Source: Aequorivita xiaoshiensis
GTDB lineage: Bacteria > Bacteroidota > Bacteroidia > Flavobacteriales > Flavobacteriaceae
Direction: 5' to 3'
Assembly (NCBI RefSeq): GCF_022008395.1
Contig: NZ_JAIRBB010000003.1
Coordinates: forward strand, 62,001-126,000
DNA length: 64,000 nucleotides
A program made the position numbers and the translations under genes. Shown here one piece after another: positions 1-64,000 of this stretch. How positions within the stretch are numbered: position 1 is the first letter of the stretch; each line of letters begins with the position of its first letter. The notes under the pieces were generated by a model. The model saw only the letters and a program-made list of their open reading frames with translations, was not told the DNA's origin and searched no databases.

Positions 1-1
1 A

Positions 2-730
2 TTAAGTTTTATGTTGGAGAATTTAGGGAAACCTGTGGTTTTTACTGGTTCCCAACTTCCAATTGGAGATTTACGTACCGATGCAAAAGAAAACTTAATT
101 ACCTCTATTCAAATTGCATCCTTACGAGAAAAGGGTGTTCCGAAAATTGCGGAGGTTTGTCTTTATTTTGAATACAAACTATATAGAGGAAATAGAACAA
201 CTAAGATAAATGCAGAACATTTTGAGGCTTTCGAGTCGCCAAACTATCCAGATTTGGTTCAAAGTGGGTTGCATTTAGTGGTTAATAACGAAGCGCTTTA
301 CAAGCCAAACCGCAGAAAAAAGCTTAAAGTTCATAAAACGATGGAGAGTAATATACTGTTGGTTAAGATTTTTCCAGGTATAGATGAGTCGACGATAAGG
401 TATTTATTTGATTATCCTGAAATGAAAGGTTTAGTTTTAGAAACCTATGGTGCAGGTAATGTAACTACTGAAGAGTGGTTTATCAATTCGCTTAAGAATG
501 TTATAAAAAGAAGGGTTCCGGTAATAAATGTAACCCAATGCACTGGTGGGAGTGTAAACATGGGCCTTTACGAAACTAGTACAGCGCTTAAAAAAATGGG
601 GGTAATTAGTGCAAAGGATAGCACTACAGAAGCTGCATTGGCTAAATTAATGTATTTATTAGGTGAAAATGTATCTCCAAATAGCTTTAAAACCATATTC
701 GAAACCTCATTAAGAGGAGAAATGCAGTAA
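2..730 (+). CDS. ansA: Type I L-asparaginase, 3' part (5' end outside window)
   Basis: Cytoplasmic-type asparaginase, which hydrolyses L-asparagine to aspartate and ammonia. The reading frame is open to the left edge (three in-frame codons precede the first ATG at 11), so this is the C-terminal ~242 residues of a family normally about 340 long; the N-terminal catalytic threonine loop is missing. Family signs are FTGSQLP followed by DLRTDAKENL near the start, the GLVLETYGAGN segment around residue 145, and the NVTQCTGGSVNMGLYETS segment around residue 180, typical of AnsA-type proteins. The ATG at 11 lies inside the conserved core and is not the real start. No signal is visible in the part seen, in keeping with a cytoplasmic enzyme. 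The stop is followed by a tRNA-Ser unit. Confidence 0.9.
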   Translation, partial: LSFMLENLGKPVVFTGSQLPIGDLRTDAKENLITSIQIASLREKGVPKIAEVCLYFEYKLYRGNRTTKINAEHFEAFESPNYPDLVQSGLHLVVNNEALYKPNRRKKLKVHKTMESNILLVKIFPGIDESTIRYLFDYPEMKGLVLETYGAGNVTTEEWFINSLKNVIKRRVPVINVTQCTGGSVNMGLYETSTALKKMGVISAKDSTTEAALAKLMYLLGENVSPNSFKTIFETSLRGEMQ

Positions 731-774
731 ATTAATCTGTTATTTTTTTTTATGGCGTTGATTTTTTTTTGATA

Positions 775-808
775 TTTGGCACTCGTTAAGCGGAAGCACC
801 TATTTTTG
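775..808 (+). promoter_or_regulatory. Bacteroidota-type promoter upstream of tRNA-Ser
   Basis: TTTG at 775-778 and TATTTTTG (matches TAnnTTTG exactly) at 801-808 are separated by 22 bases, slightly wider than the usual 19. Transcription would start near 815 and give a leader of about 75 bases before the tRNA at 891. Inferred from consensus only. Confidence 0.45.
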
Positions 809-890
809 TAACTAATTAGTAGGTGTTCGATTCGAATATTTTGAAATAGATTTTTGCTTCAGATTAGTTCTGAGCTAAAAAACATTTTTT

Positions 891-978
891 AGAGAGGTGG
901 CCGAGTGGTCGAAGGCGCACGCCTGGAAAGTGTGTATACGCCAAAAGCGTATCGAGGGTTCGAATCCCTTCCTCTCTG
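891..978 (+). tRNA. tRNA-Ser (anticodon GGA)
   Basis: An 88-base cloverleaf with the long variable arm typical of serine tRNAs. The acceptor stem AGAGAGG (891-897) pairs with CCTCTCT (971-977), and the discriminator is G978. The anticodon stem is CACGC/GTGTG with loop CTGGAAA, giving anticodon GGA at 925-927. The T-arm contains GGTTCGAATCC. CCA is not encoded. The antisense open frame across this gene is a shadow. Confidence 0.97.
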
Positions 979-1280
979 CGAGTAAATTTTTGCATTATTA
1001 AGGTAATGAAAGCGCGTGCTCTAGCAACTAAATAAAGTAGAAATAAACGCAATAGTAGTAACGATAGACTTGATTAGTATAATTAACAGATTTCAATCAA
1101 GAAAAATTGATACTATATATAAGTGTAAAAGTTCATTAAAATTTAAAAAGGAAGCTGATATTAACCTATTTAGGGTGGATTGGAAATTCCTTTTTAGTCC
1201 AAATTAATATTCTTGTAGATTAACTAAATTATTTTATATCTTTAAACCTTTAACTAAAAACAAACTTTAAGTCGATAGCA
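979..1280. other. Intergenic, no gene seen
   Basis: About 300 A+T-rich bases between tRNA-Ser and exbB. I see no coding frame. It holds a 9-bp inverted repeat (AAAAAGGAA at 1145-1153, TTCCTTTTT at 1187-1195) and, near its right end, the likely exbB promoter. Confidence 0.6.
1213..1244 (+). promoter_or_regulatory. Likely promoter of the exbB-exbD operon
   Basis: TTG at 1213-1215 and TATCTTTA at 1237-1244 (TAnnTTTG with the last base changed) are 21 bases apart, about 37 bases before the exbB ATG. It fits the Bacteroidota consensus; no experimental support. Confidence 0.4.
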
Positions 1281-2084
1281 ATGAAAAAATTATTTTCTAT
1301 TATGGCGCTCGCCGCAATGGTATTTGTAGGCACGTTAAACGCAAACGCTTCAACAGCGCAAACATTACCAACAAGCTCACAAGCTTTGGTAGCAGCAGCA
1401 ACAGTATCTTTTATTCAGGACGAAACGGCTACTGCCGATGTTGCTGATAAAGGATTCCACCAAGAATTAAAAGAACGTTTCGTAGAGGGTGGTCCTGGAT
1501 TTATGGGGGTTGTACTTCTATGTTTAATTCTAGGATTGGCAATTGCTATTGAAAGAATTATCTATCTTAACCTTTCAACAACGAACACACAAAAATTAGC
1601 TCAGGATGTTCAAGACGCACTAAATAGTGGTGGTATAGACGCTGCAAAAGAAGTGTGCAGAAATACAAAAGGTCCTGTTGCATCAATTTACTATCAAGGT
1701 CTTGATAGAGCCGATGAAGGTATTGACTTAGCTGAAAAAGCTGTAGTTGCTTACGGAGGTGTTCAAATGGGACAACTTGAAAAAAACGTATCGTGGATCT
1801 CTCTATTTATCGCTATTGCACCGATGCTTGGTTTCATGGGTACTGTAATAGGTATGATTACTGCGTTTGATAAAATTCAAGCAGCTGGTGATATGAACCC
1901 TTCTCTTGTAGCTGGTGGTATTAAAGTTGCACTTTTAACAACTGTATTTGGTTTGATCGTTGCGATTATCCTTCAGATTTTTTACAACTACATTATCGCT
2001 AAAATCGATAGTATTGTAAACAGCATGGAAGATGCTTCTATCACTTTAATCGATATGTTGTTCGATTACAACTCAAAAAAATAA
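1281..2084 (+). CDS. exbB: ExbB/TolQ/MotA-family proton channel protein
   Basis: Inner-membrane subunit of a proton-driven energiser that powers TonB-dependent outer-membrane transport together with ExbD. 267 residues. An N-terminal hydrophobic, signal-like segment (about 1-24) ends in NANA and is followed by a low-complexity A/T-rich stretch. The family core has three membrane segments near 73-95, 170-195 and 212-236. The signature LGFMGTVIGMI at about 182-192 and the KVALLTTVFGL stretch near 215 are hallmarks of the MotA/TolQ/ExbB channel. It is first in an operon with a membrane protein and two exbD genes (gaps of 18, -1 and 10 bases). No tonB gene is in the cluster seen here. The extra N-terminal segment is common in Bacteroidota ExbB proteins, by general knowledge. 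Confidence 0.93.
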   Translation: MKKLFSIMALAAMVFVGTLNANASTAQTLPTSSQALVAAATVSFIQDETATADVADKGFHQELKERFVEGGPGFMGVVLLCLILGLAIAIERIIYLNLSTTNTQKLAQDVQDALNSGGIDAAKEVCRNTKGPVASIYYQGLDRADEGIDLAEKAVVAYGGVQMGQLEKNVSWISLFIAIAPMLGFMGTVIGMITAFDKIQAAGDMNPSLVAGGIKVALLTTVFGLIVAIILQIFYNYIIAKIDSIVNSMEDASITLIDMLFDYNSKK

Positions 2085-2102
2085 ATTTAAACAAACCACA
2101 AG

Positions 2103-2528
2103 ATGGCATTACATAAAATATTAAAAATTGTAGCATTGCTTTTAAGCGTTGCGGGAATTATTTTTCTTGCAATGATCATCTCAAAAGGTGATACTGCAGT
2201 CGCTGAAACTGGCGCAGGAGTAGATGGCTTCTTGTATGTGGCCTATATCACTTTCGCTTTAATCTTAGTATTTGTTCTCTTCTTCGTTCTTAAAGGTATT
2301 TTTGCCGGAGATGTTAAGAAAACATTACTATCAGTAGGAGCATTCTTACTTATTGTAGTAATCTCTTATGTTTTAGCTGAAGGCAATCCAATGGCAATGC
2401 GTGAAGGCGATATGCTTTCTGCAAGTGGCTCAAAATGGGTGGGTACAGGTTTATATACCTTTTACATCTTAGGAGTTTTAGCTATTGCAGCAATGGTATT
2501 TAGCGGAATCAAAAAACTAGCAAAATAA
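2103..2528 (+). CDS. Small four-helix membrane protein of the exbB-exbD operon
   Basis: 141 residues and no recognised enzymatic motif. Four predicted membrane segments lie near 7-27, 45-66, 75-93 and 117-136, separated by short loops. Its stop overlaps the ATG of the following exbD by one base, so it is translated with the energiser subunits and probably belongs to the same membrane complex. Bacteroidota often carry an unnamed small membrane protein at this place. I infer an accessory or assembly role only from position. No charged residue is buried in the predicted helices as it is in ExbD, so it is unlikely to be a third proton-path subunit. Confidence 0.8.
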   Translation: MALHKILKIVALLLSVAGIIFLAMIISKGDTAVAETGAGVDGFLYVAYITFALILVFVLFFVLKGIFAGDVKKTLLSVGAFLLIVVISYVLAEGNPMAMREGDMLSASGSKWVGTGLYTFYILGVLAIAAMVFSGIKKLAK

Positions 2529-3157
2529 TGGCAAGAAGAGCAACACCGGAAGTAAATGCTGGGTCGATGGCAGACATCGCTTTCCTATTGCTTATCTTTT
2601 TCTTGGTAACTACTACCATCGAGAAGGATAGTGGGATTGGAAGACAGTTGCCGCCTAAAGAACCGCCAACGGATGAACAAGTAAAGATTAAAGAAAAGAA
2701 CCTCTTTATCGTTAACGTTAACCGTGAGGATCAATTGCTAGTTGAACAAAACCTAATGGATCTTAAAGACTTGCGTCAAGCAGCAATTGAATTCTTGGAT
2801 AATGGTGGAGCACCTGCTGGAAGTCCAGAATACTGTGACTATTGTAAAGGAAGTCGTAATCCAGAATCATCAGATAACCCTGATAAAGCAGTAATTTCTG
2901 TTCAGAACGATAGGCTTACTTCTTATAAAATGTATATCGCTGTTCAAAATGAATTGGTGGCAGCATACAACTATTTAAGAGATCGGGAATCACAAAGGCT
3001 TTATGGCTGGAAGTTTACCGAAATGACCAAAAATCTAAATGAAGGAAAGATTAAAGGTGAAGTAGCAAAAGAACAATTGCAAGAAAAATTGCAAACAATT
3101 CAAAAGCTATTCCCTCAGAAGCTGTCAGAAGCTGAACCTAAAAAATCTGGATCATAA
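2528..3157 (+). CDS. exbD: ExbD/TolR-family biopolymer transport protein (first copy)
   Basis: 209 residues. The N-terminus has the family pattern: a short cytoplasmic tail, then NAGSMADIAFLLLIFFLVTT, where the aspartate at about residue 16 in the membrane helix is the proton-carrying residue of ExbD/TolR. A long periplasmic domain follows. It is longer than the usual ~140-residue ExbD, with a cysteine-containing insert (EYCDYCKGS near 100) and a charged, helical C-terminal tail rich in K/E/Q. It overlaps the upstream gene by one base and precedes a second exbD by 10 bases. It acts with ExbB in the inner membrane. The insert and tail look lineage-specific. Confidence 0.93.
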   Translation: MARRATPEVNAGSMADIAFLLLIFFLVTTTIEKDSGIGRQLPPKEPPTDEQVKIKEKNLFIVNVNREDQLLVEQNLMDLKDLRQAAIEFLDNGGAPAGSPEYCDYCKGSRNPESSDNPDKAVISVQNDRLTSYKMYIAVQNELVAAYNYLRDRESQRLYGWKFTEMTKNLNEGKIKGEVAKEQLQEKLQTIQKLFPQKLSEAEPKKSGS

Positions 3158-3167
3158 TATTACAACT

Positions 3168-3638
3168 ATGTCAAAGTTTAGAAAGAAAAAAAGTAATGAA
3201 TTACCGCCTGTAAGTACAGCATCTTTACCGGATATTGTATTTATGCTTCTATTCTTCTTTATGGTAGTAACCGTACTGCGTGATGATAATTTATTGGTTC
3301 AAAATAAATTACCTAAAGCAGACCAAGTTGAGAAATTGAAGAAAGATAGATCGGTGTATATTTATGCTGGAAAGCCTTCAGCACGTTACCAAGAGAGTTT
3401 TGGTACTGAAGCGAAAATTCAAATAGGCGATAAGTATACAGATATATCTAACATTAAATTCGCACTTACTGAAGCACGTCAAAAACTTCGTCCTGAACTT
3501 CAGGATAAAGTAATGGTTGCCCTAAAAGTAGATGAGGAAACTAATACAGGTATGGTAACAGACATTAAGCAGGAATTGCGTGATCTTAATATGCTTAAAA
3601 TTATCTATATCACTACTCCAGGTAATGAGTTAGACTAA
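3168..3638 (+). CDS. exbD: ExbD/TolR-family biopolymer transport protein (second copy)
   Basis: 156 residues, close to the normal ExbD length. It contains the N-terminal membrane helix SLPDIVFMLLFFFMVVTVLR with the conserved aspartate near residue 22, then a periplasmic domain. It is the last gene of the exbB operon and is followed by a clear terminator at 3661-3690. Paired, non-identical ExbD proteins are usual in Bacteroidota and probably form a mixed dimer inside the ExbB pentamer (inference from the family). Confidence 0.93.
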   Translation: MSKFRKKKSNELPPVSTASLPDIVFMLLFFFMVVTVLRDDNLLVQNKLPKADQVEKLKKDRSVYIYAGKPSARYQESFGTEAKIQIGDKYTDISNIKFALTEARQKLRPELQDKVMVALKVDEETNTGMVTDIKQELRDLNMLKIIYITTPGNELD

Positions 3639-3660
3639 GCATAACAATAAATATAAATAA

Positions 3661-3690
3661 AAACGTCTCATGATAATGAGGCGTTTTTTT
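3661..3690 (+). terminator. Rho-independent terminator of the exbB-exbD operon
   Basis: An 11-bp stem, AAACGTCTCAT (3661-3671) with ATGAGGCGTTT (3676-3686), one G-T pair, loop GATA, followed by a run of Ts to 3690. It lies 22 bases after the exbD stop. Confidence 0.9.
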
Positions 3691-3728
3691 GTTTCCAAGA
3701 TTCTTAAAATACGTTTATCTTTATCGAT

Positions 3729-4421
3729 ATGAATAAAGTACTCACATTCCTTTTTATTCTTACTGGACTTGCTGCCTTGGCGCAAGATACATTGCCACGT
3801 CCTGTGGTAGATTCAGTTTATAGAGAGGATCAATTCTACTTGGGGGTTACCTATAATGTGCCGTTAAATCTTCCTTCAGAGGTGTCTACAAGAGGATTGA
3901 CAGGGGGAATTCATTTTGGCTTTCTAAGAGATATGCCCATCAATAAGCAACGTAATATTGCAATAGCTGTAGGCCTTGGTATCGCATTAGATCAGTACGG
4001 TCAAAATTTGTTTATCGGTGAATCGCTAAAGGATGAATCTATATTTAAGATTTTAGATGAGGATGTAGACTATTCACGAAATCGCTTTAATACTAGTATA
4101 ATTGAGGTTCCTATTGAATTTAGATGGCGAACTTCTACGCCAGAAAAATACGCGTTCTGGCGTGTTTATCCCGGATTTAGAATAGGATATGCCTTTTGGT
4201 ATAAATCTACGTTTAAACAGCCTGGAAATAACGTTAACCAAACTAAGATACCCGAATTTAACCCGTTGAGATTAACGGCCACCCTGAGTGCTGGTTTTAG
4301 TAATTTCAACCTCTTTGCAGCCTACGGTATAAATCCTTTTTTCGATAAGGCTAAGACTGTTGATGGTGAACCTTTTGAATTCCGCTCTCTTAAATTGGGT
4401 ATAATATTTTTTATACTATAA
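3729..4421 (+). CDS. PorT-like outer-membrane beta-barrel protein
   Basis: 230 residues with an N-terminal signal peptide (about 1-18, ending LAALAQ). Alternating hydrophobic and polar strands with aromatic girdles (FYLGVTYNVPL, GLTGGIHFGFLRDM, AFWRVYPGFRIGYAFWY) end in a C-terminal strand SLKLGIIFFIL, the signature of an outer-membrane barrel. The length and pattern fit the PorT/porin_13 type of small Bacteroidota barrel, whose members include the type IX secretion protein PorT/SprT. Whether this one is the T9SS component or a paralogue cannot be decided here. It converges with, and overlaps by 6 bases, the minus-strand gene ending at 4416. Confidence 0.75.
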   Translation: MNKVLTFLFILTGLAALAQDTLPRPVVDSVYREDQFYLGVTYNVPLNLPSEVSTRGLTGGIHFGFLRDMPINKQRNIAIAVGLGIALDQYGQNLFIGESLKDESIFKILDEDVDYSRNRFNTSIIEVPIEFRWRTSTPEKYAFWRVYPGFRIGYAFWYKSTFKQPGNNVNQTKIPEFNPLRLTATLSAGFSNFNLFAAYGINPFFDKAKTVDGEPFEFRSLKLGIIFFIL

Positions 4422-5021
4422 CCAAAAATTGAATAGTATAAGTTGAGGCAATACTCCGATAAAAAGTCCCAGAATTAATTCGCGATAATCGTGAGCATTA
4501 GCATTTAAGCGAGAAGAAGCAACCCAGCCATTTACAAATAGAAAAAAACTAATTGAGACTAATAAGTTGATTTTAAAATGTGCGCTAATGCCTACCAGAA
4601 ACATTAAGATACCTGCTACACCCATTTGGTGCAAACTTATTTTAACTTTAAAAAACACCATTATTAAAGCGCTAAAAGTAGAAAACAGGATACCTACTAT
4701 AAAATAATACAATTCGGGGTCGTCGTAAATGTCAAAAACCATTTTAACGATTAGCAACAACAGTATGCACTGAATCATTAAGGGGAATTTTCGCTCTTTT
4801 ACGTTTCTTAAATAAATTGTTTCAACTGCTCCTAAGTTTTTCAATAAGAAAAATACTACTAAGGGAATTAAAACAGTAATAATGGCTATAGCTAAAAGTT
4901 CGGCTCGAATTATTTCTGCATCTACATACCTAGGGGTAACATTGTAATATAATATAACCCCCAATAGTGGCATCAAAAGAGGGTGGAAAATATACGAGGC
5001 ACTTTTAAGAAATAAATTCAT
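4416..5021 (-). CDS. Polytopic membrane protein with PAP2-like motif remnants
   Basis: 201 residues with about six membrane helices. Two segments recall the PAP2 phosphatase core: SLHQMGVAG near residue 132 in the place of the SGH motif, and SSRLNANAHDYRELILG near 171, which fits the SRx5Hx3(D/E) motif with Glu in place of Asp. The family would dephosphorylate lipid phosphates in the inner membrane, but the N-terminal KxxxxxxRP motif is not evident, so activity is uncertain. It starts on the last base of the rpoN stop codon, so the two are co-transcribed and probably translationally coupled. I do not recognise it as a named gene. Confidence 0.75.
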   Translation of the reverse strand: MNLFLKSASYIFHPLLMPLLGVILYYNVTPRYVDAEIIRAELLAIAIITVLIPLVVFFLLKNLGAVETIYLRNVKERKFPLMIQCILLLLIVKMVFDIYDDPELYYFIVGILFSTFSALIMVFFKVKISLHQMGVAGILMFLVGISAHFKINLLVSISFFLFVNGWVASSRLNANAHDYRELILGLFIGVLPQLILFNFWL

Positions 5022-6472
5022 CAGATTTCTTTTCGAAGTCTTGCTACTGGTAGGTCCAATTGCTCGCGATATTTAGCAATGGTACGACGTGCAATTGGAT
5101 AGCCCTTCTCCAATAAAATTTTAGCAAGCTTATCATCTGTAAGTGGTTTGCGCTTATCTTCTTCGGAAATAGTTATTTCAAGTATTTTTTTAATCTCTCT
5201 TGTGGAAACATCTTCACCTTGATCATTCTTCATCGATTCGCTGAAGAATTCCTTAATCAACTTTGTCCCGTAAGGGGTGTCGACATACTTGCTATTAGCA
5301 ACTCGAGACACCGTGGATACGTCCATATTGATCTTATCGGCAATATCTTTTAAGATCATCGGCTTAAGCTTTCGTTCGTCACCACTTAAGAAATACTCTT
5401 TTTGATGATGCATAATTGCATTCATAGTAATGTAAAGCGTTTGCTGGCGTTGTTTAATAGCGTCTATAAACCATTTTGCGGCGTCTAGCTTTTGCTTAAT
5501 AAACATGACAGCATCTTTCTGTGCTTTCGATTTTTCCGTGGACTCCTTGTAGCCCTTGAGCATATTTTTATAATCGTGGCTAACGTGAAGTTCGGGTGCG
5601 TTTCTACCGTTTAATGTTAAATCTAGCTCTCCGTCCACAATTCTTATGGTAAAATCGGGAACTACGTGTTCAACTATTTTATTGTTGCCAGAATAAGTTC
5701 CTCCTGGTTTTGGGTTTAACGCTTCAATATCGTGAATTGCCTCACGGAGTTGGTCTTCAGTAATATTTAATTTCTGAATTAATTTCTTATAATGCTTTTT
5801 ACTGAATTGGTCGAAAGAGTCGTCTATAATATCAATTGCTAATGCAATAGATGGGGTTTGTTCTTTACGCTCTAACTGAATCAACAAGCACTCTTGTAGG
5901 TCACGAGCCGCAACACCTGCTGGGTCTAATTCTTGAACTATTTTCAGAACTTTTTCTACTTTATCTTCGGTAGTGTATATATTCTGAGTAAAAGCAAGGT
6001 CGTCTACTATATCCTGTAAATCACGACGGATGTACCCACTTTCGTCAACACTACCAACTAAGAAAATTGCTATTTCTTTTTCTTCTTTATTTAATCTATA
6101 GGTGTTAAGCTGCGTCATTAGGTGCTGCGTAAATGAGGTTCCGGCCGCATAAGGCATTTGTTTCTCCTCATCGTCTGCGCTGTAATTGTTTGCAGAAAGC
6201 TTATAGCTTGGCACTTCGTCATCACTAAGATAATCGTCAACGTTTATATCGGTTTCGATTACTTCGTTGCCTTCGTCGTATTCTTCGTTGCTGAATTCGT
6301 CATCAAACTCATCGCTTTCCTCTTTGCCACCTTCAAGAGCTGGGTTTTCTTCCAATTCCTGCGCAATTCGTTGTTCGAATGCTTGCGTAGGTAATTGAAT
6401 CATCTTCATCAACTGTATTTGTTGAGGAGATAATTTTTGGGATAGTTTAAAATTTAATTGTTGCTTTAACAT
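5021..6472 (-). CDS. rpoN: RNA polymerase sigma-54 factor
   Basis: Alternative sigma factor that needs AAA+ activators to open promoters with -24/-12 elements. 483 residues, normal length. Region I is the glutamine-rich N-terminus (LSQKLSPQQIQLMKMIQLP, about 10-28), followed by an acidic region II (about 45-85), the core-binding and helix-turn-helix part (SNADVSTVSRV-like helix near 378), and the diagnostic RpoN box ARRTIAKYRE near residue 463. It is followed directly by a membrane protein gene and preceded on the same strand by asnS, with a terminator between. Confidence 0.97.
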   Translation of the reverse strand: MLKQQLNFKLSQKLSPQQIQLMKMIQLPTQAFEQRIAQELEENPALEGGKEESDEFDDEFSNEEYDEGNEVIETDINVDDYLSDDEVPSYKLSANNYSADDEEKQMPYAAGTSFTQHLMTQLNTYRLNKEEKEIAIFLVGSVDESGYIRRDLQDIVDDLAFTQNIYTTEDKVEKVLKIVQELDPAGVAARDLQECLLIQLERKEQTPSIALAIDIIDDSFDQFSKKHYKKLIQKLNITEDQLREAIHDIEALNPKPGGTYSGNNKIVEHVVPDFTIRIVDGELDLTLNGRNAPELHVSHDYKNMLKGYKESTEKSKAQKDAVMFIKQKLDAAKWFIDAIKQRQQTLYITMNAIMHHQKEYFLSGDERKLKPMILKDIADKINMDVSTVSRVANSKYVDTPYGTKLIKEFFSESMKNDQGEDVSTREIKKILEITISEEDKRKPLTDDKLAKILLEKGYPIARRTIAKYREQLDLPVARLRKEI

Positions 6473-6502
6473 GGTTATAAATACTATATCATAAAGTTAA
6501 AA

Positions 6503-6538
6503 AAAACTAGCTACTAAAATAATTAAGTAGCTAGTTTT
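6503..6538 (-). terminator. Terminator after asnS
   Basis: A perfect 13-bp inverted repeat, AAAACTAGCTACT (6503-6515) and AGTAGCTAGTTTT (6526-6538), lies between the end of asnS (6562) and the start of rpoN (6472). Read on the minus strand it gives a stem followed by Ts. It is symmetric, so it may work in both directions. Confidence 0.8.
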
Positions 6539-6561
6539 AATACAATCTTATGTTATTATAA

Positions 6562-8010
6562 TTAGAATTCTGCGTTTCCTGGAGTTCTTGGGTAAGGGAT
6601 TACATCGCGAATGTTCCCCATTCCTGTTGTAAACTGTACCAAACGCTCAAATCCAAGCCCAAAACCACTGTGAACAGCAGTTCCAAACTTACGTAAATCT
6701 AAGTACCAATATAGTTCTTTTTCGTCAATGTCCATTGCGGCCATTTTCTCCTTCAATACATCAAAGCGTTCTTCACGCTGAGACCCGCCAACAATTTCTC
6801 CAATTCCTGGGAAAAGTACATCCATCGCGCGAACCGTTTTTCCATCGTCGTTCAAACGCATATAGAAAGCTTTAATTTTTGCAGGATAATCAAAAAGAAT
6901 TACTGGGCATTTAAAGTGTTTTTCAACTAAGAAACGCTCGTGTTCACTCTGTAAATCTGCACCCCATTCCTCAATTAGATATTTAAATTTCTTTTTCTTG
7001 TTTGGTTTAGAATTTTTGAGAATATCTATTGCTTCGGTATAACTTACACGTTTGAAATTGTTGTCTAAAATAAAGTGAAGCTTTTCGCGAAGTTTCATTT
7101 CGCTACGCTCGTTTTGCGGTTTGCTCTTTTCTTCTTCTAGCAATCTATTTTCTAAGAACTCAAGATCGTCAGCACAATTATCTAAAGCATATTTTACTAC
7201 GTATTTAATAAAGTCTTCAGCTAAATCCATATTCGCATCCAAATCGTTGAATGCAACCTCTGGCTCTATCATCCAAAACTCAGCTAAGTGGCGGCTAGTA
7301 TTCGAATTTTCTGCACGGAATGTTGGTCCAAAAGTATAAACTTTACCAAGTGCCATTGCGTAAGTTTCAGCTTCTAATTGCCCGCTAACAGTAAGATTTG
7401 TTTCTTTTTCGAAAAAATCTTGCTTGTAATCTATATTTCCATTTTCATCCAATGGTGGATTTTTAGGATCTAAAGCCGACACGCGGAACATTTCACCTGC
7501 ACCTTCTGCATCACTACCTGTAATAATAGGTGAGTGCATATAGTTAAATCCGTTTTTCTGAAAATATTCGTGTACTGCAAATGCAAGTTTTGAACGTGTA
7601 CGCATTACTGCCCCGAAAGTATTGGTTCTAATACGCAAATGTGCTTGCTCGCGTAACGTTTCTAATGAATGTCTTTTTGGTGAAAGGATGGTAAGTTTTA
7701 CATCTTCAGGTTTTGCTTCACCTAAAACAGTAAGTTTTGACACTTGAACTTCTACTTTCTGGCCTTTCCCTTGGCTTTCTACAAGTGTTCCTACAACCTT
7801 AATTGCTGCACCAACAGTTACCTTTTTTAGAACTTCATCTTCAAAATTTTCAAAATCCACTACGCATTGAAGTGTATTAATTGTCGATCCGTCATTTAGC
7901 GCTATAAATCTGTTACTTCTAAAGGAGCGAACCCAACCTTTTACAGTTACTTCAATGTGAGTTTTTTCGCTATTCAGCAATTCATCAATAGTTTTGTATC
8001 GCATGGTCAT
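6562..8010 (-). CDS. asnS: Asparagine--tRNA ligase
   Basis: Class II aminoacyl-tRNA synthetase that charges tRNA-Asn. 482 residues. An N-terminal OB-fold anticodon-binding domain (about 15-105, with [20 protein letters not shown]) is followed by the catalytic core: [11 protein letters not shown] near 166, motif 2 [20 protein letters not shown] near 230, and motif 3 [12 protein letters not shown] near 453. The GEMF and RHLAEFWM forms mark the asparagine rather than the aspartate enzyme. Chosen start: the ORF begins [12 protein letters not shown]; the second ATG at codon 3 is equally possible. A single terminator follows it. Confidence 0.97.
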
Positions 8011-8110
8011 ATTTTAAGTGGAACAAAGATACTTTTAAATAAAATTCCATAAAAGTAAAAGCACCAAATTCCAAATTGATAAGGTTTTCTTTAATGTGTA
8101 ATTGAATTTG

Positions 8111-10516
8111 CTATTTTAATTTTACATTACTTTCTTCATCCTCTCCATCAGGTAAAATTTCAATAGCAGGCTTTTTCATTGTTTGCTTATTTGCAATGCT
8201 CTTTTCAAGTGAAAGCAATAGCGTAGGTAGTAATAATAAGTTGGATAACATAGCAAAAAGAAGTGTAATTGAAACTAATGCTCCTAAAGCTACTGTGCCT
8301 CCAAAACTAGATATTGTAAACACTGAGAACCCAAAAAACAGTACTATAGATGTATAAAACATACTTACTGTAGTTTCGCGCAGTGCGGCATATACAGATT
8401 TCTTGATTTTCCAGTTATTTGCAATTAGCTCCTGCCTGTATTTTGCCAAGAAGTGTATAGTATCATCTACAGAAATCCCGAATGCAATACTAAACACCAA
8501 AATAGTAGATGGTTTTATAGGAACTCCTACAAACCCCATTACTCCAGCGGTTATAATTAGCGGAAGCAAGTTAGGGATTAACGAAACAATAATCATTTTA
8601 AAGCTTCGAAACATCCATGCCATAAATAATGCAATTAAGAAAATTGCAAGTGAAAGGGAAAGGATAAGGTTGTTTACCAGGAAGTGAGTTCCCTTTTGAA
8701 AGACCAATGCTTTTCCAGTAACAGTAACGTTGTATCTTTCTTCAGGAAAAATTTTGACGATTTCAGCATTTAGATCTTCTTCTATACGGTCGAATCTATC
8801 TGGTTCGGTATCCTTCATAAACGTTGTGATACGTGCAAACTGCCCTGTGCTATCTACGTAGCTGCTAAGCATATTTGTATCGGTATTACTGCTTTTTGCA
8901 TGCGAAAGAATAAAACTTCTCTCTTGACTATTAGGAAGTTGATAGTAGTCAGGATTTCCGTTGTAGTAGGCTTGCTTAGAGTATTTTACCAATTCTACTA
9001 CCGAAATTGGTTTAGCAAATTCTGGAATTTCTTTAATATGCTCTTGTAGCCTGTCAATTCGTTTTAAGGTAGCAAGGTTCATCACTCCCTTTTTCTTTTT
9101 GGTATCTACCATTATCTCTAATGGCATAATACCTTCGTATTCCTTTTCAAAGAAACGAATATCGTCAAAGAAGCCAGTGTTTTTGGGCATGTCTTCAATT
9201 AAACTACCAGAAATCTTGATATTATAAATGCCAATAATACTTGCGCATAGAAGCAGCACTGCCATAATGTAAATGGTAATGCGTTGCTGTTTTACCATGC
9301 GCTCAATCCAATTCACAAAACTGTTTATCCACGTTTTATTCAAGTGTTTTAGGTGCTTGTATTTAGGCACCGCCATGTAGCTGTATATAATTGGAATAAT
9401 GAATAAACTCAATAGAAAGATAGCCACTATATTGATGGAAGCTACAATACCAAATTCTCTAAGCAATTCACTATTCACCAAAATAAAAGTCGCAAAACCT
9501 GAGGCAGTTGTAAGGTTGGTCATTAAAGTTGCATTCCCCACTTTAGCAATTACGCGTTGTAACGATTTTGCTTGATTTCCGTGAAGTTTTATTTCCTGTT
9601 GGTATTTATTAATTAGAAAAATACAGTTTGGAATTCCAATTACGATAATTAATGGAGGTATTAGCGCTGTAAGAACAGTAATTTCATACTGCAGTAACCC
9701 TAAGAATCCAAAGGCCCACATTACTCCAATTATCACGGTAAACATTGAAATAAACGTAGCGCGCCAAGAGCGGAAAAAGAAGAAAAATATCAGGGAGGTT
9801 ATAAATAGTGCCGCCCCAATAAATAATCCGATTTCGTCTATAATACTTTGTGAGTTGAGTGTACGGATGTAGGGCATACCAGAGGTATAAACCTTTACGC
9901 CTGTATCATCTTCAAACTTTTTGATAAGTGGAATTAAATCGTCAACTATAAAATCTTTTCTCGCTGCGGTATTTACGATGTCTTTTTTCATATAAATAGC
10001 CGAGCGAATAGACTGTTTGTCTGGGCTATAAATTAGGCCGTCATAAAATGGAAGCTTGTTGAACAGCTCATCTTCATACCCTGCCAAATTTTCACTGGTA
10101 AGGAGTGAATCTTTTATAAAAGGTACGAGTTCGAAGCCTGTGGTGTCGGTTCTCTTTTGAAGTTTTTGAAGGTTTCCTACCGAAAGTGTGAACTCAACCT
10201 CATTAAACTTTCCGATATCTTCGGAAAGCTTATTCCACGCTTTAAATTTTTCAGGTGTGAAAATAGACGAATCTTTTACGCCCATCACGATAAGGTTTCC
10301 TTCTTCGCCAAAATGCGAAAGGAATTTATTGTACTCAAGGTTTATTGGGTGGTCATCCGGCAGTAGATTGGCTTCGGTATACGTAAAGCGCATGTTTTTC
10401 CACTGGAGTGCAAGAAGAACTGTAATTGCAGCAATTACAATTAAAATCCAGGTGCGGTTGCGCAAGATAAAACGTGCAACCCAACTCCAAAATCCGATGC
10501 TAAAAAGTTTGTTCAA
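8111..10516 (-). CDS. RND/MMPL-family transporter
   Basis: 801 residues with the twofold RND layout without the long drug-docking domains: one membrane helix (about 19-38), a periplasmic domain, five helices (about 225-385), a helix near 412, a second periplasmic domain, and five more helices (about 625-775). The second half has GISVDDTIHFLAKYR near 699, the conserved transmembrane aspartate pair expected of proton-driven RND proteins. The matching place in the first half (GIPNCIFLINKY) lacks them. The family exports lipids, hopanoids or hydrophobic small molecules across the inner membrane; the substrate here is unknown. It stands alone, 100 bases upstream of asnS on the same strand. Confidence 0.88.
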   Translation of the reverse strand: MNKLFSIGFWSWVARFILRNRTWILIVIAAITVLLALQWKNMRFTYTEANLLPDDHPINLEYNKFLSHFGEEGNLIVMGVKDSSIFTPEKFKAWNKLSEDIGKFNEVEFTLSVGNLQKLQKRTDTTGFELVPFIKDSLLTSENLAGYEDELFNKLPFYDGLIYSPDKQSIRSAIYMKKDIVNTAARKDFIVDDLIPLIKKFEDDTGVKVYTSGMPYIRTLNSQSIIDEIGLFIGAALFITSLIFFFFFRSWRATFISMFTVIIGVMWAFGFLGLLQYEITVLTALIPPLIIVIGIPNCIFLINKYQQEIKLHGNQAKSLQRVIAKVGNATLMTNLTTASGFATFILVNSELLREFGIVASINIVAIFLLSLFIIPIIYSYMAVPKYKHLKHLNKTWINSFVNWIERMVKQQRITIYIMAVLLLCASIIGIYNIKISGSLIEDMPKNTGFFDDIRFFEKEYEGIMPLEIMVDTKKKKGVMNLATLKRIDRLQEHIKEIPEFAKPISVVELVKYSKQAYYNGNPDYYQLPNSQERSFILSHAKSSNTDTNMLSSYVDSTGQFARITTFMKDTEPDRFDRIEEDLNAEIVKIFPEERYNVTVTGKALVFQKGTHFLVNNLILSLSLAIFLIALFMAWMFRSFKMIIVSLIPNLLPLIITAGVMGFVGVPIKPSTILVFSIAFGISVDDTIHFLAKYRQELIANNWKIKKSVYAALRETTVSMFYTSIVLFFGFSVFTISSFGGTVALGALVSITLLFAMLSNLLLLPTLLLSLEKSIANKQTMKKPAIEILPDGEDEESNVKLK

Positions 10517-10667
10517 AGCAATTTTTTAAAGATTTCGCAAAGGTAAGGATTCCCCATAAGTAGGCGATTGATTTTTAAGGGTATTTTGGAGTAACTTAAT
10601 GCCTTAGAAAAATTGTTTTAGAATTTGTTTAAATTTACGATTATAAGAGAATGAGGTGATAGACTAT

Positions 10668-11030
10668 ATGTATTTTTCTAATAACCATTGCTTTAAAATG
10701 CAAAAAGAAGTTTTAATATTTAAAAAGAGGGGGTTTCCATCGATTAAAATATTTGATAAGCATTTTGAAATCAAAGCGATTGACCATTGGGAATACAGAT
10801 CTTTTAAATATTCTGAAATAAAAGAGATTTTTCACTATAACCCAAATAAAACATGGTGGAGAAAACTATACATCCAAATGTCATATACAGCTCAACTGTT
10901 TTCTAATAGCGAACCTAAAATATTAAAAGTATTACTGAAGAATGGTGGAGAATGGACTTATAAAACCTCTTCTACTTACGACCCTCAATTTAGGAAAGCT
11001 CTCATTTTGATAGGTAGAAAACTAAGTTAA
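10668..11030 (+). CDS. Hypothetical small protein
   Basis: About 120 residues with no recognised domain. The protein is rich in lysine and aromatics, with a WWRKLYIQ segment in the middle and GGEWTYKTSSTYDPQFRKAL near the end. The alternating pattern suggests a small beta-rich, PH-like fold, but this is a guess. The frame allows starts at GTG 10656, ATG 10668 or ATG 10698; none has a good ribosome-binding site. The 10698 start (MQKEVLIFKKRG) would drop a poorly ordered N-terminus and is a fair alternative. It is isolated between two minus-strand genes and converges with the next by 31 bases. Confidence 0.55.
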   Translation: MYFSNNHCFKMQKEVLIFKKRGFPSIKIFDKHFEIKAIDHWEYRSFKYSEIKEIFHYNPNKTWWRKLYIQMSYTAQLFSNSEPKILKVLLKNGGEWTYKTSSTYDPQFRKALILIGRKLS

Positions 11031-11061
11031 AGCTTTATTTTTAAGCTAGTTAGATTTTTTG

Positions 11062-12345
11062 CTAAACCTTCAAATTAAAAGTAAATTTAAATGATATGTT
11101 GTCTTCAAAATTTGGTAGGCTATAATAGCCGTATCTATAGGCAAAGCTAAGTCCGAATCCAAGTGCAATTTTATTGAGTTCTAATCCAGCTTCGTTATAG
11201 GGGTGGTCTAAGGTGTTGAAAGGGATACCAAAATGACGGTCTGTATCCTTCATATCTCCAATAGCGTGACGAGAGATTAACACCAACTCAGGATTCCATT
11301 TTTCTGCTAATCTAAACCTTCTAAAAGTGTGCTTCATTTGAAGCATCGCTAATTTATCGGAGAAAAACTCACCAAAATACATCGTTTCAAAACTCTGTAC
11401 ACCTGCCACAGAAAATCGCTTAAAAACTGTTTCCTTAATAGGTTGGTTTGGAAAAGCGTGAAATAAATGGGTTAAAGGCAAATCTCCGGTTGCAATTTCA
11501 CTTTGTAGTATGAAACTAGTAGAAGAGAGGTTTTTGCGTTTTATTTCATAATCGAGTTTAAGTCCAAATTTGGCGTAATTAAAATCACTGCCAGCCACGT
11601 CTTTAAATCCTTTTGTGATTTGTGTACTTATTTTTGGAAGTCTATCGGTTGGCACTCTATTTCCGTCGTCGTTAACTATGGTATCTGTCTTTAATTTTAC
11701 TCGGAAAGATAGAATTGCTTCTGCCAATTTATATTGGTTATATGTCTTACCTTCATCTATAAAATAGTAGTCTTCAAAATTATTAACGTCTGAATGAGCT
11801 ACTCTAAATTCGGTCCAAATACTTGGAGATAATTCACTTTGTATATTGGCTTGCCATTCTTTATAGTCGTAGAACTCAATAACATTTAAAAGTCTTGGTT
11901 CAAATAGCGAGTAAAACCTAGCATCGGTTAAGAAATCATAAGTACCAATTTCTTTAATATCGTCGGTGTAGTACAAGCTTATCCAGGTTTTTTTGTCTTT
12001 GTTTACTCTTGCGCTTCCACCAAGGCTATATTTAAATTCCTCGTCCTTAAATCCATAGGCAACATAACCGCCAAATCTATACTTTTCAAAAAGCTTGTCA
12101 TTGGTAAGTCCTCCTACACCAAGACGTAATCCTTCGTGATTGTTATACTTTACGAGTGTTTTTAAATCAATATCGAAAAAACCAACAGGAAAATATCCGG
12201 TCGTTAGAGGATATCCTTTTTCTTTAGAAAATTCTAATAAAGTTTTCTTTATTCCCGTTACAGAGTCATTATTTGTTTCATTGTTTACTTGCGCAATAGC
12301 AGTGGCTCCAATTAAAAAGGAGAATAAAAATAATATCTTACGCAT
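11062..12345 (-). CDS. DUF5686-like outer-membrane barrel protein
   Basis: 427 residues with a signal peptide (about 1-18, ending TAIAQ). The rest is made of repeated amphipathic strands (RFGGYVAYGFKDEEFKYSLGG, SARVNKDKKTWISLYY, FSVAGVQSFETMYFGEFFS) and ends in a terminal strand NISFKFTFNLKV, as outer-membrane barrels do. The text resembles the C-terminal barrel of the long DUF5686/carboxypeptidase-regulatory proteins of Bacteroidota (about 800 residues), but the N-terminal CarboxypepD-like domain is absent. So it is either a short family member or a barrel-only derivative. Function unknown. It stands alone on its strand, next to the frr terminator. Confidence 0.7.
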   Translation of the reverse strand: MRKILFLFSFLIGATAIAQVNNETNNDSVTGIKKTLLEFSKEKGYPLTTGYFPVGFFDIDLKTLVKYNNHEGLRLGVGGLTNDKLFEKYRFGGYVAYGFKDEEFKYSLGGSARVNKDKKTWISLYYTDDIKEIGTYDFLTDARFYSLFEPRLLNVIEFYDYKEWQANIQSELSPSIWTEFRVAHSDVNNFEDYYFIDEGKTYNQYKLAEAILSFRVKLKTDTIVNDDGNRVPTDRLPKISTQITKGFKDVAGSDFNYAKFGLKLDYEIKRKNLSSTSFILQSEIATGDLPLTHLFHAFPNQPIKETVFKRFSVAGVQSFETMYFGEFFSDKLAMLQMKHTFRRFRLAEKWNPELVLISRHAIGDMKDTDRHFGIPFNTLDHPYNEAGLELNKIALGFGLSFAYRYGYYSLPNFEDNISFKFTFNLKV

Positions 12346-12385
12346 AGGTGTAATAGGCAGTTGATTTGTGTCGTAAAAATAAAAA

Positions 12386-12407
12386 AAAGCGGCACAGGTG
12401 CCGCTTT
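12386..12407 (-). terminator. Terminator after frr
   Basis: AAAGCGGCAC AG GTGCCGCTTT (12386-12407) forms a 10-bp stem with a minimal loop. On the minus strand it is followed by a run of Ts (As at 12377-12385 on +). It ends the pyrH-frr transcript. Confidence 0.88.
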
Positions 12408-12435
12408 ATTGTATATAGTTTAACGAAAAAGGAAA

Positions 12436-12990
12436 TTAAACTGTCATAATTTCTTTTTCTTTTATCGCTAAAATTTCATCGATTTTTTTGATGTGAGTGT
12501 CAGTCATTTCTTGAACATCATCTTCCAAACTCTTTTTTAAGTCTTCAGAGATATCTAAGTTTTTTAAATCGTTGTTAGCATTTTTTCTGTCGTTACGCAC
12601 TCCAATTTTTGCTTCTTCGGCAACTGCTTTTGCCTGCTTGGCTAAATCTTTTCTGCGTTCTTCGGTTAGTGGTGGTACGTTAATAATAACGCTTTCTCCG
12701 TTATTCATTGGATTAAAACCGAGGTTTGCTAAATGAATACCACGTTCAATTTCAGGAATTAGGCTTTTTTCCCAAGGTTGGATAGAAATTGTCATTCCAT
12801 CTGGAGTGCTAACATTTGCCACTTGGCTTAAAGGAGTTGGACTACCGTAGTAATCTACCATTACACTTCCTACCATTGAAGGGGAAGCTTTTCCTGCACG
12901 AATATTCACCAGTTGTTTTTCAAGATGCTTTAGCGCATTTGCCATTGCCTCTTTAGTACCATCAATTATAAAGTCTATTTCGTCTTCCAT
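12436..12990 (-). CDS. frr: Ribosome recycling factor
   Basis: Splits post-termination ribosomes together with EF-G. 184 residues, the usual length. The sequence carries the family's conserved stretches: LVNIRAGKASPSMV near 27, VDYYGSPTPLSQVANVS near 44, ISIQPWEKSLIPEIE near 70, and EERRKDLAKQAKAVAEEAKIGVRNDR near 115-140. It lies 143 bases downstream of pyrH on the same strand, the common pyrH-frr pairing, and is followed by a terminator. Confidence 0.97.
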   Translation of the reverse strand: MEDEIDFIIDGTKEAMANALKHLEKQLVNIRAGKASPSMVGSVMVDYYGSPTPLSQVANVSTPDGMTISIQPWEKSLIPEIERGIHLANLGFNPMNNGESVIINVPPLTEERRKDLAKQAKAVAEEAKIGVRNDRKNANNDLKNLDISEDLKKSLEDDVQEMTDTHIKKIDEILAIKEKEIMTV

Positions 12991-13133
12991 ATCTCGACTT
13001 AGTTCGATATCCGAACGTATTTATTATTTATAGTTTCTGTTTTTGAAATTTGAATAGTTCAAAATTAAGAATTTTAAACTCAAAACTCAATATTATTTTA
13101 TATCATTAAAACCTCTTAAAGTGGGGGTTAATG

Positions 13134-13841
13134 TTATAAGTTTACTTTTGTTCCAATACTTTCACCAGAAACTACTTTAAGTAAGTTTCCTTTGGTATTC
13201 ATATCGAAAACAATAATTGGTAATTCGTTTTCTTGACTTAAAGTAAATGCAGTAGTGTCCATTACTTTTAATCCTTTTTGAAGCACGTCTTCAAAACTGA
13301 TAAATTCAAATTTCTCTGCAAGTTTATCTTTCTCTGGATCGCTAGTATAAATACCATCTACGCGAGTTCCTTTTAAGATTACATCTGCTTGAATTTCTAT
13401 TGCTCTTAAAACTGCAGCCGAATCAGTAGTGAAATAAGGGTTTCCTGTACCTCCTCCAAAGATTACAACTCGACCTTTTTCCAAATGCCTAATGGCTTTA
13501 CGACGAATAAAAGGCTCTGCAACCTCATTGATGTTAATTGCACTTTGTAATCGGGTTGGGATATCTTCATTTTCAAGAGCACTCTGTAATGCTAAGCCAT
13601 TAATTACAGTGGCTAGCATTCCCATATGATCACCTTGAACTCGATCCATTCCGCTGCTAGCGCCTGCCAAGCCTCTAAAGATGTTTCCGCCGCCAATAAC
13701 TATAGCTACTTGTACGCCTTTATCGGTTATTTGCTTAATTTCTTGAGCGTATTCTTTAAGACGAACTGGGTCTATCCCGTATTGTTGTTCGCCCATCAAG
13801 GCTTCCCCTGAAAGTTTTAATAATATTCTCTTGTAGTCCAT
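13134..13841 (-). CDS. pyrH: Uridylate kinase
   Basis: Phosphorylates UMP to UDP for pyrimidine nucleotide synthesis. 235 residues, normal length for the bacterial hexameric enzyme. Signs are [12 protein letters not shown] at the N-terminus, [10 protein letters not shown] near 46 (phosphate-binding), [15 protein letters not shown] near 70, and [18 protein letters not shown] near 130. It is first of the pyrH-frr pair. The longer minus-strand frame overlapping its 5' end (to 14019) is not coding. Confidence 0.97.
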
Positions 13842-14022
13842 AGTGTGGGTTTACTGCGGCAAAAATAAAGAAAAATATTGATGCACGATAACTAATTATT
13901 AAAAGTAGTATTTGAAAATAAATATAATACCACTTATAAGTTAACCGTCTATAAATGATGACTTCTTGATTTTTTTTCGATAGGAATGTAAACAGGCATA
14001 ATAATCTTAAAAATCTCACATT

Positions 14023-15408
14023 ATGAAAACCTTAATTTTTTATTTTTTATTGAGCGTATCATCTATCGTATTTGCTCAAAACAGCACCCCGTCTCAGGCG
14101 TATTTTAATCCTATAACTATTTCAGAAATAGAGTGTATTCCCGATGCGCATAGGCAGAATATTTTACAAGAAATTGAAACTAATAAACGAGCAATTCTTG
14201 AGGTTAATCCAGAAATATTTCAGAATAGAACAACTACACATCCGCTTTTTGAACTTCCTTTTAAAGCAAAGTCGGGATTTACAGATTATGGATATTATTC
14301 ATTATTTAATCAGGTAGATCACAATATAGCTCCTGCAGGCCAATTATTAGATTATAACTGCGGGGAAAGAACTTATGATTGGGCAACTGGAAATCACGCC
14401 GGAACAGACTATGTAGTGTGGCCATATCCATGGAAAAAAATGGATGAAGATGTTATGGAAGTAATTGCCGCTGCTCCTGGAATAATAATTCAGAAGAAGG
14501 ATGGGCATTTTGATAAGAATTGTGTAAACAATGGAAATCCGAATTGGAATGGCGTTATTTTAGAACACTCCGACGGGTCACAATCTTGGTATTGGCATTT
14601 TAAAGACGGAAGTACAACAACTAAAAATGTTGGTGATGCCGTGGCAAGTGGTGAGTATTTAGGTTTGGCGGGAAGCTCGGGAAGTAGCACAATTCCACAT
14701 TTACATTTTGAAGTTCACGATGCTGCCGGAGATCTTATAGACCCCTACGCCGGACCTTGTAATGACTTAAATTCTGATAGTTGGTGGATCGAGCAACCTG
14801 ATTATATGGTTCCCGAAATACTAACGCTTTCTACTCATTATTCAGAAATTTTAGATGATGAGTGTGGAGAAATTGAAGATACTTATGGAGAACTCAATTT
14901 CTTACCCGGTGAAACGATTTATTTTAAACTGTTTTATCGAGATATTCAAACAGGCGATATAACAAATATACAAGTGAAAAAGCCTAACGGAACTATACTA
15001 TGGGATTACGATTTTGTCTCCGATTGGCCTAATCATTTTGCGGCTTACACCTATTGGGTTTGGCCTACAGATAACACATGGGAAGATGGCGTTTACGATG
15101 TAACCGTTACCTTTAAGGGAAATACGTATGAAACTATTTTTGGAATAAACACTAATCTTTTGGTAAATAAACCTGAGATAAATGAGGTATTAATATTCCC
15201 AAATCCTACATCAGATTTTATTAATGTTCAGAGTGTAGAAGAAATAAGCAGTATCTCGGTTTACGATTTAGCGGGGAGAGAAATTTTCAAACACCTTCCA
15301 CAGTCGGAAAATACTACCATAGATTTTTCAAAATTTAACATTGGGATCTATTTGGTGAAAGTTGACTCGGCTGATAAGTCGCAAACTTTTAAAATAAGTA
15401 AACTTTAG
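14023..15408 (+). CDS. Secreted M23-family peptidase with T9SS sorting domain
   Basis: Zinc metallopeptidase of the LytM/lysostaphin type. 461 residues. A signal peptide (about 1-18, ending SIVFAQ) is followed by the peptidase domain, with HAGTDYV near 127 (first zinc ligands, HxxxD) and HLHFEVHD near 226 (HxH). A beta-rich domain covers about 285-380. The end, about residues 388-461, is a type A C-terminal sorting domain: IFPNPTSDFINV, then ISVYDLAGREIF, then GIYLVKV and a final TFKISKL. The protein is therefore expected to cross the outer membrane by type IX secretion and to be anchored or released there, where it could cut peptidoglycan bridges of other cells or extracellular proteins. It stands alone. 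Confidence 0.9.
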   Translation: MKTLIFYFLLSVSSIVFAQNSTPSQAYFNPITISEIECIPDAHRQNILQEIETNKRAILEVNPEIFQNRTTTHPLFELPFKAKSGFTDYGYYSLFNQVDHNIAPAGQLLDYNCGERTYDWATGNHAGTDYVVWPYPWKKMDEDVMEVIAAAPGIIIQKKDGHFDKNCVNNGNPNWNGVILEHSDGSQSWYWHFKDGSTTTKNVGDAVASGEYLGLAGSSGSSTIPHLHFEVHDAAGDLIDPYAGPCNDLNSDSWWIEQPDYMVPEILTLSTHYSEILDDECGEIEDTYGELNFLPGETIYFKLFYRDIQTGDITNIQVKKPNGTILWDYDFVSDWPNHFAAYTYWVWPTDNTWEDGVYDVTVTFKGNTYETIFGINTNLLVNKPEINEVLIFPNPTSDFINVQSVEEISSISVYDLAGREIFKHLPQSENTTIDFSKFNIGIYLVKVDSADKSQTFKISKL

Positions 15409-15445
15409 AGTTGATTTATGCTTTCTGTGTTTATTTAAATAAGAA

Positions 15446-15473
15446 AAAGTCGCTCCTCCTCAAAAGCGACTTT
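15446..15473 (+). terminator. Likely terminator of the M23 peptidase gene
   Basis: Stem AAAGTCGCT (15446-15454) with AGCGACTTT (15465-15473), loop of 10 bases, then CCTTTG. The T run is weak. Confidence 0.65.
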
Positions 15474-15575
15474 CCTTTGTACCGAAATATGAAAACACGG
15501 TTAGTTAGTTTTCTAATTATAAATTAATTATCCCCACAATTACTTTAATTTATCTCGGTATTATTTTTTATAAAA

Positions 15576-15599
15576 ATAGCCACGCCCCACCGTGGCTAT
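15576..15599 (-). terminator. Likely terminator of the LytTR regulator operon
   Basis: Stem ATAGCCACG (15576-15584) with CGTGGCTAT (15591-15599), loop CCCCAC. On the minus strand it is followed by TTTTTAT. It sits 240 bases past the regulator stop. Confidence 0.65.
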
Positions 15600-15839
15600 C
15601 TTCATTATCAATTGAAAACTCAATTGAAGCTATGATTTAAAATACTATTAACTAAACCAAAATATATTACGATTTTAAACATAGCCAAATTTTATACTTT
15701 TTTAATTTGGTTCATTATCCGTAACGAAATCTTTATTTAAAGGTGCGTTTGCCAATAATTAATAATCGAATATAAACTGTAAAAAATAATTAGCTTAGAT
15801 TCTTTAGTGAGTGCAGTGTAATTTTTAGTGAATGAGAAA

Positions 15840-16523
15840 TTAACTTTGAATTAGCTGTTTGAGCGTAGATTTTCGAGAGCTGCTAATAGGAATTTCTATG
15901 TTGTTTATAATTACAACATTTTTACACAACGCATCAACTTTTAATAAATTAATTATATAGGAGCGATGTGTTTTAACAAACTTTTCTTGATTGAGTTGAG
16001 AGGACAGGTACTTAAGCGTTTTAGGGACTAAATACTTACGTGTGGTAGTTATAACATAGCAGTAATTGTCATAGGCTTTCAGGTAGAGAATTTGGGACTG
16101 TTTTATTTTATAAAGTTCATTATCAGCTGAAAAAGAAAGAAATTCTTCATCGTTAATATAGTTATTCCAAGCAATTTCAATATTACTTCGCAATCCATTT
16201 TCAGTAAATGGTTTTACAATATACCCCAATGGACGCGTTTGCTTAACCCTTTTTATGGTATGCGGATCTGTTTGAGACGTTAGGTATAAATACGGTTTGT
16301 TAAGCGTATCTAGGTCTTCTGCTAAATCAACACCGTCTCTTTCCCCATCGAGTTGAATATCTACTAAAACAAGATCTGGTTTGTTGCTTTTAATTTCGGC
16401 TAATGCTTCGTCCACACTATCGGCATGACCGCAAACACTATATCCATTTTTCTGCAAAATGGACTCAAGGGTTATTGCGATAATCGGATCGTCTTCAACT
16501 ATATATATTTTTAATTTACTCAA
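15840..16523 (-). CDS. LytTR-family response regulator
   Basis: 227 residues. The N-terminal receiver domain (about 1-120) has DD at 11-12, the phospho-acceptor aspartate in LVLVDIQLDGE near 56, the threonine in YLTSQTDP near 82, and the lysine in GYIVKPFTENG near 104. The C-terminal LytTR DNA-binding domain (about 130-227) has ILYLKAYDNYCYVITTTRKY and FVKTHRSYIINL, with the conserved HRSY. It lies 19 bases downstream of a histidine kinase gene on the same strand and is almost certainly its partner. Target genes are unknown. Confidence 0.93.
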   Translation of the reverse strand: MSKLKIYIVEDDPIIAITLESILQKNGYSVCGHADSVDEALAEIKSNKPDLVLVDIQLDGERDGVDLAEDLDTLNKPYLYLTSQTDPHTIKRVKQTRPLGYIVKPFTENGLRSNIEIAWNNYINDEEFLSFSADNELYKIKQSQILYLKAYDNYCYVITTTRKYLVPKTLKYLSSQLNQEKFVKTHRSYIINLLKVDALCKNVVIINNIEIPISSSRKSTLKQLIQS

Positions 16524-16542
16524 AATAATTAGCTTAGTTTAA

Positions 16543-18495
16543 TCAAAGTATTTCAAACTTTTTAATTTTTAAAATTACTTCAGTGCCTTTATTTACCTTC
16601 GAATTATAGTTTAAAGTAGCTTTTAGTTTTTTTGATAATGCCTTCATTAATTTAATTCCGAAAGAGGTTTCTTTAATTTCGCCTTCAAAACCTTGTCCAT
16701 CATCAATTACCTTTAGCACAAGCTCGTCATCTATTTTTCTGAATTCAATTAAAAGAATGTTTTCTGGTTTAATAGTTTTATAAGCGTGTTTTAAAACATT
16801 GACAATTAATTCGTTTAAAATTAAACCTATGGGGGTTATTGTTTCAATACTCAATACGATAGGTTCAATATTTAATTTGTAAGGTAAAACTTCACTTTTA
16901 AATTGATGTGTTTCAAAAATATCTTTGGTTAATGCTTCCAAATATTCTTTACTGTTAATCCCTACTAATTGGTCTTTGTTGTAAAGTCTTTGATGAATTA
17001 ACACCATCGACTTCACTCTGTTTTGAGCCTCACGAAGGGCAACTTGTGCTTTTTTATCTTCCATGCTTTCAGACTGTAGATAGAGGAGTGATGAAACTAT
17101 TTGGAAGCTATTTTTCACACGGTGATGGGTTTCTTTTAAGAGCACGTTTTTCTCGTCAATAGTAGCTTCTAATAATTTTTTCTGTTTTGCCAAAGAGCGG
17201 TTTTTCTTTCTGTTTTTATAAAAGAAAAACCCTAAAAACCCAGCAAATAGAAAACCTATACCTGAAAGAACACCATAAAGTTGACTTTCTTTTTTACGAG
17301 CCGATATCTCAGCATTTTTAAGTGCAGAGGTTTTATTGAATTCAAACTGCATTTCCTGTTGCGTTTGTTTTCTAATGTTTTTCTCATTAAAAATGGTCTC
17401 TCTAGCATCGACAAATAATTCAAAATTTACAAGCGATTTGCTTAGGTTGTCGGTGCTTTTATACGCTGTGTACAGGCAGTTACATGCTTTGGAAAACACT
17501 TGTATTCCATCAGACATAGAAGTCATTGCTTTGGCTTTTTCGCAATCGGTAATGGCTTGCGAATATTCTCCCTGTTTTAAAAATAAGTCGCCTCTATAAG
17601 CTAATGTTTCTGCTAATCGGCCAGACATGTTATTGTTGTCATAAAAGGCAATCGAAGTGTTTAGAAAAGGCAAGGCATCTTCAAAATTGTTTAAGTTTGT
17701 GTGTGCAATTCCTATGTTTAAATCTGAATTTACTAACATTACAGGAGGTGCGTTACCTTTTTCCTTTAATTCTTTTCCTTTGAGAAAGGCTGCTAACGCC
17801 TGTTCGTATTTGTTAGTTTTTAAAAACAAATCACCTTTATTAGTAATGAAAACTCCAGCAGCTATGTATGATTTGTCGTTTAAGGCATCTTGATATCCCT
17901 TGTCGTAATAAATGGAGGCCTTGTCATACTCTTCCATCTGATTATAGAAATTAGCAATACTATTGTCTAGCGACAATCGCTCTTTTTTTAATTTTCTAAG
18001 ATCTGAAGCATTTAGTTCGTTGGTATCTACTTTGTCTAAATATTGCTGTGCTTTTAAGGTTAATGCAAGTGCTTGTGGCATATCTCCTTTTATTCTATAA
18101 ACGCCACCCTCAGTATTGTATAATGATGACTTTAAGAATGGTAAGTCTTCTTCCTCAATTAAGGATTTTGATTTTTCAATATAATAAAGTGATGAATCTA
18201 ACTTCGAATTGTAGTAATAGTAGTTACCGTAAAAATAATATGTGGTAGCGAGCAGCTTGGGAGTATTGCTTAAGGTAGAAACTTCTTCTGCTTTTTTGAT
18301 GAGCTTTTCACTTCCCGATCCATAACGTAAATTGCTGATAAAAGTGTTTAATGCTGTTATTTTTTCATCTGCTGAAGATAAGCTTTCAGTGACTTTTAAA
18401 AGAGAATCTATTACTGCAGCATTGGTTTCTGGATTTTTTTGTGAAAATCCAGAAAAGCCGATAATAATAGCTAAAAATAGAAGTGAGGTTCTCAA
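16543..18495 (-). CDS. TPR-containing sensor histidine kinase (HisKA_2 type)
   Basis: 650 residues. A signal peptide (about 1-18, ending GFSQ) leads a periplasmic array of TPR-like helical repeats (about 25-380). One membrane helix follows near 405-425 (LYGVLSGIGFLFAGFLGFFFY), then a HisKA_2 dimerisation domain with the phospho-acceptor in ETHHRVKNSFQIVSSLL near 457-470, and an ATPase domain with N-box LILNELIVNVLKHAYK and G1-box VIDDGQGF. The design is common in Bacteroidota: TPR sensor, HisKA_2 core, LytTR regulator. It is first of a two-gene operon. The signal is unknown. Confidence 0.93.
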   Translation of the reverse strand: MRTSLLFLAIIIGFSGFSQKNPETNAAVIDSLLKVTESLSSADEKITALNTFISNLRYGSGSEKLIKKAEEVSTLSNTPKLLATTYYFYGNYYYYNSKLDSSLYYIEKSKSLIEEEDLPFLKSSLYNTEGGVYRIKGDMPQALALTLKAQQYLDKVDTNELNASDLRKLKKERLSLDNSIANFYNQMEEYDKASIYYDKGYQDALNDKSYIAAGVFITNKGDLFLKTNKYEQALAAFLKGKELKEKGNAPPVMLVNSDLNIGIAHTNLNNFEDALPFLNTSIAFYDNNNMSGRLAETLAYRGDLFLKQGEYSQAITDCEKAKAMTSMSDGIQVFSKACNCLYTAYKSTDNLSKSLVNFELFVDARETIFNEKNIRKQTQQEMQFEFNKTSALKNAEISARKKESQLYGVLSGIGFLFAGFLGFFFYKNRKKNRSLAKQKKLLEATIDEKNVLLKETHHRVKNSFQIVSSLLYLQSESMEDKKAQVALREAQNRVKSMVLIHQRLYNKDQLVGINSKEYLEALTKDIFETHQFKSEVLPYKLNIEPIVLSIETITPIGLILNELIVNVLKHAYKTIKPENILLIEFRKIDDELVLKVIDDGQGFEGEIKETSFGIKLMKALSKKLKATLNYNSKVNKGTEVILKIKKFEIL

Positions 18496-18633
18496 TATTT
18501 AGTATTCTGATTCTAAAATACTAAAATAATATTTAACAGCTTTACGGCGCTGAGATTATATAAAGTGATGGGGCGCGAAACTATTTTAGTTTAAAACCAT
18601 GCCTTTTTCGATAATCGTTAAAATAAAGTGAAG

Positions 18634-18668
18634 TTTGCGATAAAGGTTTTTCAATCTTGTTACTTTTA
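18634..18668 (+). promoter_or_regulatory. Possible promoter of the metallophosphoesterase gene
   Basis: TTTG at 18634-18637 and TACTTTTA at 18661-18668 (TAnnTTTG with a changed last base), spaced 23 bases, just before the ATG at 18686. Weak match. Confidence 0.3.
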
Positions 18669-18685
18669 AAAATTCTATCTACACT

Positions 18686-19912
18686 ATGCGTTGGTTTATT
18701 TTTATTTCAGTTTATATTCTCGTTGATATTTATGCTTTTCAAGCTGTGAAAACACTTACTAGAAATCCCTTTGTTTACGGAATCTATATTTTGCTTTCAC
18801 TAGCCGTTTTGGGGGCTTTAATTTATGAGCTGTCGGCAATGGGAGCGGGAAAGAACATGAGTGTAAGCACTATGTATATATTTGGAGCTTTCCTTGCGCT
18901 ATTTGTTCCAAAATTACTGCTCGTTATTTTTATGTTTGCTGAAGATATAGGGAGGTTTTTTGTGGGTGCTTATATGAAAGTAGCAGGAAGCAGCGAAACA
19001 CCATTTATGGCTTCGCGAAGAAAGTTTGTAAGTACTCTTGCTTTGGGGATTGCTGCTATTCCATTTGCTTCTTTAATTTATGGAATGATTCAAGGGAGGT
19101 ACAATTATAAAGTTTTAAAATATGCATTAGAATTTGACGATTTGCCTGAAGAGTTTAATGGGTTTACACTTACACAAATTAGCGATGTTCACATTGGTAG
19201 TTTTAGCAATAGAAACAAGGTTGAATACGCAGTAAATCTAATCAACGAACAAGAAAGTGATATGATTGTTTTTACAGGAGATTTGGTAAATAATCTCGCT
19301 GAAGAAATGGACGATTGGAAAGGGCTGTTTAGCACATTAAAAGCACCGCAAGGTGTTTTCTCGGTTTTGGGAAATCACGATTATGGCGATTATGTAAAGT
19401 GGAATAGTGCTTCAGAAAAAGTAGAAAACCTTAACAGATTAAAATCAATCCAACGTGAAATGGGTTGGGATTTGCTTTTGAATGAAAACCGATTTATTAC
19501 AAAAAACGGTCAGAAAATAGCTTTGGTAGGTGTTGAAAATTGGGGAGAAAACGGTTTTAAAAAAGCAGGTGATCTCAATAAAGCTTGCGAAGGAATTTCC
19601 AAAGAAGATTTTAAAATACTTTTAAGTCACGATCCCTCACATTGGCAATCTGAAGTAAAAAAAGACCCGCGAAACTTTCACCTTACCCTCAGTGGTCATA
19701 CTCACGGGATGCAGTTTGGTATTGATGTTCCTGGAGTTTTTAAATGGAGCCCAATAAAGTACAGGTATGAAAATTGGGCAGGGATTTATCAAGAGTTTGG
19801 AAGATATATAAACGTTAATCGGGGTTTTGGATTTCTAGGTTATCCAGGAAGAGTAGGGATGTGGCCGGAGATAACCGTTATTAAACTCATAAAAAAATCA
19901 ACCTCCAACTAA
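18686..19912 (+). CDS. Membrane-anchored metallophosphoesterase
   Basis: 408 residues. Three or four N-terminal membrane helices (about 1-130) precede a calcineurin-like phosphoesterase domain. All metal-binding blocks are present: SDVHIGSF near 168 (DxH), FTGDLVNN near 200 (GDxxN-type), VLGNHDYG near 227 (GNHD), a histidine in LSHDPSHW near 315, and SGHTHGMQFG near 337 (GHxH). This is the YkuE/YaeI-like type that acts on lipid or other phosphomonoesters or diesters at the membrane. The true substrate is unknown. The gene is single, with its own promoter region, and diverges from the histidine kinase. Confidence 0.9.
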   Translation: MRWFIFISVYILVDIYAFQAVKTLTRNPFVYGIYILLSLAVLGALIYELSAMGAGKNMSVSTMYIFGAFLALFVPKLLLVIFMFAEDIGRFFVGAYMKVAGSSETPFMASRRKFVSTLALGIAAIPFASLIYGMIQGRYNYKVLKYALEFDDLPEEFNGFTLTQISDVHIGSFSNRNKVEYAVNLINEQESDMIVFTGDLVNNLAEEMDDWKGLFSTLKAPQGVFSVLGNHDYGDYVKWNSASEKVENLNRLKSIQREMGWDLLLNENRFITKNGQKIALVGVENWGENGFKKAGDLNKACEGISKEDFKILLSHDPSHWQSEVKKDPRNFHLTLSGHTHGMQFGIDVPGVFKWSPIKYRYENWAGIYQEFGRYINVNRGFGFLGYPGRVGMWPEITVIKLIKKSTSN

Positions 19913-20079
19913 ATGTAGTGAAAATTTAAGAGAAGCCTAACTAATTAATTGTTACCTTGTATAGTGGTTAAGTGAAAACACAACAAACTATTTTTAAGCA
20001 TACATAACAAGTGCTACGCAACATTAGGAAGTTATTTTATTATATTTGTAATACATTGTTCAACTAATACATTAGATGA

Positions 20080-20376
20080 ATGTCGAAATTCGGAGAATTA
20101 ATTGAAAGCCGCACTCCAGTGCTATTAAACTTTTATGCAGAATGGGATGAAACTTCTAAAAAGATGCATCCAGTAATGCGTGAAGTAGCCACTGCTCTAG
20201 GAGAAAATGTTCGCGTTATAAAAATAGATGTAGAAAAAAACAAGGAACTTTCTGATGCTTTACGCGTTAAAAACCTTCCTACATTTATGATTTATAAGAA
20301 TGCAGAGATGAAATGGCGACAAGGAGGAGAGCAAGATGCCGATACTCTTATCGGACTTATTAAAGAATATATTTAG
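20080..20376 (+). CDS. Thioredoxin-fold protein lacking the CxxC motif
   Basis: 98 residues. It follows the thioredoxin pattern (VLLNFYAEWDETSKKMHP, then VRVIKIDVEKN, then VKNLPTFMIYKNAEMKWRQGG), including the cis-proline in LPTF. The active site WCGPC is replaced by WDETS, so both cysteines are gone and the protein has no cysteine at all. It cannot do disulphide exchange. It may be a chaperone or a binding partner. A perfect -7 box TATATTTG lies at 20041-20048, upstream of the ATG, without a clear -33 box. It ends 34 bases before a convergent deacetylase gene. Confidence 0.85.
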   Translation: MSKFGELIESRTPVLLNFYAEWDETSKKMHPVMREVATALGENVRVIKIDVEKNKELSDALRVKNLPTFMIYKNAEMKWRQGGEQDADTLIGLIKEYI

Positions 20377-20409
20377 TCGCTAAAAATTCGTTTTTAATAA
20401 CTATATATT

Positions 20410-21072
20410 TTAAAGTGAGGCACACTTCCAGCCTTTTTCAGAAATATAATGCAATACTTTAGGTAAAGTATACTTAAGGTTTGTCTCGGCTTTTAAACTG
20501 TCGTGAAATACCACAACACTTCCAGGCTTTATATTTTTTAATACATTTTGAAGACACTTTTCTTTTGAAACGGAAGCGTCATAATCAAAACTTATGATAT
20601 TCCACATTACAATTTTATAGCCTTTTTTCTGAAGTATATTAGCTTGTTTTGAAGTTATTCTTCCATAGGGAGGTCTAAATAATTTCGAACCAAATGACTT
20701 CTGATCCATATTAATACTTTGTTTTATGGTATCGAGTATTTGCTTAGAAGCTTTCTCGGTATTTTCAATATAATGTGATGTTTTTGTCTTCCATCCGTTT
20801 AAATGGTTGTAGGTGTGATTCCCAACTGTATGACCTTCAGAAATTACACTTTCAAAAACCTCAGGATGCTTTTGAATGTTGTTGCCAATACAAAAGAAGG
20901 TAGCTTTGGCGTGATGTTTCTTTAGTTCGTTTAACACCCAAGGTGTAATTTCAGGAATAGGGCCGTCGTCAAAAGTGAGGTAAACTGAGTTTTTGGCACG
21001 CGAAAATGCCCAAATCCGTTCAGGGTATAACCGCTGAATAAACCTGGGCATTTTTACGATTTTAAATTTCAA
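20410..21072 (-). CDS. Polysaccharide deacetylase (NodB domain)
   Basis: 220 residues, almost entirely one carbohydrate esterase 4 domain. Motif 1 YLTFDDGPIPE near 31 carries the catalytic aspartates, motif 2 HTVGNHTYNH near 76-85 has the two zinc histidines, motif 3 is FRPPYGR near 137, and motif 5 is VVFHDSLKAETNLKY near 190. Such enzymes remove N-acetyl groups from chitin-like oligomers, peptidoglycan or surface sugars. No signal peptide is obvious, so the site of action is unclear. A second NodB protein lies in the pigment cluster at 52293. Confidence 0.9.
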   Translation of the reverse strand: MKFKIVKMPRFIQRLYPERIWAFSRAKNSVYLTFDDGPIPEITPWVLNELKKHHAKATFFCIGNNIQKHPEVFESVISEGHTVGNHTYNHLNGWKTKTSHYIENTEKASKQILDTIKQSINMDQKSFGSKLFRPPYGRITSKQANILQKKGYKIVMWNIISFDYDASVSKEKCLQNVLKNIKPGSVVVFHDSLKAETNLKYTLPKVLHYISEKGWKCASL

Positions 21073-21174
21073 TTTTTAAAGTTGAATAAGCTTAAACAAA
21101 ATTGTACTTGCTATTCTTAATTTTAAAGTTTGTGACTGCTGCAGGTTTTCTTTCAAAAAACCAAGTATTAAAAT

Positions 21175-24100
21175 TTAGTTTACCGGCAATTCCTCTTCAA
21201 TAGCTTTGGTAGGCTTCAACTGCATATTCTCTAGTAAGCTAGAATCTAATTCCACCTCAAGAGTTTCTTTAGCTTCCATTTCTCTATCTAAGTCAATCGC
21301 TTCATCTGGAGTATAGAAATGACGAAACATTTTTAAGTAATCGTTAAATTTCTTTGCTTCAGACCTTGCAAACTCTTCATCGTCGTAAATAATCACAAAC
21401 TGAATTAAACTTCTGTAGCGCTCCATATCACTTATGATATCGGAAGCAATATTGCGTTGTCTATTAAATTTAAGTCCGTTGTAATAAATAAGATGTTCTT
21501 GGTAAATCTTAGTAACATCATTATATACTTGACGCGCTTTTTCCTTTTTACCTAATTCGTAATATCCTATAACAAAAGGTTCTAGTAGCGAGTAGTATTC
21601 AAAATACTTCACCGGCATTTTTTCCATCCCAAGATCTAGTACTTTTTCAGCTTTTTCTTCTTTCCCTTCATTGATTAAGGTTTCTGCAAGACGTGCTAAA
21701 TTACTTCGGTAGGTAATACCATTTCTACGTGTTTCAGTATCGTGATAGATATCTGGGCTACCGCTATTTCCCCAATCCCAAGACATTACAATATCGTACA
21801 TTTTATCGCTGTCTATACGACCCATTTCATAAGGGTTACGGTTGTTCATTGGTGTTTTAATCGGTACCAATTTATACACTACACCTTCCAGTTGTAGGTA
21901 TTCTTTCATCCAAATATAATCGTCGTCTCCAAAGCTTCCGCCACTAAAATAGATAGGACGCTCCCAATTGTTGTTTGCGATTATATCCAACATCATCATG
22001 CGGTTTTTGTAAATAACATCACCTTTTACATTAATGTCGATATACGGAACAATTTTATCGGCGTCTTTAGCGTCAACAATTCCATTTCTTAAAACAGCTT
22101 CCTTATCTACAGGAATGCGAATTACCTTTGAAGGGAATGTATGTACTTGTTGACCATTTTGTAATTGCATTTGTGTGGCAGGACTGTCGCTAGCAACAAA
22201 ATTCATCCAAGTTTTAATGTCAATAGTATCTTGATTTGTTCTTTGGTGAATAAGGAAATCGCGAGTACCAAAACGATATTTATCGTGCGTAAGTTGAGAC
22301 GGAATAGGATCGCTTGTAAACGCTTTTTTCTTCATATCGTCTATATACCAATCGGTTTGGAATAAACTTGTATTTACAACGCGTACATCTTGACGATAAC
22401 CCTCCACATTCTGAATATACCACAAGGCAAAAGTGTCGTTATCTCCAATAGTAAATACAATTCCATTTTCATCGCAGGAATCTAAGTACATTTTCCCCAT
22501 TGCTTGGGCCGTGTAGCGGTTGCTACGATCGTGATCGTCCCAGTTTTGTGACGCCAACAGTATAGGTGCTGCCAGAGCAGTAGCAGTCATTACCACCGGA
22601 AGTGCAATTTTAGGTTTTATATATTCCTTTGCAAGATCGAAAAGGGCATAGGCACCATAACCAATCCACATTGCAAACACATAAAAACTACCCACTAAAG
22701 CATAATCTCTTTCACGAGGTTCAAAAGGTCGCTCGTTGAGGTAAACTTTTAACGCAAGTCCGGTAAATAGGAAGAACACTAGTAAAACCCAAAAGCTCTT
22801 TTGGTCGTTTTTAAAGTGAAAAACTAAACCTATAATTCCTAAAATTAGGGGAAGGAAAAAGTAAGTATTTCGTGCTTTATTGTTTTTTATATCGCTTGGT
22901 AAGTTGTCTTGGCTGCCTAAACGGAGTTCATCTATAAACTTAATACCGCTAAGCCAATTTCCGTGTAGGTCGGTGTACTGGCCTTGAATGTCGTCTTGTC
23001 TTCCTGTGAAATTCCACATAAAATAGCGCCAATACATATATCCAAATTGATATTCGAACATAAACTTCATATTCTGAAGAAAGGTAGGCCTCTTAATATC
23101 TAGGAACTGTCCGAAATTCTTTAGAAATTTGTCGAAGTCTTTAGTGTCGACCAAACCTTGAGCGTGAGCTTGTTTAAATTTATTTACTTCCTCAATCAAT
23201 CTAGGCTCATTAAGATATTCAGCTTTAACCGAAAAATCTAACCCTCCAGTAAACTCCATATAGTTAGAGCTGTGCTCTGTACTCCACATACGTGGTAAAA
23301 ACCCTTTTTGTGCATCATCTGTATTTTGACTTGCGTTTTTGTAATTGTTTACAATCACATATTTCCCTGTAGTCTCATCTTTTTCGTAATTTGGCTTGTC
23401 GTCTTTATACGGATTTTTTTCATCTAGACCTACATAGCTTTCGGTAAAGTGTGGTCCATAAAACAAATGCGTTTCTGGATATTGTTCTCTATTGTAATAG
23501 GCTAAAAGTTCACGGGCGTTGTTGGGGTTGTTCTCGTTAATTACCGTTCCCGCATTAGCACGGATTGGAAGCATTAACCAACTGCTAAATCCAATAAAAA
23601 TGAAAAGCACACACAGCAAAATTGTATTGAGTTGAACAAAACCTTTTTTGCGTGTTAATCGCAAAGTGTAGATAAATACTATAACGAAGAGTAAAGCAGC
23701 TATTATGGTTCCCGAGTTAAAAGGAAGGCCTACGCTGTTTACAAAAAATACTTCGGAGGCACTAAAGAATTTCATAGACATTGGTAGCAATAGCTTAAAG
23801 ATAAAAAGTAGGATGGCTACAGTAACTACGTTTGCAATGATAAAATTCTTGATTGTAACTGTTTTATAATGCTTAAAAAAGTATAAAAACCCTATAGCAG
23901 GAATGGTAAGTAGCGCCATAAAGTGCACTCCAAATGAAAGTCCGATAATAAAAGCAATTAGAATCACCCAACGGTTTCCTCTTGGTTCAAGCATTTCGCG
24001 TTCCCAACGAAGCGCGGTGTAAAACAAAACTGACATAAGAAAAGCCGCACTTGCGTATACTTCGGCTTCTACTGCATTAAACCAGAAACTATCTGTAAAG

Positions 24101-24498
24101 GCAAAGGCTAAAGCACCAACAGCAGCACTTCCTAAGATTGCTAAAGCGTTGGTTTTTTCTATTTCTTGTTTTTTTGAAATTAGATTGGTCATCAATATTG
24201 TAAGCGACCAAAACATAAATAATATGGTAAATGCACTTGAGAATACCGACATTAGGTTAATGGTAAGTGCTATATATGTGGCATCTGGTGCAAATATTGA
24301 GAAAAATGCCCCAAGTAATTGGTATAATGGAGCTCCTGGAGGGTGACCTACCTCAAGGTTGCTTGAAGTGGTAATATATTCGCCGGCATCCCAAAAGCTT
24401 GCTGTAGGTTCTACCGTGAGCCAGTAAGTAGTAAGCGCTATAGCAAAAACAATCCAACCTGTGATATTGTTCCATTTTTTAAAGTTGAAAGAACCCAT
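21175..24498 (-). CDS. DUF2723 (TMEM260-like) membrane glycosyltransferase family protein
   Basis: 1107 residues. The N-terminal half has about 12-14 membrane helices and begins with the DUF2723 signature: FWDAGEYITTSSNLEVGHPPGAPLY-type motif at about residues 35-60, with the acidic D/E pair and GHPPGxPL. The C-terminal part (about 600-1107) is mostly soluble, with helical repeat text near 920-1010. DUF2723 belongs to the GT-C-like membrane proteins, and its eukaryotic member TMEM260 is an O-mannosyltransferase. A role in glycosylating exported proteins at the periplasmic face is therefore likely but unproved for this copy. The length is typical of Bacteroidota. It stands alone. Confidence 0.88.
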   Translation of the reverse strand: MGSFNFKKWNNITGWIVFAIALTTYWLTVEPTASFWDAGEYITTSSNLEVGHPPGAPLYQLLGAFFSIFAPDATYIALTINLMSVFSSAFTILFMFWSLTILMTNLISKKQEIEKTNALAILGSAAVGALAFAFTDSFWFNAVEAEVYASAAFLMSVLFYTALRWEREMLEPRGNRWVILIAFIIGLSFGVHFMALLTIPAIGFLYFFKHYKTVTIKNFIIANVVTVAILLFIFKLLLPMSMKFFSASEVFFVNSVGLPFNSGTIIAALLFVIVFIYTLRLTRKKGFVQLNTILLCVLFIFIGFSSWLMLPIRANAGTVINENNPNNARELLAYYNREQYPETHLFYGPHFTESYVGLDEKNPYKDDKPNYEKDETTGKYVIVNNYKNASQNTDDAQKGFLPRMWSTEHSSNYMEFTGGLDFSVKAEYLNEPRLIEEVNKFKQAHAQGLVDTKDFDKFLKNFGQFLDIKRPTFLQNMKFMFEYQFGYMYWRYFMWNFTGRQDDIQGQYTDLHGNWLSGIKFIDELRLGSQDNLPSDIKNNKARNTYFFLPLILGIIGLVFHFKNDQKSFWVLLVFFLFTGLALKVYLNERPFEPRERDYALVGSFYVFAMWIGYGAYALFDLAKEYIKPKIALPVVMTATALAAPILLASQNWDDHDRSNRYTAQAMGKMYLDSCDENGIVFTIGDNDTFALWYIQNVEGYRQDVRVVNTSLFQTDWYIDDMKKKAFTSDPIPSQLTHDKYRFGTRDFLIHQRTNQDTIDIKTWMNFVASDSPATQMQLQNGQQVHTFPSKVIRIPVDKEAVLRNGIVDAKDADKIVPYIDINVKGDVIYKNRMMMLDIIANNNWERPIYFSGGSFGDDDYIWMKEYLQLEGVVYKLVPIKTPMNNRNPYEMGRIDSDKMYDIVMSWDWGNSGSPDIYHDTETRRNGITYRSNLARLAETLINEGKEEKAEKVLDLGMEKMPVKYFEYYSLLEPFVIGYYELGKKEKARQVYNDVTKIYQEHLIYYNGLKFNRQRNIASDIISDMERYRSLIQFVIIYDDEEFARSEAKKFNDYLKMFRHFYTPDEAIDLDREMEAKETLEVELDSSLLENMQLKPTKAIEEELPVN

Positions 24499-24647
24499 AA
24501 GTACATTTAAAGTTTTGATGGCACGAATTTACTAATAATATATATAGCTTACATAGGTAAATAATGGTAACGTGCAACTTGCTATGTTATTTTTTTAGGG
24601 TGAAAAATTTAAATTAAAAAAAGAAGGTAAAATTTTTTCAAAAAAAG

Positions 24648-24678
24648 TTTGTACAAGCCAAAATATGTATTAAATTTG
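24648..24678 (+). promoter_or_regulatory. Consensus Bacteroidota promoter of tRNA-Gln
   Basis: TTTG at 24648-24651 and TAAATTTG at 24671-24678 are exactly 19 bases apart, a full match to TTTG-N19-TAnnTTTG. The tRNA begins 18 bases after the -7 box. Confidence 0.88.
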
Positions 24679-24695
24679 CATCCTCATTATGGAAA

Positions 24696-24768
24696 TGGCC
24701 CATGGTGTAACTGGCAACACGTCTGGTTTTGGTCCAGAAGAGTCTAGGTTCGAGCCCTAGTGGGCCAA
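24696..24768 (+). tRNA. tRNA-Gln (anticodon TTG)
   Basis: A 73-base cloverleaf. The acceptor stem TGGCCCA (24696-24702) pairs with TGGGCCA (24761-24767), discriminator A24768. The anticodon stem is TCTGG/CCAGA with loop TTTTGGT, giving anticodon TTG at 24729-24731. The T-arm contains GGTTCGAGCCC. CCA is not encoded in full. It is followed at once by a terminator. Confidence 0.97.
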
Positions 24769-24770
24769 CA

Positions 24771-24804
24771 AAAGTCCCGATCTATTTTAGGTTGGGACTT
24801 TTTT
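24771..24804 (+). terminator. Terminator of tRNA-Gln
   Basis: Stem GTCCCGATCT (24774-24783) with AGGTTGGGAC (24789-24798), G-T pairs included, flanked by AAA and a run of Ts to 24804. Confidence 0.92.
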
Positions 24805-24839
24805 ATTTTAAGCAATTTATAGAACAGAATATTTCAATT

Positions 24840-24910
24840 TGGCCCACGTGATTGTGGGTGGCATGATCTAAAAGCTGCAAAGTTTTAGGTCATGCCGTTC
24901 CCTATTTTGC
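24840..24910 (+). pseudogene. Possible tRNA-Gln remnant with strong hairpin
   Basis: The stretch begins TGGCCCA, identical to the 5' acceptor strand of the nearby tRNA-Gln, and ends 71 bases later at a second copy of that tRNA's terminator (78 bases in the intact unit). No 3' acceptor strand or normal anticodon arm can be drawn. Instead it holds a short hairpin (CCCAC 24843-24847 with GTGGG 24854-24858) and a 14-bp near-perfect one (24860-24873 with 24883-24896, one G-T pair). It may be a decayed duplicate of the tRNA locus or an unrelated structured element. Confidence 0.4.
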
Positions 24911-24943
24911 GTCCTGATCTTTCTAAGATTGGGACTTTTTTTT
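24911..24943 (+). terminator. Second terminator, homologous to that of tRNA-Gln
   Basis: Stem GTCCTGATCTT (24911-24921) with AAGATTGGGAC (24925-24935), two wobble pairs, loop TCT, then eight Ts (24936-24943). The stem matches the tRNA-Gln terminator base for base at most positions, including the GATCT and TTGGGAC parts. Confidence 0.85.
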
Positions 24944-25036
24944 ATGTTTTTGGGTAGTAGTTATTCTCTTTTATGAGATGATTAGGAGCAGATAAGAGTG
25001 TTCGAGACAATTGGTGCTTTTTGCAACAATGAGATT

Positions 25037-25915
25037 TCATAGTAATAATTCTTCTGAATATTCTGGTTTTGGTTCTTTAGCTAAAAATAAATCTAATTCA
25101 GTTTGAGTGTTAAACCCTTGTATTTTGTTTCTATATTTGGATGCGATTATTGGATTTTCGATTTCCAACTTTCTATTTTTACTAATTTTTAAATATTCTT
25201 CTTCTTTATCTATTCCTAAAAAACGTCTATTTGCTAAATTAGCTGCAATTCCTGTAGTGCTACTTCCTGTAAAAGGATCTAAAATCCAAGCATTCTGTTT
25301 TGTTGAGGCTAAAATCAAACGAGTTAAAACAGATAAAGGTTTTTGAGTTGGATGTTTTGTACAGCTTTTTTCCCAAGGTGCTATTGCAGGTAGTTTCCAA
25401 ACATCTTTCATTTGTTTGTTTCCATTCAGTTGTTTCATTAAGTTATAATTGAAATAATGTGGAGTCTTCTCATTTTTTCTAGCCCAAATTATTTGCTCTG
25501 TTGAATGGGTGAAATACCTACAAGAGAAATTAGGTGGTGGATTTGATTTTTGCCAAGTAACTATATTTAAGATTTTAAAGTTTAATTCTGTTAGAATTTG
25601 TCCAACACTAAAAATATTATGCATAGTTCCACTTATCCAAATTGTAGCATCTTCTTTCATGTTTTCTCTAACTAATGAAAGCCATTGTCTATTGAATTCG
25701 TTTATATGTTCTGTGCCAAGTGATTTATCCCATTTTCCTTTGTTAACTGAAACAATTTTTCCACTTTGAATTGACAAACCATCATTAGATAAAAAATAAG
25801 GTGGATCTGCAAAAACCATATCAAACTTATGATTGATTTTTGGAAGTAATTCCATAGAATCTCCTCTTAAGAGGCAGAATTTTTTATCAGTCGATTTGTA
25901 GTATGGACTTATCAT
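25037..25915 (-). CDS. Site-specific DNA adenine methyltransferase, M2.DpnII/DpnA-like
   Basis: 292 residues. Beta-order amino-methyltransferase: catalytic motif IV DPPYFL at about 36-41 comes first, and the SAM-binding motif I DPFTGSSTTGIAA at about 225 comes last, with the target-recognition region between. The phrase KHPTQKPLSVLTRLI near 190 is usual in this group. It resembles DpnA/M2.DpnII, which methylates adenine in GATC, including on single-stranded DNA. It is the last gene of the restriction-modification operon, and its start overlaps the stop of the 86-residue gene by one base. Specificity is inferred from the neighbouring DpnII-like nuclease. Confidence 0.9.
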   Translation of the reverse strand: MISPYYKSTDKKFCLLRGDSMELLPKINHKFDMVFADPPYFLSNDGLSIQSGKIVSVNKGKWDKSLGTEHINEFNRQWLSLVRENMKEDATIWISGTMHNIFSVGQILTELNFKILNIVTWQKSNPPPNFSCRYFTHSTEQIIWARKNEKTPHYFNYNLMKQLNGNKQMKDVWKLPAIAPWEKSCTKHPTQKPLSVLTRLILASTKQNAWILDPFTGSSTTGIAANLANRRFLGIDKEEEYLKISKNRKLEIENPIIASKYRNKIQGFNTQTELDLFLAKEPKPEYSEELLL

Positions 25916-26175
25916 TAATAACTGTCTACAACACCATTATAATAACCTAAAGAATATGCAGCGTGTGGACTTCTATGCCTTCTATCTCCTCTTTGACTTT
26001 CTTCTAAATTGTTTAATACATTTGCTAAATTAATATTTTCAGCTTTTTGAAGTCCGTGTTCGTAGCCAATTTCATACGCACAAGATGCACATTTGTGTCT
26101 TCCAACACCTTCTTGTCCGATTGGTAAATCTCTAACTATAGTATCTGAATTATCGTGATTCTTATTGCAAGCCAT
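25915..26175 (-). CDS. Unknown 86-residue protein inside the restriction-modification operon
   Basis: Not recognised. It has two related modules: RHKCASCAYEIGYEHGLQ near 27-44 and RHRSPHAAYSLGYYNGVV near 66-83, sharing RHxxxxxAYxxGYxxG. The first module carries a CxxC pair, while in the second these positions are Ser/His, so metal binding is possible but not certain. It lies between the nuclease gene (18 bases) and the second methylase gene (1-base overlap) on the same strand, so it is co-expressed with them. A control protein is unlikely because no helix-turn-helix is visible. Candidate roles are an accessory to the nuclease or a passenger defence gene; both are inference. Confidence 0.75.
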   Translation of the reverse strand: MACNKNHDNSDTIVRDLPIGQEGVGRHKCASCAYEIGYEHGLQKAENINLANVLNNLEESQRGDRRHRSPHAAYSLGYYNGVVDSY

Positions 26176-26193
26176 AATATTTTTTTAAAAGTT

Positions 26194-27018
26194 CTAGATT
26201 TCTTCTTTTTTTATCTTTTCAATAAAAGTAGGTAAAGTTTTTAAATTGTATACGTGAGGAATGTTAGTATAAGCTTGTTGCAATTTATTTTTTGCAGAAA
26301 GCCAACCTTGTCCATCAGTTATCCAAACAAACTCAAATTTATCGTATTGGTTAATTTTGGGTGCAAGATCTGTGTATGATCTTGCGACTTCATTAAGTTT
26401 TGAACCTCCACCATTATAATAATTAGTTTCAATCAAATAAGTATTGGCTTTTGTTTTAATAACAAAATCAAATCTTTTAACATCTTTACCAAAATGTATA
26501 AGCTCTGGAAATGTAGTATGTTTAACTTCTGCTTCAAACGGAATATTATTGTTGTTGAATATTTTCGAGAGAGCTTTTTCCATATTTTTACCACCTCTGT
26601 TTTTACGTGCATTAGTGTCAAGTCCGACTTCAATTCCAAAAACGTAATCTACTAGATTTTTCACTTGCTTATTTTTGAAAACATCAGCAAGTCCAGTTCT
26701 TACTAAATATTCATAAACTAATTCGGAAGACTGAAAATAACTATAAAGTTCTTTTGTATTACCGTCATCATCCAAAACTTGACGATTATTTCTTACTGCA
26801 ATAATTATATCGAGAACAGAAAAACAATTTTTGTTTTCTTGAAAGAGTTTACCAACTGCTTCTTTTAAATTTTCTTGACCAATTAAGTAATTTAGTTGAT
26901 TTAATTTTATAGAAATTGCTTCAACATTTCTTGTGATTTTCTCAAAATCAACAAAAAAATCAAGTGTTGAATTTGTTGTGCTTAATTGTGATAAAAATTC
27001 TTCAAACGATTTAGACAT
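26194..27018 (-). CDS. Type II restriction endonuclease, DpnII/MboI family (GATC)
   Basis: 274 residues, the usual size of DpnII-family enzymes. The family core is in the second half: RKNRGGKNMEKALSKIF near 140, a PD-(D/E)xK-like catalytic stretch (RFDFVIKTKANTYLIETNYY near 183-202), and the highly typical GGGSKLNEVARSY just after it. DpnII cuts unmethylated GATC. The gene lies directly downstream of a Dam-type methylase (11-base gap), so the host is protected first. The place of the usual third catalytic lysine is taken by ETN, and the family-specific lysine may come from GGGSK (inference). Confidence 0.92.
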   Translation of the reverse strand: MSKSFEEFLSQLSTTNSTLDFFVDFEKITRNVEAISIKLNQLNYLIGQENLKEAVGKLFQENKNCFSVLDIIIAVRNNRQVLDDDGNTKELYSYFQSSELVYEYLVRTGLADVFKNKQVKNLVDYVFGIEVGLDTNARKNRGGKNMEKALSKIFNNNNIPFEAEVKHTTFPELIHFGKDVKRFDFVIKTKANTYLIETNYYNGGGSKLNEVARSYTDLAPKINQYDKFEFVWITDGQGWLSAKNKLQQAYTNIPHVYNLKTLPTFIEKIKKEEI

Positions 27019-27029
27019 ATTCGGTATTG

Positions 27030-27926
27030 TTATTTATTATTTGTAATTAGTAATTCTGTTAATTCTCCTCGTTTGGTTGGATTTGCGTTAATACTTCTTC
27101 GTGCATTTACTCTGTGAATATTAAAATCCGAATACAAATCATCAAAGAAATTGTCATTTGGATTTTTTCCTTTAACATCAGAATTGCTTAAAATCCATCG
27201 ATGATTTAAATTGTCTAATTGTGTGCAGAAATCTTTTAATCGTATTTGCTCAGCATCGTTAAACTCTTCTTTAGCATAAGAATTAAAACTTGAAGTTTCG
27301 CTTAATGGTTTGTATGGTGGATCAAAATAGAAAAAAGTGTGTTCTGTTGCGAAATATAATGTTTCTGAATAATCTCCATTTAAAATTTGTACTCTTTGAA
27401 GAACTTTTGAGACTGCTCTTAAATTTTCTTTATTACAAATCAAAGGATTTTTATAACTACCAATTGGAACGTTAAATTCATTTTTACGATTTACTCGAAA
27501 AAGTCCGTTAAAACAGGTTCTATTTAAGAAAATAAATAAAGCACTTTGTGTTGTTTGATTTGAAGTTCTTGAATTGAAAAGTGTTCTTTTTTCGTAATAA
27601 TATTCTTTTTTCTTAGTGTCATTTTGAGATAAAAAATAATATTCAGTTTGCCAATCTGAAAGGATATTTATTAAACCTTCAACATCTTCTTTTATAGAGG
27701 TATAGCAATTTGTTAAATCTGAATTTATGTCATTTATAACTGCATTTTCCATATTTGGAAATTGTTCTAGCATCCAGAATAGAACGGCTCCACTTCCAAC
27801 AAAAGGCTCAATGTAAGTAAAATTGTTCTCAATTATTTTTTCAGGTAATTGATTTTCAATTTGCTCAATAAGTTGTGTTTTTCCACCAGCCCATTTTAGG
27901 AATGGTTTTGCAATTTTTTCATTCAT
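27030..27926 (-). CDS. Dam-family DNA adenine methyltransferase, M1.DpnII-like
   Basis: 298 residues. Alpha-class N6-adenine methylase: SAM-binding motif FLKWAGGKTQLI at about 8-19, then YIEPFVGSGAVLFW near 38, a recognition region, and catalytic motif IV FYFDPPYKPLSETSSFNSY near 190-207. This order (motif I first, DPPY last) separates it from the second methylase of the operon. The sequence is of the Dam/DpnM type that modifies adenine in GATC. It is the first gene of the operon, with a promoter match 21-49 bases upstream of the start. Confidence 0.93.
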   Translation of the reverse strand: MNEKIAKPFLKWAGGKTQLIEQIENQLPEKIIENNFTYIEPFVGSGAVLFWMLEQFPNMENAVINDINSDLTNCYTSIKEDVEGLINILSDWQTEYYFLSQNDTKKKEYYYEKRTLFNSRTSNQTTQSALFIFLNRTCFNGLFRVNRKNEFNVPIGSYKNPLICNKENLRAVSKVLQRVQILNGDYSETLYFATEHTFFYFDPPYKPLSETSSFNSYAKEEFNDAEQIRLKDFCTQLDNLNHRWILSNSDVKGKNPNDNFFDDLYSDFNIHRVNARRSINANPTKRGELTELLITNNK

Positions 27927-27946
27927 TTTTAATTTTTCTTTTGGTG

Positions 27947-27975
27947 TAAAAATACATTTTAAAATTTACTTCAAA
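27947..27975 (-). promoter_or_regulatory. Possible promoter of the restriction-modification operon
   Basis: On the minus strand TTTG (CAAA at 27972-27975 on +) is followed after 17 bases by TATTTTTA (27954-27947), one base off TAnnTTTG. It lies 21 bases upstream of the methylase start. Confidence 0.45.
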
Positions 27976-28373
27976 TATTAGGATTAAAAAGGAAGGTCGG
28001 GAAAACACAATACCTTAAGCGTAAATCTGGCTAATTAATATAAATATCTTCCAGCTTCCTTCGTGAGTATCTGTATAATTAAAAAAAGTAAGATATGGTA
28101 ACAGGCAACACGATACCTTAATTAAATCTTCACAACAACAAAACTTCCATAGTCTTTCATTCCAATTAAAAGGAACTCGACAAAAATAACGGCATTTAAG
28201 TTAGGTTGCTTTAATTGTATTTAACCCTTTCCACCTACTTTTTCCAACTAATCTTTATTTTTAGCCATTCGGTATTTACTTAAACCTAAATTCATTAAGG
28301 AATTGTTAATTAAATAAATGTAACCTAGTTAATTATGTTAAATGATTAATAATGAATTAACAGGAGGTTTAGT

Positions 28374-28520
28374 ATGGTAAAAATAATGAAAAATGAAGGG
28401 TTCGTTTTAGACGGAAAAACATCGCAAAATCGGATGCTGTTGACTGCCAGTGAGTTACCGAAAACACCTGTTTTTACTGGACCTGAGAGCAATTTGTTAA
28501 GTGTATTTTATTTTTTTTAA
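28374..28520 (+). CDS. Possible 48-residue peptide with a strong Shine-Dalgarno site
   Basis: A frame of 48 codons starting MVKIMKNEGFVLDGKTSQNR and ending in a hydrophobic FYFF. It is preceded by AGGAGG at 28362-28367, seven bases before the ATG. Such a full ribosome-binding site is unusual in Bacteroidota, which makes the frame notable. No family is recognised. It may be a real small gene or the start of a broken one. Confidence 0.3.
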   Translation: MVKIMKNEGFVLDGKTSQNRMLLTASELPKTPVFTGPESNLLSVFYFF

Positions 28521-28598
28521 AAAGATTTTAAAAGAATTGGTTTTTATCATAATTTATTCCTAAGTTTGAAAGGAATTAACATTAATTAACCTAGAATT

Positions 28599-28694
28599 AT
28601 GAAAGTAAATTACGTATTCACTGATATTCTTGCATCCCCTGCTCTTTCTTCAAAGCAGAAAATTTTAGCTATTAATAATTCTATAAAACCTTAA
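28599..28694 (+). CDS. Possible 31-residue peptide or broken gene start
   Basis: ATG AAA GTA AAT at 28599 opens a frame of 31 codons (MKVNYVFTDILASPALSSKQ and on) ending at TAA 28694. It follows CTAGAATT, a usual Bacteroidota leader context. It is too short to judge and may be a gene truncated by a stop. No family is recognised. Confidence 0.2.
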   Translation: MKVNYVFTDILASPALSSKQKILAINNSIKP

Positions 28695-28978
28695 TATAAT
28701 TGCGCATTAATTCAATTTTTGTGCTGATAAATTAAGGGAGTTCAAATAGTCAATTGCTAAGATTGTATCACAGAATAATAAATCTGAAAAACGTACAACG
28801 GCAGAAGATGAAATTTCCAAAATGTTCAAATCAAAAAGTATCGAATGCTATTTAGTTATAAAGTGTAATAACTATGTTAGTTGAGTTTTGATTGCTTTAG
28901 TGTGTTACAGCGATAAAAAATGGTAAGCCTGGCTTACTTCTGATAATAACTTAATTTTTAACCCCAAATCTTTTAATT

Positions 28979-31291
28979 ATGATGAAAAAAATACCAAAGT
29001 ATTTATGCGGAACATGGCTTATGTCTACCATGTTGTTTTTCGGCGCAGTTCCGAATAGCGAGGCGCAAACAGATTTGAGTAGCTCTAAAGCTAATTCAAG
29101 TTGGACTAATTTTAATGAACGAACTAATGGTGTAGGAGAAGTTATCGTTAATGGAGTAGATCCAAATACGTTTACTTTCCAAAACACGTCAACAGCCTCT
29201 TACCCACGTACTCAAGCGACGGTTGTCTATGATAACGGACCTCTTGTAAACGTAGCTGGAAATCCAGATTTGAGTGTGCTAGAATCTATTACACTAGGAA
29301 TGAACACCCTAGGTGGAAACGCGTCAAACGTAGCTGGGTTTGGTTTTGCAGATGATTTTGAATTACTTGCTGAAACTGAAATCACCGAAATTACTGGATA
29401 TGCATATCAAACAGGTGCTACCTCCACTACCATTGATGCAATGTATGTAGCAATTTGGGATGGAGACCCAAGTGATGCATCTTCTTCTATAGTTTGGGGA
29501 GACCAAACCACTAATGTGTTCACTTCGGTAGAAGATATTGATACATATAGAGTTGCAGAGGATGATCAAGGAGGTAGACAAAGAATGATCCAAAAAGTAA
29601 ATGCTACAATTACGGGACTTACTTTAAGTGCAGGAACATATTGGTTAGAATATTCTTTTGATGGTACCGGAGGGTCTGGACCTTGGCAGCCGCCGGTGGT
29701 TGTTTTAGGTTCTGATTCAACAGGAGACGCTTTACAAAAAGGTTCAACAGGATGGGGTCCTTGGTTAGACTCTGGTACTAATACACCACAAGGAGTGCCT
29801 TTCCAAATTCACGGTGAAGAAGCTGGTGGTGGCGGTGGCTGCGAATGGACAGTTATCGTTCAGGGTACTGGCTTTGGTGATGAAGTTGAATGGGAATTAA
29901 GAGAAGCTGGTGGTGCTATATTGCTGTCTGGAGGCGGCTACGGTCAAGGTTACTACGACGAGCAATCTACAACTGCTGAGGGGCCGCTAGAGTTCTATAT
30001 TAACTCTATTGGTACATTTGGAGATAATACTCCAGCATACACCATTTTAACTGATGGGAACGAAATTTTAGACGGCGTTCTGCCAGGTGGAGAAGAGGCT
30101 ACCTTTAGCGATTTAAATTGCGATACCGGAGGTACAATTACTTACTGTATACCTGAAGGAACAAACGATACTCGTTTTATAGACAACTTTAGTACTACAG
30201 GAGGTTCTGAGAATGTTTCAAATATGGCATCTGGTTTCTCACCTGCCGGATATGGAGATTTCTATGATACACATACTGTAGCTCAAGAGCTTGGTGGTGA
30301 AGTTGAATTTGCTGTTGATGTGGAAGGTGGAACTGCTGGATTTAGAATTTGGGTAGACTGGAATCAGGATGGTGTTTTTGATACTACTACTGAAGTAGTT
30401 TACAACTCTACTAGCTATGAAACTAGCCATGCTGGAGCGTTTACTGTTCCTGCTGACGCTTTAGAAGGTGATACTAGAATGAGAATTGTTAGCCACTGGT
30501 TAAGTACAACTGGAGATGTTGATCCTTGTGAAACTGGATTTAGTTATGGAGAATTTGAAGATTATAAATTCACTGTAGGAGCTGGAACTGGTGGTGGAGG
30601 TTACTGTATCCCTGTATTAGATTGTACAGATAACGATATGATTACTAATGTAACTTTCCAAGAAATAGATAACACAACTACATGTAGCCCTGATGGATAT
30701 GGCGATTATACTGCTATGTCTGGAACTGTTGCTGCAGGTGAAACCTACCCAATTTCTGTAAGTGTAGGAGATGGATGGGCGAACGAGTCTGTTTCTGTTT
30801 GGATTGATTTTGACAATAGCGAAACTTTTGAGGAGTCTGAGTTCTTCTACATAGGAACTGGAACGGATGAAGCTTTAACTGGTGAATTAGTGATACCAGC
30901 TGGTCTTGCTGATGGAGACTACAGAATGAGAGTTCGTGTAGCAGCCGTTGGTCAATCAACAGCTACATGGGATATGTCTTGTGATGAGACTCAAGGATAT
31001 GGAGAGACTGAAGATTATACCCTAACAGTAGATAGTACTGCGGGTGTGAATGACTTTTCAGCAGTTAACTTCTCGTATTTCCCTAACCCAATGCAAAATG
31101 AACTTAACATTGCTTCAGACTTAAGTATCGAGTCAATTTCAGTTTACAACTTGTTAGGGCAAGAAGTAATGAGCAACGTTAACGTTACTAACGGTAAGGT
31201 TGATGTTTCTGCATTATCAACTGGAACTTTCTTATTCCGTGTGACTTTTGAAGACGGATTAACAGAAAACTTCAAAGTAATAAAGCAGTAA
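28979..31291 (+). CDS. Secreted GEVED-domain protein with T9SS sorting domain
   Basis: 770 residues. A signal peptide (about 1-30, ending NSEAQ) leads an N-terminal beta-rich domain (about 60-280, with AGFGFADDFEL and SAGTYWLEYSFDG, as in cell-surface proteins of Bacteroidota). After a glycine-rich linker (near 282) comes another beta domain (about 285-380). Two GEVED domains follow: about 395-535 (FRIWVDWNQDGVFD ending GEFEDYKFTV) and about 545-685 (VSVWIDFDNSETFEESEFFY ending GETEDYTLTV). The last ~75 residues are a type A sorting domain (FSYFPNPMQNELNI, SVYNLLGQEV, STGTFLFRVTF, NFKVIKQ). It is expected at the cell surface, probably in adhesion or binding. A terminator follows at once. ATG 28982 is an equal start choice. 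Confidence 0.9.
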   Translation: MMKKIPKYLCGTWLMSTMLFFGAVPNSEAQTDLSSSKANSSWTNFNERTNGVGEVIVNGVDPNTFTFQNTSTASYPRTQATVVYDNGPLVNVAGNPDLSVLESITLGMNTLGGNASNVAGFGFADDFELLAETEITEITGYAYQTGATSTTIDAMYVAIWDGDPSDASSSIVWGDQTTNVFTSVEDIDTYRVAEDDQGGRQRMIQKVNATITGLTLSAGTYWLEYSFDGTGGSGPWQPPVVVLGSDSTGDALQKGSTGWGPWLDSGTNTPQGVPFQIHGEEAGGGGGCEWTVIVQGTGFGDEVEWELREAGGAILLSGGGYGQGYYDEQSTTAEGPLEFYINSIGTFGDNTPAYTILTDGNEILDGVLPGGEEATFSDLNCDTGGTITYCIPEGTNDTRFIDNFSTTGGSENVSNMASGFSPAGYGDFYDTHTVAQELGGEVEFAVDVEGGTAGFRIWVDWNQDGVFDTTTEVVYNSTSYETSHAGAFTVPADALEGDTRMRIVSHWLSTTGDVDPCETGFSYGEFEDYKFTVGAGTGGGGYCIPVLDCTDNDMITNVTFQEIDNTTTCSPDGYGDYTAMSGTVAAGETYPISVSVGDGWANESVSVWIDFDNSETFEESEFFYIGTGTDEALTGELVIPAGLADGDYRMRVRVAAVGQSTATWDMSCDETQGYGETEDYTLTVDSTAGVNDFSAVNFSYFPNPMQNELNIASDLSIESISVYNLLGQEVMSNVNVTNGKVDVSALSTGTFLFRVTFEDGLTENFKVIKQ

Positions 31292-31314
31292 TTGATTTTA
31301 GTTAAATTCAATTT

Positions 31315-31347
31315 AAGCTGCCTCCTAATGGGAGGCAGCTTTTTTTA
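31315..31347 (+). terminator. Terminator of the GEVED protein gene
   Basis: Stem AAGCTGCCTCC (31315-31325) with GGAGGCAGCTT (31331-31341), 5-base loop, then Ts. Confidence 0.93.
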
Positions 31348-31487
31348 TTTGAAATAGATATAAAGCAATCAAAAAATTGCTCAGTCTATGCAGTAAATAC
31401 GTCTCAATATTATTTTAACGATTTAAATAATTTAATTGAAGATGTTAGCTATTTTTAGAAGATGTATTTAACTAACACACTTTAATT

Positions 31488-32087
31488 ATGAAAAAAATAG
31501 TTTTAATCCTTTCAATCTTACTGAGTTCTACAGTTATGTTTTCACAGAAAGTAAAGGTGATGGAAGGAGATTTCAAGAACCTTAAGGGTATTGCAGAGTA
31601 TAATCTTGAGTTTGATTACACAGGAGTTCAAATTCCTAAATACGATTCAGAGGAAGCGTTTTTAAAAGACAAAATGGAAAAACGTGAAAATAAGGAAGCT
31701 GGAGCTGGAGAGGAATTTAAAAAATCTTGGTTTGCAGATAGAGAAGAAAAATATGAGCCAAAATTTATCGAATCTTTTAATAAGCGTTTTGATGGTGAGG
31801 TAAGGGTAGCTAAAGATATAGATGCCGAATACACGATGAGAATTCACTCCACAATGATGTGGGCAGGATACAACGTTGGCATAGTTAGAAAAAACGCTAA
31901 GCTTGAAGCTACAGTTTCGGTTTATAAAACCAATAACCCTTCAGAAGTGCTATGGTCTGCCAATTATACCAAAGTAGAAGGAAGTGGTGCTATGGGTTAC
32001 GACTTCGATTCTGGATATAGAATTTCAGAAGCTTATGCCAAACTAGCTAAGGAAGTTGCTTACAACATAAAAAAGAAAGCTAAATAA
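31488..32087 (+). CDS. Secreted protein of unknown function
   Basis: 199 residues with a signal peptide (about 1-19, ending VMFSQ). The remainder is soluble and charged: a lysine/glutamate-rich stretch (about 60-95), then RVAKDIDAEYTMRIHSTMMWAGYNVGI near 107-130 and a tail with SGYRISEAYAKLAKEVAYNIKK. The pattern (a secreted protein with strands that carry KLEATVSVYKTNNPSEVLWSANY-like text) resembles small conserved Bacteroidota periplasmic proteins of unknown role. It ends three bases from the convergent flavoprotein gene. A relation to the pigment cluster cannot be shown. Confidence 0.7.
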   Translation: MKKIVLILSILLSSTVMFSQKVKVMEGDFKNLKGIAEYNLEFDYTGVQIPKYDSEEAFLKDKMEKRENKEAGAGEEFKKSWFADREEKYEPKFIESFNKRFDGEVRVAKDIDAEYTMRIHSTMMWAGYNVGIVRKNAKLEATVSVYKTNNPSEVLWSANYTKVEGSGAMGYDFDSGYRISEAYAKLAKEVAYNIKKKAK

Positions 32088-32089
32088 CT

Positions 32090-33367
32090 TTACTCGCTTA
32101 ATCGCTCATTTTCCATATCAATAACCTTAGCAACCGTTTTAACCAAGCGGTTGTGGTTTTTTACAAAAGGATTGGTTTCATCCCAAACATATCCTGCAAG
32201 TACAGCGCAGATTTGTTCTTTAATAACAGGATTTTCTGGTCGGTGAAAAAATATTTTCTGAAGATTCCCTGTGTACCATTCCTTTACATACGTTCTAAAT
32301 ACATCTACACCTCTCATTATATACCCTGTGTACTCTGTTTCCCAATCTACTTGTTCGCCTTTTAATTCTTTAGTGATTAATTTGGCCGATTTTAATCCAG
32401 ATTCTGTTGCGAAAGTTACTCCCGACGAGAATACCGGGTCTAAAAATTCGGCACTGTTGCCGGTAAGAGCATAGCCCTTTCCGTAAAGTTGTTTTACGGC
32501 CTTCGAGTAATTTTTAATTGTATAGGGTTCGAATAAAAATTCTTCGTCCTTTAGTCTATCATAGTAGTAGTCTGAAATTTTCAGCATTTCCTTCATTTTC
32601 TCAGAATTTGTGCCTTTGTAAGATTCTATAAACGAGGTTGGTCCTACAAAACCAATACTAGTAACACCGTTTGAAAAAGGAATCACCCAAAGCCAAACAT
32701 TATCTCTTACAACGTCAAAGGTTATAATAGTTCCTTCTACGCCTTCAGGTCGTTTATTCTCTTTAACGTGAGTGAATATAGCTGAATTAGCATCAAGAGA
32801 CGAAGGTTTGTCTAAACCTAACAATCGAGGTAAAACTCTTCCGTAGCCACTACTATCAATTATAAATTTGGCTTTTATTTTATATTGTGTTCCATTTTTA
32901 TCTTTAACAGTTGTGGTAGAGCTTCCAACCCCTTGAGTTAAATTAATGTCCTCATCGTTTGTATTGAATTTTACATCGACAACTTCATGTCCAAACGAAA
33001 CATCTACGCCTTTATTAACTATTTCTTTAGCCAATGTGTTGTCAAAATCAGCACGAGGAACTTGCCAGGTGTAATCCCAACCAGGAGTGTGTTTTTTACT
33101 AAAATCGAAATTACAAACAATGTTATCCTTCAAAAATCGAGCTCCAGATTTTATTTCAAATCCTTGTGCCATCAAACAATCTAATAGCCCAGTCTCTTCA
33201 AAATGATCCATACAACGCGGTAATAGACTTTCACCTATCACAAAACGTGGAAAGATATTTTTTTCAACTACTTTGCAACTTATTCCATTGTTGTTTAAAT
33301 AAGCAGCAGCCACGCACCCCGAAGGACCAGCTCCAATTATTAACACATCAACATTAATATCATTCAT
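32090..33367 (-). CDS. FAD-dependent halogenase/hydroxylase-like oxidoreductase
   Basis: 425 residues. The N-terminal FAD-binding fingerprint VLIIGAGPSGCVAAAYL is at about 9-25. GESLLPR follows near 46, and GWDYTWQVPRADFD near 95-108 is typical of the flavin-dependent halogenase and geranylgeranyl-reductase group. WLWVIP near 222 matches the WxWxIP fingerprint of flavin halogenases, where it is thought to block mono-oxygenase activity. GNSAEFLDPVFSSGV near 303 closes the FAD site. Chlorinated flexirubins are known, and similar genes sit in flexirubin loci, so ring halogenation or hydroxylation is the best guess. It is transcribed divergently from the ammonia-lyase gene, 101 bases apart. Confidence 0.8.
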   Translation of the reverse strand: MNDINVDVLIIGAGPSGCVAAAYLNNNGISCKVVEKNIFPRFVIGESLLPRCMDHFEETGLLDCLMAQGFEIKSGARFLKDNIVCNFDFSKKHTPGWDYTWQVPRADFDNTLAKEIVNKGVDVSFGHEVVDVKFNTNDEDINLTQGVGSSTTTVKDKNGTQYKIKAKFIIDSSGYGRVLPRLLGLDKPSSLDANSAIFTHVKENKRPEGVEGTIITFDVVRDNVWLWVIPFSNGVTSIGFVGPTSFIESYKGTNSEKMKEMLKISDYYYDRLKDEEFLFEPYTIKNYSKAVKQLYGKGYALTGNSAEFLDPVFSSGVTFATESGLKSAKLITKELKGEQVDWETEYTGYIMRGVDVFRTYVKEWYTGNLQKIFFHRPENPVIKEQICAVLAGYVWDETNPFVKNHNRLVKTVAKVIDMENERLSE

Positions 33368-33397
33368 ATAATTAAGAAATAGATTGTTAAAAAAATA

Positions 33398-33405
33398 TAA
33401 ATTTG
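33398..33405 (+). promoter_or_regulatory. -7 box upstream of the ammonia-lyase gene
   Basis: TAAATTTG at 33398-33405 matches TAnnTTTG exactly and lies 63 bases before the ATG in the divergent intergenic space. The only TTG upstream (33384-33386) is too near, so the -33 half is poor. Confidence 0.35.
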
Positions 33406-33468
33406 CAGTGGAAAGTTACCAATTTATTTTCGCAGTACACATTTTTACACACTTAGATTCATTAATAA

Positions 33469-34995
33469 ATGCCAATACTACAAGGAAAACTGGAAATAGC
33501 AGATTTTGAAAAAACGATCTTCAAAAATGAAGCTGTCCAACTTCACAAAGATATAATAGAAAGAGTTCAAGGTAGTTTTAATTTTCTGAAGGAATTTTCT
33601 GAAAATAAAATTATTTACGGCGTCAATACTGGCTTTGGTCCGATGGCGCAATACAAGATTAAGGACGAGGAACGAATTCAATTGCAATACAATCTTATCC
33701 GCAGCCACGCTTCTGGAACTGGAAATCCTATTTCTGCGCACCACGTACGCGCGGCAATGTTGGCTAGATTAAATACTTTAAGCCTAGGTAATAGTGGTGT
33801 TCATCCGTCTGTAATTAACTTGATGGGTGAATTACTTAACAAAAATATTATTCCGCTAATATACGAACACGGAGGTGTAGGGGCGAGTGGTGATTTGGTA
33901 CAATTGGCACACTTGGCATTGGTGCTAATTGGCGAAGGAGAAGTTTTTTATAAAGGCGAACGAAGAAATACAGCAGAAGTTTTCGAACTTGAAAACCTCC
34001 AACCTATAAAAGTTGAGTTGCGTGAAGGTCTAGCACTGATGAATGGAACTTCGGTTATGACGGGTATTGGTGTTGTAAATGTGCTTTATACTAGAACTAT
34101 TATGGATTGGATGATTAAAGCGTCTTCTGCCATCAATGAAATTGTAAAAGCTTACGACGATCATCTTTCTTTCGAGTTAAATCAAACAAAAAAACATAAC
34201 GGCCAACGTAAAGTTGCCGAGATGATGCGCACACATTTAAAGGATAGTGCGCTTACAAGAAAACGTGAACACCATCTTTATAACGGAACTAAAAAAGAAG
34301 ATGTTTTTATTGAAAAAGTACAAGAGTATTATTCTTTGCGATGTGTTCCGCAGATATTGGGTCCAGTTTTAGATACGCTTGATTCAGTTGAAAGTATTTT
34401 GATTGAAGAAGTAAACTCTGCAAACGACAATCCTATTGTAGATGTTGAAAATAGAAATGTATATCACGGCGGAAATTTCCACGGCGATTATATTTCATTA
34501 GAAATGGATAAACTGAAAATTGTTGTGGCTAAAATGACGATGCTTTCGGAACGTCAACTTAACTATTTATTGAATTCCAAACTTAATGATATTCTTCCTC
34601 CATTTGTTAATATGGGGAAATTGGGTTTAAACTTCGGAATGCAAGGAGTTCAGTTTACTGCAACTTCAACAACAGCAGAAAGTCAAATGCTTAGCAATCC
34701 GATGTATGTCCATAGCATTCCAAATAACAACGACAATCAAGATATTGTAAGTATGGGTACAAATGCTGCGCTTATCACTAAAAAAGTGATAGAAAATGCA
34801 TTTGAAGTGGTTGCAATAGAGCTAATTACCATTATTCAAGCTATCGAATATTTAGAGGTGCAGGATCAGGTGTCTTCTGAAACCAAAAAAATGTATCAGC
34901 AAATTCGTTCGATAGTACCTGTATTTAAAGAGGATGTGGTAATGTATCCTTATGTAAATAAGGTGAAAGAGTACTTGATGGATACTTCCAAATAA
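33469..34995 (+). CDS. Aromatic amino acid ammonia-lyase, probably tyrosine ammonia-lyase
   Basis: Removes ammonia from an aromatic amino acid; in this setting most likely L-tyrosine to 4-coumarate, the aryl starter of flexirubins. 508 residues. The self-forming MIO group comes from Ala139-Ser140-Gly141 in GGVGASGDLVQL. YGVNTGFGP near 50 supplies the catalytic tyrosine, and NSANDNPIVD, GGNFHGDYIS and FTATSTTAES are the family's substrate and MIO-binding stretches. The text closely follows, from memory, the tyrosine-specific enzyme of Flavobacterium johnsoniae. A histidine lyase is less likely because no hut genes are near. It starts the plus-strand pigment region but is cut off from the main operon by a WG-repeat gene. 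Confidence 0.9.
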   Translation: MPILQGKLEIADFEKTIFKNEAVQLHKDIIERVQGSFNFLKEFSENKIIYGVNTGFGPMAQYKIKDEERIQLQYNLIRSHASGTGNPISAHHVRAAMLARLNTLSLGNSGVHPSVINLMGELLNKNIIPLIYEHGGVGASGDLVQLAHLALVLIGEGEVFYKGERRNTAEVFELENLQPIKVELREGLALMNGTSVMTGIGVVNVLYTRTIMDWMIKASSAINEIVKAYDDHLSFELNQTKKHNGQRKVAEMMRTHLKDSALTRKREHHLYNGTKKEDVFIEKVQEYYSLRCVPQILGPVLDTLDSVESILIEEVNSANDNPIVDVENRNVYHGGNFHGDYISLEMDKLKIVVAKMTMLSERQLNYLLNSKLNDILPPFVNMGKLGLNFGMQGVQFTATSTTAESQMLSNPMYVHSIPNNNDNQDIVSMGTNAALITKKVIENAFEVVAIELITIIQAIEYLEVQDQVSSETKKMYQQIRSIVPVFKEDVVMYPYVNKVKEYLMDTSK

Positions 34996-35056
34996 AATTA
35001 TTCAGTCTCCTCAAAATTGTTTATTTTAACTTTAACTAACTTAAAATAATATTATT

Positions 35057-36190
35057 ATGAAATCAATAATTTTAATTCTGAGCTTATTTTTTATTGGTAT
35101 CAATACAGCAAATACACAGGAACTTGCTTTGGTGCGGGATGGTAAAAAATTCGGATATATAAATAAATCTGGTGAATTTGTAATTCAACCACAGTATGAT
35201 AAAGCGGGTAGCTTTTCGGGCAAGTATGCTGCAGTAATGGAAGATAAAAAATGGGGCGTTATTAACGCCTCAGGGGAATGGGTGATTCAACCTACTTACG
35301 ATCGTATAAAGCCTTTTAATTCTGGATACTTTTTAGTTGAAGAAGGTAAAGAATGGAAGTATATAAACACTAAAGGCGAAACTCTCAACACACCTGCCAC
35401 CGATAAGTATTACGATTTCGATCAGGGCGTGGCGATTATTAGAAGTGGTGATAAAGTAGGTTTGATAGACACCAATGGGAAAGCGATTGTTGAAACAAAA
35501 TACGATGAAATTAAAAGTTTTCACGATGGCTATGCAAAGTTCAAAGAAGGAGAAAAATGGGGGTTGATAAGTAAAAAAGGAAAGGTGTTTGTAGCTGCCG
35601 AGTACGATGAGATAGGAAATTATAGCAAAAACGGAATTTGGGCTAAAAAAGGCGATAGCTTTGGGGTGGTCAACAACGGAACTTTTACACCGATTAATGG
35701 CGTTGAAAAAATGTGGGATTTCACAAATGATTCCTCTTTAACTTATGCTCGAAGCGGAGGTAAAATGGGATTTGTAAACGCTAAGGGAGAATGGGTTATA
35801 CAGCCAACTTACGATAAAGTTCGTGCGTTTAATGCAGGTCTTGCTCCCGTTAATATAGGTAAGGAATGGGGATACATTAATGAAAAAGGTGAAAAAGTAA
35901 TAGATATAAAATACAGAGACGCCGAAATATTTTCAGACGATGGTTTAGCACCCGTGAAAGAGAAAAAACTTTGGGGCTTTATAGACAAAACAGGAAATCT
36001 AGTAATTCCTATGGAATATGATATCTCAATGGGAATGTTTGGCTTTTTACAAAAAGGTGCTGAAAAAGGTTTTCAAAACGGACTTGCTCGTGTAAAGTAT
36101 AAGAAAAACTGGGGGTTTATAAATAAGAACGGCCAAGTAGTTGGCAAATGGTTTCAAAACGCAGAAAACTTTGTAGATGTTTCTAAATAG
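35057..36190 (+). CDS. Secreted WG-repeat protein
   Basis: 377 residues with a signal peptide (about 1-20, ending ANTQE). It contains eight or nine WG repeats of about 23-30 residues, each with the pattern KxWGxINxxGEWVIQPxYDxxxxF (for example KKWGVINASGEWVIQPTYD near 65 and KEWGYINEKGEKVI near 270). Repeats in the middle are degenerate, and TPINGVEKMWDF near 210 interrupts the array. WG-repeat proteins are abundant in Bacteroidota and have no fixed function; they probably form a beta-sheet scaffold in the periplasm or at the surface. It stands between the ammonia-lyase and the rest of the pigment genes, which is unexpected. Confidence 0.9.
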   Translation: MKSIILILSLFFIGINTANTQELALVRDGKKFGYINKSGEFVIQPQYDKAGSFSGKYAAVMEDKKWGVINASGEWVIQPTYDRIKPFNSGYFLVEEGKEWKYINTKGETLNTPATDKYYDFDQGVAIIRSGDKVGLIDTNGKAIVETKYDEIKSFHDGYAKFKEGEKWGLISKKGKVFVAAEYDEIGNYSKNGIWAKKGDSFGVVNNGTFTPINGVEKMWDFTNDSSLTYARSGGKMGFVNAKGEWVIQPTYDKVRAFNAGLAPVNIGKEWGYINEKGEKVIDIKYRDAEIFSDDGLAPVKEKKLWGFIDKTGNLVIPMEYDISMGMFGFLQKGAEKGFQNGLARVKYKKNWGFINKNGQVVGKWFQNAENFVDVSK

Positions 36191-36251
36191 AACCTCTGCT
36201 AAGAATAATTGAAAATAAAAGTCTAAGTTTTAATATTGTAAAATGTATCAC

Positions 36252-36490
36252 CTATTTTTTCAAGAAATAGTTGGGGATGATTACAAGGAATAAACAATGT
36301 TTTTATTACCTAATTATTAATTGTAATCTTTTAGTAAAAGACTTAGATTTAAATAAATTAAAAGGTTCCTTTCTATTGTTTTAAGGAATATGTGGGGCCG
36401 ATTACATAGCATAATTTAAATGTTTTTACTAGCTAATTATTAGTTGTAATCTTTTAGTAAAAGACTTAGATTGAAATAAATTACAAAAAG
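36252..36490 (+). repeat. Tandem repeat, two ~121-bp units
   Basis: Two diverged direct copies begin at 36252 (CTATTTTTTCAAG) and 36373 (CTATTGTTTTAAG), giving a 121-base period. Each ends with the same stretch, TTGTAATCTTTTAGTAAAAG followed by ACTTAGATT and AAATAAATTA, which is almost unchanged between copies, while the front parts have drifted. No coding frame runs through it. The intergenic gap 36191-36556 contains only these repeats and the REP-like element after them. Confidence 0.85.
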
Positions 36491-36492
36491 TT

Positions 36493-36541
36493 TCTCCCCT
36501 TTTTTTTTAAGGGGAGGTGCCGAAGGCGGAGGGGTCACTCC
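36493..36541 (+). repeat. REP-like palindromic element
   Basis: TCTCCCCTT, a T run, then AAGGGGAGG forms a stem (36493-36517), followed by GTGCCGAAGGCGGAGGGGTCA with a small GCC/GGC stem. Short G-rich palindromes of this wording are spread through many Bacteroidota genomes, as far as I recall. The G+C content is clearly above that of the flanks. It lies directly upstream of the ketoreductase gene and may also act on its transcription. Confidence 0.5.
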
Positions 36542-36556
36542 GTGTTATAAATTTAT

Positions 36557-37309
36557 ATGAAAGAGAAAAAAAACAAACCGAAATACGCATTAATAACTGG
36601 AGGGTCACGTGGTATAGGTCGTGCCATTTGCATACAATTAGCAAAAGATTTAGACTATGGCCTTTTAATAAACTATAACGGGAACAAAGAAGCAGCTCAA
36701 CAAACCCTGAACGAAGTTGAAGACCTAGGAGGAAAAGGTGAAATTATGCAGTTCGACGTAACCGATGCCGAAGCGGTAAATAAAGCACTTGATACATGGC
36801 ATTCAAAAAACAAAGATGCTGTTGTTGAGGTAATTGTAAACAATGCAGGTATTACTAAAGACGGCTTGTTTATGTGGATGAACCAAGACGATTGGAATAG
36901 TGTAATTAATACTAGTTTAAATGGTTTTTACAATGTTACTAATGCTCTTATTCAGAAACTGTTGGTTAATAAATATGGGAGAGTAATAAATATGGTTTCA
37001 GTTTCTGGACTAAAGGGGACACCGGGCCAAGTAAATTATTCTGCTGCAAAAGGGGCGGTTATTGGTGCAACAAAAGCCCTAGCACAAGAAGTTGCTAAAC
37101 GCAATATTACTGTAAATGCTGTAGCACCAGGATTTATAAATAGTGATATGACTGCTGAGCTTGACCAGAAAGAACTTAAAAAAATGGTTCCAGCCAATCG
37201 TTTTGGTGAAGCAGAAGAAGTAGCACATTTAGTAAGTTTTTTAGCATCCAATAAAGCTTCATATATTACCGGGGAAGTTATTAATATTAATGGAGGTATT
37301 TATTCCTAA
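36557..37309 (+). CDS. 3-oxoacyl-ACP reductase (FabG/ApeQ-like)
   Basis: Short-chain dehydrogenase that reduces the 3-keto group in each polyene extension cycle with NADPH. 250 residues. The nucleotide-binding motif is TGGSRGIGRAI near 15, then NNAGITKDG near 95, catalytic Ser in SVSGLKG near 150, and YSAAKGA near 163 (YxxxK). The C-terminal GEVINING closes the family pattern. It opens the main plus-strand operon and is followed 12 bases later by a ketosynthase gene. Compared with housekeeping FabG, its position alone points to a pigment role. Confidence 0.92.
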   Translation: MKEKKNKPKYALITGGSRGIGRAICIQLAKDLDYGLLINYNGNKEAAQQTLNEVEDLGGKGEIMQFDVTDAEAVNKALDTWHSKNKDAVVEVIVNNAGITKDGLFMWMNQDDWNSVINTSLNGFYNVTNALIQKLLVNKYGRVINMVSVSGLKGTPGQVNYSAAKGAVIGATKALAQEVAKRNITVNAVAPGFINSDMTAELDQKELKKMVPANRFGEAEEVAHLVSFLASNKASYITGEVININGGIYS

Positions 37310-37321
37310 ATTGAACGAAAA

Positions 37322-38542
37322 GTGAGAAGAGTAGTTATAACCGGTATGGGTATTTATTCCTGTATAGGGAAGAACCTAGAAGAAGTAAAAGAGTCGTTAT
37401 TCAACGGAAAATCTGGCATTATCTGCGATGGAAAGCGCAAAGATTTTGGTTACCGTTCTTGTTTGACAGGATGGGTAGAAGAGCCAGATTTAAAAAAACA
37501 ACTTTCTCGTCGCGAACGTGTTAGTTTGGGTGAAGAAGGAGCGTATGCGTACGCTGCTACTTTGGAAGCCCTAAAGAATGCAAAAATAGACGAGCAATTT
37601 CTAGAAAAAAATGAAGTAGGAATTCTCTACGGAAATGATAGTACTGCAAAATCAGTAATTGAATCGGTAGATAAAATTCGAGAAAAGAAAGATACTACTC
37701 TTGTAGGTTCAGGTGCTATTTTTAAAGCAATGAACTCATCCGTAACTATGAATCTCGCTACTATTTTTAAGTTGAGAGGGATTAATTTTACAATTAGTGC
37801 AGCTTGTGCAAGTGGGTCGCATTCTGTTGGGATGGCATATTTTTTAATTAAAAACGGATTACAAGACTGCATAATTTCAGGAGGAGCTCAAGAAATAAAC
37901 GAATTTGCTATGGGTAGTTTTGATGGCTTAGGAGTTTTTTCTACTCAATTAGATCCAACTAAAGCTAGTCGTCCTTTCGACAAAGACCGCGATGGCTTGG
38001 TACCTAGTGGTGGAGCTGCTTCTTTAGTAATAGAAAGTTACGAAAGTGCTGTAAAGCGTGGCGCACCAATTTTAGGTGAAATTATTGGGTACGGATTTTC
38101 ATCTAATGGAGATCATATTTCTACTCCTAACGTCGATGGCCCTTCGCGAGCAATGAAAATGGCCTTACTGCAGGCAAATATTAAAGCATCAGAAGTAGAT
38201 TATGTAAATGCACATGCCACATCAACCCCTGTAGGAGACGCCAATGAAGCCCTTGCAATCACCGATGTTTTTGGCGAAAATGGCCCTTGCGTTAGTTCTA
38301 CAAAATCAATGACTGGGCACGAATGTTGGATGGCGGGAGCTAGCGAAATAATATATTCTATGCTAATGATGGAGCATTCTTTTGTTGCACCGAACATCAA
38401 TTTAGAAAGCGTAGACGAGGCTGCTTCAAAATTAAACCTTGTTAACAAAACGTTAAACAAAAAAATTGATGTATTTTTGTCGAATTCATTTGGCTTTGGT
38501 GGTACCAATTCCGCATTAATTATTAAAAAATGCAAACTTTAG
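37322..38542 (+). CDS. Beta-ketoacyl-ACP synthase (KAS I/II type), active
   Basis: Condenses malonyl-ACP with the growing acyl chain. 406 residues, GTG start. The catalytic triad is present: Cys in SAACASGSHS near 162, His in NAHATSTPVGD near 298, and His in KSMTGHECWMAGA near 333. The C-terminal NSFGFGGTNSALI is standard. The first motif reads HATSTP rather than HGTGTP, a feature shared with FabB-like enzymes. It lies 12 bases after the ketoreductase gene and overlaps the ACP gene by 13 bases, so the three are one translational unit. Confidence 0.92.
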   Translation: MRRVVITGMGIYSCIGKNLEEVKESLFNGKSGIICDGKRKDFGYRSCLTGWVEEPDLKKQLSRRERVSLGEEGAYAYAATLEALKNAKIDEQFLEKNEVGILYGNDSTAKSVIESVDKIREKKDTTLVGSGAIFKAMNSSVTMNLATIFKLRGINFTISAACASGSHSVGMAYFLIKNGLQDCIISGGAQEINEFAMGSFDGLGVFSTQLDPTKASRPFDKDRDGLVPSGGAASLVIESYESAVKRGAPILGEIIGYGFSSNGDHISTPNVDGPSRAMKMALLQANIKASEVDYVNAHATSTPVGDANEALAITDVFGENGPCVSSTKSMTGHECWMAGASEIIYSMLMMEHSFVAPNINLESVDEAASKLNLVNKTLNKKIDVFLSNSFGFGGTNSALIIKKCKL

Positions 38543-38787
38543 AAATGAACAAAGAAGTTATAGTAGAAAAGATCAACTACTTTTTGGTAGATGAATTTGA
38601 GGTGGATAAAGATGATATAGAACCAAATGCAAACCTAAAGGAAACGCTTGAGTTGGATAGCTTAGATTTCGTGGATTTGGTGGTTGCTATTGAAGCTAAC
38701 TTTGGAGTTAAATTAACTGGTGAAGATTTTCAAAACATTCTAACTCTTCAAGATTTTTACGATTTAATCGAAACAAAAATCGGATAA
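38530..38787 (+). CDS. Acyl carrier protein (first of two in the cluster)
   Basis: 85 residues, acidic, helical. The phosphopantetheine attachment serine is in LELDSLDFVDLV near residue 44. It carries intermediates during polyene extension. Two starts are possible, ATG 38530 inside the ketosynthase gene (MQTLEMNKEV) or ATG 38545 (MNKEVIVEK). The second fits the usual ACP N-terminus better, but the overlap start gives tight coupling. The second ACP is at 49708. Confidence 0.93.
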   Translation: MQTLEMNKEVIVEKINYFLVDEFEVDKDDIEPNANLKETLELDSLDFVDLVVAIEANFGVKLTGEDFQNILTLQDFYDLIETKIG

Positions 38788-38803
38788 AACACCCTATCTT
38801 AAT

Positions 38804-39685
38804 ATGGCGGGCGAGTGGGAAGGTAAAAGCAAAGGCACCGTTTTAGGGTATAAAATATTCATTTTTTTTATAAGAAAACTTGGTGTTGAAGCAGCTTATG
38901 GTTTGCTGTATTTTGTTGCGCTTTATTATGTTTTCTTCGCAGGAAAAAGCACTCAATCTATATATTACTATTTTCGAAGAAGGCTTGAGTATTCCAGCTT
39001 CAAAAGCTTGGTAAGCATTTATAAAAGTTATTACGTTTTCGGAAAAACTATAATCGATAAAGCCGCAATCTCTTCAGGCTTAAAAAATAAATTCACTCAT
39101 GAATGTGATGGTGTCGAAAATATAACCGACTTGCTTGACAAGCAACAAGGAGGAATACTTATTAGTGCTCACGTTGGGAATTTTGAAATTGCTGAATTCT
39201 TTTTTGAAGAAATTGATACTAGATCTCAAATTAGTCTTGTAACTACAGATGCCGAACATCGAAATATCAAGGAGTATATGGAGAAAGTTACTGTGCGTTC
39301 TAAGATTAAATTTATTTTGGTGAAGGATGATATGTCACATATATTTGAAATTAATAACGCATTGAGTAATGGAGAATTAGTTTGCTTCACTGGTGACAGA
39401 TATATGAAAGATCAAAAGGTGTTGTCCGAACCGTTGTTGGGGAAAGAAGCTAATTTTCCAGCAGGACCATTTCTTTTAGCTAGCAGACTAAAAGTGCCGG
39501 TTTTGTTTGTTTATGTTATGAAAGAAACAAACAAGCATTACCATTTATACGCTCGAAAAGCGGAAGTGAAAAGCCGAGATGCACAAGGGCTATTAAAAAA
39601 ATATACAGAAAGTGTAGAGTGGATGTTGGGTATGTATCCTTTGCAGTGGTTTAATTATTTTGATTTTTGGGAAACAGATGACTAG
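38804..39685 (+). CDS. LpxL/HtrB-like lysophospholipid acyltransferase
   Basis: 293 residues. An N-terminal hydrophobic segment (about 20-50) anchors it to the inner membrane. The acyltransferase core has SAHVGNFEIAEFF near 120 (HxxxxE form of the HX4D/E motif) and TGDRYM near 198 followed by LGKEANFPAGPFLLA, as in lipid A secondary acyltransferases. In aryl-polyene and flexirubin loci this kind of enzyme is thought to transfer the finished polyene from ACP to a lipid or resorcinol acceptor. It follows the ACP gene by 16 bases. Confidence 0.87.
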   Translation: MAGEWEGKSKGTVLGYKIFIFFIRKLGVEAAYGLLYFVALYYVFFAGKSTQSIYYYFRRRLEYSSFKSLVSIYKSYYVFGKTIIDKAAISSGLKNKFTHECDGVENITDLLDKQQGGILISAHVGNFEIAEFFFEEIDTRSQISLVTTDAEHRNIKEYMEKVTVRSKIKFILVKDDMSHIFEINNALSNGELVCFTGDRYMKDQKVLSEPLLGKEANFPAGPFLLASRLKVPVLFVYVMKETNKHYHLYARKAEVKSRDAQGLLKKYTESVEWMLGMYPLQWFNYFDFWETDD

Positions 39686-39817
39686 TTTTTATTTTTCTTG
39701 GCAACTTACTAAAAGACTTGCACGACCTTTTATAGTAAGAAAAGTTTTTTTGTACAGTCATTATCCCTTCGTATCCTTCAAAGTATCCAAGGCCTTGTAG
39801 GTGTAAATAGACAGCTT

Positions 39818-40735
39818 ATGAAAGAAGTATTAATAGTGTATTACTCCCAAACTGGACAGTTAACTAATATCTTAAATAATATTGCAACAAAGCTTTCTGG
39901 TGAAGAAGTAAATATTTCTTATCACGAAATAGTTCCGAAGAAAAAATTTCCCTTCCCTTGGACTCAAGAAGAATTTTATGGTGCTTTTCCTGAAACTTTT
40001 CTTCAAATTCCAACACCTTTAGAGGCAGTACCGCCTAATGTGCTTCAAAAGAAATACGACTTAGTAATATTAGGATATACCACTTGGTATTTAACACCGT
40101 CAATTCCTATAAATTCATTTTTAAAATCGGAAGAAGCTAAAGTATTGCTTAACGACACTCCTGTAGTTACAGTTTCCGCAAGTAGAAATATGTGGATTAT
40201 GGCTCAGGAAAAAGTTAAGATGTTATTACAAGCAAATAGGGCTAAACTAGTTGGGAACATAGCTTTGGTAGATAAAAACCTAAATCACATAAGTGTAATA
40301 ACAATCGTACATTGGTTAATGGGCGGTAAAAAAACAAGAATGTTTGGTATCTTCCCGAAGCCAGGAGTTTCTGATAGTGATATTCAAGCTTCATCACGAT
40401 TTGGAGGCCCAATTAAAGCAGCTTTGTTAAAAAATGACTATTTAGATTTACAAAATAATCTATTGAGTATAGGATCGGTAAAGGTTGAAGCATCATTAAT
40501 TGCTACAGACATTAGAGGAAACATGGTTTTTAAAAAATGGGCTAATCTATTAATTAAGAAAGAAGGCGAAGAAAGAAAGAAATGGCTCGTTTATTTTAAA
40601 TATTATTTGTTATTTGCAATATGGCTTATAGCTCCAATAGTATTTATTGTATTTTTACTTACCTATCTCCCTATGTACCGTAAAATACAAAAAGATATAG
40701 CTTATTATTCATCAATTGAATTAAAGAAGGATTAA
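39818..40735 (+). CDS. darA: Dialkylresorcinol condensing enzyme DarA
   Basis: Joins two beta-keto acyl intermediates and, with later aromatisation, gives the 2,5-dialkylresorcinol of flexirubins. 305 residues. The N-terminus has a flavodoxin-like start (VLIVYYSQTGQLTNIL) and the middle GYTTWYLTPSIPINSFL near 90, and the C-terminal third carries one or two membrane helices (about 263-285). The whole layout fits the DarA family as I know it. Its stop overlaps the darB start by one base, and the darA-darB pair is diagnostic of dialkylresorcinol loci. A 132-base gap before it may hold a promoter, though none is clear. Confidence 0.9.
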   Translation: MKEVLIVYYSQTGQLTNILNNIATKLSGEEVNISYHEIVPKKKFPFPWTQEEFYGAFPETFLQIPTPLEAVPPNVLQKKYDLVILGYTTWYLTPSIPINSFLKSEEAKVLLNDTPVVTVSASRNMWIMAQEKVKMLLQANRAKLVGNIALVDKNLNHISVITIVHWLMGGKKTRMFGIFPKPGVSDSDIQASSRFGGPIKAALLKNDYLDLQNNLLSIGSVKVEASLIATDIRGNMVFKKWANLLIKKEGEERKKWLVYFKYYLLFAIWLIAPIVFIVFLLTYLPMYRKIQKDIAYYSSIELKKD

Positions 40736-41868
40736 TGAAGAACGTTTACATTACTAGAATTGCAAAGTTTTTACCTAACGACCCCGTTGAAAACGAGGAA
40801 ATGGAGGAGAAACTTGGTTTTATTAACGGCAAGACCTCAAAAGCACGCCGAATTATTCTTAGAAACAACCAAATTAAAACCCGTTATTACGCCATCGATA
40901 AAGATGGAAATGTAACTCATAACAATGCACAGTTAGTAGCAGAAGCCGTCGAGGCTTTATGCGACGATACTTTTAGCAAAAACGATATCGAACTCCTATC
41001 CTGCGGTACTTCAAGTCCAGATCAAATTCTGCCTGGCCATGCAGCTATGGTACACGGATTTTTAAAGAATGGAAACCTTGAGGTAAACTCTCCTTCGGGT
41101 GCTTGTTGCGCGGGAATGAATGCCTTAAAGTATGGCTATATGGCCGTGAAGTCTGATCAAGTAAAAAATGCAGTTTGTACAGGTTCCGAGAGAACTTCTT
41201 CTTGGATGAAATCTGATATTTTTGAAGATGAAGTGGCGCATTTAGAATCAATAGAAGAGCAACCTATTCTAGCTTTCAACAAAGAATTTTTGCGTTGGAT
41301 GCTTTCTGACGGTGCTGGAGCTGTGCTTTTAGAAAGTGAACCAAATGGAAAAACACCTTTAAAAATTGAATGGATGGAGGGCTATAGCTATGCCTTCGAG
41401 CTTGAAACATGTATGTATGCTGGTGGGGATAAGTTAGAAAACGGACATCTAAAGCCGTGGAGTGAATATCCTGCAGACGAATGGGGTAAAAGGTCACTTT
41501 TTGCTATGAAGCAAGATGTAAAATTACTTGGTGAAAATATCCTACAAAAGGGTGTGGCAAGCATGAAGTTGGCTATGGAAAAGCACAATATTACAGAAGA
41601 TGATATCGACTATTACCTACCGCATATTTCTTCATATTATTTTAAAGAAAACTTGTATAAAGAAATTGAAAATCAAGGGCTCCATATGCCTTGGGAAAAA
41701 TGGTTTTTAAATCTACAAAAGGTAGGGAATGTAGGTGCGGGTTCAATATATCTTATGTTGGAGGAATTAATTAATTCTGGAAAACTTAAAAAAGGAGATA
41801 GAATATTTCTTCAGGTTCCTGAAAGTGCGCGTTTTGCCTATTCTTACGCATACCTAACTGTAGTATAA
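40735..41868 (+). CDS. darB: DarB, KAS III-like ketosynthase of dialkylresorcinol synthesis
   Basis: 377 residues. Thiolase-fold synthase of the KAS III branch with a complete Cys-His-Asn triad: Cys in SGACCAGMNAL near 123, His in YLPHISSYYF near 296, Asn in KVGNVGAGSIY near 330. It makes a beta-ketoacyl unit that DarA condenses with a second acyl chain. It is coupled to darA (1-base overlap) and followed directly by a dehydratase-like gene with no gap. One can expect medium-chain acyl-ACP or CoA substrates, but chain preference cannot be read from sequence. Confidence 0.9.
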   Translation: MKNVYITRIAKFLPNDPVENEEMEEKLGFINGKTSKARRIILRNNQIKTRYYAIDKDGNVTHNNAQLVAEAVEALCDDTFSKNDIELLSCGTSSPDQILPGHAAMVHGFLKNGNLEVNSPSGACCAGMNALKYGYMAVKSDQVKNAVCTGSERTSSWMKSDIFEDEVAHLESIEEQPILAFNKEFLRWMLSDGAGAVLLESEPNGKTPLKIEWMEGYSYAFELETCMYAGGDKLENGHLKPWSEYPADEWGKRSLFAMKQDVKLLGENILQKGVASMKLAMEKHNITEDDIDYYLPHISSYYFKENLYKEIENQGLHMPWEKWFLNLQKVGNVGAGSIYLMLEELINSGKLKKGDRIFLQVPESARFAYSYAYLTVV

Positions 41869-42306
41869 ATGATTAATTTCACGGAAGAAATAACGGATAA
41901 AAATTTCATTGGAAAATTGATTCCACAGAAAGCGCCGTTTGTAATGGTAGACAAACTACTTCACTTTGAAGAAAATAAAGTGGTAGCTGGCTTTTCCATT
42001 TCCGAAGAAAATATTTTCACTCAAAATAAAAAGTTTACGGCGCCAGGTTTAATAGAGCATATGGCTCAATCGGTAGCGCTTTATACGGGTTATCAATATC
42101 ATTTAAAAGATGAAGAAGCGCCAATAGGTTATATTGGAGCCATAAAAAAAGCTGAGATTTTTAAACTTCCAGAAGTGGGAGCAGAATTGAAAACAACTGT
42201 TAAAATTCTCCACGATATTATGGGAGTTACACTTGTTAATGTTGAAACTGAATGCGATGGAAAAGTAATTGCATCCAGTGAGATGAAAACTGTACTAGCT
42301 AACTAA
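41869..42306 (+). CDS. Hotdog-fold 3-hydroxyacyl-ACP dehydratase-like subunit (Gln in place of catalytic His)
   Basis: 145 residues of the FabZ type. The catalytic helix GLIEHMAQSVALYTGY near 62-77 keeps the glutamate. However the N-terminal LPHRYPFLLVD motif of FabZ reads LIPQKAPFVMVD here (near 20), so the catalytic histidine is Gln. The next gene encodes a similar protein that keeps both residues, overlapping by one base. Dehydratases of aryl-polyene loci are known to work as heterodimers (ApeI/ApeP), and this pair fits that model: one partner with a partial site. Confidence 0.87.
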   Translation: MINFTEEITDKNFIGKLIPQKAPFVMVDKLLHFEENKVVAGFSISEENIFTQNKKFTAPGLIEHMAQSVALYTGYQYHLKDEEAPIGYIGAIKKAEIFKLPEVGAELKTTVKILHDIMGVTLVNVETECDGKVIASSEMKTVLAN

Positions 42307-42764
42307 TGAAAGATACCGGTATTTCGGATATTGATATTTCAAATTTTCTACCACATCGTAAGCCGATGTTAATGGTAGACTCCGTTGTGGAGATAGACGA
42401 TGATTCTGTGGCAACGAAATTTTATATAGCTGAAGATGGTGTTTTTATAAAAAACGGAACTCTATCGGAAACTGGACTAATAGAAAATGCTGCACAGGCA
42501 GCTTCTGGGGTTGTTGGACAAACATTTTTTGAAAAAGACGACCTAAAAGGAACGGGCAACAAGTTAGTTGGTTATATAAGTGCTGTAAAAAAAGTGGAGA
42601 TACTTCAGTTGCCAAAAGTAGGTGAAACTATTATAACAAAGGCAAAACTCCTTTCACGGTTTGACACAGGCGAAATGACAATGTGTAGTTTAGACACAGA
42701 AACCTATATCGATGAAAAATTAATTGTATCTTCTACTATGAATTTTTTAATACACGAGGTCTGA
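42306..42764 (+). CDS. Hotdog-fold 3-hydroxyacyl-ACP dehydratase with intact His/Glu
   Basis: 152 residues. FabZ-like: LPHRKPMLMVD near 14-24 contributes the catalytic histidine, and GLIENAAQAASG near 59 the glutamate. It dehydrates 3-hydroxyacyl-ACP during polyene formation, probably together with the preceding subunit. Overlaps of one base upstream and a two-base gap downstream tie it into the operon. Relative to housekeeping FabZ it lacks the GHFPG motif, as do the ApeI/ApeP group. Confidence 0.87.
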   Translation: MKDTGISDIDISNFLPHRKPMLMVDSVVEIDDDSVATKFYIAEDGVFIKNGTLSETGLIENAAQAASGVVGQTFFEKDDLKGTGNKLVGYISAVKKVEILQLPKVGETIITKAKLLSRFDTGEMTMCSLDTETYIDEKLIVSSTMNFLIHEV

Positions 42765-42766
42765 TA

Positions 42767-43165
42767 ATGAAAAAGGAAGAAGTACCACAAGATAAGAGTA
42801 ATTTAGAATCTGCAAATTTTCGCGAACTCTGTTATGCGATTGACGAAAATGGTGAATATACCACAGCAAATAGCACTGGTTGGGAACCTAAAACAGTGGC
42901 ATTAAACAATGCTATTGATGAAATAAACGATAGAATTGAAGATGCGAAAAAGCGTGTTTTAGAAGGAAAAACCAGCCCGATAGAATATCATATGGAACTC
43001 CATAAAATGGATGTTGGGATTTTAGCGAGCTATGTTGGATTATGGCAATGGAGGGTAAAAAGACATTTTAAGCCTTCGGTTTTTAAAAAATTAAAAATGA
43101 ATACTTTGCAGAAGTACGCTGAGGTTTTCGAAATTTCAGTCGATGAATTAAAAACTATAAAGTGA
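42767..43165 (+). CDS. Conserved hypothetical protein of the pigment operon
   Basis: 132 residues, no recognised enzyme motif. The middle (about 45-75) is a predicted amphipathic helix (NAIDEINDRIEDAKKRVLEG), then HMELHKMDVGILASYVGLWQWRVKRH near 72-98, and a C-terminal KKLKMNTLQKYAEVFEISVDEL that recalls the last helix of XRE-type DNA-binding domains. No signal peptide. It lies 2 bases after the dehydratase gene and is the last gene before a 160-base gap. A regulatory or assembly role is possible, but only by position. Confidence 0.7.
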   Translation: MKKEEVPQDKSNLESANFRELCYAIDENGEYTTANSTGWEPKTVALNNAIDEINDRIEDAKKRVLEGKTSPIEYHMELHKMDVGILASYVGLWQWRVKRHFKPSVFKKLKMNTLQKYAEVFEISVDELKTIK

Positions 43166-43299
43166 TAATTCTCAACATAGAAAACAATTAATTCCTTTAA
43201 TGAGCACTTTTAAAACTTCGTAATTCATCCAGTTAAAACCTAAATTTTAATCGAATACAAATTGCCGCAACTCTATAAATACGATAGTTGTTTCTTATT

Positions 43300-43307
43300 T
43301 AGATTTG
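43300..43307 (+). promoter_or_regulatory. -7 box inside the pigment operon, before the BtrH-like gene
   Basis: TAGATTTG at 43300-43307 matches TAnnTTTG exactly, but no TTTG is found 17-23 bases upstream. Together with the 160-base gap it suggests a secondary promoter. It also argues against the TTG 43305 start for the next gene, since transcription would begin after it. Confidence 0.4.
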
Positions 43308-43325
43308 TGGTTAAAAACATTAATA

Positions 43326-44345
43326 TTGAAAGAAGAAACCATAATAAATTTTACCCACCATCAAACTGCTCATTGTGAGAACGGGGTAGTTTCAAACTTG
43401 ATGAAACACAACGGCTTTAGCGTTAGCGAGCCTATGGTTTTTGGTATTGGCAGTGGATTGCTATTCTGTTATATACCATTTCTAAAAGTAAATCATGCCC
43501 CTGTAATTACATATCGCGCTATGCCTGGTCATATCTTTAAAAAATTTGCCAAGCGTACTGGTATAAAAATGAAGCGTGAAAAGTTCAGTAATCCAAAAGA
43601 AGCGCAAAGCAAATTAGATGAAAATTTGGAGCGCAACAATCCTGTTGGTTTACAAGTGGGTGTTTATAACCTTTTATATTTTCCTGATGAATATCGTTTC
43701 CATTTCAACGCTCACAATATGGTGGTGTATGGAAAGCAAGATGGCCGTTATTTAATTAGCGATCCCGTAATGGAAGAAGTTACTTCACTTTCTGAAAAAG
43801 AATTGGAAAAAGTGCGATTTGCAAAAGGGGCTTTTGCACCTAAAGGGCATATGTATTACCCTATTTCTTTTCCTGAAAAACTAGAACTTGAAAAAGCAAT
43901 TGTTTCAGGTATTAAAGATACTTGTAAGACTATGCTTGCGCCCATTCCAATTGTAGGAGTGAAGGGAATTAAAACTATTGCAAATTTAATTCGTAAATGG
44001 CCTAAGAAGAAAGGAATTAAAACTGCGAATCATTATTTAGGACAGGTAGTGCGAATGCAGGAAGAAATAGGAACTGGTGGCGGTGGATTCCGATATATTT
44101 ATGCTGCATTTCTTCAGGAATCTGGTAAGTTAATAGGAAATGAAAAACTGATAGAACTTGCAAAAGAAATGACTGAAATTGGAGATTTATGGCGTGACTT
44201 TGCCGTTGAAGCGTCAAGAATTTATAAAAATAGATCGCGAAATGATGCAGGACAATCCGAAAATTATAACCAAGTAGCCAATCAGTTAGACCATATAGCT
44301 GACTTAGAAAAAGTGTTTTTCAAAAAATTAAAAAAGGCAATTTAA
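43326..44345 (+). CDS. BtrH N-terminal domain/DUF4872-like protein
   Basis: 339 residues from TTG 43326 (a frame extension to TTG 43305 exists). The text begins with a papain-like layout, HCENGVVSNLMKHNG with a cysteine near residue 14 followed by GIGSGLLFCYIPF, and has the family's HNMVVYGKQDGRYLISDP near 127-145, where His and Asp complete a Cys-His-Asp triad. BtrH is an acyltransferase in butirosin synthesis that moves an acyl group from ACP to an amine or hydroxyl. Here it could move an acyl group from ACP onto resorcinol or lipid. It precedes an ABC exporter by 39 bases. Start uncertain; function inferred. Confidence 0.78.
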   Translation: MKEETIINFTHHQTAHCENGVVSNLMKHNGFSVSEPMVFGIGSGLLFCYIPFLKVNHAPVITYRAMPGHIFKKFAKRTGIKMKREKFSNPKEAQSKLDENLERNNPVGLQVGVYNLLYFPDEYRFHFNAHNMVVYGKQDGRYLISDPVMEEVTSLSEKELEKVRFAKGAFAPKGHMYYPISFPEKLELEKAIVSGIKDTCKTMLAPIPIVGVKGIKTIANLIRKWPKKKGIKTANHYLGQVVRMQEEIGTGGGGFRYIYAAFLQESGKLIGNEKLIELAKEMTEIGDLWRDFAVEASRIYKNRSRNDAGQSENYNQVANQLDHIADLEKVFFKKLKKAI

Positions 44346-44384
44346 TTAAGTTTTAAAATCCCTCATTGGTATTTAATTCAGTTT

Positions 44385-45128
44385 ATGATACAAATTAATC
44401 AACTTTCAAAAAAATACAAAGGTGCCGAAGTATTTTCGGTTAAAGACCTTGATTTGAAAGTTGAGAAGGGTGAAATTTACGGTTTACTCGGTCCAAACGG
44501 AGCAGGTAAAACCACGCTTATTTCGATGCTAACTTCACTGTTAAAACCAACTTCAGGTACGTTTACTATTGATGATTTAAATTTTAAAGAGCATAAAAAT
44601 GAGCTAAAACAATTAATAGGAATTGTGCCTCAGGAATACGCACTATACCCAACACTTACTGCATATGAGAACTTGGAGTATTTTGGGAGTATGTACGGTA
44701 TAAACGGAGGAGCCTTAAAAAAATCTATCCAGCATCATTTGGAGATTATGGGGCTTTCAAAATTTGCCAATAAGAAAACGGCAACTTTTTCTGGAGGAAT
44801 GAAACGCCGTGTAAACTTAATTGCGGGAATTCTTCATCAACCAAAAGTGTTGTTTCTAGATGAACCAACAGTTGGAGTAGATGTACAGTCGAAAAACGTA
44901 ATTATAGACCATTTAAAATATTTAAACAAGCAGGGAACAACTATTGTTTACACCTCACATCATCTAAACGAAGCTGAGATTTTTTGTACGCGCGTTGCTA
45001 TAATCGACAATGGAGAAATTATTGTTGAAGGAGTCCCTTCTGAATTAATAAACAATCATGTCGCTGCCAACAACCTCGAGGATGTGTTTTTGGCAAGAAC
45101 GGGTAATGCACTTCGAGATTATGCATAA
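44385..45128 (+). CDS. ABC transporter ATP-binding protein
   Basis: 247 residues. Complete nucleotide-binding domain: Walker A GPNGAGKTT near 37, Q-loop IVPQEYALYP near 82, signature TFSGGMKRRVNL near 137, Walker B VLFLDEPTVG near 160 and the switch histidine in VYTSHHLNEAE near 193. It belongs to the ABC-2 type. It overlaps the permease gene by 8 bases. Energises export of a pigment precursor or of a lipid (inference). Confidence 0.93.
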   Translation: MIQINQLSKKYKGAEVFSVKDLDLKVEKGEIYGLLGPNGAGKTTLISMLTSLLKPTSGTFTIDDLNFKEHKNELKQLIGIVPQEYALYPTLTAYENLEYFGSMYGINGGALKKSIQHHLEIMGLSKFANKKTATFSGGMKRRVNLIAGILHQPKVLFLDEPTVGVDVQSKNVIIDHLKYLNKQGTTIVYTSHHLNEAEIFCTRVAIIDNGEIIVEGVPSELINNHVAANNLEDVFLARTGNALRDYA

Positions 45129-46389
45129 ACTTTGGGCTTCAACATACAAAGAATTGCTACTGCTTTTACGCGATTTAGGCGGAATAGCAATCCTTTTCGT
45201 AATGCCAATGTTATTGCTTATAGTTATTACCTTGGTTCAGGATAGTACGTTTAAAACCATAAGCGACATTACAATTCCTGTGCTATTAGTGGATAATGAT
45301 AAAGGGGAAGTTTCTAAGAATATTATAGATAACCTTTCCGAATCTAATTCCTTTCAAATTCTTCAAAAAGACAGTGAAGAAGAAGCGAAAGAAGCTGTTT
45401 TCGCAGGAAAATATCAGCTAGCTATCGTAATTCCTGAAAGTCTCTCTACGTCTCTTCAGAAGAAGGTAAATCAAAATGTTGAAGGAATATTATCCAAATT
45501 TGGATTGGAGGAAGATAGTTTGCTTGTTAAAAAAGAAACTATTCCAGTTAAGGAAGTCCGACTTTACTTTGATCCAGCTACACAAGTGAGTTTTAAGTCT
45601 TCAGTTAAAAATGGAATCGATAAAATGATTTCAAAAATTGAAACCCAAAGTATTTACAAAGCATTTCAATCGGAATTGGGGGAAGACGAAGACGAATCGA
45701 TATTTGATACAGAAAATTTTATTGCTTTCAAGGAAATTTTACCAACTAAGAACAATGAAGAAATTGTTCCAAACTCGGCACAACACAATGTCCCAGCTTG
45801 GACGTTGTTTGCAATCTTTTTCATTATTGTTCCGCTATCAATAAATTTAGTAAAAGAAAAAAATCAAGGAACCTTTGTTCGATTACGAACTCAACCTGTA
45901 AATTATGCCACAGTTTTAGGAGGAAAAACGATAGTGTATTTAGGGGTTTGCCTTATTCAATTTACATTAATGTTGTTGGTGGGAATATATATTTTTCCAG
46001 CCATCGGACTTCCTGTGGTGGATGTAACAGGTAAACTGTTTTTGCTATATGTTGTAGCTATATTTTCAGGATTGGCTGCTATTGGTTTAGGGTTGCTTTT
46101 GGGAACGATAGCAAAAACCCAAGAGCAAGCAGCGCCGTTTGGAGCAACAACGGTCGTAATTTTAGCCGCACTCGGTGGGGTTTGGGTTCCAGTATTTGTG
46201 ATGCCAAAATTTATGCAGTTGATTTCAAAAATATCTCCTATGAATTGGGGCTTGGAAGCATTTTATGATGTATTTTTAAGAAATGTGAGTTTTGTTAAAA
46301 TCCTTCCTGAAATTTCATTATTATTGCTGTTTTTCCTGCTAACAATTTTAATAGCAATAATTTATAATCGTAGTAAAAATGCCGTCTGA
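45121..46389 (+). CDS. ABC-2 type transporter permease
   Basis: 422 residues from ATG 45121, inside the ATPase gene's last codons; an in-frame ATG at 45109 is also possible. One membrane helix near 20-40, a large periplasmic region (about 45-230) and five more helices (about 235-420) form the ABC2_membrane_3 layout, with the conserved GATTVVILAALGGVWVPVFVMP near 338-360 and ISPMNWGLEAFYDVFLR near 370. It pairs with the ATPase just upstream and overlaps the thioesterase gene by 11 bases. Confidence 0.92.
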   Translation: MHKLWASTYKELLLLLRDLGGIAILFVMPMLLLIVITLVQDSTFKTISDITIPVLLVDNDKGEVSKNIIDNLSESNSFQILQKDSEEEAKEAVFAGKYQLAIVIPESLSTSLQKKVNQNVEGILSKFGLEEDSLLVKKETIPVKEVRLYFDPATQVSFKSSVKNGIDKMISKIETQSIYKAFQSELGEDEDESIFDTENFIAFKEILPTKNNEEIVPNSAQHNVPAWTLFAIFFIIVPLSINLVKEKNQGTFVRLRTQPVNYATVLGGKTIVYLGVCLIQFTLMLLVGIYIFPAIGLPVVDVTGKLFLLYVVAIFSGLAAIGLGLLLGTIAKTQEQAAPFGATTVVILAALGGVWVPVFVMPKFMQLISKISPMNWGLEAFYDVFLRNVSFVKILPEISLLLLFFLLTILIAIIYNRSKNAV

Positions 46390-46807
46390 TAAAAATAATG
46401 AAATAAGTTTCACTTCTGAAATACGAGTGCGTTTCACCGAAACCGATCCATTAGGGATTGTTTGGCACGGGAATTATATACAATACTTTGAAGACGGTAG
46501 AGAAGCCTTTGGGCGCGAACACGGTATTTCGTATTTAGAGCAAAAGGCCAATGGATACACCTCACCAATTGTTAAATCTACTTGTGAGCATAAATTACCA
46601 TTGCGATATGGAGATGTAGCAACTATCAAAACCACATTTGTACCCTCGCGTGCAGCAAAAATGATTTTTAAATACAAAATCTATAACCCTGAAGGGAAAG
46701 AAGTATGTGTAGGGGAAACTATTCAGGTTTTTTTAAATGAAGACGGAAAGCTCTCTCTTACAATGCCTGAGTTTTTTGCTAAGTGGAGAGAGAAAATGGG
46801 AGTTTAA
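46379..46807 (+). CDS. 4HBT-type acyl thioesterase (ApeK-like)
   Basis: 142 residues, one hotdog domain. TDPLGIVWHGNYIQYFEDGREAF near 21-43 contains the catalytic aspartate and the HxNY turn of the 4-hydroxybenzoyl-CoA thioesterase group. It would hydrolyse stalled or finished acyl thioesters on ACP or CoA. Overlaps with the permease gene (11 bases) and a two-base gap to the next ketosynthase gene put it in the same transcript. Thioesterases of this type are usual in aryl-polyene loci. Confidence 0.88.
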   Translation: MPSDKNNEISFTSEIRVRFTETDPLGIVWHGNYIQYFEDGREAFGREHGISYLEQKANGYTSPIVKSTCEHKLPLRYGDVATIKTTFVPSRAAKMIFKYKIYNPEGKEVCVGETIQVFLNEDGKLSLTMPEFFAKWREKMGV

Positions 46808-46809
46808 AA

Positions 46810-47958
46810 ATGGCTAAAACATATCTTTCATATAATAATATTTTTTCAAGTCTTGGATTTGATTCTGAAACTGTTATTGAAAAAATGTCTAATGACGTTT
46901 CAGGATTAGATAGATATGACAACAATTCTCTCTTACCTCAACCGTTTTGCGCTTCCTTACTTTCTACCGAGGTAGTAAGAGAAGAATTCAACAAAATATC
47001 AGACGCTTCAAAATATACTAAGCTTGAACAGATGTTAATTCTGTCGTTAAAAAAAGTTTTAGATGCATCTTCGATAACTTTAAATGAGCGGGTTGGGCTA
47101 ATAATTTCGACAACTAAAGGAAATATTGACGTTCTTGAACAAGAAAGTAGTTTTCACGAAAGTCGCTCGTATTTAAGTGAGTTAGGAAAAACCCTAAAGG
47201 ATTTCTTTGGGTTTAAAAGTGAGGCAATAGTCGTTTCTAATGCTTGTGTTTCGGGGGTTTTAGCAATTTCGGTAGCAAAGCGTTTTATTGCTGAAAATAG
47301 ATACGACCACGTTTTTATTACAAGTGGAGATTTAGTTACTAAATTTATATTATCTGGATTTAATTCTTTTCAAGCCCTTTCATCAGAACCTTGTAAGCCT
47401 TACGATAAAAATAGAATAGGAATTAACCTAGGCGAAGTGGCAGCAAGTATTTTGGTTACCTCTTCAAAAATTCACTTAAATAGTGAAGCGGTTGAAATCT
47501 TAGGCGACGCTACTTGCAATGATGCTAATCATATTTCGGGCCCATCACGAACGGGTGAAGGTTTATATAGAAGTGTTAAGGCAGCAATGAAAGAGGCTAG
47601 TATAAAGGCATCAGATGTTGATTACGTGTCTGCACACGGAACTGCTACTGCATTTAACGATGAAATGGAAGCAATTGCATTTAATAGATTACAATTAGAA
47701 AACGTACCTTTAAATAGCTTAAAAGGATATTTCGGACACACTTTGGGTGCTTCTGGATTATTAGAAACTATCGTGGGGATGCATTCCGTAAAGAAAAATT
47801 TACTTTTTTCTTCCAAAGGATTTACCGAACTTGGGGTTTCACAAAATATAAACATAATAACGTCCAATACACCGAAAACCTTGAATGTTTTCCTAAAAAC
47901 TGCATCAGGTTTTGGAGGTTGTAATACAGCAATAGTTTTTCAAAAAACAACCAATTAA
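46810..47958 (+). CDS. Beta-ketoacyl-ACP synthase, second full copy
   Basis: 382 residues from ATG 46810; the frame extends upstream to 46783 within the thioesterase gene. It keeps the triad: Cys in VSNACVSGVLAI near 150, His in SAHGTATAFND near 277, His in KGYFGHTLGASG near 312, though the sequence is more diverged than the other two full ketosynthases and lacks their long conserved N-terminal MxITGMG start. It may act in the first condensation with the aryl starter, as the ApeR type of the aryl-polyene system, but this is not decidable here. Confidence 0.87.
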   Translation: MAKTYLSYNNIFSSLGFDSETVIEKMSNDVSGLDRYDNNSLLPQPFCASLLSTEVVREEFNKISDASKYTKLEQMLILSLKKVLDASSITLNERVGLIISTTKGNIDVLEQESSFHESRSYLSELGKTLKDFFGFKSEAIVVSNACVSGVLAISVAKRFIAENRYDHVFITSGDLVTKFILSGFNSFQALSSEPCKPYDKNRIGINLGEVAASILVTSSKIHLNSEAVEILGDATCNDANHISGPSRTGEGLYRSVKAAMKEASIKASDVDYVSAHGTATAFNDEMEAIAFNRLQLENVPLNSLKGYFGHTLGASGLLETIVGMHSVKKNLLFSSKGFTELGVSQNINIITSNTPKTLNVFLKTASGFGGCNTAIVFQKTTN

Positions 47959-47967
47959 CCAACCATA

Positions 47968-49041
47968 ATGCAAGCAAATAAAAAGAATATTAACGCATTT
48001 GAAGCTTTGGAAGAAGCGCATCGCATAGCCTTTGCGCCATTTGTTTTTCAGGCTTCAGTTTCGCTTCGGAAATTAGGGATCCTAGATTATATCTTTGAAA
48101 ATAGAAAAGGTGGAGGACCTACAGCCGAAGAAATTTCTGAAAAACTTTCACTAAGTTCATATGGTGTGGGGGTGCTTCTTGAAATCGCAGAAACATCAAA
48201 TATCGTTAATAAGTGTGAAGCAGGAAAGTATGAGTTGTCTAAGGTTGGTTATTTTTTAAATTACGACACAACAACAAGCGTAAACCTCAATTTTACTAAT
48301 GAAGTTTGCTATAAAGGGCTGTTCCATTTAGACGATGCTATAAAAACTGGAAAACCTGAAGGGCTTAAAGAATTAGGCGAATGGCCAACTATATACGAAG
48401 GGCTTTCAAAATTACAACCAGAGGAACAAAAAGCTTGGTTCGATTTCGATCATCATTATTCCGATAACATTTTTGATGAAGCGCTTCAGAAGATTTTTCA
48501 AAAGGACATAAAAACCTTATTTGATATTGGTGGGAATACCGGAAAGTTTTCAATTAAGTGTGCCGAATTTAATAAAGAGGTAAACATTACTATTGTTGAT
48601 TTACCTGGACAATTAAAAATAGCTTTAGCCAATGCCGAAAAACGAGGCTTTAAAGACAGCATTACAGGTCACCCAATAGATTGGCTTTCAGAAAATCCAC
48701 AGATACCAACAGACGCAGATCTTATTTGGATGTGTCAGTTTTTAGATTGTTTTTCAGAAGATGAAATTTTAAAAATCTTGAAAACTTGCGCAGACTCGAT
48801 GGATGATAATGCCGAGTTGATTATTGTTGAAACCTTTACAGATAGACAAGCATTTAAGGCTTCGCAGTTTATATTAGAAGCAACTTCACTTTATTTTACA
48901 GTGCTTGCAAATGGAAATAGTAAAATGTACCCTGCGAGTGTATTTATTAAATTGATAGAAGATGCTGGCTTGCAACTACACGAAGATTGCAAAATCGGGG
49001 AGTATCACACTATGCTAGTTTGTAAAAAGAAATCACAATAA
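47968..49041 (+). CDS. SAM-dependent methyltransferase (O-methyltransferase-like)
   Basis: 357 residues. An N-terminal winged-helix dimerisation part (about 10-110, FQASVSLRKLGILDYI and GPTAEEISEKLSLSSYGVGVLLEI) is followed by a Rossmann domain with motif I LFDIGGNTGKFS near 188, IVDLPGQL near 210 and a C-terminal VETFTDRQAF near 288. The layout is that of plant-type and bacterial Methyltransf_2 enzymes that methylate phenolic oxygen or ring carbon. Some flexirubins carry a methyl group on the aryl ring, so a tailoring role fits. It follows the ketosynthase gene by 9 bases. Confidence 0.87.
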   Translation: MQANKKNINAFEALEEAHRIAFAPFVFQASVSLRKLGILDYIFENRKGGGPTAEEISEKLSLSSYGVGVLLEIAETSNIVNKCEAGKYELSKVGYFLNYDTTTSVNLNFTNEVCYKGLFHLDDAIKTGKPEGLKELGEWPTIYEGLSKLQPEEQKAWFDFDHHYSDNIFDEALQKIFQKDIKTLFDIGGNTGKFSIKCAEFNKEVNITIVDLPGQLKIALANAEKRGFKDSITGHPIDWLSENPQIPTDADLIWMCQFLDCFSEDEILKILKTCADSMDDNAELIIVETFTDRQAFKASQFILEATSLYFTVLANGNSKMYPASVFIKLIEDAGLQLHEDCKIGEYHTMLVCKKKSQ

Positions 49042-49093
49042 AGTAGCGTATTTGAACATCTATACAAAGTTGAGATTCTAAAGAATTATAAAA

Positions 49094-49711
49094 TTGACGA
49101 ATAAACTTCACATAAAAAGTTACTCACATATTAAAAGGCAAACTGTCTCAGTAAACGGAAATGTGGTTTTTAAAGGAGATGATGCTGATTTTCCAAACTT
49201 TATAAAAAGTGCGTACAAACACTTGAAGACAAGTTATTCTAAGTTTTTCAAGATGGATAACCTCAGTAAGCTGGCATTTCTAGCGGCTGATACCTTGTTG
49301 ATGCATGAAAGCTTAAGTGAAGAGGAAAACAATATTGCCCTTATACTTTCAAATAAAGCATCGAGTTTAGATACAGATAGAAAACACCAAAAATCAATTG
49401 AAAACCAAGAGGAATATTTCCCTAGTCCGGCAGTTTTTGTTTATACCTTACCAAACATTTGCCTTGGTGAGATAAGTATAAAACACAAGCTTTATTCTGA
49501 GAATAGTTTTTTTATCTTTGACCGCTTCAATGCCGAGCATTTATATCTGTATGCCAATAATTTATTGCAAAATAACAAAGCAGAAAAGGTATTATGTGGT
49601 TGGGTAGATTTTGATGAAAATAGCTATGAAGCTTTTTTATATTTAGTTGAAAGCAAAGGCGAAATAGTACATAACACTGAAGAAATAAACAGATTATATA
49701 ATTTATTATGA
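49094..49711 (+). CDS. Small ketosynthase-like protein (about half a KAS)
   Basis: 205 residues, TTG start. The text recalls the N-terminal half of a ketosynthase: DNLSKLAFLAADTLL near 55, NIALILSNKASSLDTDR near 79, and SPAVFVYTLPNICLGEISIKH near 115-135, which parallels the SPTLFVNTLPNA-GQ-SI segment before the nucleophile. The C-terminal half of the fold and all three catalytic residues are missing. Proteins of the beta-ketoacyl synthase-like N-terminal family of similar size are found in aryl-polyene loci. It overlaps the ACP gene by 4 bases. The role is unknown. Confidence 0.7.
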   Translation: MTNKLHIKSYSHIKRQTVSVNGNVVFKGDDADFPNFIKSAYKHLKTSYSKFFKMDNLSKLAFLAADTLLMHESLSEEENNIALILSNKASSLDTDRKHQKSIENQEEYFPSPAVFVYTLPNICLGEISIKHKLYSENSFFIFDRFNAEHLYLYANNLLQNNKAEKVLCGWVDFDENSYEAFLYLVESKGEIVHNTEEINRLYNLL

Positions 49712-49965
49712 GCGAATTAAAAGAAGAATTAAAGGCAAAAATAATTGAGCAATTAAACCTTGAAGATGTTTCAGTTGAAGAAATTGCTGACGATGACGCA
49801 CTATTTGGCGATGGTCTTGGCTTAGATTCTATTGATGCTTTGGAGCTTATCGTAATGTTGGACAAAGATTACGGTATCCGTTTGAGTGATCCGAAAGAGG
49901 GCCGTAAAATATTTGAATCTGTACAAGTAATGGCAGATTATATAGATGCAAACCGCACTAAGTAA
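49708..49965 (+). CDS. Acyl carrier protein (second of two)
   Basis: 85 residues, acidic. The attachment serine is in GLGLDSIDALELIVML near residue 38, with a short insert FGDGLG before it that separates it from the first ACP. It overlaps the small ketosynthase-like gene by 4 bases and precedes the KAS/KAS-like pair by 67 bases, so it is the likely carrier for that pair. Confidence 0.93.
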   Translation: MSELKEELKAKIIEQLNLEDVSVEEIADDDALFGDGLGLDSIDALELIVMLDKDYGIRLSDPKEGRKIFESVQVMADYIDANRTK

Positions 49966-50032
49966 TTATTGAATTTTGTAGACTGAGGGTAGTTAAAACC
50001 TTATTGAAAATTTTATAAAGTCTCTTGTTTAA

Positions 50033-51235
50033 ATGAGTAAAGGCGTAGCGATAACCGGAATGGGGATTATTTCGGCCATTGGAAACAATGTAGCTGAAAA
50101 CTTTGATGCGCTTATAAATCAAAAAAAAGGAATTACTCGTGTTGATAATATTAAAACCATACAACGCGAAGAAATTATGGTTGGCGAAATTAAATTCACA
50201 AACGATGAATTAATAGCTCAACTAGGTCTTCCACCTGAAAACAATTACTCTCGTACTGCGATGCTAGGTGTTATTGCAGCTAAAGAAGCCATTGCTCAGG
50301 CAGGAATAAGCGATATTAAAAAATACAAAACAGGCATTGTTTCGGGTACTAGTGTAGGCGGAATGGACATGACCGAAAAGTACTATTACGAATATCTCAC
50401 CGAAAAAGAACCTCAAAAATATATTGAAAGTCATCACGCAGGAGATTCTACACAAAAAATTGCAGAGCAATTAGGCATTGAAGAAAGTTTTGTAACAACC
50501 ATAAGTACTGCTTGTTCTTCTGCTGCCAATGCAATTATGTTGGGAGCGAGACTTATAAAATCTGGAAAATTAGATAGAGTAATAGTAGGCGGAGCCGATT
50601 GCCTTTCAAAATTTACCATCAACGGATTTAAAACCTTGATGATTTTAAGCGATACTTTCAACACTCCTTTCGACGAAGATAGAAAAGGACTAAACCTTGG
50701 AGAAGCAGCAGCTTATCTAGTTTTAGAAAGCGATAAAGTAGTTAAAGCTGAAAATAAAAAGATACTCGCTTACGTAAAAGGGTATGGAAATGCCAATGAT
50801 GCATTTCATCAAACAGCATCTTCTGATGATGGTGATGGCGCAACACTAGCGATGAAAAAGGCTTTAAAAGTTGCCAATTTAAATCCGTCTGATATAGATT
50901 ACATAAACGCTCACGGAACTGCAACAGGAAATAACGATCTTTCGGAAGGAAGGGCAATACTTCGCGTTTTTAAGGATGAAATGCCTGAATTTAGCTCAAC
51001 AAAAGCGTATACCGGTCATACTTTGGCAGCCGCTGGAGCGATTGAAGCTGTTTATTCAGTTATGGCATTACAAGAAAATGTAATTTTTCCCAACCTGAAT
51101 TTTAAAACTCCGATGAAAGAATTTAATTTAATTCCACAAACCATATTAAAGAAAAAAGATTTAAATACAGTACTTTCAAATTCATTAGGGTTTGGCGGTA
51201 ATTGTTCAACTGTTATCTATTCAAAAGAAGCTTAA
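50033..51235 (+). CDS. Beta-ketoacyl-ACP synthase, third full copy (ApeO-like)
   Basis: 400 residues. Active KAS with Cys in TISTACSSAANAI near 160, His in NAHGTATGNND near 299, His in KAYTGHTLAAAGA near 334, and C-terminal NSLGFGGNCSTVI. Its stop and the start of the next gene share bases (TAATG), and the next product is a ketosynthase-like protein with no catalytic residues. This active/inactive pair matches a ketosynthase with a chain-length-factor partner, as ApeO-ApeC in aryl-polyene synthesis, which extends the polyene chain. Confidence 0.93.
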   Translation: MSKGVAITGMGIISAIGNNVAENFDALINQKKGITRVDNIKTIQREEIMVGEIKFTNDELIAQLGLPPENNYSRTAMLGVIAAKEAIAQAGISDIKKYKTGIVSGTSVGGMDMTEKYYYEYLTEKEPQKYIESHHAGDSTQKIAEQLGIEESFVTTISTACSSAANAIMLGARLIKSGKLDRVIVGGADCLSKFTINGFKTLMILSDTFNTPFDEDRKGLNLGEAAAYLVLESDKVVKAENKKILAYVKGYGNANDAFHQTASSDDGDGATLAMKKALKVANLNPSDIDYINAHGTATGNNDLSEGRAILRVFKDEMPEFSSTKAYTGHTLAAAGAIEAVYSVMALQENVIFPNLNFKTPMKEFNLIPQTILKKKDLNTVLSNSLGFGGNCSTVIYSKEA

Positions 51236-52299
51236 TGAAAAAGGTATATATTAATAGTATCGCTTCTATTTCACCTCAAAAAACCTTTGAGAATGCGTCC
51301 TTTTTAGATGATATTATTGAATATAATGAAACTGTAATTTCTGCTTTCGACCCAAACTATAAAGAGCACATACCGCCTGCAGCTGCTAGACGGATGGCAA
51401 AAGGAATTAAAATGGGAGTGGTGGCTTCCAAACTTGCAATGAAAGAAGCAGGGATTGGAACAGTAGATGCTATAATTACAGGAACAGGCATGGGGTGTAT
51501 GATCGATTCTGAAAAATTTGTCAGTGCTATTATTGATAACAACGAGCAATACTTGACCCCGACTTCCTTTATACAAAGTACTCACAATACAGTTGCTGGA
51601 CAGATAGCTTTAGGAATGGAGTGTAAAGCCTATAATTTCACTTATGTTCACGCTGCCATTTCGTTTGAATCGGCTTTGCTAGATGCCAAAATGCAATTAG
51701 AAAATGACGAGGCAAACAATATATTAGTAGGTGGCGTAGAAGAATTAGGTGCGCATACAACCGATGTTCATCGGGTTATTAATCACATTAAACCTGAGGC
51801 AGTAACAATTTCAGAAGTTTTAAATTCCAATACTGAAGGAGCTGTGTTTAGTGAAGGTGCTAATTTTTTTGTGGTTTCTAACGATAGGAAAGAAAGCAGT
51901 TACGCTGAATTACTTGCTGTTGAAACATACAATACTCTTGAAAAAGACAAGGTTTCTGAAGCAATTAAGAGCGTTTTAAAAGAAAATAACTTAAAACCAG
52001 AAGACTTAGATGTTGTGGTGCTCGGTAATAATGGTGATGTAGAGTTTGATGGATATTACAATCAACTATCAAAAAACATCTTTAAAAATACGAAACAGGT
52101 TTACTACAAACACCTAGTTGGTGAAAATAATACAGTGTCGGCATTTGGGGTTTGGTTGGCTTCAAAAATTATTAAAACACAACAAATTCCAGCAATGGTT
52201 AATTTAAACGATATTGAAGCAACAGAACCTAACATTATTTTGTGTTACAATCAATATCGCGGTGAAAACCACAGTCTTGTACTCCTGAAAAAATGTTGA
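51235..52299 (+). CDS. Ketosynthase-like chain-length-factor protein without catalytic residues
   Basis: 354 residues from ATG 51235. The ketosynthase fold is kept (AARRMAKGIKMGVVASKLAMKEAG near 43, then TPTSFIQSTHNTVAGQIAL near 105), but the nucleophile segment reads FTYVHAAISFES (no Cys), the HGT motif reads LGNNGDVEF, and the GHT motif reads LVGENNTVSAFG. All three catalytic positions are lost. Together with the upstream ketosynthase it should form a heterodimer that sets chain length, like the type II polyketide chain-length factors. It overlaps the deacetylase gene by 7 bases. Confidence 0.88.
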   Translation: MKKVYINSIASISPQKTFENASFLDDIIEYNETVISAFDPNYKEHIPPAAARRMAKGIKMGVVASKLAMKEAGIGTVDAIITGTGMGCMIDSEKFVSAIIDNNEQYLTPTSFIQSTHNTVAGQIALGMECKAYNFTYVHAAISFESALLDAKMQLENDEANNILVGGVEELGAHTTDVHRVINHIKPEAVTISEVLNSNTEGAVFSEGANFFVVSNDRKESSYAELLAVETYNTLEKDKVSEAIKSVLKENNLKPEDLDVVVLGNNGDVEFDGYYNQLSKNIFKNTKQVYYKHLVGENNTVSAFGVWLASKIIKTQQIPAMVNLNDIEATEPNIILCYNQYRGENHSLVLLKKC

Positions 52300-53069
52300 A
52301 ATTCTACACCATAAACGCCATAGCCTTAGTAATCTTTTTTGGATTGCTGCTAACAGGTTTTTTTGGTGATGTACCGGTTTGGCTTTATATATTATTTGTA
52401 ATTATTTGGATAGTAATTACTGCTATTGGGTCTTTTCAAATAAAATGGAATTATCATTTAGAGTCATTAAACCACAATTATAAAACTTCAAAAAACTATA
52501 TATCCATCACTTTCGACGATGGACCTAATTCAGATTATACACCAAAAGTTCTTTCGCTTTTAAAGAAACACAACGCAAAAGCTACTTTTTTCATAATAGG
52601 AAAAAATGCTGAAAAACACCCAGACTTAGTCCGTGAAATAATAGCAGATGGACATACTATAGGAAATCACTCATTTTCACACGCCAATACTTTTGGATTT
52701 TTTTCTTCTGAAAAAATTATAGCCGATTTAAAAAAATCTGATTGCGTTCTGAAAGAAATCACAGGAAAGGAAATTAAATTATTTCGTCCTCCTTTTGGTG
52801 TAACAAATCTGAATATCAAAAAAGCTTTGAAAAAAACTGGGCATCACTCTATTGGTTGGAGTAAACGCAGTTTGGATACTACGAACCTTCCAGAAGAAAA
52901 GATTTTAAAACGGATTATTCCCAACCTGAGAAAAGGTGATATAGTGTTACTTCACGATAGCAGTTCAAAATCCGTTGCCGTATTGGAACAGTTATTGTTA
53001 ACTTTGACTCCGCACGAACTGCAGTCGGTTTCGGTGGATCGTTTGCTAGAAATAGAACCTTATGCGTAA
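52293..53069 (+). CDS. Membrane-anchored polysaccharide deacetylase (NodB domain)
   Basis: 258 residues. Two N-terminal membrane helices (about 5-25, 27-47) precede a CE4 domain: ISITFDDGPNSDYTP near 71, GHTIGNHSFSHANTF near 118 (two zinc histidines), FRPPFGVTN near 165, and VLLHDSSSKSV near 218. Its catalytic residues look complete. A sugar deacetylase has no obvious task in polyene synthesis, yet the gene overlaps both neighbours (7 and 8 bases), so it is firmly part of the operon. It may act on an N-acyl or O-acetyl group of a membrane glycoconjugate linked to the pigment. See the GT2-DUF2062 protein downstream. Confidence 0.88.
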   Translation: MLKFYTINAIALVIFFGLLLTGFFGDVPVWLYILFVIIWIVITAIGSFQIKWNYHLESLNHNYKTSKNYISITFDDGPNSDYTPKVLSLLKKHNAKATFFIIGKNAEKHPDLVREIIADGHTIGNHSFSHANTFGFFSSEKIIADLKKSDCVLKEITGKEIKLFRPPFGVTNLNIKKALKKTGHHSIGWSKRSLDTTNLPEEKILKRIIPNLRKGDIVLLHDSSSKSVAVLEQLLLTLTPHELQSVSVDRLLEIEPYA

Positions 53070-53691
53070 TTATCTTTTTTTACTAGTTTTTGTTTTAATC
53101 GGCGGTAGTATTGCAGCACAAGAAGTTGCGATGAGTGCTTCTGAAATTTCTGCTTTCAAACAAAAAGTTATCGCTACTGCAAAAAGCACAAATTCAATTA
53201 AAGCTGATTTTGTGCAATTCAAGCACCTAGATTTTTTAGCCAATGATGTGCAAACTTCAGGAAAAATGGTGTTTAAAGCTCCAAATTTGGTAAAATGGGA
53301 GTACACAAATCCTTATCAATACAGCGTAATTTTTAAAGAAGATAAGCTGCTTATCAATGATGGAGGCACTAAAAGTAAAGTCGATATTGGAAATAGCAAT
53401 CTCTTTAAGAAATTAAACGAGTTAATCGTGAATAGCGTAAAAGGCAATATGTTTAACGACGCCGATTTTAGGGTTTCATTTTATAAAGTATCAAAACATT
53501 ACAAAGCGGTTTTTGTGCCTAAAGACAAAAAAATAGCTAATTATATAGCGTCTTTCGAATTGCTTTTTAACAAAGATGACGCACAGGTTCACGAGGTAAA
53601 AATGATTGAGCCATCAAAGGACTTTACAAGGATTATATTTAGCAATCGAGTTTTAAACAGTAAGGTTAATGATTCGGTTTTTAGTAATTAG
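53062..53691 (+). CDS. LolA-like periplasmic lipid carrier
   Basis: 209 residues with a signal peptide (about 1-19, ending IAAQE). The LolA pattern is clear: IKADFVQFKHLDFL near 47, SGKMVFKAPNLVKWEYTNPY near 70-90, then VIFKEDKLLINDGG. LolA proteins carry lipoproteins between membranes. Copies in aryl-polyene clusters are thought to ferry the polyene lipid to the outer membrane. It overlaps the lipoprotein gene that follows by 23 bases. Confidence 0.87.
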   Translation: MRNYLFLLVFVLIGGSIAAQEVAMSASEISAFKQKVIATAKSTNSIKADFVQFKHLDFLANDVQTSGKMVFKAPNLVKWEYTNPYQYSVIFKEDKLLINDGGTKSKVDIGNSNLFKKLNELIVNSVKGNMFNDADFRVSFYKVSKHYKAVFVPKDKKIANYIASFELLFNKDDAQVHEVKMIEPSKDFTRIIFSNRVLNSKVNDSVFSN

Positions 53692-54310
53692 TCTATCCCT
53701 TGTTTTCTCTTTAACGTCCTGCTCTTTAAAGACTACAGAAGGATTGCGACCAATTGGTTTGAATGAGAATGGCAAGTTGAATAAAGAGGTGGAAAATCTA
53801 TATTTTTCTAATCCAGAAATAGACTATGTTTATAAAGCGAAAATCAAGGTTTACAAAAAAAATTTCGGTGGAATATTAATTGTAAAAAAAACAGGGCCAA
53901 AAAATCACAGAGTAGTTTTTACAACTGAATTTGGAAGTAAATTATTAGACTTTCAGTTTGACGGAGATAAGTTTACCAAGAATTTTGTTGTTGAAGACTT
54001 AGATAAAAAATTTATAATTAATATTTTGAGAGACGATTTCAAATTATTGATAACTGAAAAATCTGATATTTTAAAAGCTTTTAGTTCTGAAGTACACAAT
54101 GTTTTTAAAGCACAGTCCGAGGAACGATTCAATTATTACTTTTTTGAAAAAGGAACGGGAAAGCTTCAAAAAATTGTAAATACAACGAAAAGAAAAGAAA
54201 AAGTTGAGGTTAATTTTACTTCAACTGAAAAAGAAATCGCAGACATCATAAGCATTAAACACAATAATTTCAAGTTAACGATAGACTTGGAAAAATTCAA
54301 AAAAAAATGA
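53669..54310 (+). CDS. Probable lipoprotein of the pigment export set
   Basis: 213 residues. Lipoprotein signal MIRFLVISLSLVFSLTSC with lipobox cysteine at residue 18. The rest is a beta-rich domain without recognised motifs (YVYKAKIKVYKKNFGGILIVKK near 53, FGSKLLDFQFDGDKFTKN near 91). Position between a LolA homologue and a hotdog gene, with overlaps, suggests a partner of the LolA carrier in the outer membrane, as ApeN-like lipoproteins may be. It resembles LolB in size only. Confidence 0.78.
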   Translation: MIRFLVISLSLVFSLTSCSLKTTEGLRPIGLNENGKLNKEVENLYFSNPEIDYVYKAKIKVYKKNFGGILIVKKTGPKNHRVVFTTEFGSKLLDFQFDGDKFTKNFVVEDLDKKFIINILRDDFKLLITEKSDILKAFSSEVHNVFKAQSEERFNYYFFEKGTGKLQKIVNTTKRKEKVEVNFTSTEKEIADIISIKHNNFKLTIDLEKFKKK

Positions 54311-54311
54311 T

Positions 54312-54677
54312 ATGCTCATAGAAGGATTATACAAAATAATTGCTATTGAGAAGACCGAAAAAGGCATCATGGCAAAAGTTCACTTAGACAAAAATCACGA
54401 TATTTTTAAAGGGCATTTTCCTGGAAATCCAGTTATGCCAGGAGTTTGTATGATTCAGATTATAAAGGAGCTCACTGAAAAAACAGTGGAAAAGGAATTG
54501 TTTTTGGCGGTTTCTTCGAATATAAAATTTATGGCAATTATCAATCCTGAAAAAAATTCTGAGTTGCAGCTTGCTATAGATATTACTGAAGAAAATGGTG
54601 AGGTAAAGGTGAAAAACACTACATCTTTTGAAGATACTATAGCTCTAAAGTTAAGTGCTACGTTTAAGATTATTTAA
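54312..54677 (+). CDS. FabA/FabZ-like hotdog protein lacking catalytic residues
   Basis: 121 residues. The central FKGHFPGNPVMPGVCMIQIIKEL near 35-57 is the FabA/FabZ substrate tunnel motif (GHFPGxPVMPG), but the position of the catalytic glutamate is Gln (VCMIQ instead of VLIIE), and the N-terminal LPHR-type histidine segment is not present. So it is probably not a dehydratase. It could be a binding or chain-handing subunit. Two bases separate it from the lipoprotein gene. Confidence 0.8.
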   Translation: MLIEGLYKIIAIEKTEKGIMAKVHLDKNHDIFKGHFPGNPVMPGVCMIQIIKELTEKTVEKELFLAVSSNIKFMAIINPEKNSELQLAIDITEENGEVKVKNTTSFEDTIALKLSATFKII

Positions 54678-54732
54678 TATTTATCTAAGCCTAAGAAGGT
54701 TTTTAAACCTATTAGATTTAGAATTTACAATT

Positions 54733-55224
54733 ATGAAAAACATATTTATATTATTCTTTTTCATTTCCTTCATAGGAAACGCCCAAGTTTTAGGAGAAAT
54801 TCGTTCGCAATACTCAAAAGCAGTTGAGAGCCCTGAGGTAACCGAAAAGTTGTATGGCGAGCTTGCAAAAATAAGCACATCGACCAAGCCTGTATTGCAT
54901 GCCTACAAAGGAGCAATATTAACGTTGAAAGCCAAGTTTTCAAAAAATAAACGCGATAAAAAGGATTTTTTTAAAGAAGGCGTTTCTTTACTTGAATCTG
55001 CTGTAGAGTTAGATTCGCTGAATACCGAAATTAGATACATCCGTTTATCAGTTCAAGAAAATTCGCCAAAATTCTTAGGGTATCACAAAAATATTGAGGC
55101 AGATAAAGATTTTATTTTAAAAAATTACGGAACTCTATCCTCTAAGACTTTAAAAATCCTTGTAAAAGATTTTGTTTTAAACTCTAATAATTTTGATGAA
55201 ACTGAAAAGTTAGGGTTGAATTAA
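54733..55224 (+). CDS. Secreted protein of unknown function in the pigment operon
   Basis: 163 residues from ATG 54733. A signal peptide (about 1-17, ending IGNAQV) leads a helical domain rich in lysine, with TKPVLHAYKGAILTLKAKFSK near 52-72 and KEGVSLLESAVELDSLNTEIRYIRLSVQEN near 82-111. The spacing of these helices looks like two TPR-like hairpins, so a periplasmic protein-protein scaffold is possible. The frame extends upstream to 54655, but the ATG at 54733 has the signal peptide and is preferred. Function unknown. Confidence 0.75.
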   Translation: MKNIFILFFFISFIGNAQVLGEIRSQYSKAVESPEVTEKLYGELAKISTSTKPVLHAYKGAILTLKAKFSKNKRDKKDFFKEGVSLLESAVELDSLNTEIRYIRLSVQENSPKFLGYHKNIEADKDFILKNYGTLSSKTLKILVKDFVLNSNNFDETEKLGLN

Positions 55225-55338
55225 ACTAAGCAAAACCATTACTTCAACTGCAATAACTTATATTTGTTGCGTGCTCTTTTCCTCAGTGGTATTTATACAC
55301 CGCCAAGTCGCAGAGGACACTAAGAATAAAACTTCATA

Positions 55339-56532
55339 ATGAGCCAAAAATTACATTCAGAAAAACTCAATTCCTTGAAGTGTTGCGTGATTATTCCTAC
55401 TTATAATAATCAAAAGACTTTGCAACGGGTAATTGAAGGTGTTTTAGTTTACACTGAAAATGTAATTGTGGTGAACGATGGATCCACAGATTCGACTCCA
55501 GAAATATTGCTACAGTTTCCGCAATTAAGGTTAATTAACCTTGCACAAAATAAAGGAAAGGGAAACGCACTGCGACAGGGTTTTAAACACGCTGAAAGTT
55601 TGGGTTACCATTACGCCATTACCATTGATAGTGATGGGCAACATTTTCCAGAGGATATTCCAGTTTTTACAGAAGCTTTAGAAAAGTCGGAAAACAAAAA
55701 ATTACTCCTTATCGGCGCACGAAATATGGGGCAAACGGGAGTGCCTAAGAAAAGTAGTTTTGGAAACAAATTTTCAAATTTTTGGTTTTGGGTAGAGACG
55801 GGAATTCGCTTAAAAGACACTCAGTCTGGCTTTAGATTATATCCGCTTTACGCAATGAAAAACTTAAACTTTTACACCAATAAATTTGAATTTGAAATTG
55901 AAGCCATAGTCAAATCTGCCTGGAGTGGGATAGAAGTGAAAAATATTCCAATTCAAATTCACTATGAGTTGAAAAACAGGGTTTCACATTTTCGACCGTT
56001 TAAAGATTTTACACGAATAAGTATCTTAAACACTTGGCTAGTACTTGTTACCTTTCTATATATTAAACCACGAAATCTCTTTAGGAAATTAAAAAAAAAA
56101 GGGCTTAAAAGGTTCTTGATGGAAGACTTACTTCAAAGCGATGATTCTGCCGAAAAGAAAGCTTTTTCGATCGCTTTAGGAGTATTTATAGGCTTGTCTC
56201 CAATTTGGGGCTTTCATACTATATCGGTTATATTTTTGGCTATTCTTTTGAAGCTAAATAAGGTGATTGCCTTTGCTTTTTCTAATGTGAGCTTGCCTCC
56301 ATTTATACCGTTTATTCTTTATTTCAGTTTAAAACTTGGGAGCTGGCTTTTAGGTGAAAACTTTGTCCTTTCATTTAATGAAATAGATCCTAGTTTAGAG
56401 CTAGTGAAATATTTAAAATCTTATATTGTTGGCAGTTTGGCTCTTTCAATTTCTGCAGCAATTCTCTGCGGACTTGCAGGATACATAATCTTAACGTTGT
56501 TTGAGCGTAAAAAGATTTTTAAGAATGGGTAA
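55339..56532 (+). CDS. Glycosyltransferase family 2 fused to DUF2062
   Basis: 397 residues. The N-terminal GT2 domain (about 15-225) begins CVIIPTYNNQKTLQRVIEG, with VVNDGSTDSTPEIL near 48 (DGS) and ITIDSDGQHFPEDI near 95 (metal-binding DxD-like), and KDTQSGFRLYP near 162 as in dolichol-phosphate mannose synthases. Then comes a short amphipathic linker, and from about 260 a DUF2062 membrane domain (FSIALGVFIGLSPIWGFHTI; FALSNVSLPPFIPF-like) with three or four helices. This GT2-DUF2062 fusion probably adds a sugar or glycosyl phosphate to a lipid carrier. It overlaps the next gene by 8 bases, and the GT2 type is also known in aryl-polyene loci. Confidence 0.87.
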   Translation: MSQKLHSEKLNSLKCCVIIPTYNNQKTLQRVIEGVLVYTENVIVVNDGSTDSTPEILLQFPQLRLINLAQNKGKGNALRQGFKHAESLGYHYAITIDSDGQHFPEDIPVFTEALEKSENKKLLLIGARNMGQTGVPKKSSFGNKFSNFWFWVETGIRLKDTQSGFRLYPLYAMKNLNFYTNKFEFEIEAIVKSAWSGIEVKNIPIQIHYELKNRVSHFRPFKDFTRISILNTWLVLVTFLYIKPRNLFRKLKKKGLKRFLMEDLLQSDDSAEKKAFSIALGVFIGLSPIWGFHTISVIFLAILLKLNKVIAFAFSNVSLPPFIPFILYFSLKLGSWLLGENFVLSFNEIDPSLELVKYLKSYIVGSLALSISAAILCGLAGYIILTLFERKKIFKNG

Positions 56533-59500
56533 ATGGTTTTTTAAGGCATATCAATCTCTTCAAAATAATAAATCCCGGAGTGCAATTATCTTTATAGTGT
56601 TGCTCTCAGGTTTGGTGTTTCTTGTTACTAAAATTCAATTTGAAGAAGATATTTCTAAATTAATACCTGTAGAAGGAGAGTCTAAAAACCTTCAGAAGGT
56701 ATTAAAATCAGTGAATTTTACCGATAAAATTATTGTTACCCTTCAGAAAAATGAAGATGTAACCGTTGAAGAACTTACCGATTACGCTTCAGAATTTATC
56801 GACAGCTTACAAACTCACTCATCTCAATACATCAAAAACATTAGAGGGAAAGTAAACGATGACGATTTACTTCGTACCATGAATTTTGTGTATGAAAATT
56901 TGCCTTTATTTCTTGATAAGGACGATTACAAAACCATTGCCAATAAGCTCGAGAAAGATAGTGTTTCGGCTATAACAGCAGCGAATTACAAAACGCTTAT
57001 TTCCCCTTCTGGAATAGTAACGAAAGATATTATTTTAAAAGACCCTATAGGACTTTCATTAATCGCCTTAAAAAAACTCAGACAGCTTGGAGTCACCGAT
57101 GAATTTGTATTGAAGGATGGGTTTTTAGTAAGTAAGGATGAAAATAATCTTCTTCTATTTATCACTCCACAATATGCAAGTAGTGAAACTTCCGAAAACA
57201 GCAAGTTTTCCGAAAAACTATATGCGCTACAAGATTCTCTAGATCTTAAATATTCAGGAAAAGTAAAAAGTGAATATTTTGGAGCTGCGTTAATTGCAGT
57301 TGCCAATGCCCAGCAAATAAAGCGTGATATACAGTTTACCGTAGGTATCGCTTTTTCGTTATTGGTTCTAGTTTTTATATTCTTTTACCGAAAGATATAT
57401 GTTCCCATAATTTTATTTGTACCGACGCTTTTCGGTGGACTTTTAGCAGTTGCACTATTGCATTTAGTTCGAGACAACATCTCTGCAATTTCACTAGGGA
57501 TTGGCTCAGTTTTGCTCGGGGTGACATTGGATTATTCACTTCATATACTCACTCATATTCGCAATAATGAAACGGTAGAAAGTTTGTATAAAGATGTTGC
57601 AGAACCAATATTGATGAGCAGTTTAACAACTGCCTTGGCATTTTTATGTCTCTTATTTTTAGATTCTCAAGCCTTACAGGATTTGGGGATGTTTGCTGCT
57701 GTAAGTGTCTTGGGTGCTTCGGTTTTTGCGCTTTTATTTATTCCGTTGGTTTACAAAAATCCACTTTCGCAAAAGCAACAAGTTAATGTGTTAGACAAAA
57801 TCGCCGATTACCCTTACCATAGAAATAAATGGTTGTTAATTGGTCTAGGAGCCGTTTTAGCGACAAGCTTTTTCACTTTTAATAAGGTTGAATTTGATAA
57901 AGATATTTCAAAATTAAATTATGAGCCTGAAGCGTTAAAAACGGCAATGCAGCATTTAGATGAGTTGACAGATATTTCCTCTAAATCAGTCTACTTAACA
58001 ACCTATGGAAAATCGGTGGAAAGTACGCTTCAGCTAAACGATTCTATCCACGCAACTTTAGAGTTACTTAAAGAAGATGAACAAATAAGCAGTTTTAGTT
58101 CTATTGGAGCTTTGGTGCATTCACAGCGTGACCAAAGAAATAAAATAGCTGTATGGCAACAGTTTTGGAGTGAAGCTCGAAAGGATAGCACTGCAAATAG
58201 TCTAATTGAAAGTGGGGAAGAGCTTGGTTTTAAACCTTCAACTTTTAGTAAGTTTTACTCTTTTCTGAATAAAGACTTCAACACTTTAAAACCTGAAGAC
58301 TATCAGCAAATTCCATCGATTATTCTTGAAGATTACATTACTACCGAAGCTGGATTTACAACCATTACGACACTAGTGAAGCTGGATGATGTAGATGTTT
58401 CTGATATTAAAGATAGGTTCAAGAAAATCCCGAATACCTATGTTATTGATAGGCAGGAAATGAATGAAACCTTCTTAGGGAATCTTAAAAACGATTTCAA
58501 CAACCTAATTGGGTATTGCTTGCTAGCGGTTTTATTAATACTGTTTTTATTCTTCCGAAGTTTCTCTCTCACTTTGGTTACTGCAACCCCAATTTTCCTA
58601 ACTTGGTTTCTAACCTTAGGGATAATGGGATTGCTCAATATTCAATTCAATATTTTCAATATTATAATCTCTACTTTCATTTTTGGATTGGGAATCGATT
58701 ACAGCATTTTTATGACTAAAGGCTTGTTAAAAGAACTCGCCACGGGTGAAAAAGTAATGGTAACCAACAGAGCATCAATAATACTGTCGGTTTTAACCAC
58801 GATTCTTGGAGTTGGAGTTCTAATTTTTGCTAAACATCCGGCATTGTATTCAATATCTATAGTCTCGATCATTGGGATATTTTCGGCAATGTTTACAGCC
58901 TTCACAGTGCAACCGTTATTGTTTAAACTTTTTATAGGCAGTTCAAAAAAACGCCCTATAACTCCTAGGATGTTTGTGCATTCGATATTGTCGTTTAGTT
59001 ATTTCGGATTAGGAGGAATATTGCTTTCAATCTACAGTGTAACCTTAATGCCAATCTTACCAATCAGTAAGAAAACATCGATGGGATGGTTTCATAAAGT
59101 TATATCGAAATTCTTTAAATCGGTATTATACACTAATCCCTTTGTACAAAAAACAATAATCAATGAATCGGGTGAGGATTTTTCAAAACCTGCCGTAATT
59201 ATAGCCAACCACACTTCATTCCTTGATATTTTGGCGGTGGGAATGTTAAATCCAAAAATCTGTTTCTTGGTAAACGATTGGGTTTATAATTCTCCAATAT
59301 TTGGGAAAGCAGTACAAAAAGCGGATTTCTACCCTGTATCAAGTGGAATTGAAAATAGCTTAGAGCCCTTAAAAAAGAAGATTGAGGAAGGATATTCGTT
59401 GATGGCTTTTCCAGAAGGTACTAGAAGCGACTCCAATAAAATTAAGCGTTTTCACAAAGGAGCTTTTTATTTGGCAAATCAATTCAATTTGGATATTCTA

Positions 59501-60223
59501 CCGGTTTTAATTCACGGAAATAGCGAAGTAAACCCTAAGGGAAGCTTTATTATTATAGACGGTAGCATTACTGTAAAGATTTTACCGCGTATAAAGGCCG
59601 AAGACCCTTCATATGGAGAAAGTCATAGGCAACAAGCAAAACAAATAGGCGCGTATTTTAGAGATGAGTTTTTAAAAATTAGAAACGAAATTGAAGGTGT
59701 AAAATACTTTCACAATATTGTTTTAGAAGAATACCGATATAAAGGAGACTCAGTTTATAAGGCTGTAAAAAAGGATTTAAAAGAAAATGCTGCGCCGTAT
59801 TTCGAAACCTTAAGGTATCTCGAAAAGCGTGGGAATATTGCACATATTTCAGATGGTAATGGACAACTCGACTTTCTTTTGAATCTTGATGGGCCAGATA
59901 GAAAAATTTTCAGCTATATTGAAGATTCAGATATTAGAGCAATACTTCAAAATAGTTATATAACTAATAAATACGGTAAGGTTTATTTTAAATCATCTAT
60001 CACAGCTGTATTGAACGCAGATGTGGAAATGCTAGTAATTTCTTCAGAAAAATACCTAGCTGAAGTAATAGACATTTTACCGCAAATTTCTGTAAAAACC
60101 GTTGTCTTTCTGAAAGATGCATCCCTTGTTGAGAAGGAAAATATTGTTACATTAGACTACCAAAGAGTATATCAAAATACGAATATTAGTATTTTTAATC
60201 TATCGAGAACCACAGCAGAATGA
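56525..60223 (+). CDS. MMPL exporter fused to a PlsC-type acyltransferase and a methyltransferase-like tail
   Basis: 1232 residues from ATG 56525. Residues 1-800 are an MMPL/RND exporter: two repeats of periplasmic domain plus membrane helices, with GVTLDYSLHIL near 335 and GLGIDYSIFMTKG near 725. About 815-1065 is an acyltransferase domain with NHTSFLDI near 895 (NHX4D) and FPEGTRSDSNKI near 965. The last ~160 residues (YRYKGDSVYKAVKKDLKEN near 1080 and ISDGNGQLDFLLNL near 1110) look like a degenerate SAM-binding Rossmann domain. The exporter and acyltransferase parts would flip and acylate a polyene lipid in one protein. It overlaps the GT2 gene by 8 bases and the next gene by 4. Confidence 0.88.
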   Translation: MGKWFFKAYQSLQNNKSRSAIIFIVLLSGLVFLVTKIQFEEDISKLIPVEGESKNLQKVLKSVNFTDKIIVTLQKNEDVTVEELTDYASEFIDSLQTHSSQYIKNIRGKVNDDDLLRTMNFVYENLPLFLDKDDYKTIANKLEKDSVSAITAANYKTLISPSGIVTKDIILKDPIGLSLIALKKLRQLGVTDEFVLKDGFLVSKDENNLLLFITPQYASSETSENSKFSEKLYALQDSLDLKYSGKVKSEYFGAALIAVANAQQIKRDIQFTVGIAFSLLVLVFIFFYRKIYVPIILFVPTLFGGLLAVALLHLVRDNISAISLGIGSVLLGVTLDYSLHILTHIRNNETVESLYKDVAEPILMSSLTTALAFLCLLFLDSQALQDLGMFAAVSVLGASVFALLFIPLVYKNPLSQKQQVNVLDKIADYPYHRNKWLLIGLGAVLATSFFTFNKVEFDKDISKLNYEPEALKTAMQHLDELTDISSKSVYLTTYGKSVESTLQLNDSIHATLELLKEDEQISSFSSIGALVHSQRDQRNKIAVWQQFWSEARKDSTANSLIESGEELGFKPSTFSKFYSFLNKDFNTLKPEDYQQIPSIILEDYITTEAGFTTITTLVKLDDVDVSDIKDRFKKIPNTYVIDRQEMNETFLGNLKNDFNNLIGYCLLAVLLILFLFFRSFSLTLVTATPIFLTWFLTLGIMGLLNIQFNIFNIIISTFIFGLGIDYSIFMTKGLLKELATGEKVMVTNRASIILSVLTTILGVGVLIFAKHPALYSISIVSIIGIFSAMFTAFTVQPLLFKLFIGSSKKRPITPRMFVHSILSFSYFGLGGILLSIYSVTLMPILPISKKTSMGWFHKVISKFFKSVLYTNPFVQKTIINESGEDFSKPAVIIANHTSFLDILAVGMLNPKICFLVNDWVYNSPIFGKAVQKADFYPVSSGIENSLEPLKKKIEEGYSLMAFPEGTRSDSNKIKRFHKGAFYLANQFNLDILPVLIHGNSEVNPKGSFIIIDGSITVKILPRIKAEDPSYGESHRQQAKQIGAYFRDEFLKIRNEIEGVKYFHNIVLEEYRYKGDSVYKAVKKDLKENAAPYFETLRYLEKRGNIAHISDGNGQLDFLLNLDGPDRKIFSYIEDSDIRAILQNSYITNKYGKVYFKSSITAVLNADVEMLVISSEKYLAEVIDILPQISVKTVVFLKDASLVEKENIVTLDYQRVYQNTNISIFNLSRTTAE

Positions 60224-61758
60224 CTGAGAAATACGATGTAGTAATTATTGGTAGCGGTCTAGGAGGCCTGGTTTCGGCAATTATACTAGCCAAAGAGGGA
60301 TATAGTGTATGTGTGCTCGAGAAGAACCAACAGTTTGGCGGTAATCTACAAACCTTCTCACGAAATAAAACCATTTTTGATACAGGGGTTCATTATATAG
60401 GTGGACTTTCAGAAGGACAAAATCTAAATAGGTACTTTAAGTATTTAGGTATTCTTGACGATATCACACTTAAGAAAATGGACGAAGATGGTTTTGATAG
60501 AATCACTTTTGACAATGACCCAACGGAATACAAATACGCGCAAGGTTATGAAAGGTTTAAAAAAACGCTCCTCGAGGAATTTCCTGAAGAAGAAAAGGCA
60601 ATAGATGCTTATTGCAATAAAATGAAGGAAACTTGCGATTTCTTTCCGCTTTACAGACTTAAACTTGGGAAACCATATTATGAAAACACTTCACTCTTTG
60701 AAGTGAAAATTAAAGATTTTATAGATTCGATTACAGATAATAAAAAATTACAAGCAGTATTAGGAGGGAGCAATTTGCTATATGCTGGTGAGGGGGAGCG
60801 TACTCCTTTGTATATGCACGCTTTGTCAGTAAACTCTTATATAGAAAGCTCCTATCGTTGTATAAATGGTGGAAGTCAAATAACCAAGGCGCTACTTGCT
60901 AGGCTTCGTGAAAATGGAGGAAAGGCATTTAAACGCCACGAAGTAACAAAGTTTGTTACAGAAGATGGACAGGTTTCAGCAGTTGAAATTGCAAATGGGA
61001 AGACAATAAAAGGCGATATATTTATTTCTAATGTAGACCCTAAGATGACCTTGCAAATGATTGGTGAAAATCACTTTAGGAAATCTTACACCAAACGTAT
61101 TGAGAATATTGAAAGTACAATTGCAGCTTTTAGCCTCTATTTAGTATTGAAACCCAAGAGTTTTAAATACTTAAACCATAATTACTATCATTTTAAAGAC
61201 TATAACGCTATTTGGGATGCGCATAAGTATACCGAAGAAAGTTGGCCCGAAGTGTATATGGCTTCCATGGGAATTAAGAAAGACGAAGATGAGTATGGGG
61301 ATAATTTAACGGTTATGACATATATGCGTTTTGAAGAAATGGAACCTTGGATAAATACTTTTAATACAGCCGCCGATAAAAACGAGAGAGGGCAAACCTA
61401 TGAAGAGTTTAAGCAGCAAAAGGCTGAGGTAGTTATTCAAGAGTTAGAGAAAAAATTCCCAAACATACGAGATTGTATAGAAGCAGTTTACGCTTCAACC
61501 CCTTTATCGTACCGTGATTATATTGGGTGTAATAAAGGATCGATGTATGGCTTTGTTAAAGACGCTAATAGTCCATTAAAATCTTTTGTGTCGTCACGAA
61601 CCAAAATCAAGAATCTTTATTTTACTGGGCAAAGTTTAAATATGCACGGTATTTTAGGTGTTACAATTAGTGGAGTAGTAACTTGTTCTGAAATTTTGGG
61701 AGGGGAATATCTTTTAAATAAAATTTTAGAAGCTTCAAATACGGAAAGGATAACTTAA
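60220..61758 (+). CDS. CrtI/retinol saturase-like FAD oxidoreductase
   Basis: 512 residues. The FAD-binding signature VVIIGSGLGGLVSAIILAKEG is at about 7-27, followed by CVLEKNQQFGGNLQTF. GGSQITKALLARL near 217 and the C-terminal LYFTGQSLNMHGILGVTISG near 467-486 close the fold of carotenoid isomerase, phytoene desaturase and all-trans-retinol 13,14-reductase proteins. In a polyene locus it may isomerise or reduce double bonds of the chain. It overlaps the MMPL fusion by 4 bases. No other carotenoid genes are near, so a carotenoid substrate is less likely. Confidence 0.87.
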   Translation: MTEKYDVVIIGSGLGGLVSAIILAKEGYSVCVLEKNQQFGGNLQTFSRNKTIFDTGVHYIGGLSEGQNLNRYFKYLGILDDITLKKMDEDGFDRITFDNDPTEYKYAQGYERFKKTLLEEFPEEEKAIDAYCNKMKETCDFFPLYRLKLGKPYYENTSLFEVKIKDFIDSITDNKKLQAVLGGSNLLYAGEGERTPLYMHALSVNSYIESSYRCINGGSQITKALLARLRENGGKAFKRHEVTKFVTEDGQVSAVEIANGKTIKGDIFISNVDPKMTLQMIGENHFRKSYTKRIENIESTIAAFSLYLVLKPKSFKYLNHNYYHFKDYNAIWDAHKYTEESWPEVYMASMGIKKDEDEYGDNLTVMTYMRFEEMEPWINTFNTAADKNERGQTYEEFKQQKAEVVIQELEKKFPNIRDCIEAVYASTPLSYRDYIGCNKGSMYGFVKDANSPLKSFVSSRTKIKNLYFTGQSLNMHGILGVTISGVVTCSEILGGEYLLNKILEASNTERIT

Positions 61759-61769
61759 AGAGTTTAGAG

Positions 61770-62657
61770 ATGTCACAAATCAAATCAAAACCTATTGAAA
61801 GGGTTCGGAATATTTCTAAGAAAGAGTTTATTGAGAAATATTACAAACCTCAAAAGCCTGTTTTAATTGAAGGACTCACAAAAGATTGGAAGGCGTTTAA
61901 AATGTGGAACTTGGACTATATTCAAAAACATGCTGGAGATCAGGTGGTTCCGCTTTATAATAATGAGCCTACAAAAGGGAAGCAGAATTCGGCCGAGCCT
62001 GCTACTGAAATGAAGATGTCTGACTATATCGAACTTATAAAATCGAAACCTACCGATTTAAGAATCTTCTTCTACGATCTTAAGGTGAAATTGCCAGAAC
62101 TTCTAAAAGATTTTGAATATCCCAATATTGGTTTAAAGTTTTTTAAACGTCTTCCGGTGCTGTTTTTTGGAGGTGAAGGTTCTAAGGTTTTACCACATTA
62201 CGACATGGACTTAGCAGACTTAGTGCATTTCCATTTTCAGGGGACTAAGAGAGTTTTGCTTTTCTCTCCCGAGCAAACTAAATATTTATATAAAATTCCA
62301 TTTGCAGTACATAATTTAGAAACCATCGATTTAGATAATCCCGATTTTGACGAATATCCTGCGTTAAAATATGTGGAAGGAATTCACGCGACGATGCAAC
62401 ACGGTGATGCCCTGTATATGCCAAGCGGTTATTGGCACTATATAAAATATTTAAATGGAGGCTTTTCTATGACACTTCGAGCTTTTCCAAGGCATTTAGG
62501 TCGTTTTGGAAATATGCTTTACAATGTGTTTTTTATGCGACATTTCGAAAATATAATGCGAAAATCATTTGGGCAAAAGTGGATTGATTATAAAGAAAAC
62601 CGTGCCTATAAAAAAACAAATAATAGGGTAGCCAAGCTGAATGATCAAAATTTATAA
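61770..62657 (+). CDS. Cupin-like JmjC-fold oxygenase-like protein
   Basis: 295 residues. It opens with a JmjC/cupin_8 pattern (KKEFIEKYYKPQKPVLIEGLTKDW near 17-40), then LPHYDMDLADLVHFHFQGTK near 147-165 with the HxD metal ligands and GDALYMPSGYWHYIKYL near 212-228 with the second histidine. This is the site of Fe(II)/2-oxoglutarate hydroxylases. The substrate may be a protein side chain or the pigment. It lies 11 bases after the FAD enzyme gene and two bases before the C45 gene. Confidence 0.87.
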   Translation: MSQIKSKPIERVRNISKKEFIEKYYKPQKPVLIEGLTKDWKAFKMWNLDYIQKHAGDQVVPLYNNEPTKGKQNSAEPATEMKMSDYIELIKSKPTDLRIFFYDLKVKLPELLKDFEYPNIGLKFFKRLPVLFFGGEGSKVLPHYDMDLADLVHFHFQGTKRVLLFSPEQTKYLYKIPFAVHNLETIDLDNPDFDEYPALKYVEGIHATMQHGDALYMPSGYWHYIKYLNGGFSMTLRAFPRHLGRFGNMLYNVFFMRHFENIMRKSFGQKWIDYKENRAYKKTNNRVAKLNDQNL

Positions 62658-62659
62658 GG

Positions 62660-64000
62660 ATGAAGATTTCAGGAAAGTTACTTGCATTTGCGTTTTTAAT
62701 ATTTCTTTTGAATTCGTGTGGAGTGTCAAAATCTGTAAACAATAGACCTAATGTCAGTGACTATAACTCTTCGATTCCTGAAAAAATTAAAATAAACGAT
62801 TCTACTTTTATAGCTGGGAACAACTTCTTCTTAAAAAACAAACAAGGTTTGTGGGAGTTATATGTGGAAGGAAATCCATTGCAAATTGGGGAGATAACTG
62901 GAAGCCTTACGCAAAAACAACTTCAAAATCAGGAGGCTTATATCTTCAATATGGTGGAAGATATAATCCCTTCAAAGTTTCAACAATTTCTACTTCGTAA
63001 GTTTTTGGCTTGGTACAATCGCAAAATGTATCAACATATCCCTGAGGAATATAAATCCGAAATTTATGGTCTTTCTCAATATTCATCATCAAATTTCAGT
63101 GAAATTGGCGAGCCTTATTTGCGAATACTATACTTGCACGGCGCTCACGACATTGGCCATGCAATGCAAGATTTAATGCTAGTTGGGTGTTCATCGTTCG
63201 CTGTATGGGGAGATAAAACAGTCGACAATGATTTGCTAATTGGAAGAAATTTCGATTTTTATGCTGGAGATGACTTTGCTAAGGAGAAAATAATCTCTTT
63301 TGTAAACCCTTCAAAAGGGCACAAGTTTATGTCGGTAACTTGGGGTGGAATGATTGGTGTAGTGTCTGGGATGAATGCGCAAGGTTTAACAGTTACTATA
63401 AATGCTGGGAAATCTAAAATTCCCTTAATTGCTAAAACACCAATATCTATAGTAACACGCGAAATTCTTCAATACGCATCTACTATTGATGAGGCAATTG
63501 CTATTGCCAAAAAGCGTGAGGTATTTGTATCCGAAGCTATTTTTGTAGGTAGCGCTAAGGATAAAAAAGCAGTTGTTATTGAAGTTTCACCGGATAATTT
63601 TGGTGTTTATGAAGTAGAAAATACCAATAAACTTATATGTAGTAATCACTTTCAAAGTGAAGAATATCAAAATGACCAACGCAATATAAAATGGATAGAA
63701 GAGAGTCATTCTATGTACCGTTTTGAAAGGATGCAAGAACTGATTTCAGAAAAAGAAAAAATTGATGTTAAAGATGCAGTTGCCATTCTACGAAATAAAA
63801 AGGGGTTAGATAACAAAGAAATAGGTTTTGGAAATGAAAAAGCCTTAAACCAACTTTTGGCCCATCATGGGATTGTTTTTAAACCAGAAAGTAAAAAGGT
63901 GTGGGTTTCTTCAAATCCCTATCAATTAGGAGAATTTGTGGAATACGATTTAGATGAGATTTTTATGAATAGGGAGGACAACCCAGCAATTACTACCGTT
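62660..64000 (+). CDS. C45-family Ntn-hydrolase/acyltransferase lipoprotein, 5' part (runs off window)
   Basis: 447 codons seen, still open at the right edge. The start is MKISGKLLAFAFLIFLLNSC, with a lipobox-like cysteine at residue 20 that predicts a lipoprotein at the outer or inner membrane. The catalytic motif is VGCSSFAVWG near 176-185, where the cysteine after cleavage is the N-terminal nucleophile of the penicillin N-acyltransferase family (C45). NDLLIGRNFDFYAGD near 192 and GMIGVVSGMNAQGLTVTINAG near 230-250 complete the pattern. Enzymes of this family move acyl groups between thioesters and amines or alcohols, so it is a candidate for forming the polyene-resorcinol ester. Confidence 0.87.
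   Translation, partial: MKISGKLLAFAFLIFLLNSCGVSKSVNNRPNVSDYNSSIPEKIKINDSTFIAGNNFFLKNKQGLWELYVEGNPLQIGEITGSLTQKQLQNQEAYIFNMVEDIIPSKFQQFLLRKFLAWYNRKMYQHIPEEYKSEIYGLSQYSSSNFSEIGEPYLRILYLHGAHDIGHAMQDLMLVGCSSFAVWGDKTVDNDLLIGRNFDFYAGDDFAKEKIISFVNPSKGHKFMSVTWGGMIGVVSGMNAQGLTVTINAGKSKIPLIAKTPISIVTREILQYASTIDEAIAIAKKREVFVSEAIFVGSAKDKKAVVIEVSPDNFGVYEVENTNKLICSNHFQSEEYQNDQRNIKWIEESHSMYRFERMQELISEKEKIDVKDAVAILRNKKGLDNKEIGFGNEKALNQLLAHHGIVFKPESKKVWVSSNPYQLGEFVEYDLDEIFMNREDNPAITTV

Follow-up and report, generated by a model that had tools for sequence, protein, structure and literature searches.

A flexirubin-type gene cluster in Aequorivita xiaoshiensis and a candidate enzyme for joining its aryl polyene and dialkylresorcinol parts

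Introduction

The flexirubin cluster of Flavobacterium johnsoniae UW101 spans 37 kb, with Fjoh_1102 as darB, and shares with the locus described here the presence of darA/darB and an ammonia-lyase gene in one cluster (PMC3992019) as well as LolA2/LolB2 (PMC11885536); this likeness is taken from print, the F. johnsoniae record lying outside the 80 named loci compared below. Chitinophaga pinensis shares the FlxA, FlxB, FlxY and DarA/B functions (PMC3992019), likened by function and not by sequence, but has flxA-flxY and the dar genes at two places, whereas they form one block in the host Aequorivita. Azoarcus sp. BH72 makes arcuflavin, a xanthomonadin-dialkylresorcinol (DAR) hybrid, and has in common with our locus a dar operon, a BtrH-like gene, an ABC transporter, an ACP and a ketosynthase (KS) (PMC3949708 Table 1). 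On the other hand, its polyene is primed by hydroxybenzoate, the alkali colour shift is absent and the polyene loci are physically unlinked (PMC3949708). Within the genus, the literature describes flexirubin clusters of this type from Aequorivita sp., A. antarctica and A. lipolytica.

Extent and gene content of the cluster

The cluster comprised 33 intact genes and occupied positions 32090-64000 of the window (the whole stretch of 64,000 nucleotides that was analysed) plus 1682 bases past its edge. Although the first-pass annotation had described it as running off the window, it ended at window coordinate 65682 (contig base 127682) with FlxY as the last gene, and the outside part added only the remainder of the AAT-like gene and this ligase. 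A Usp-type gene followed 3' of FlxY on the opposite strand, and beyond it came genes that we take to be rimP-nusA-infB. Interruption by frameshifts in the assembly, a concern raised at first, was not observed, as all 36 reading frames translated (33 cluster genes and three neighbours) were open with no internal stops. The many gene overlaps reported earlier were indeed present, but ranged from 1 to 32 bases instead of 1-23 with the starts chosen here, and these lengths depend on start codons that are unproven. The genes, in window coordinates, were as follows.

32090..33367 (-) FMO, FAD-dependent halogenase-type protein, candidate ring chlorinase (PF04820, 8e-19)
33469..34995 (+) FlxA, tyrosine ammonia-lyase (NF053541, 896.5 bits, cut-off 700)
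35057..36190 (+) WG-repeat protein (PF14903)
36557..37309 (+) FlxB, ketoreductase, SDR (NF053542, 418.9, cut-off 340)
37322..38542 (+) KS1, FabB/F-like ketosynthase, active Cys (family models and residue check)
38530..38787 (+) ACP1, DSL motif (PF00550)
38804..39685 (+) LpxL-like acyltransferase, HX4E (PF03279)
39818..40735 (+) DarA, DAR aromatase/cyclase (by position and co-occurrence)
40735..41868 (+) DarB, KAS III-type ketosynthase for DAR (NF053539, 671.8, cut-off 550)
41869..42306 (+) DH1, FabZ-like hotdog dehydratase (match below cut-off)
42306..42764 (+) DH2, ApeP-like hotdog protein (weak match, below curated cut-off)
42767..43165 (+) DarG (NF053545, 213.6, cut-off 170)
43350..44345 (+) DarH, BtrH-type, predicted cysteine acyltransferase (NF053550, 511.9, cut-off 300; PF14399, 4e-53); longest frame starts at 43305
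44385..45128 (+) ABCa, ABC transporter ATPase, DAR-linked (PF00005)
45106..46389 (+) ABCb, ABC-2 permease, DAR-linked (PF12698); start chosen, longest frame from 45058
46379..46807 (+) 4HBT thioesterase (PF13279)
46783..47958 (+) KS2, ketosynthase, active Cys (family models and residue check)
47968..49041 (+) FlxJ-type methyltransferase, optional gene (NF053543, 445.6, below cut-off 560)
49094..49711 (+) 205-aa KS-like stub (weak FabF match, 17.9 bits)
49708..49965 (+) ACP2, DSI motif (PF00550)
50033..51235 (+) KS3, ketosynthase, active Cys (family models and residue check)
51235..52299 (+) KS4, catalytically dead KS partner (Cys replaced)
52293..53069 (+) polysaccharide deacetylase-family protein (PF01522)
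53062..53691 (+) LolA-type carrier, cf. LolA2 of F. johnsoniae, PMC11885536 (PF03548)
53669..54310 (+) orf213, LolB2 counterpart by position only (PMC11885536)
54312..54677 (+) DH3, FabA/ApeI-like hotdog dehydratase (PF07977)
54655..55224 (+) orf189, function unassigned, DAR-linked
55339..56532 (+) glycosyltransferase 2 with DUF2062 (family models)
56501..60223 (+) MMPL exporter, 1240 aa, with C-terminal acyltransferase, HX4D at 904 (family models)
60220..61758 (+) CrtI/CrtD-like FAD oxidoreductase (below cut-offs of named NCBIfam models)
61770..62657 (+) cupin_8/JmjC-like protein, optional (PF13621, 4e-36)
62660..64000, on to 64318 outside the window (+) AAT-like NTN-hydrolase protein, C45 (PF03417, 9e-25)
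64381..65682, outside the window (+) FlxY, 4-coumarate-activating ligase (NF053551, 748.7, cut-off 520)

Family-model searches recovered every gene type listed in the first-pass annotation, including darA/darB, the tyrosine ammonia-lyase, two ACPs, three active ketosynthases (KS1-KS3, each with a Cys-His-His set) and the dead partner KS4; the KS residues were judged by those that we assume to be catalytic. Profile searches and this residue check thus gave a complete type II polyene set (KS, KR, DH, ACP and KS partner). Some of the earlier counts had to be extended. First, a fifth KS protein had been missed, the 205-aa stub, which was present in all 30 loci compared and is possibly a chain-length-factor-like partner; DarB, of KAS III type, is separate from these five. 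Second, four hotdog proteins were found instead of three (DH1, DH2, DH3 and the 4HBT thioesterase). Finally, the two acyltransferase domains (the LpxL-like protein and the C-terminal part of the MMPL protein) were there, but the acyl-transfer candidates also included DarH and the AAT-like protein, which had not been named.

The ASG at position 139 of FlxA is presumably the MIO motif. The FMO matched PDB 3nix (1e-146), PltA (1e-35) and CmlS (3e-30) and had GAGPSG at 12 (GxGxxG), WLWVIP at 225 (WxWxIP) and K73, the latter two kept in 15 of 15 full-length rows. We read GxGxxG, WxWxIP and the active-site Lys as marks of flavin-dependent halogenases, and by this motif test the FMO is a predicted member of that class. 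DarA, for which Pfam and NCBIfam-type profile searches gave no family-model match, owes its name to position and to customary annotation; it strictly co-occurred with DarB across the 30 loci. The C-terminal half of DarG might, by a weak model match, be a Cro/C1-type helix-turn-helix. The closest PDB entry to the FlxJ-type methyltransferase was 3dp7 (1e-92). No family match was obtained for orf213 in the profile search, and it is likely the LolB2 counterpart.

Flexirubin identity and occurrence in relatives

The assignment as a flexirubin gene set was upheld by curated models, gene order and a KOH-positive relative. The NCBIfam cut-offs were passed by FlxA, FlxB, DarB, DarG, DarH and FlxY, the FlxJ-type protein falling below. 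All 33 genes were in identical order in six of six Aequorivita 40-kb regions compared, including those taken as A. aurantiaca (G006), A. vladivostokensis and A. capsosiphonis; in G004 and G006, unlike in the host cluster, orf189 and the glycosyltransferase gene were separated by a 5-kb insert. The order also matched over 21 kb in A. lipolytica, a matching cluster of A. aurantiaca lay on a 731,083-base contig, and of the 28 congeneric genomes in the relatives panel, 22 had DarH. According to PMC10608841, the A. aurantiaca pigment turns orange-red in KOH and reverts with acid, and antiSMASH gave its cluster 75% similarity to that of F. johnsoniae. Thus, the host almost certainly carries a complete flexirubin cluster (tyrosine-primed aryl polyene plus DAR) of an Aequorivita, a confidence that covers cluster identity and not the DarH step. 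The cluster is already known and ordinary for its group, because its order is standard in the genus, its type has been published for Aequorivita, and a KOH-positive species, A. aurantiaca, carries it as well. It confirms a known chemotaxonomic pigment type, with borders now fixed, and judging from its genes the strain, a marine-type Aequorivita, is expected to produce an orange pigment of flexirubin type.

The first-pass annotation had also suggested that gene order and extra genes may define a variant product. On that reading, the order together with the genes for the WG-repeat, cupin, AAT-like and CrtI-like proteins and the FMO would give a pigment unlike known flexirubins. The methyltransferase gene was found in 63 of 80 named loci and the cupin gene in 12 of 19 loci with DAR genes (DAR+) and 8 of 11 without (DAR-); both vary between lineages, therefore ring decoration probably varies. 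However, the order from FMO to LolA was identical in 47 of the 80 loci and, minus the methyltransferase, in 13 more, and both order and gene set are standard in the genus, so that the suggestion of a variant is not supported; flexirubins are already known to differ in ring methylation and chlorination (PMC3992019). We thus consider a distinct pigment improbable.

The DAR block as a module

The family panel comprised 184 Flavobacteriaceae genomes, the wider panel 198 Bacteroidota genomes, and the locus comparison 30 loci (19 DAR+ and 11 DAR-). First, DarH and DarB were present in identical genomes, 36 of 184 in the family (with G275, whose DarB is a contig-end fragment below the cut-off) and 12 of 198 in the wider panel (with G073, whose DarB scored 518.7 bits vs the cut-off of 550), and co-occurred even though on separate contigs in G073 and approximately 52 kb apart in G264. 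Second, DarA, DarB, DarG, DarH, ABCa, ABCb and orf189 were found in 19/19 DAR+ but 0/11 DAR- loci; the WG-repeat gene tracked them (17/19 vs 0/11), DH2 was mostly absent along with them (kept in 2/11 DAR- loci), and DH1 was present in 19/19 DAR+ and 10/11 DAR- loci. Third, the block was absent in 11 of 47 FlxA-positive genomes; on the cluster tree its presence or absence amounted to four changes.

DarB-like proteins below the cut-off and with no DarH match occurred in four genomes (the controls Bacteroides ihuae and Caulobacter vibrioides, G261 and G417) and look like paralogues. DarH-like proteins below the cut-off were seen without DarB in G213 and G272, and in G037 no DarB was found in the 40 kb around the DarH-like gene.

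Since the block comes or goes as a unit, the polyene and DAR halves are separable, and DARs are described as signalling molecules (PMC9606717). Both points would fit two interleaved clusters whose end products are never joined. However, DarB over the cut-off was never found without FlxA in the family panel, and the A. aurantiaca pigment behaves like a flexirubin in KOH (PMC10608841), a test that alone is no proof of an ester. It is therefore very improbable that the two products stay separate.

DarH as candidate ester synthase

DarH appears to be the best candidate found for the polyene-DAR ester synthase, because it co-occurs with DarB, belongs to the DAR-linked set, and has a predicted model matching CtaG, CcbD and AziU3, of which CcbD is a carrier-protein-dependent acyltransferase. 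It matched both the BtrH N-terminal domain and its curated model. In Foldseek, all 16 PDB matches of the predicted model at E<=0.001 were AziU3/U2, CtaG or CcbD, at 12-15% identity. The putative triad had C9 and H122 in 91 of 91 rows and D138 in 90 of 91 (88 rows distinct). PDB titles list CtaG variants C11A, H128A and D144N, and the His-Asp spacing of 16 is as in DarH, a match of spacing and not a residue-level superposition. CcbD has a Cys-His-acid set and a carrier-protein substrate, such as are proposed for DarH, and is described in PMC12945683 as a ping-pong Cys-His-Glu cysteine acyltransferase; however, its product is an amide, whereas that of DarH would be an aryl ester. In Azoarcus, which makes a DAR-polyene ester pigment, a BtrH-like gene lies two genes from darB (PMC3949708 Table 1). 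DarA and DarB of C. pinensis produced DAR in a heterologous host (PMC3992019), therefore DarH is not required for DAR itself. The co-occurrence of DarH and DarB also fits a role of DarH in DAR export or processing.

Other proteins could make the ester instead, namely the AAT-like, LpxL-like or MMPL-fused acyltransferase candidates, or the ligase-like FlxW suggested by Schoner et al. (PMC3992019), the only proposal in the literature consulted. The AAT-like protein is a member of an acyltransferase superfamily (PF03417) and accompanied FlxA in all 47 FlxA-positive family-panel genomes. However, the AAT-like, LpxL and MMPL proteins were retained in 11/11 DAR- loci and are therefore not DAR-specific, and no match to the AAT-like protein reached E<=1e-40 in the draft assembly of G154, which has FlxA, DarB and DarH and whose cluster is near a contig end. 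We consider these enzymes rather unlikely as the ester maker.

We therefore favour DarH, for which the module split suggests a role in the joining step. By a slight balance, we lean towards a combined reading in which DarH would be a papain-like, carrier-protein-dependent flexirubin ester synthase of CtaG/CcbD fold (ACP-bound polyene plus DAR to aryl ester), and Flavobacteriaceae would repeatedly have lost the DAR block (DarA, DarB, DarG, DarH, ABC pair and orf189) as one module, keeping a tyrosine-primed, DAR-free aryl polyene. Approximately a quarter of FlxA-type clusters (11/47) would then give a non-flexirubin pigment. By this prediction, a considerable fraction of the flavobacteria that carry flexirubin-like clusters would produce a DAR-free polyene, a point that bears on the use of flexirubin as a taxonomic marker.

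Proposed pathway

Tyrosine ammonia-lyase and 4-coumarate-CoA ligase activity has been demonstrated for C. pinensis (PMC3992019). By analogy, FlxA would deaminate tyrosine to 4-coumarate and FlxY would activate it. KS1-KS3, KS4 and the 205-aa stub, with both ACPs, FlxB and the hotdog dehydratases, would build the ACP-bound aryl polyene, and DarA/DarB would form the DAR, as shown for the Chitinophaga pair. It seems reasonably probable that DarH would then take the polyene acyl group from the carrier protein onto Cys9 and pass it to the DAR phenol to give the ester. The FMO may chlorinate the ring and the FlxJ-type enzyme may methylate it, and LolA, the LolB-like protein, MMPL and the ABC proteins may bring the product or its parts to the outer membrane.

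Extent and identity of the cluster

The window (bases 62001-126000) lies on a contig of 274,101 bases in a draft genome of 3.06 Mb (83 contigs), and the cluster that starts at window position 32090 comprises 33 genes. Features named by position are listed in window coordinates.

32090..33367, minus strand: FMO, halogenase-type protein
42767-43165: DarG
43350..44345: DarH, BtrH-type protein
49094..49711: 205-aa stub, ketosynthase-like protein
53669..54310: orf213
from 62660: AAT-like protein, NTN-hydrolase type
64381-65682: FlxY, wholly beyond the window edge

Six proteins (FlxA, DarB, DarG, DarH, FlxB and FlxY) passed the cut-offs of curated flexirubin/dialkylresorcinol (DAR) models and gene order was the same across Aequorivita regions, which bears out the flexirubin cluster proposed in the first-pass annotation. 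The methyltransferase matched the FlxJ model below its cut-off. Neither Pfam nor NCBIfam gave a match for DarA, and we assume its name from position, the usual annotation of such genes and co-occurrence. The cluster had also been described as running off the window; FlxY and the last part of the AAT-like gene do lie outside, but the cluster is not cut off, ending with FlxY on the contig. A Usp-type gene on the opposite strand comes after FlxY, followed by what we take to be translation genes. Frameshifts, which had been named as grounds for rejecting the assignment, were checked for, and every cluster reading frame was intact; together with the end at FlxY, this rules out a broken or cut-off cluster. 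None of 72,556 plasmid records matched the 3608 bases from DarB to DarH. Overall, the flexirubin cluster is a textbook one, and clusters of this kind were already known, also in Aequorivita. Some novelty lies only in the split into modules and in the proposal for DarH, both based on comparison and modelling.

Conservation of gene order

Among the matches listed, the nearest named relatives of DarH were all from Aequorivita (98% identity in A. sinensis, 86-90% in the others), from which we take the host to belong to this genus. Within the relatives panel, 22 of the 28 Aequorivita genomes, this one included, contain DarH. All six Aequorivita 40-kb regions kept the complete order, with the halogenase-type gene at one end and FlxY at the other; two of the regions stop inside FlxY. 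A region from another genus (G028) had the same order without the methyltransferase, and two from another family (G039 and G052) retained most of the genes, though rearranged into blocks and lacking methyltransferase, cupin and WG repeat; no FlxY showed up in the 40 kb fetched for G039. The tenth region (G037) contained only a distant DarH homologue.

A panel of named loci (80 listed of 190, F. johnsoniae and C. pinensis not being among the 80) gave a similar picture: between FMO and LolA, 47 of these 80 matched the window's order exactly, and a further 13 differed only in lacking the methyltransferase. Most of the remaining 20 were truncated by locus or contig ends. Also among these 20, the TAL, ketoreductase and KS1 genes were missing at this place in four Tamlana loci, WG repeat and methyltransferase were missing in one Aquimarina locus and several genes in an Algoriphagus locus, and two loci had a doubled TAL-WG match. 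Thus, the earlier suggestion that the order and extra genes may define a variant product was not supported; the order is standard within the genus and common outside it.

Inside the flexirubin cluster of two Aequorivita (L044:5820-9951 in G006 and L046:5868-10627 in G004), orf189 and the glycosyltransferase are separated by two large proteins that look secreted (637-638 and 727 aa), with an additional 208-aa protein in G004; none of these occurs in the window.

Published work agrees: A. aurantiaca gives a positive KOH test for flexirubin, and antiSMASH rated its cluster 75% similar to that of F. johnsoniae (PMC10608841); an arylpolyene-resorcinol cluster is described for three other Aequorivita genomes (PMC6139392); and a survey of 2,680 genomes of the group counted 1,234 flexirubin clusters (PMC10734526).

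Distribution of the polyene and DAR modules

According to PMC3992019, DarA and DarB of C. pinensis produce a DAR in a heterologous host, and a ligase-like protein, FlxW, was guessed for the ester step. We approached the joining gene through the natural presence and absence of genes across genomes, counting the AAT-like protein at E<=1e-40 and DarH, DarB and FlxA at model cut-offs. First, among 184 Flavobacteriaceae genomes, FlxA was found in 47 and the AAT-like protein in the same 47. DarH was detected in 36 and DarB in 35, the 36th having a contig-end fragment; with this fragment counted, the two sets are identical. Second, in 198 genomes drawn across the Bacteroidota, DarH was present in 12 and DarB in 11 of these, the twelfth (G073) scoring 518.7 bits against a cut-off of 550. 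FlxA was over cut-off in 13, and the AAT-like protein and FMO in 12 each. One genome dissociated each way: G154, a draft genome with the cluster near a contig end, lacked the AAT-like protein and FMO, and G173 had both with neither DarB nor DarH over cut-off. By presence and absence, DarH thus tracks the DAR half, and the AAT-like protein and FMO track the polyene half. Linkage of the DAR genes is not required: DarB and DarH occur together even though they lie on separate contigs in G073 and about 52 kb apart, some 0.5 Mb from FlxA, in G264.

Sub-cut-off relatives occurred on both sides. DarB-like proteins without DarH were seen in two control and two panel genomes. Five Flavobacteriaceae (G028:C12:543156-544262, G382:C5, G408:C29, G261:C1 and G417:C2) have a second family of DarB-like proteins, which score 385-400 bits and come from frames of 616-628 aa. 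Two of the five lack DarH, and the family perhaps belongs to a different resorcinol pathway. DarH-like proteins of 152-189 bits (cut-off 300) were found at L050/L049 (G037), L156 (G213), G272:C20 and G373:C23; G213 and G272 had no DarB over cut-off, which suggests a related acyltransferase of another pathway. In the control Bacteroides ihuae, FlxA and FlxJ models were over cut-off, DarB was below and DarH had no match, perhaps reflecting a FlxA-type polyene cluster outside Flavobacteriales.

We then compared 19 DAR-positive loci with all 11 DAR-negative loci found (see table). The former comprised nine of the ten regions of the relatives set (G037 was left out because of its distant DarH homologue), six being near-repeats from Aequorivita, and ten from the top of the 36 DAR-positive family genomes; passing over G017, G264 (dispersed) and G275 (cut by contig ends) tilted this sample towards linked clusters.

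Table. Occurrence of genes in DAR-positive and DAR-negative loci (KS, ketosynthase; DH, hotdog protein; TAL, FlxA; KR, FlxB). Absence refers to the 40 kb fetched, except for DarB, DarH, FlxA and the AAT-like protein (genome-wide).
Gene; DAR-positive; DAR-negative
DarA, DarB, DarG, DarH, both ABC genes, orf189; 19/19; 0/11
WG repeat; 17/19; 0/11
DH2; 19/19; 2/11
KS1, ACP1, orf213, CrtI-like gene; 19/19; 3/11
DH1; 19/19; 10/11
FlxY (region of G004 ends inside it; not seen within 40 kb in G039 and G255); 16/19; 11/11
Methyltransferase; 12/19; 6/11
Cupin; 12/19; 8/11
FMO, TAL, KR, LpxL, thioesterase, KS2, 205-aa stub, ACP2, KS3, KS4, deacetylase, LolA, DH3, glycosyltransferase, MMPL, AAT-like gene; 30/30 loci

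Fisher p-values for the family panel and for this comparison of loci take no account of shared ancestry. DAR status changed four times on the cluster tree, a single midpoint-rooted FastTree tree built from seven polyene-side proteins joined end to end, with direction ambiguous at the root. The locus in G384 (L173-L174, G384:C6) retained DNA matching the first 48 DarA residues, followed by DH1 and by DH2 in two frames, with no DarG, DarH, ABC or significant DarB match; its WG-repeat match is shortened. Its sequence probably represents a decaying flexirubin cluster with recent loss of the DAR block.

DarH as a candidate ester synthase

Taken alone, the joint loss of DarH and the DAR genes would also be explained if DarH helped to handle or export DAR. 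The proposal that DarH joins polyene and DAR draws on its family and predicted fold, on conserved residues and on co-occurrence. Of the putative triad C9-H122-D138, C9 and H122 were kept in all 91 DarH rows (88 distinct sequences) and D138 in 90; C9, H118 and H122 were kept even in a 28%-identical homologue. A PDB sequence search returned ten matches at E<=1, with no recognisable relative and designed coiled-coil-like chains as the best. In the AlphaFold2 model (pLDDT 83.7, pTM 0.85), the first helix begins at C9 and a strand begins at H122. Foldseek gave 16 matches at E<=0.001, every one of them to AziU3/U2, CtaG or CcbD, at 12-15% identity. PDB titles list the CtaG variants C11A, H128A and D144N; the H122-D138 spacing equals that of H128-D144, and C9-H122 is 113 against 117 in CtaG. 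CcbD moves an acyl group from a carrier protein to its own cysteine and on to an amine (PMC12945683). If DarH works in the same way, it would transfer the polyene chain to a DAR phenol, giving an ester; donor, acceptor and product are what we infer from this likeness. Two points speak against the proposal: the CcbD product is an amide, and sub-cut-off DarB-like proteins occur without DarH, as do sub-cut-off DarH-like proteins without DarB. In the openly readable part of the literature searched, we found no paper crediting DarH with the ester step.

Other genes

For the 205-aa stub, a PDB search gave nothing significant, the only ketosynthase match being 6kxd chain B (E 0.51); from its conservation and the role known for such ketosynthase partners, it may be a chain-length factor. 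The DarG model was of low confidence (pLDDT 68) and had no structural match at E<=0.001; its C-terminal half weakly resembles a Cro/C1-type helix-turn-helix fold, suggesting that this strictly DAR-linked protein may be a regulator or a repurposed fold. LolA and orf213 occupy the positions of F. johnsoniae LolA2 and LolB2, for which PMC11885536 suggests a part in flexirubin or lipoprotein transport. Finally, the closest PDB entry to FMO was 3nix (E 1e-146), followed by PltA and other halogenases, and FMO carries WLWVIP and K73. A full-length match was found at 15 of 91 places; at most others the locus ends within or before FMO. Since chlorinated flexirubins are known (PMC3992019), FMO is a plausible candidate ring chlorinase, and its retention in all 11 DAR-negative loci is consistent with action on the polyene.
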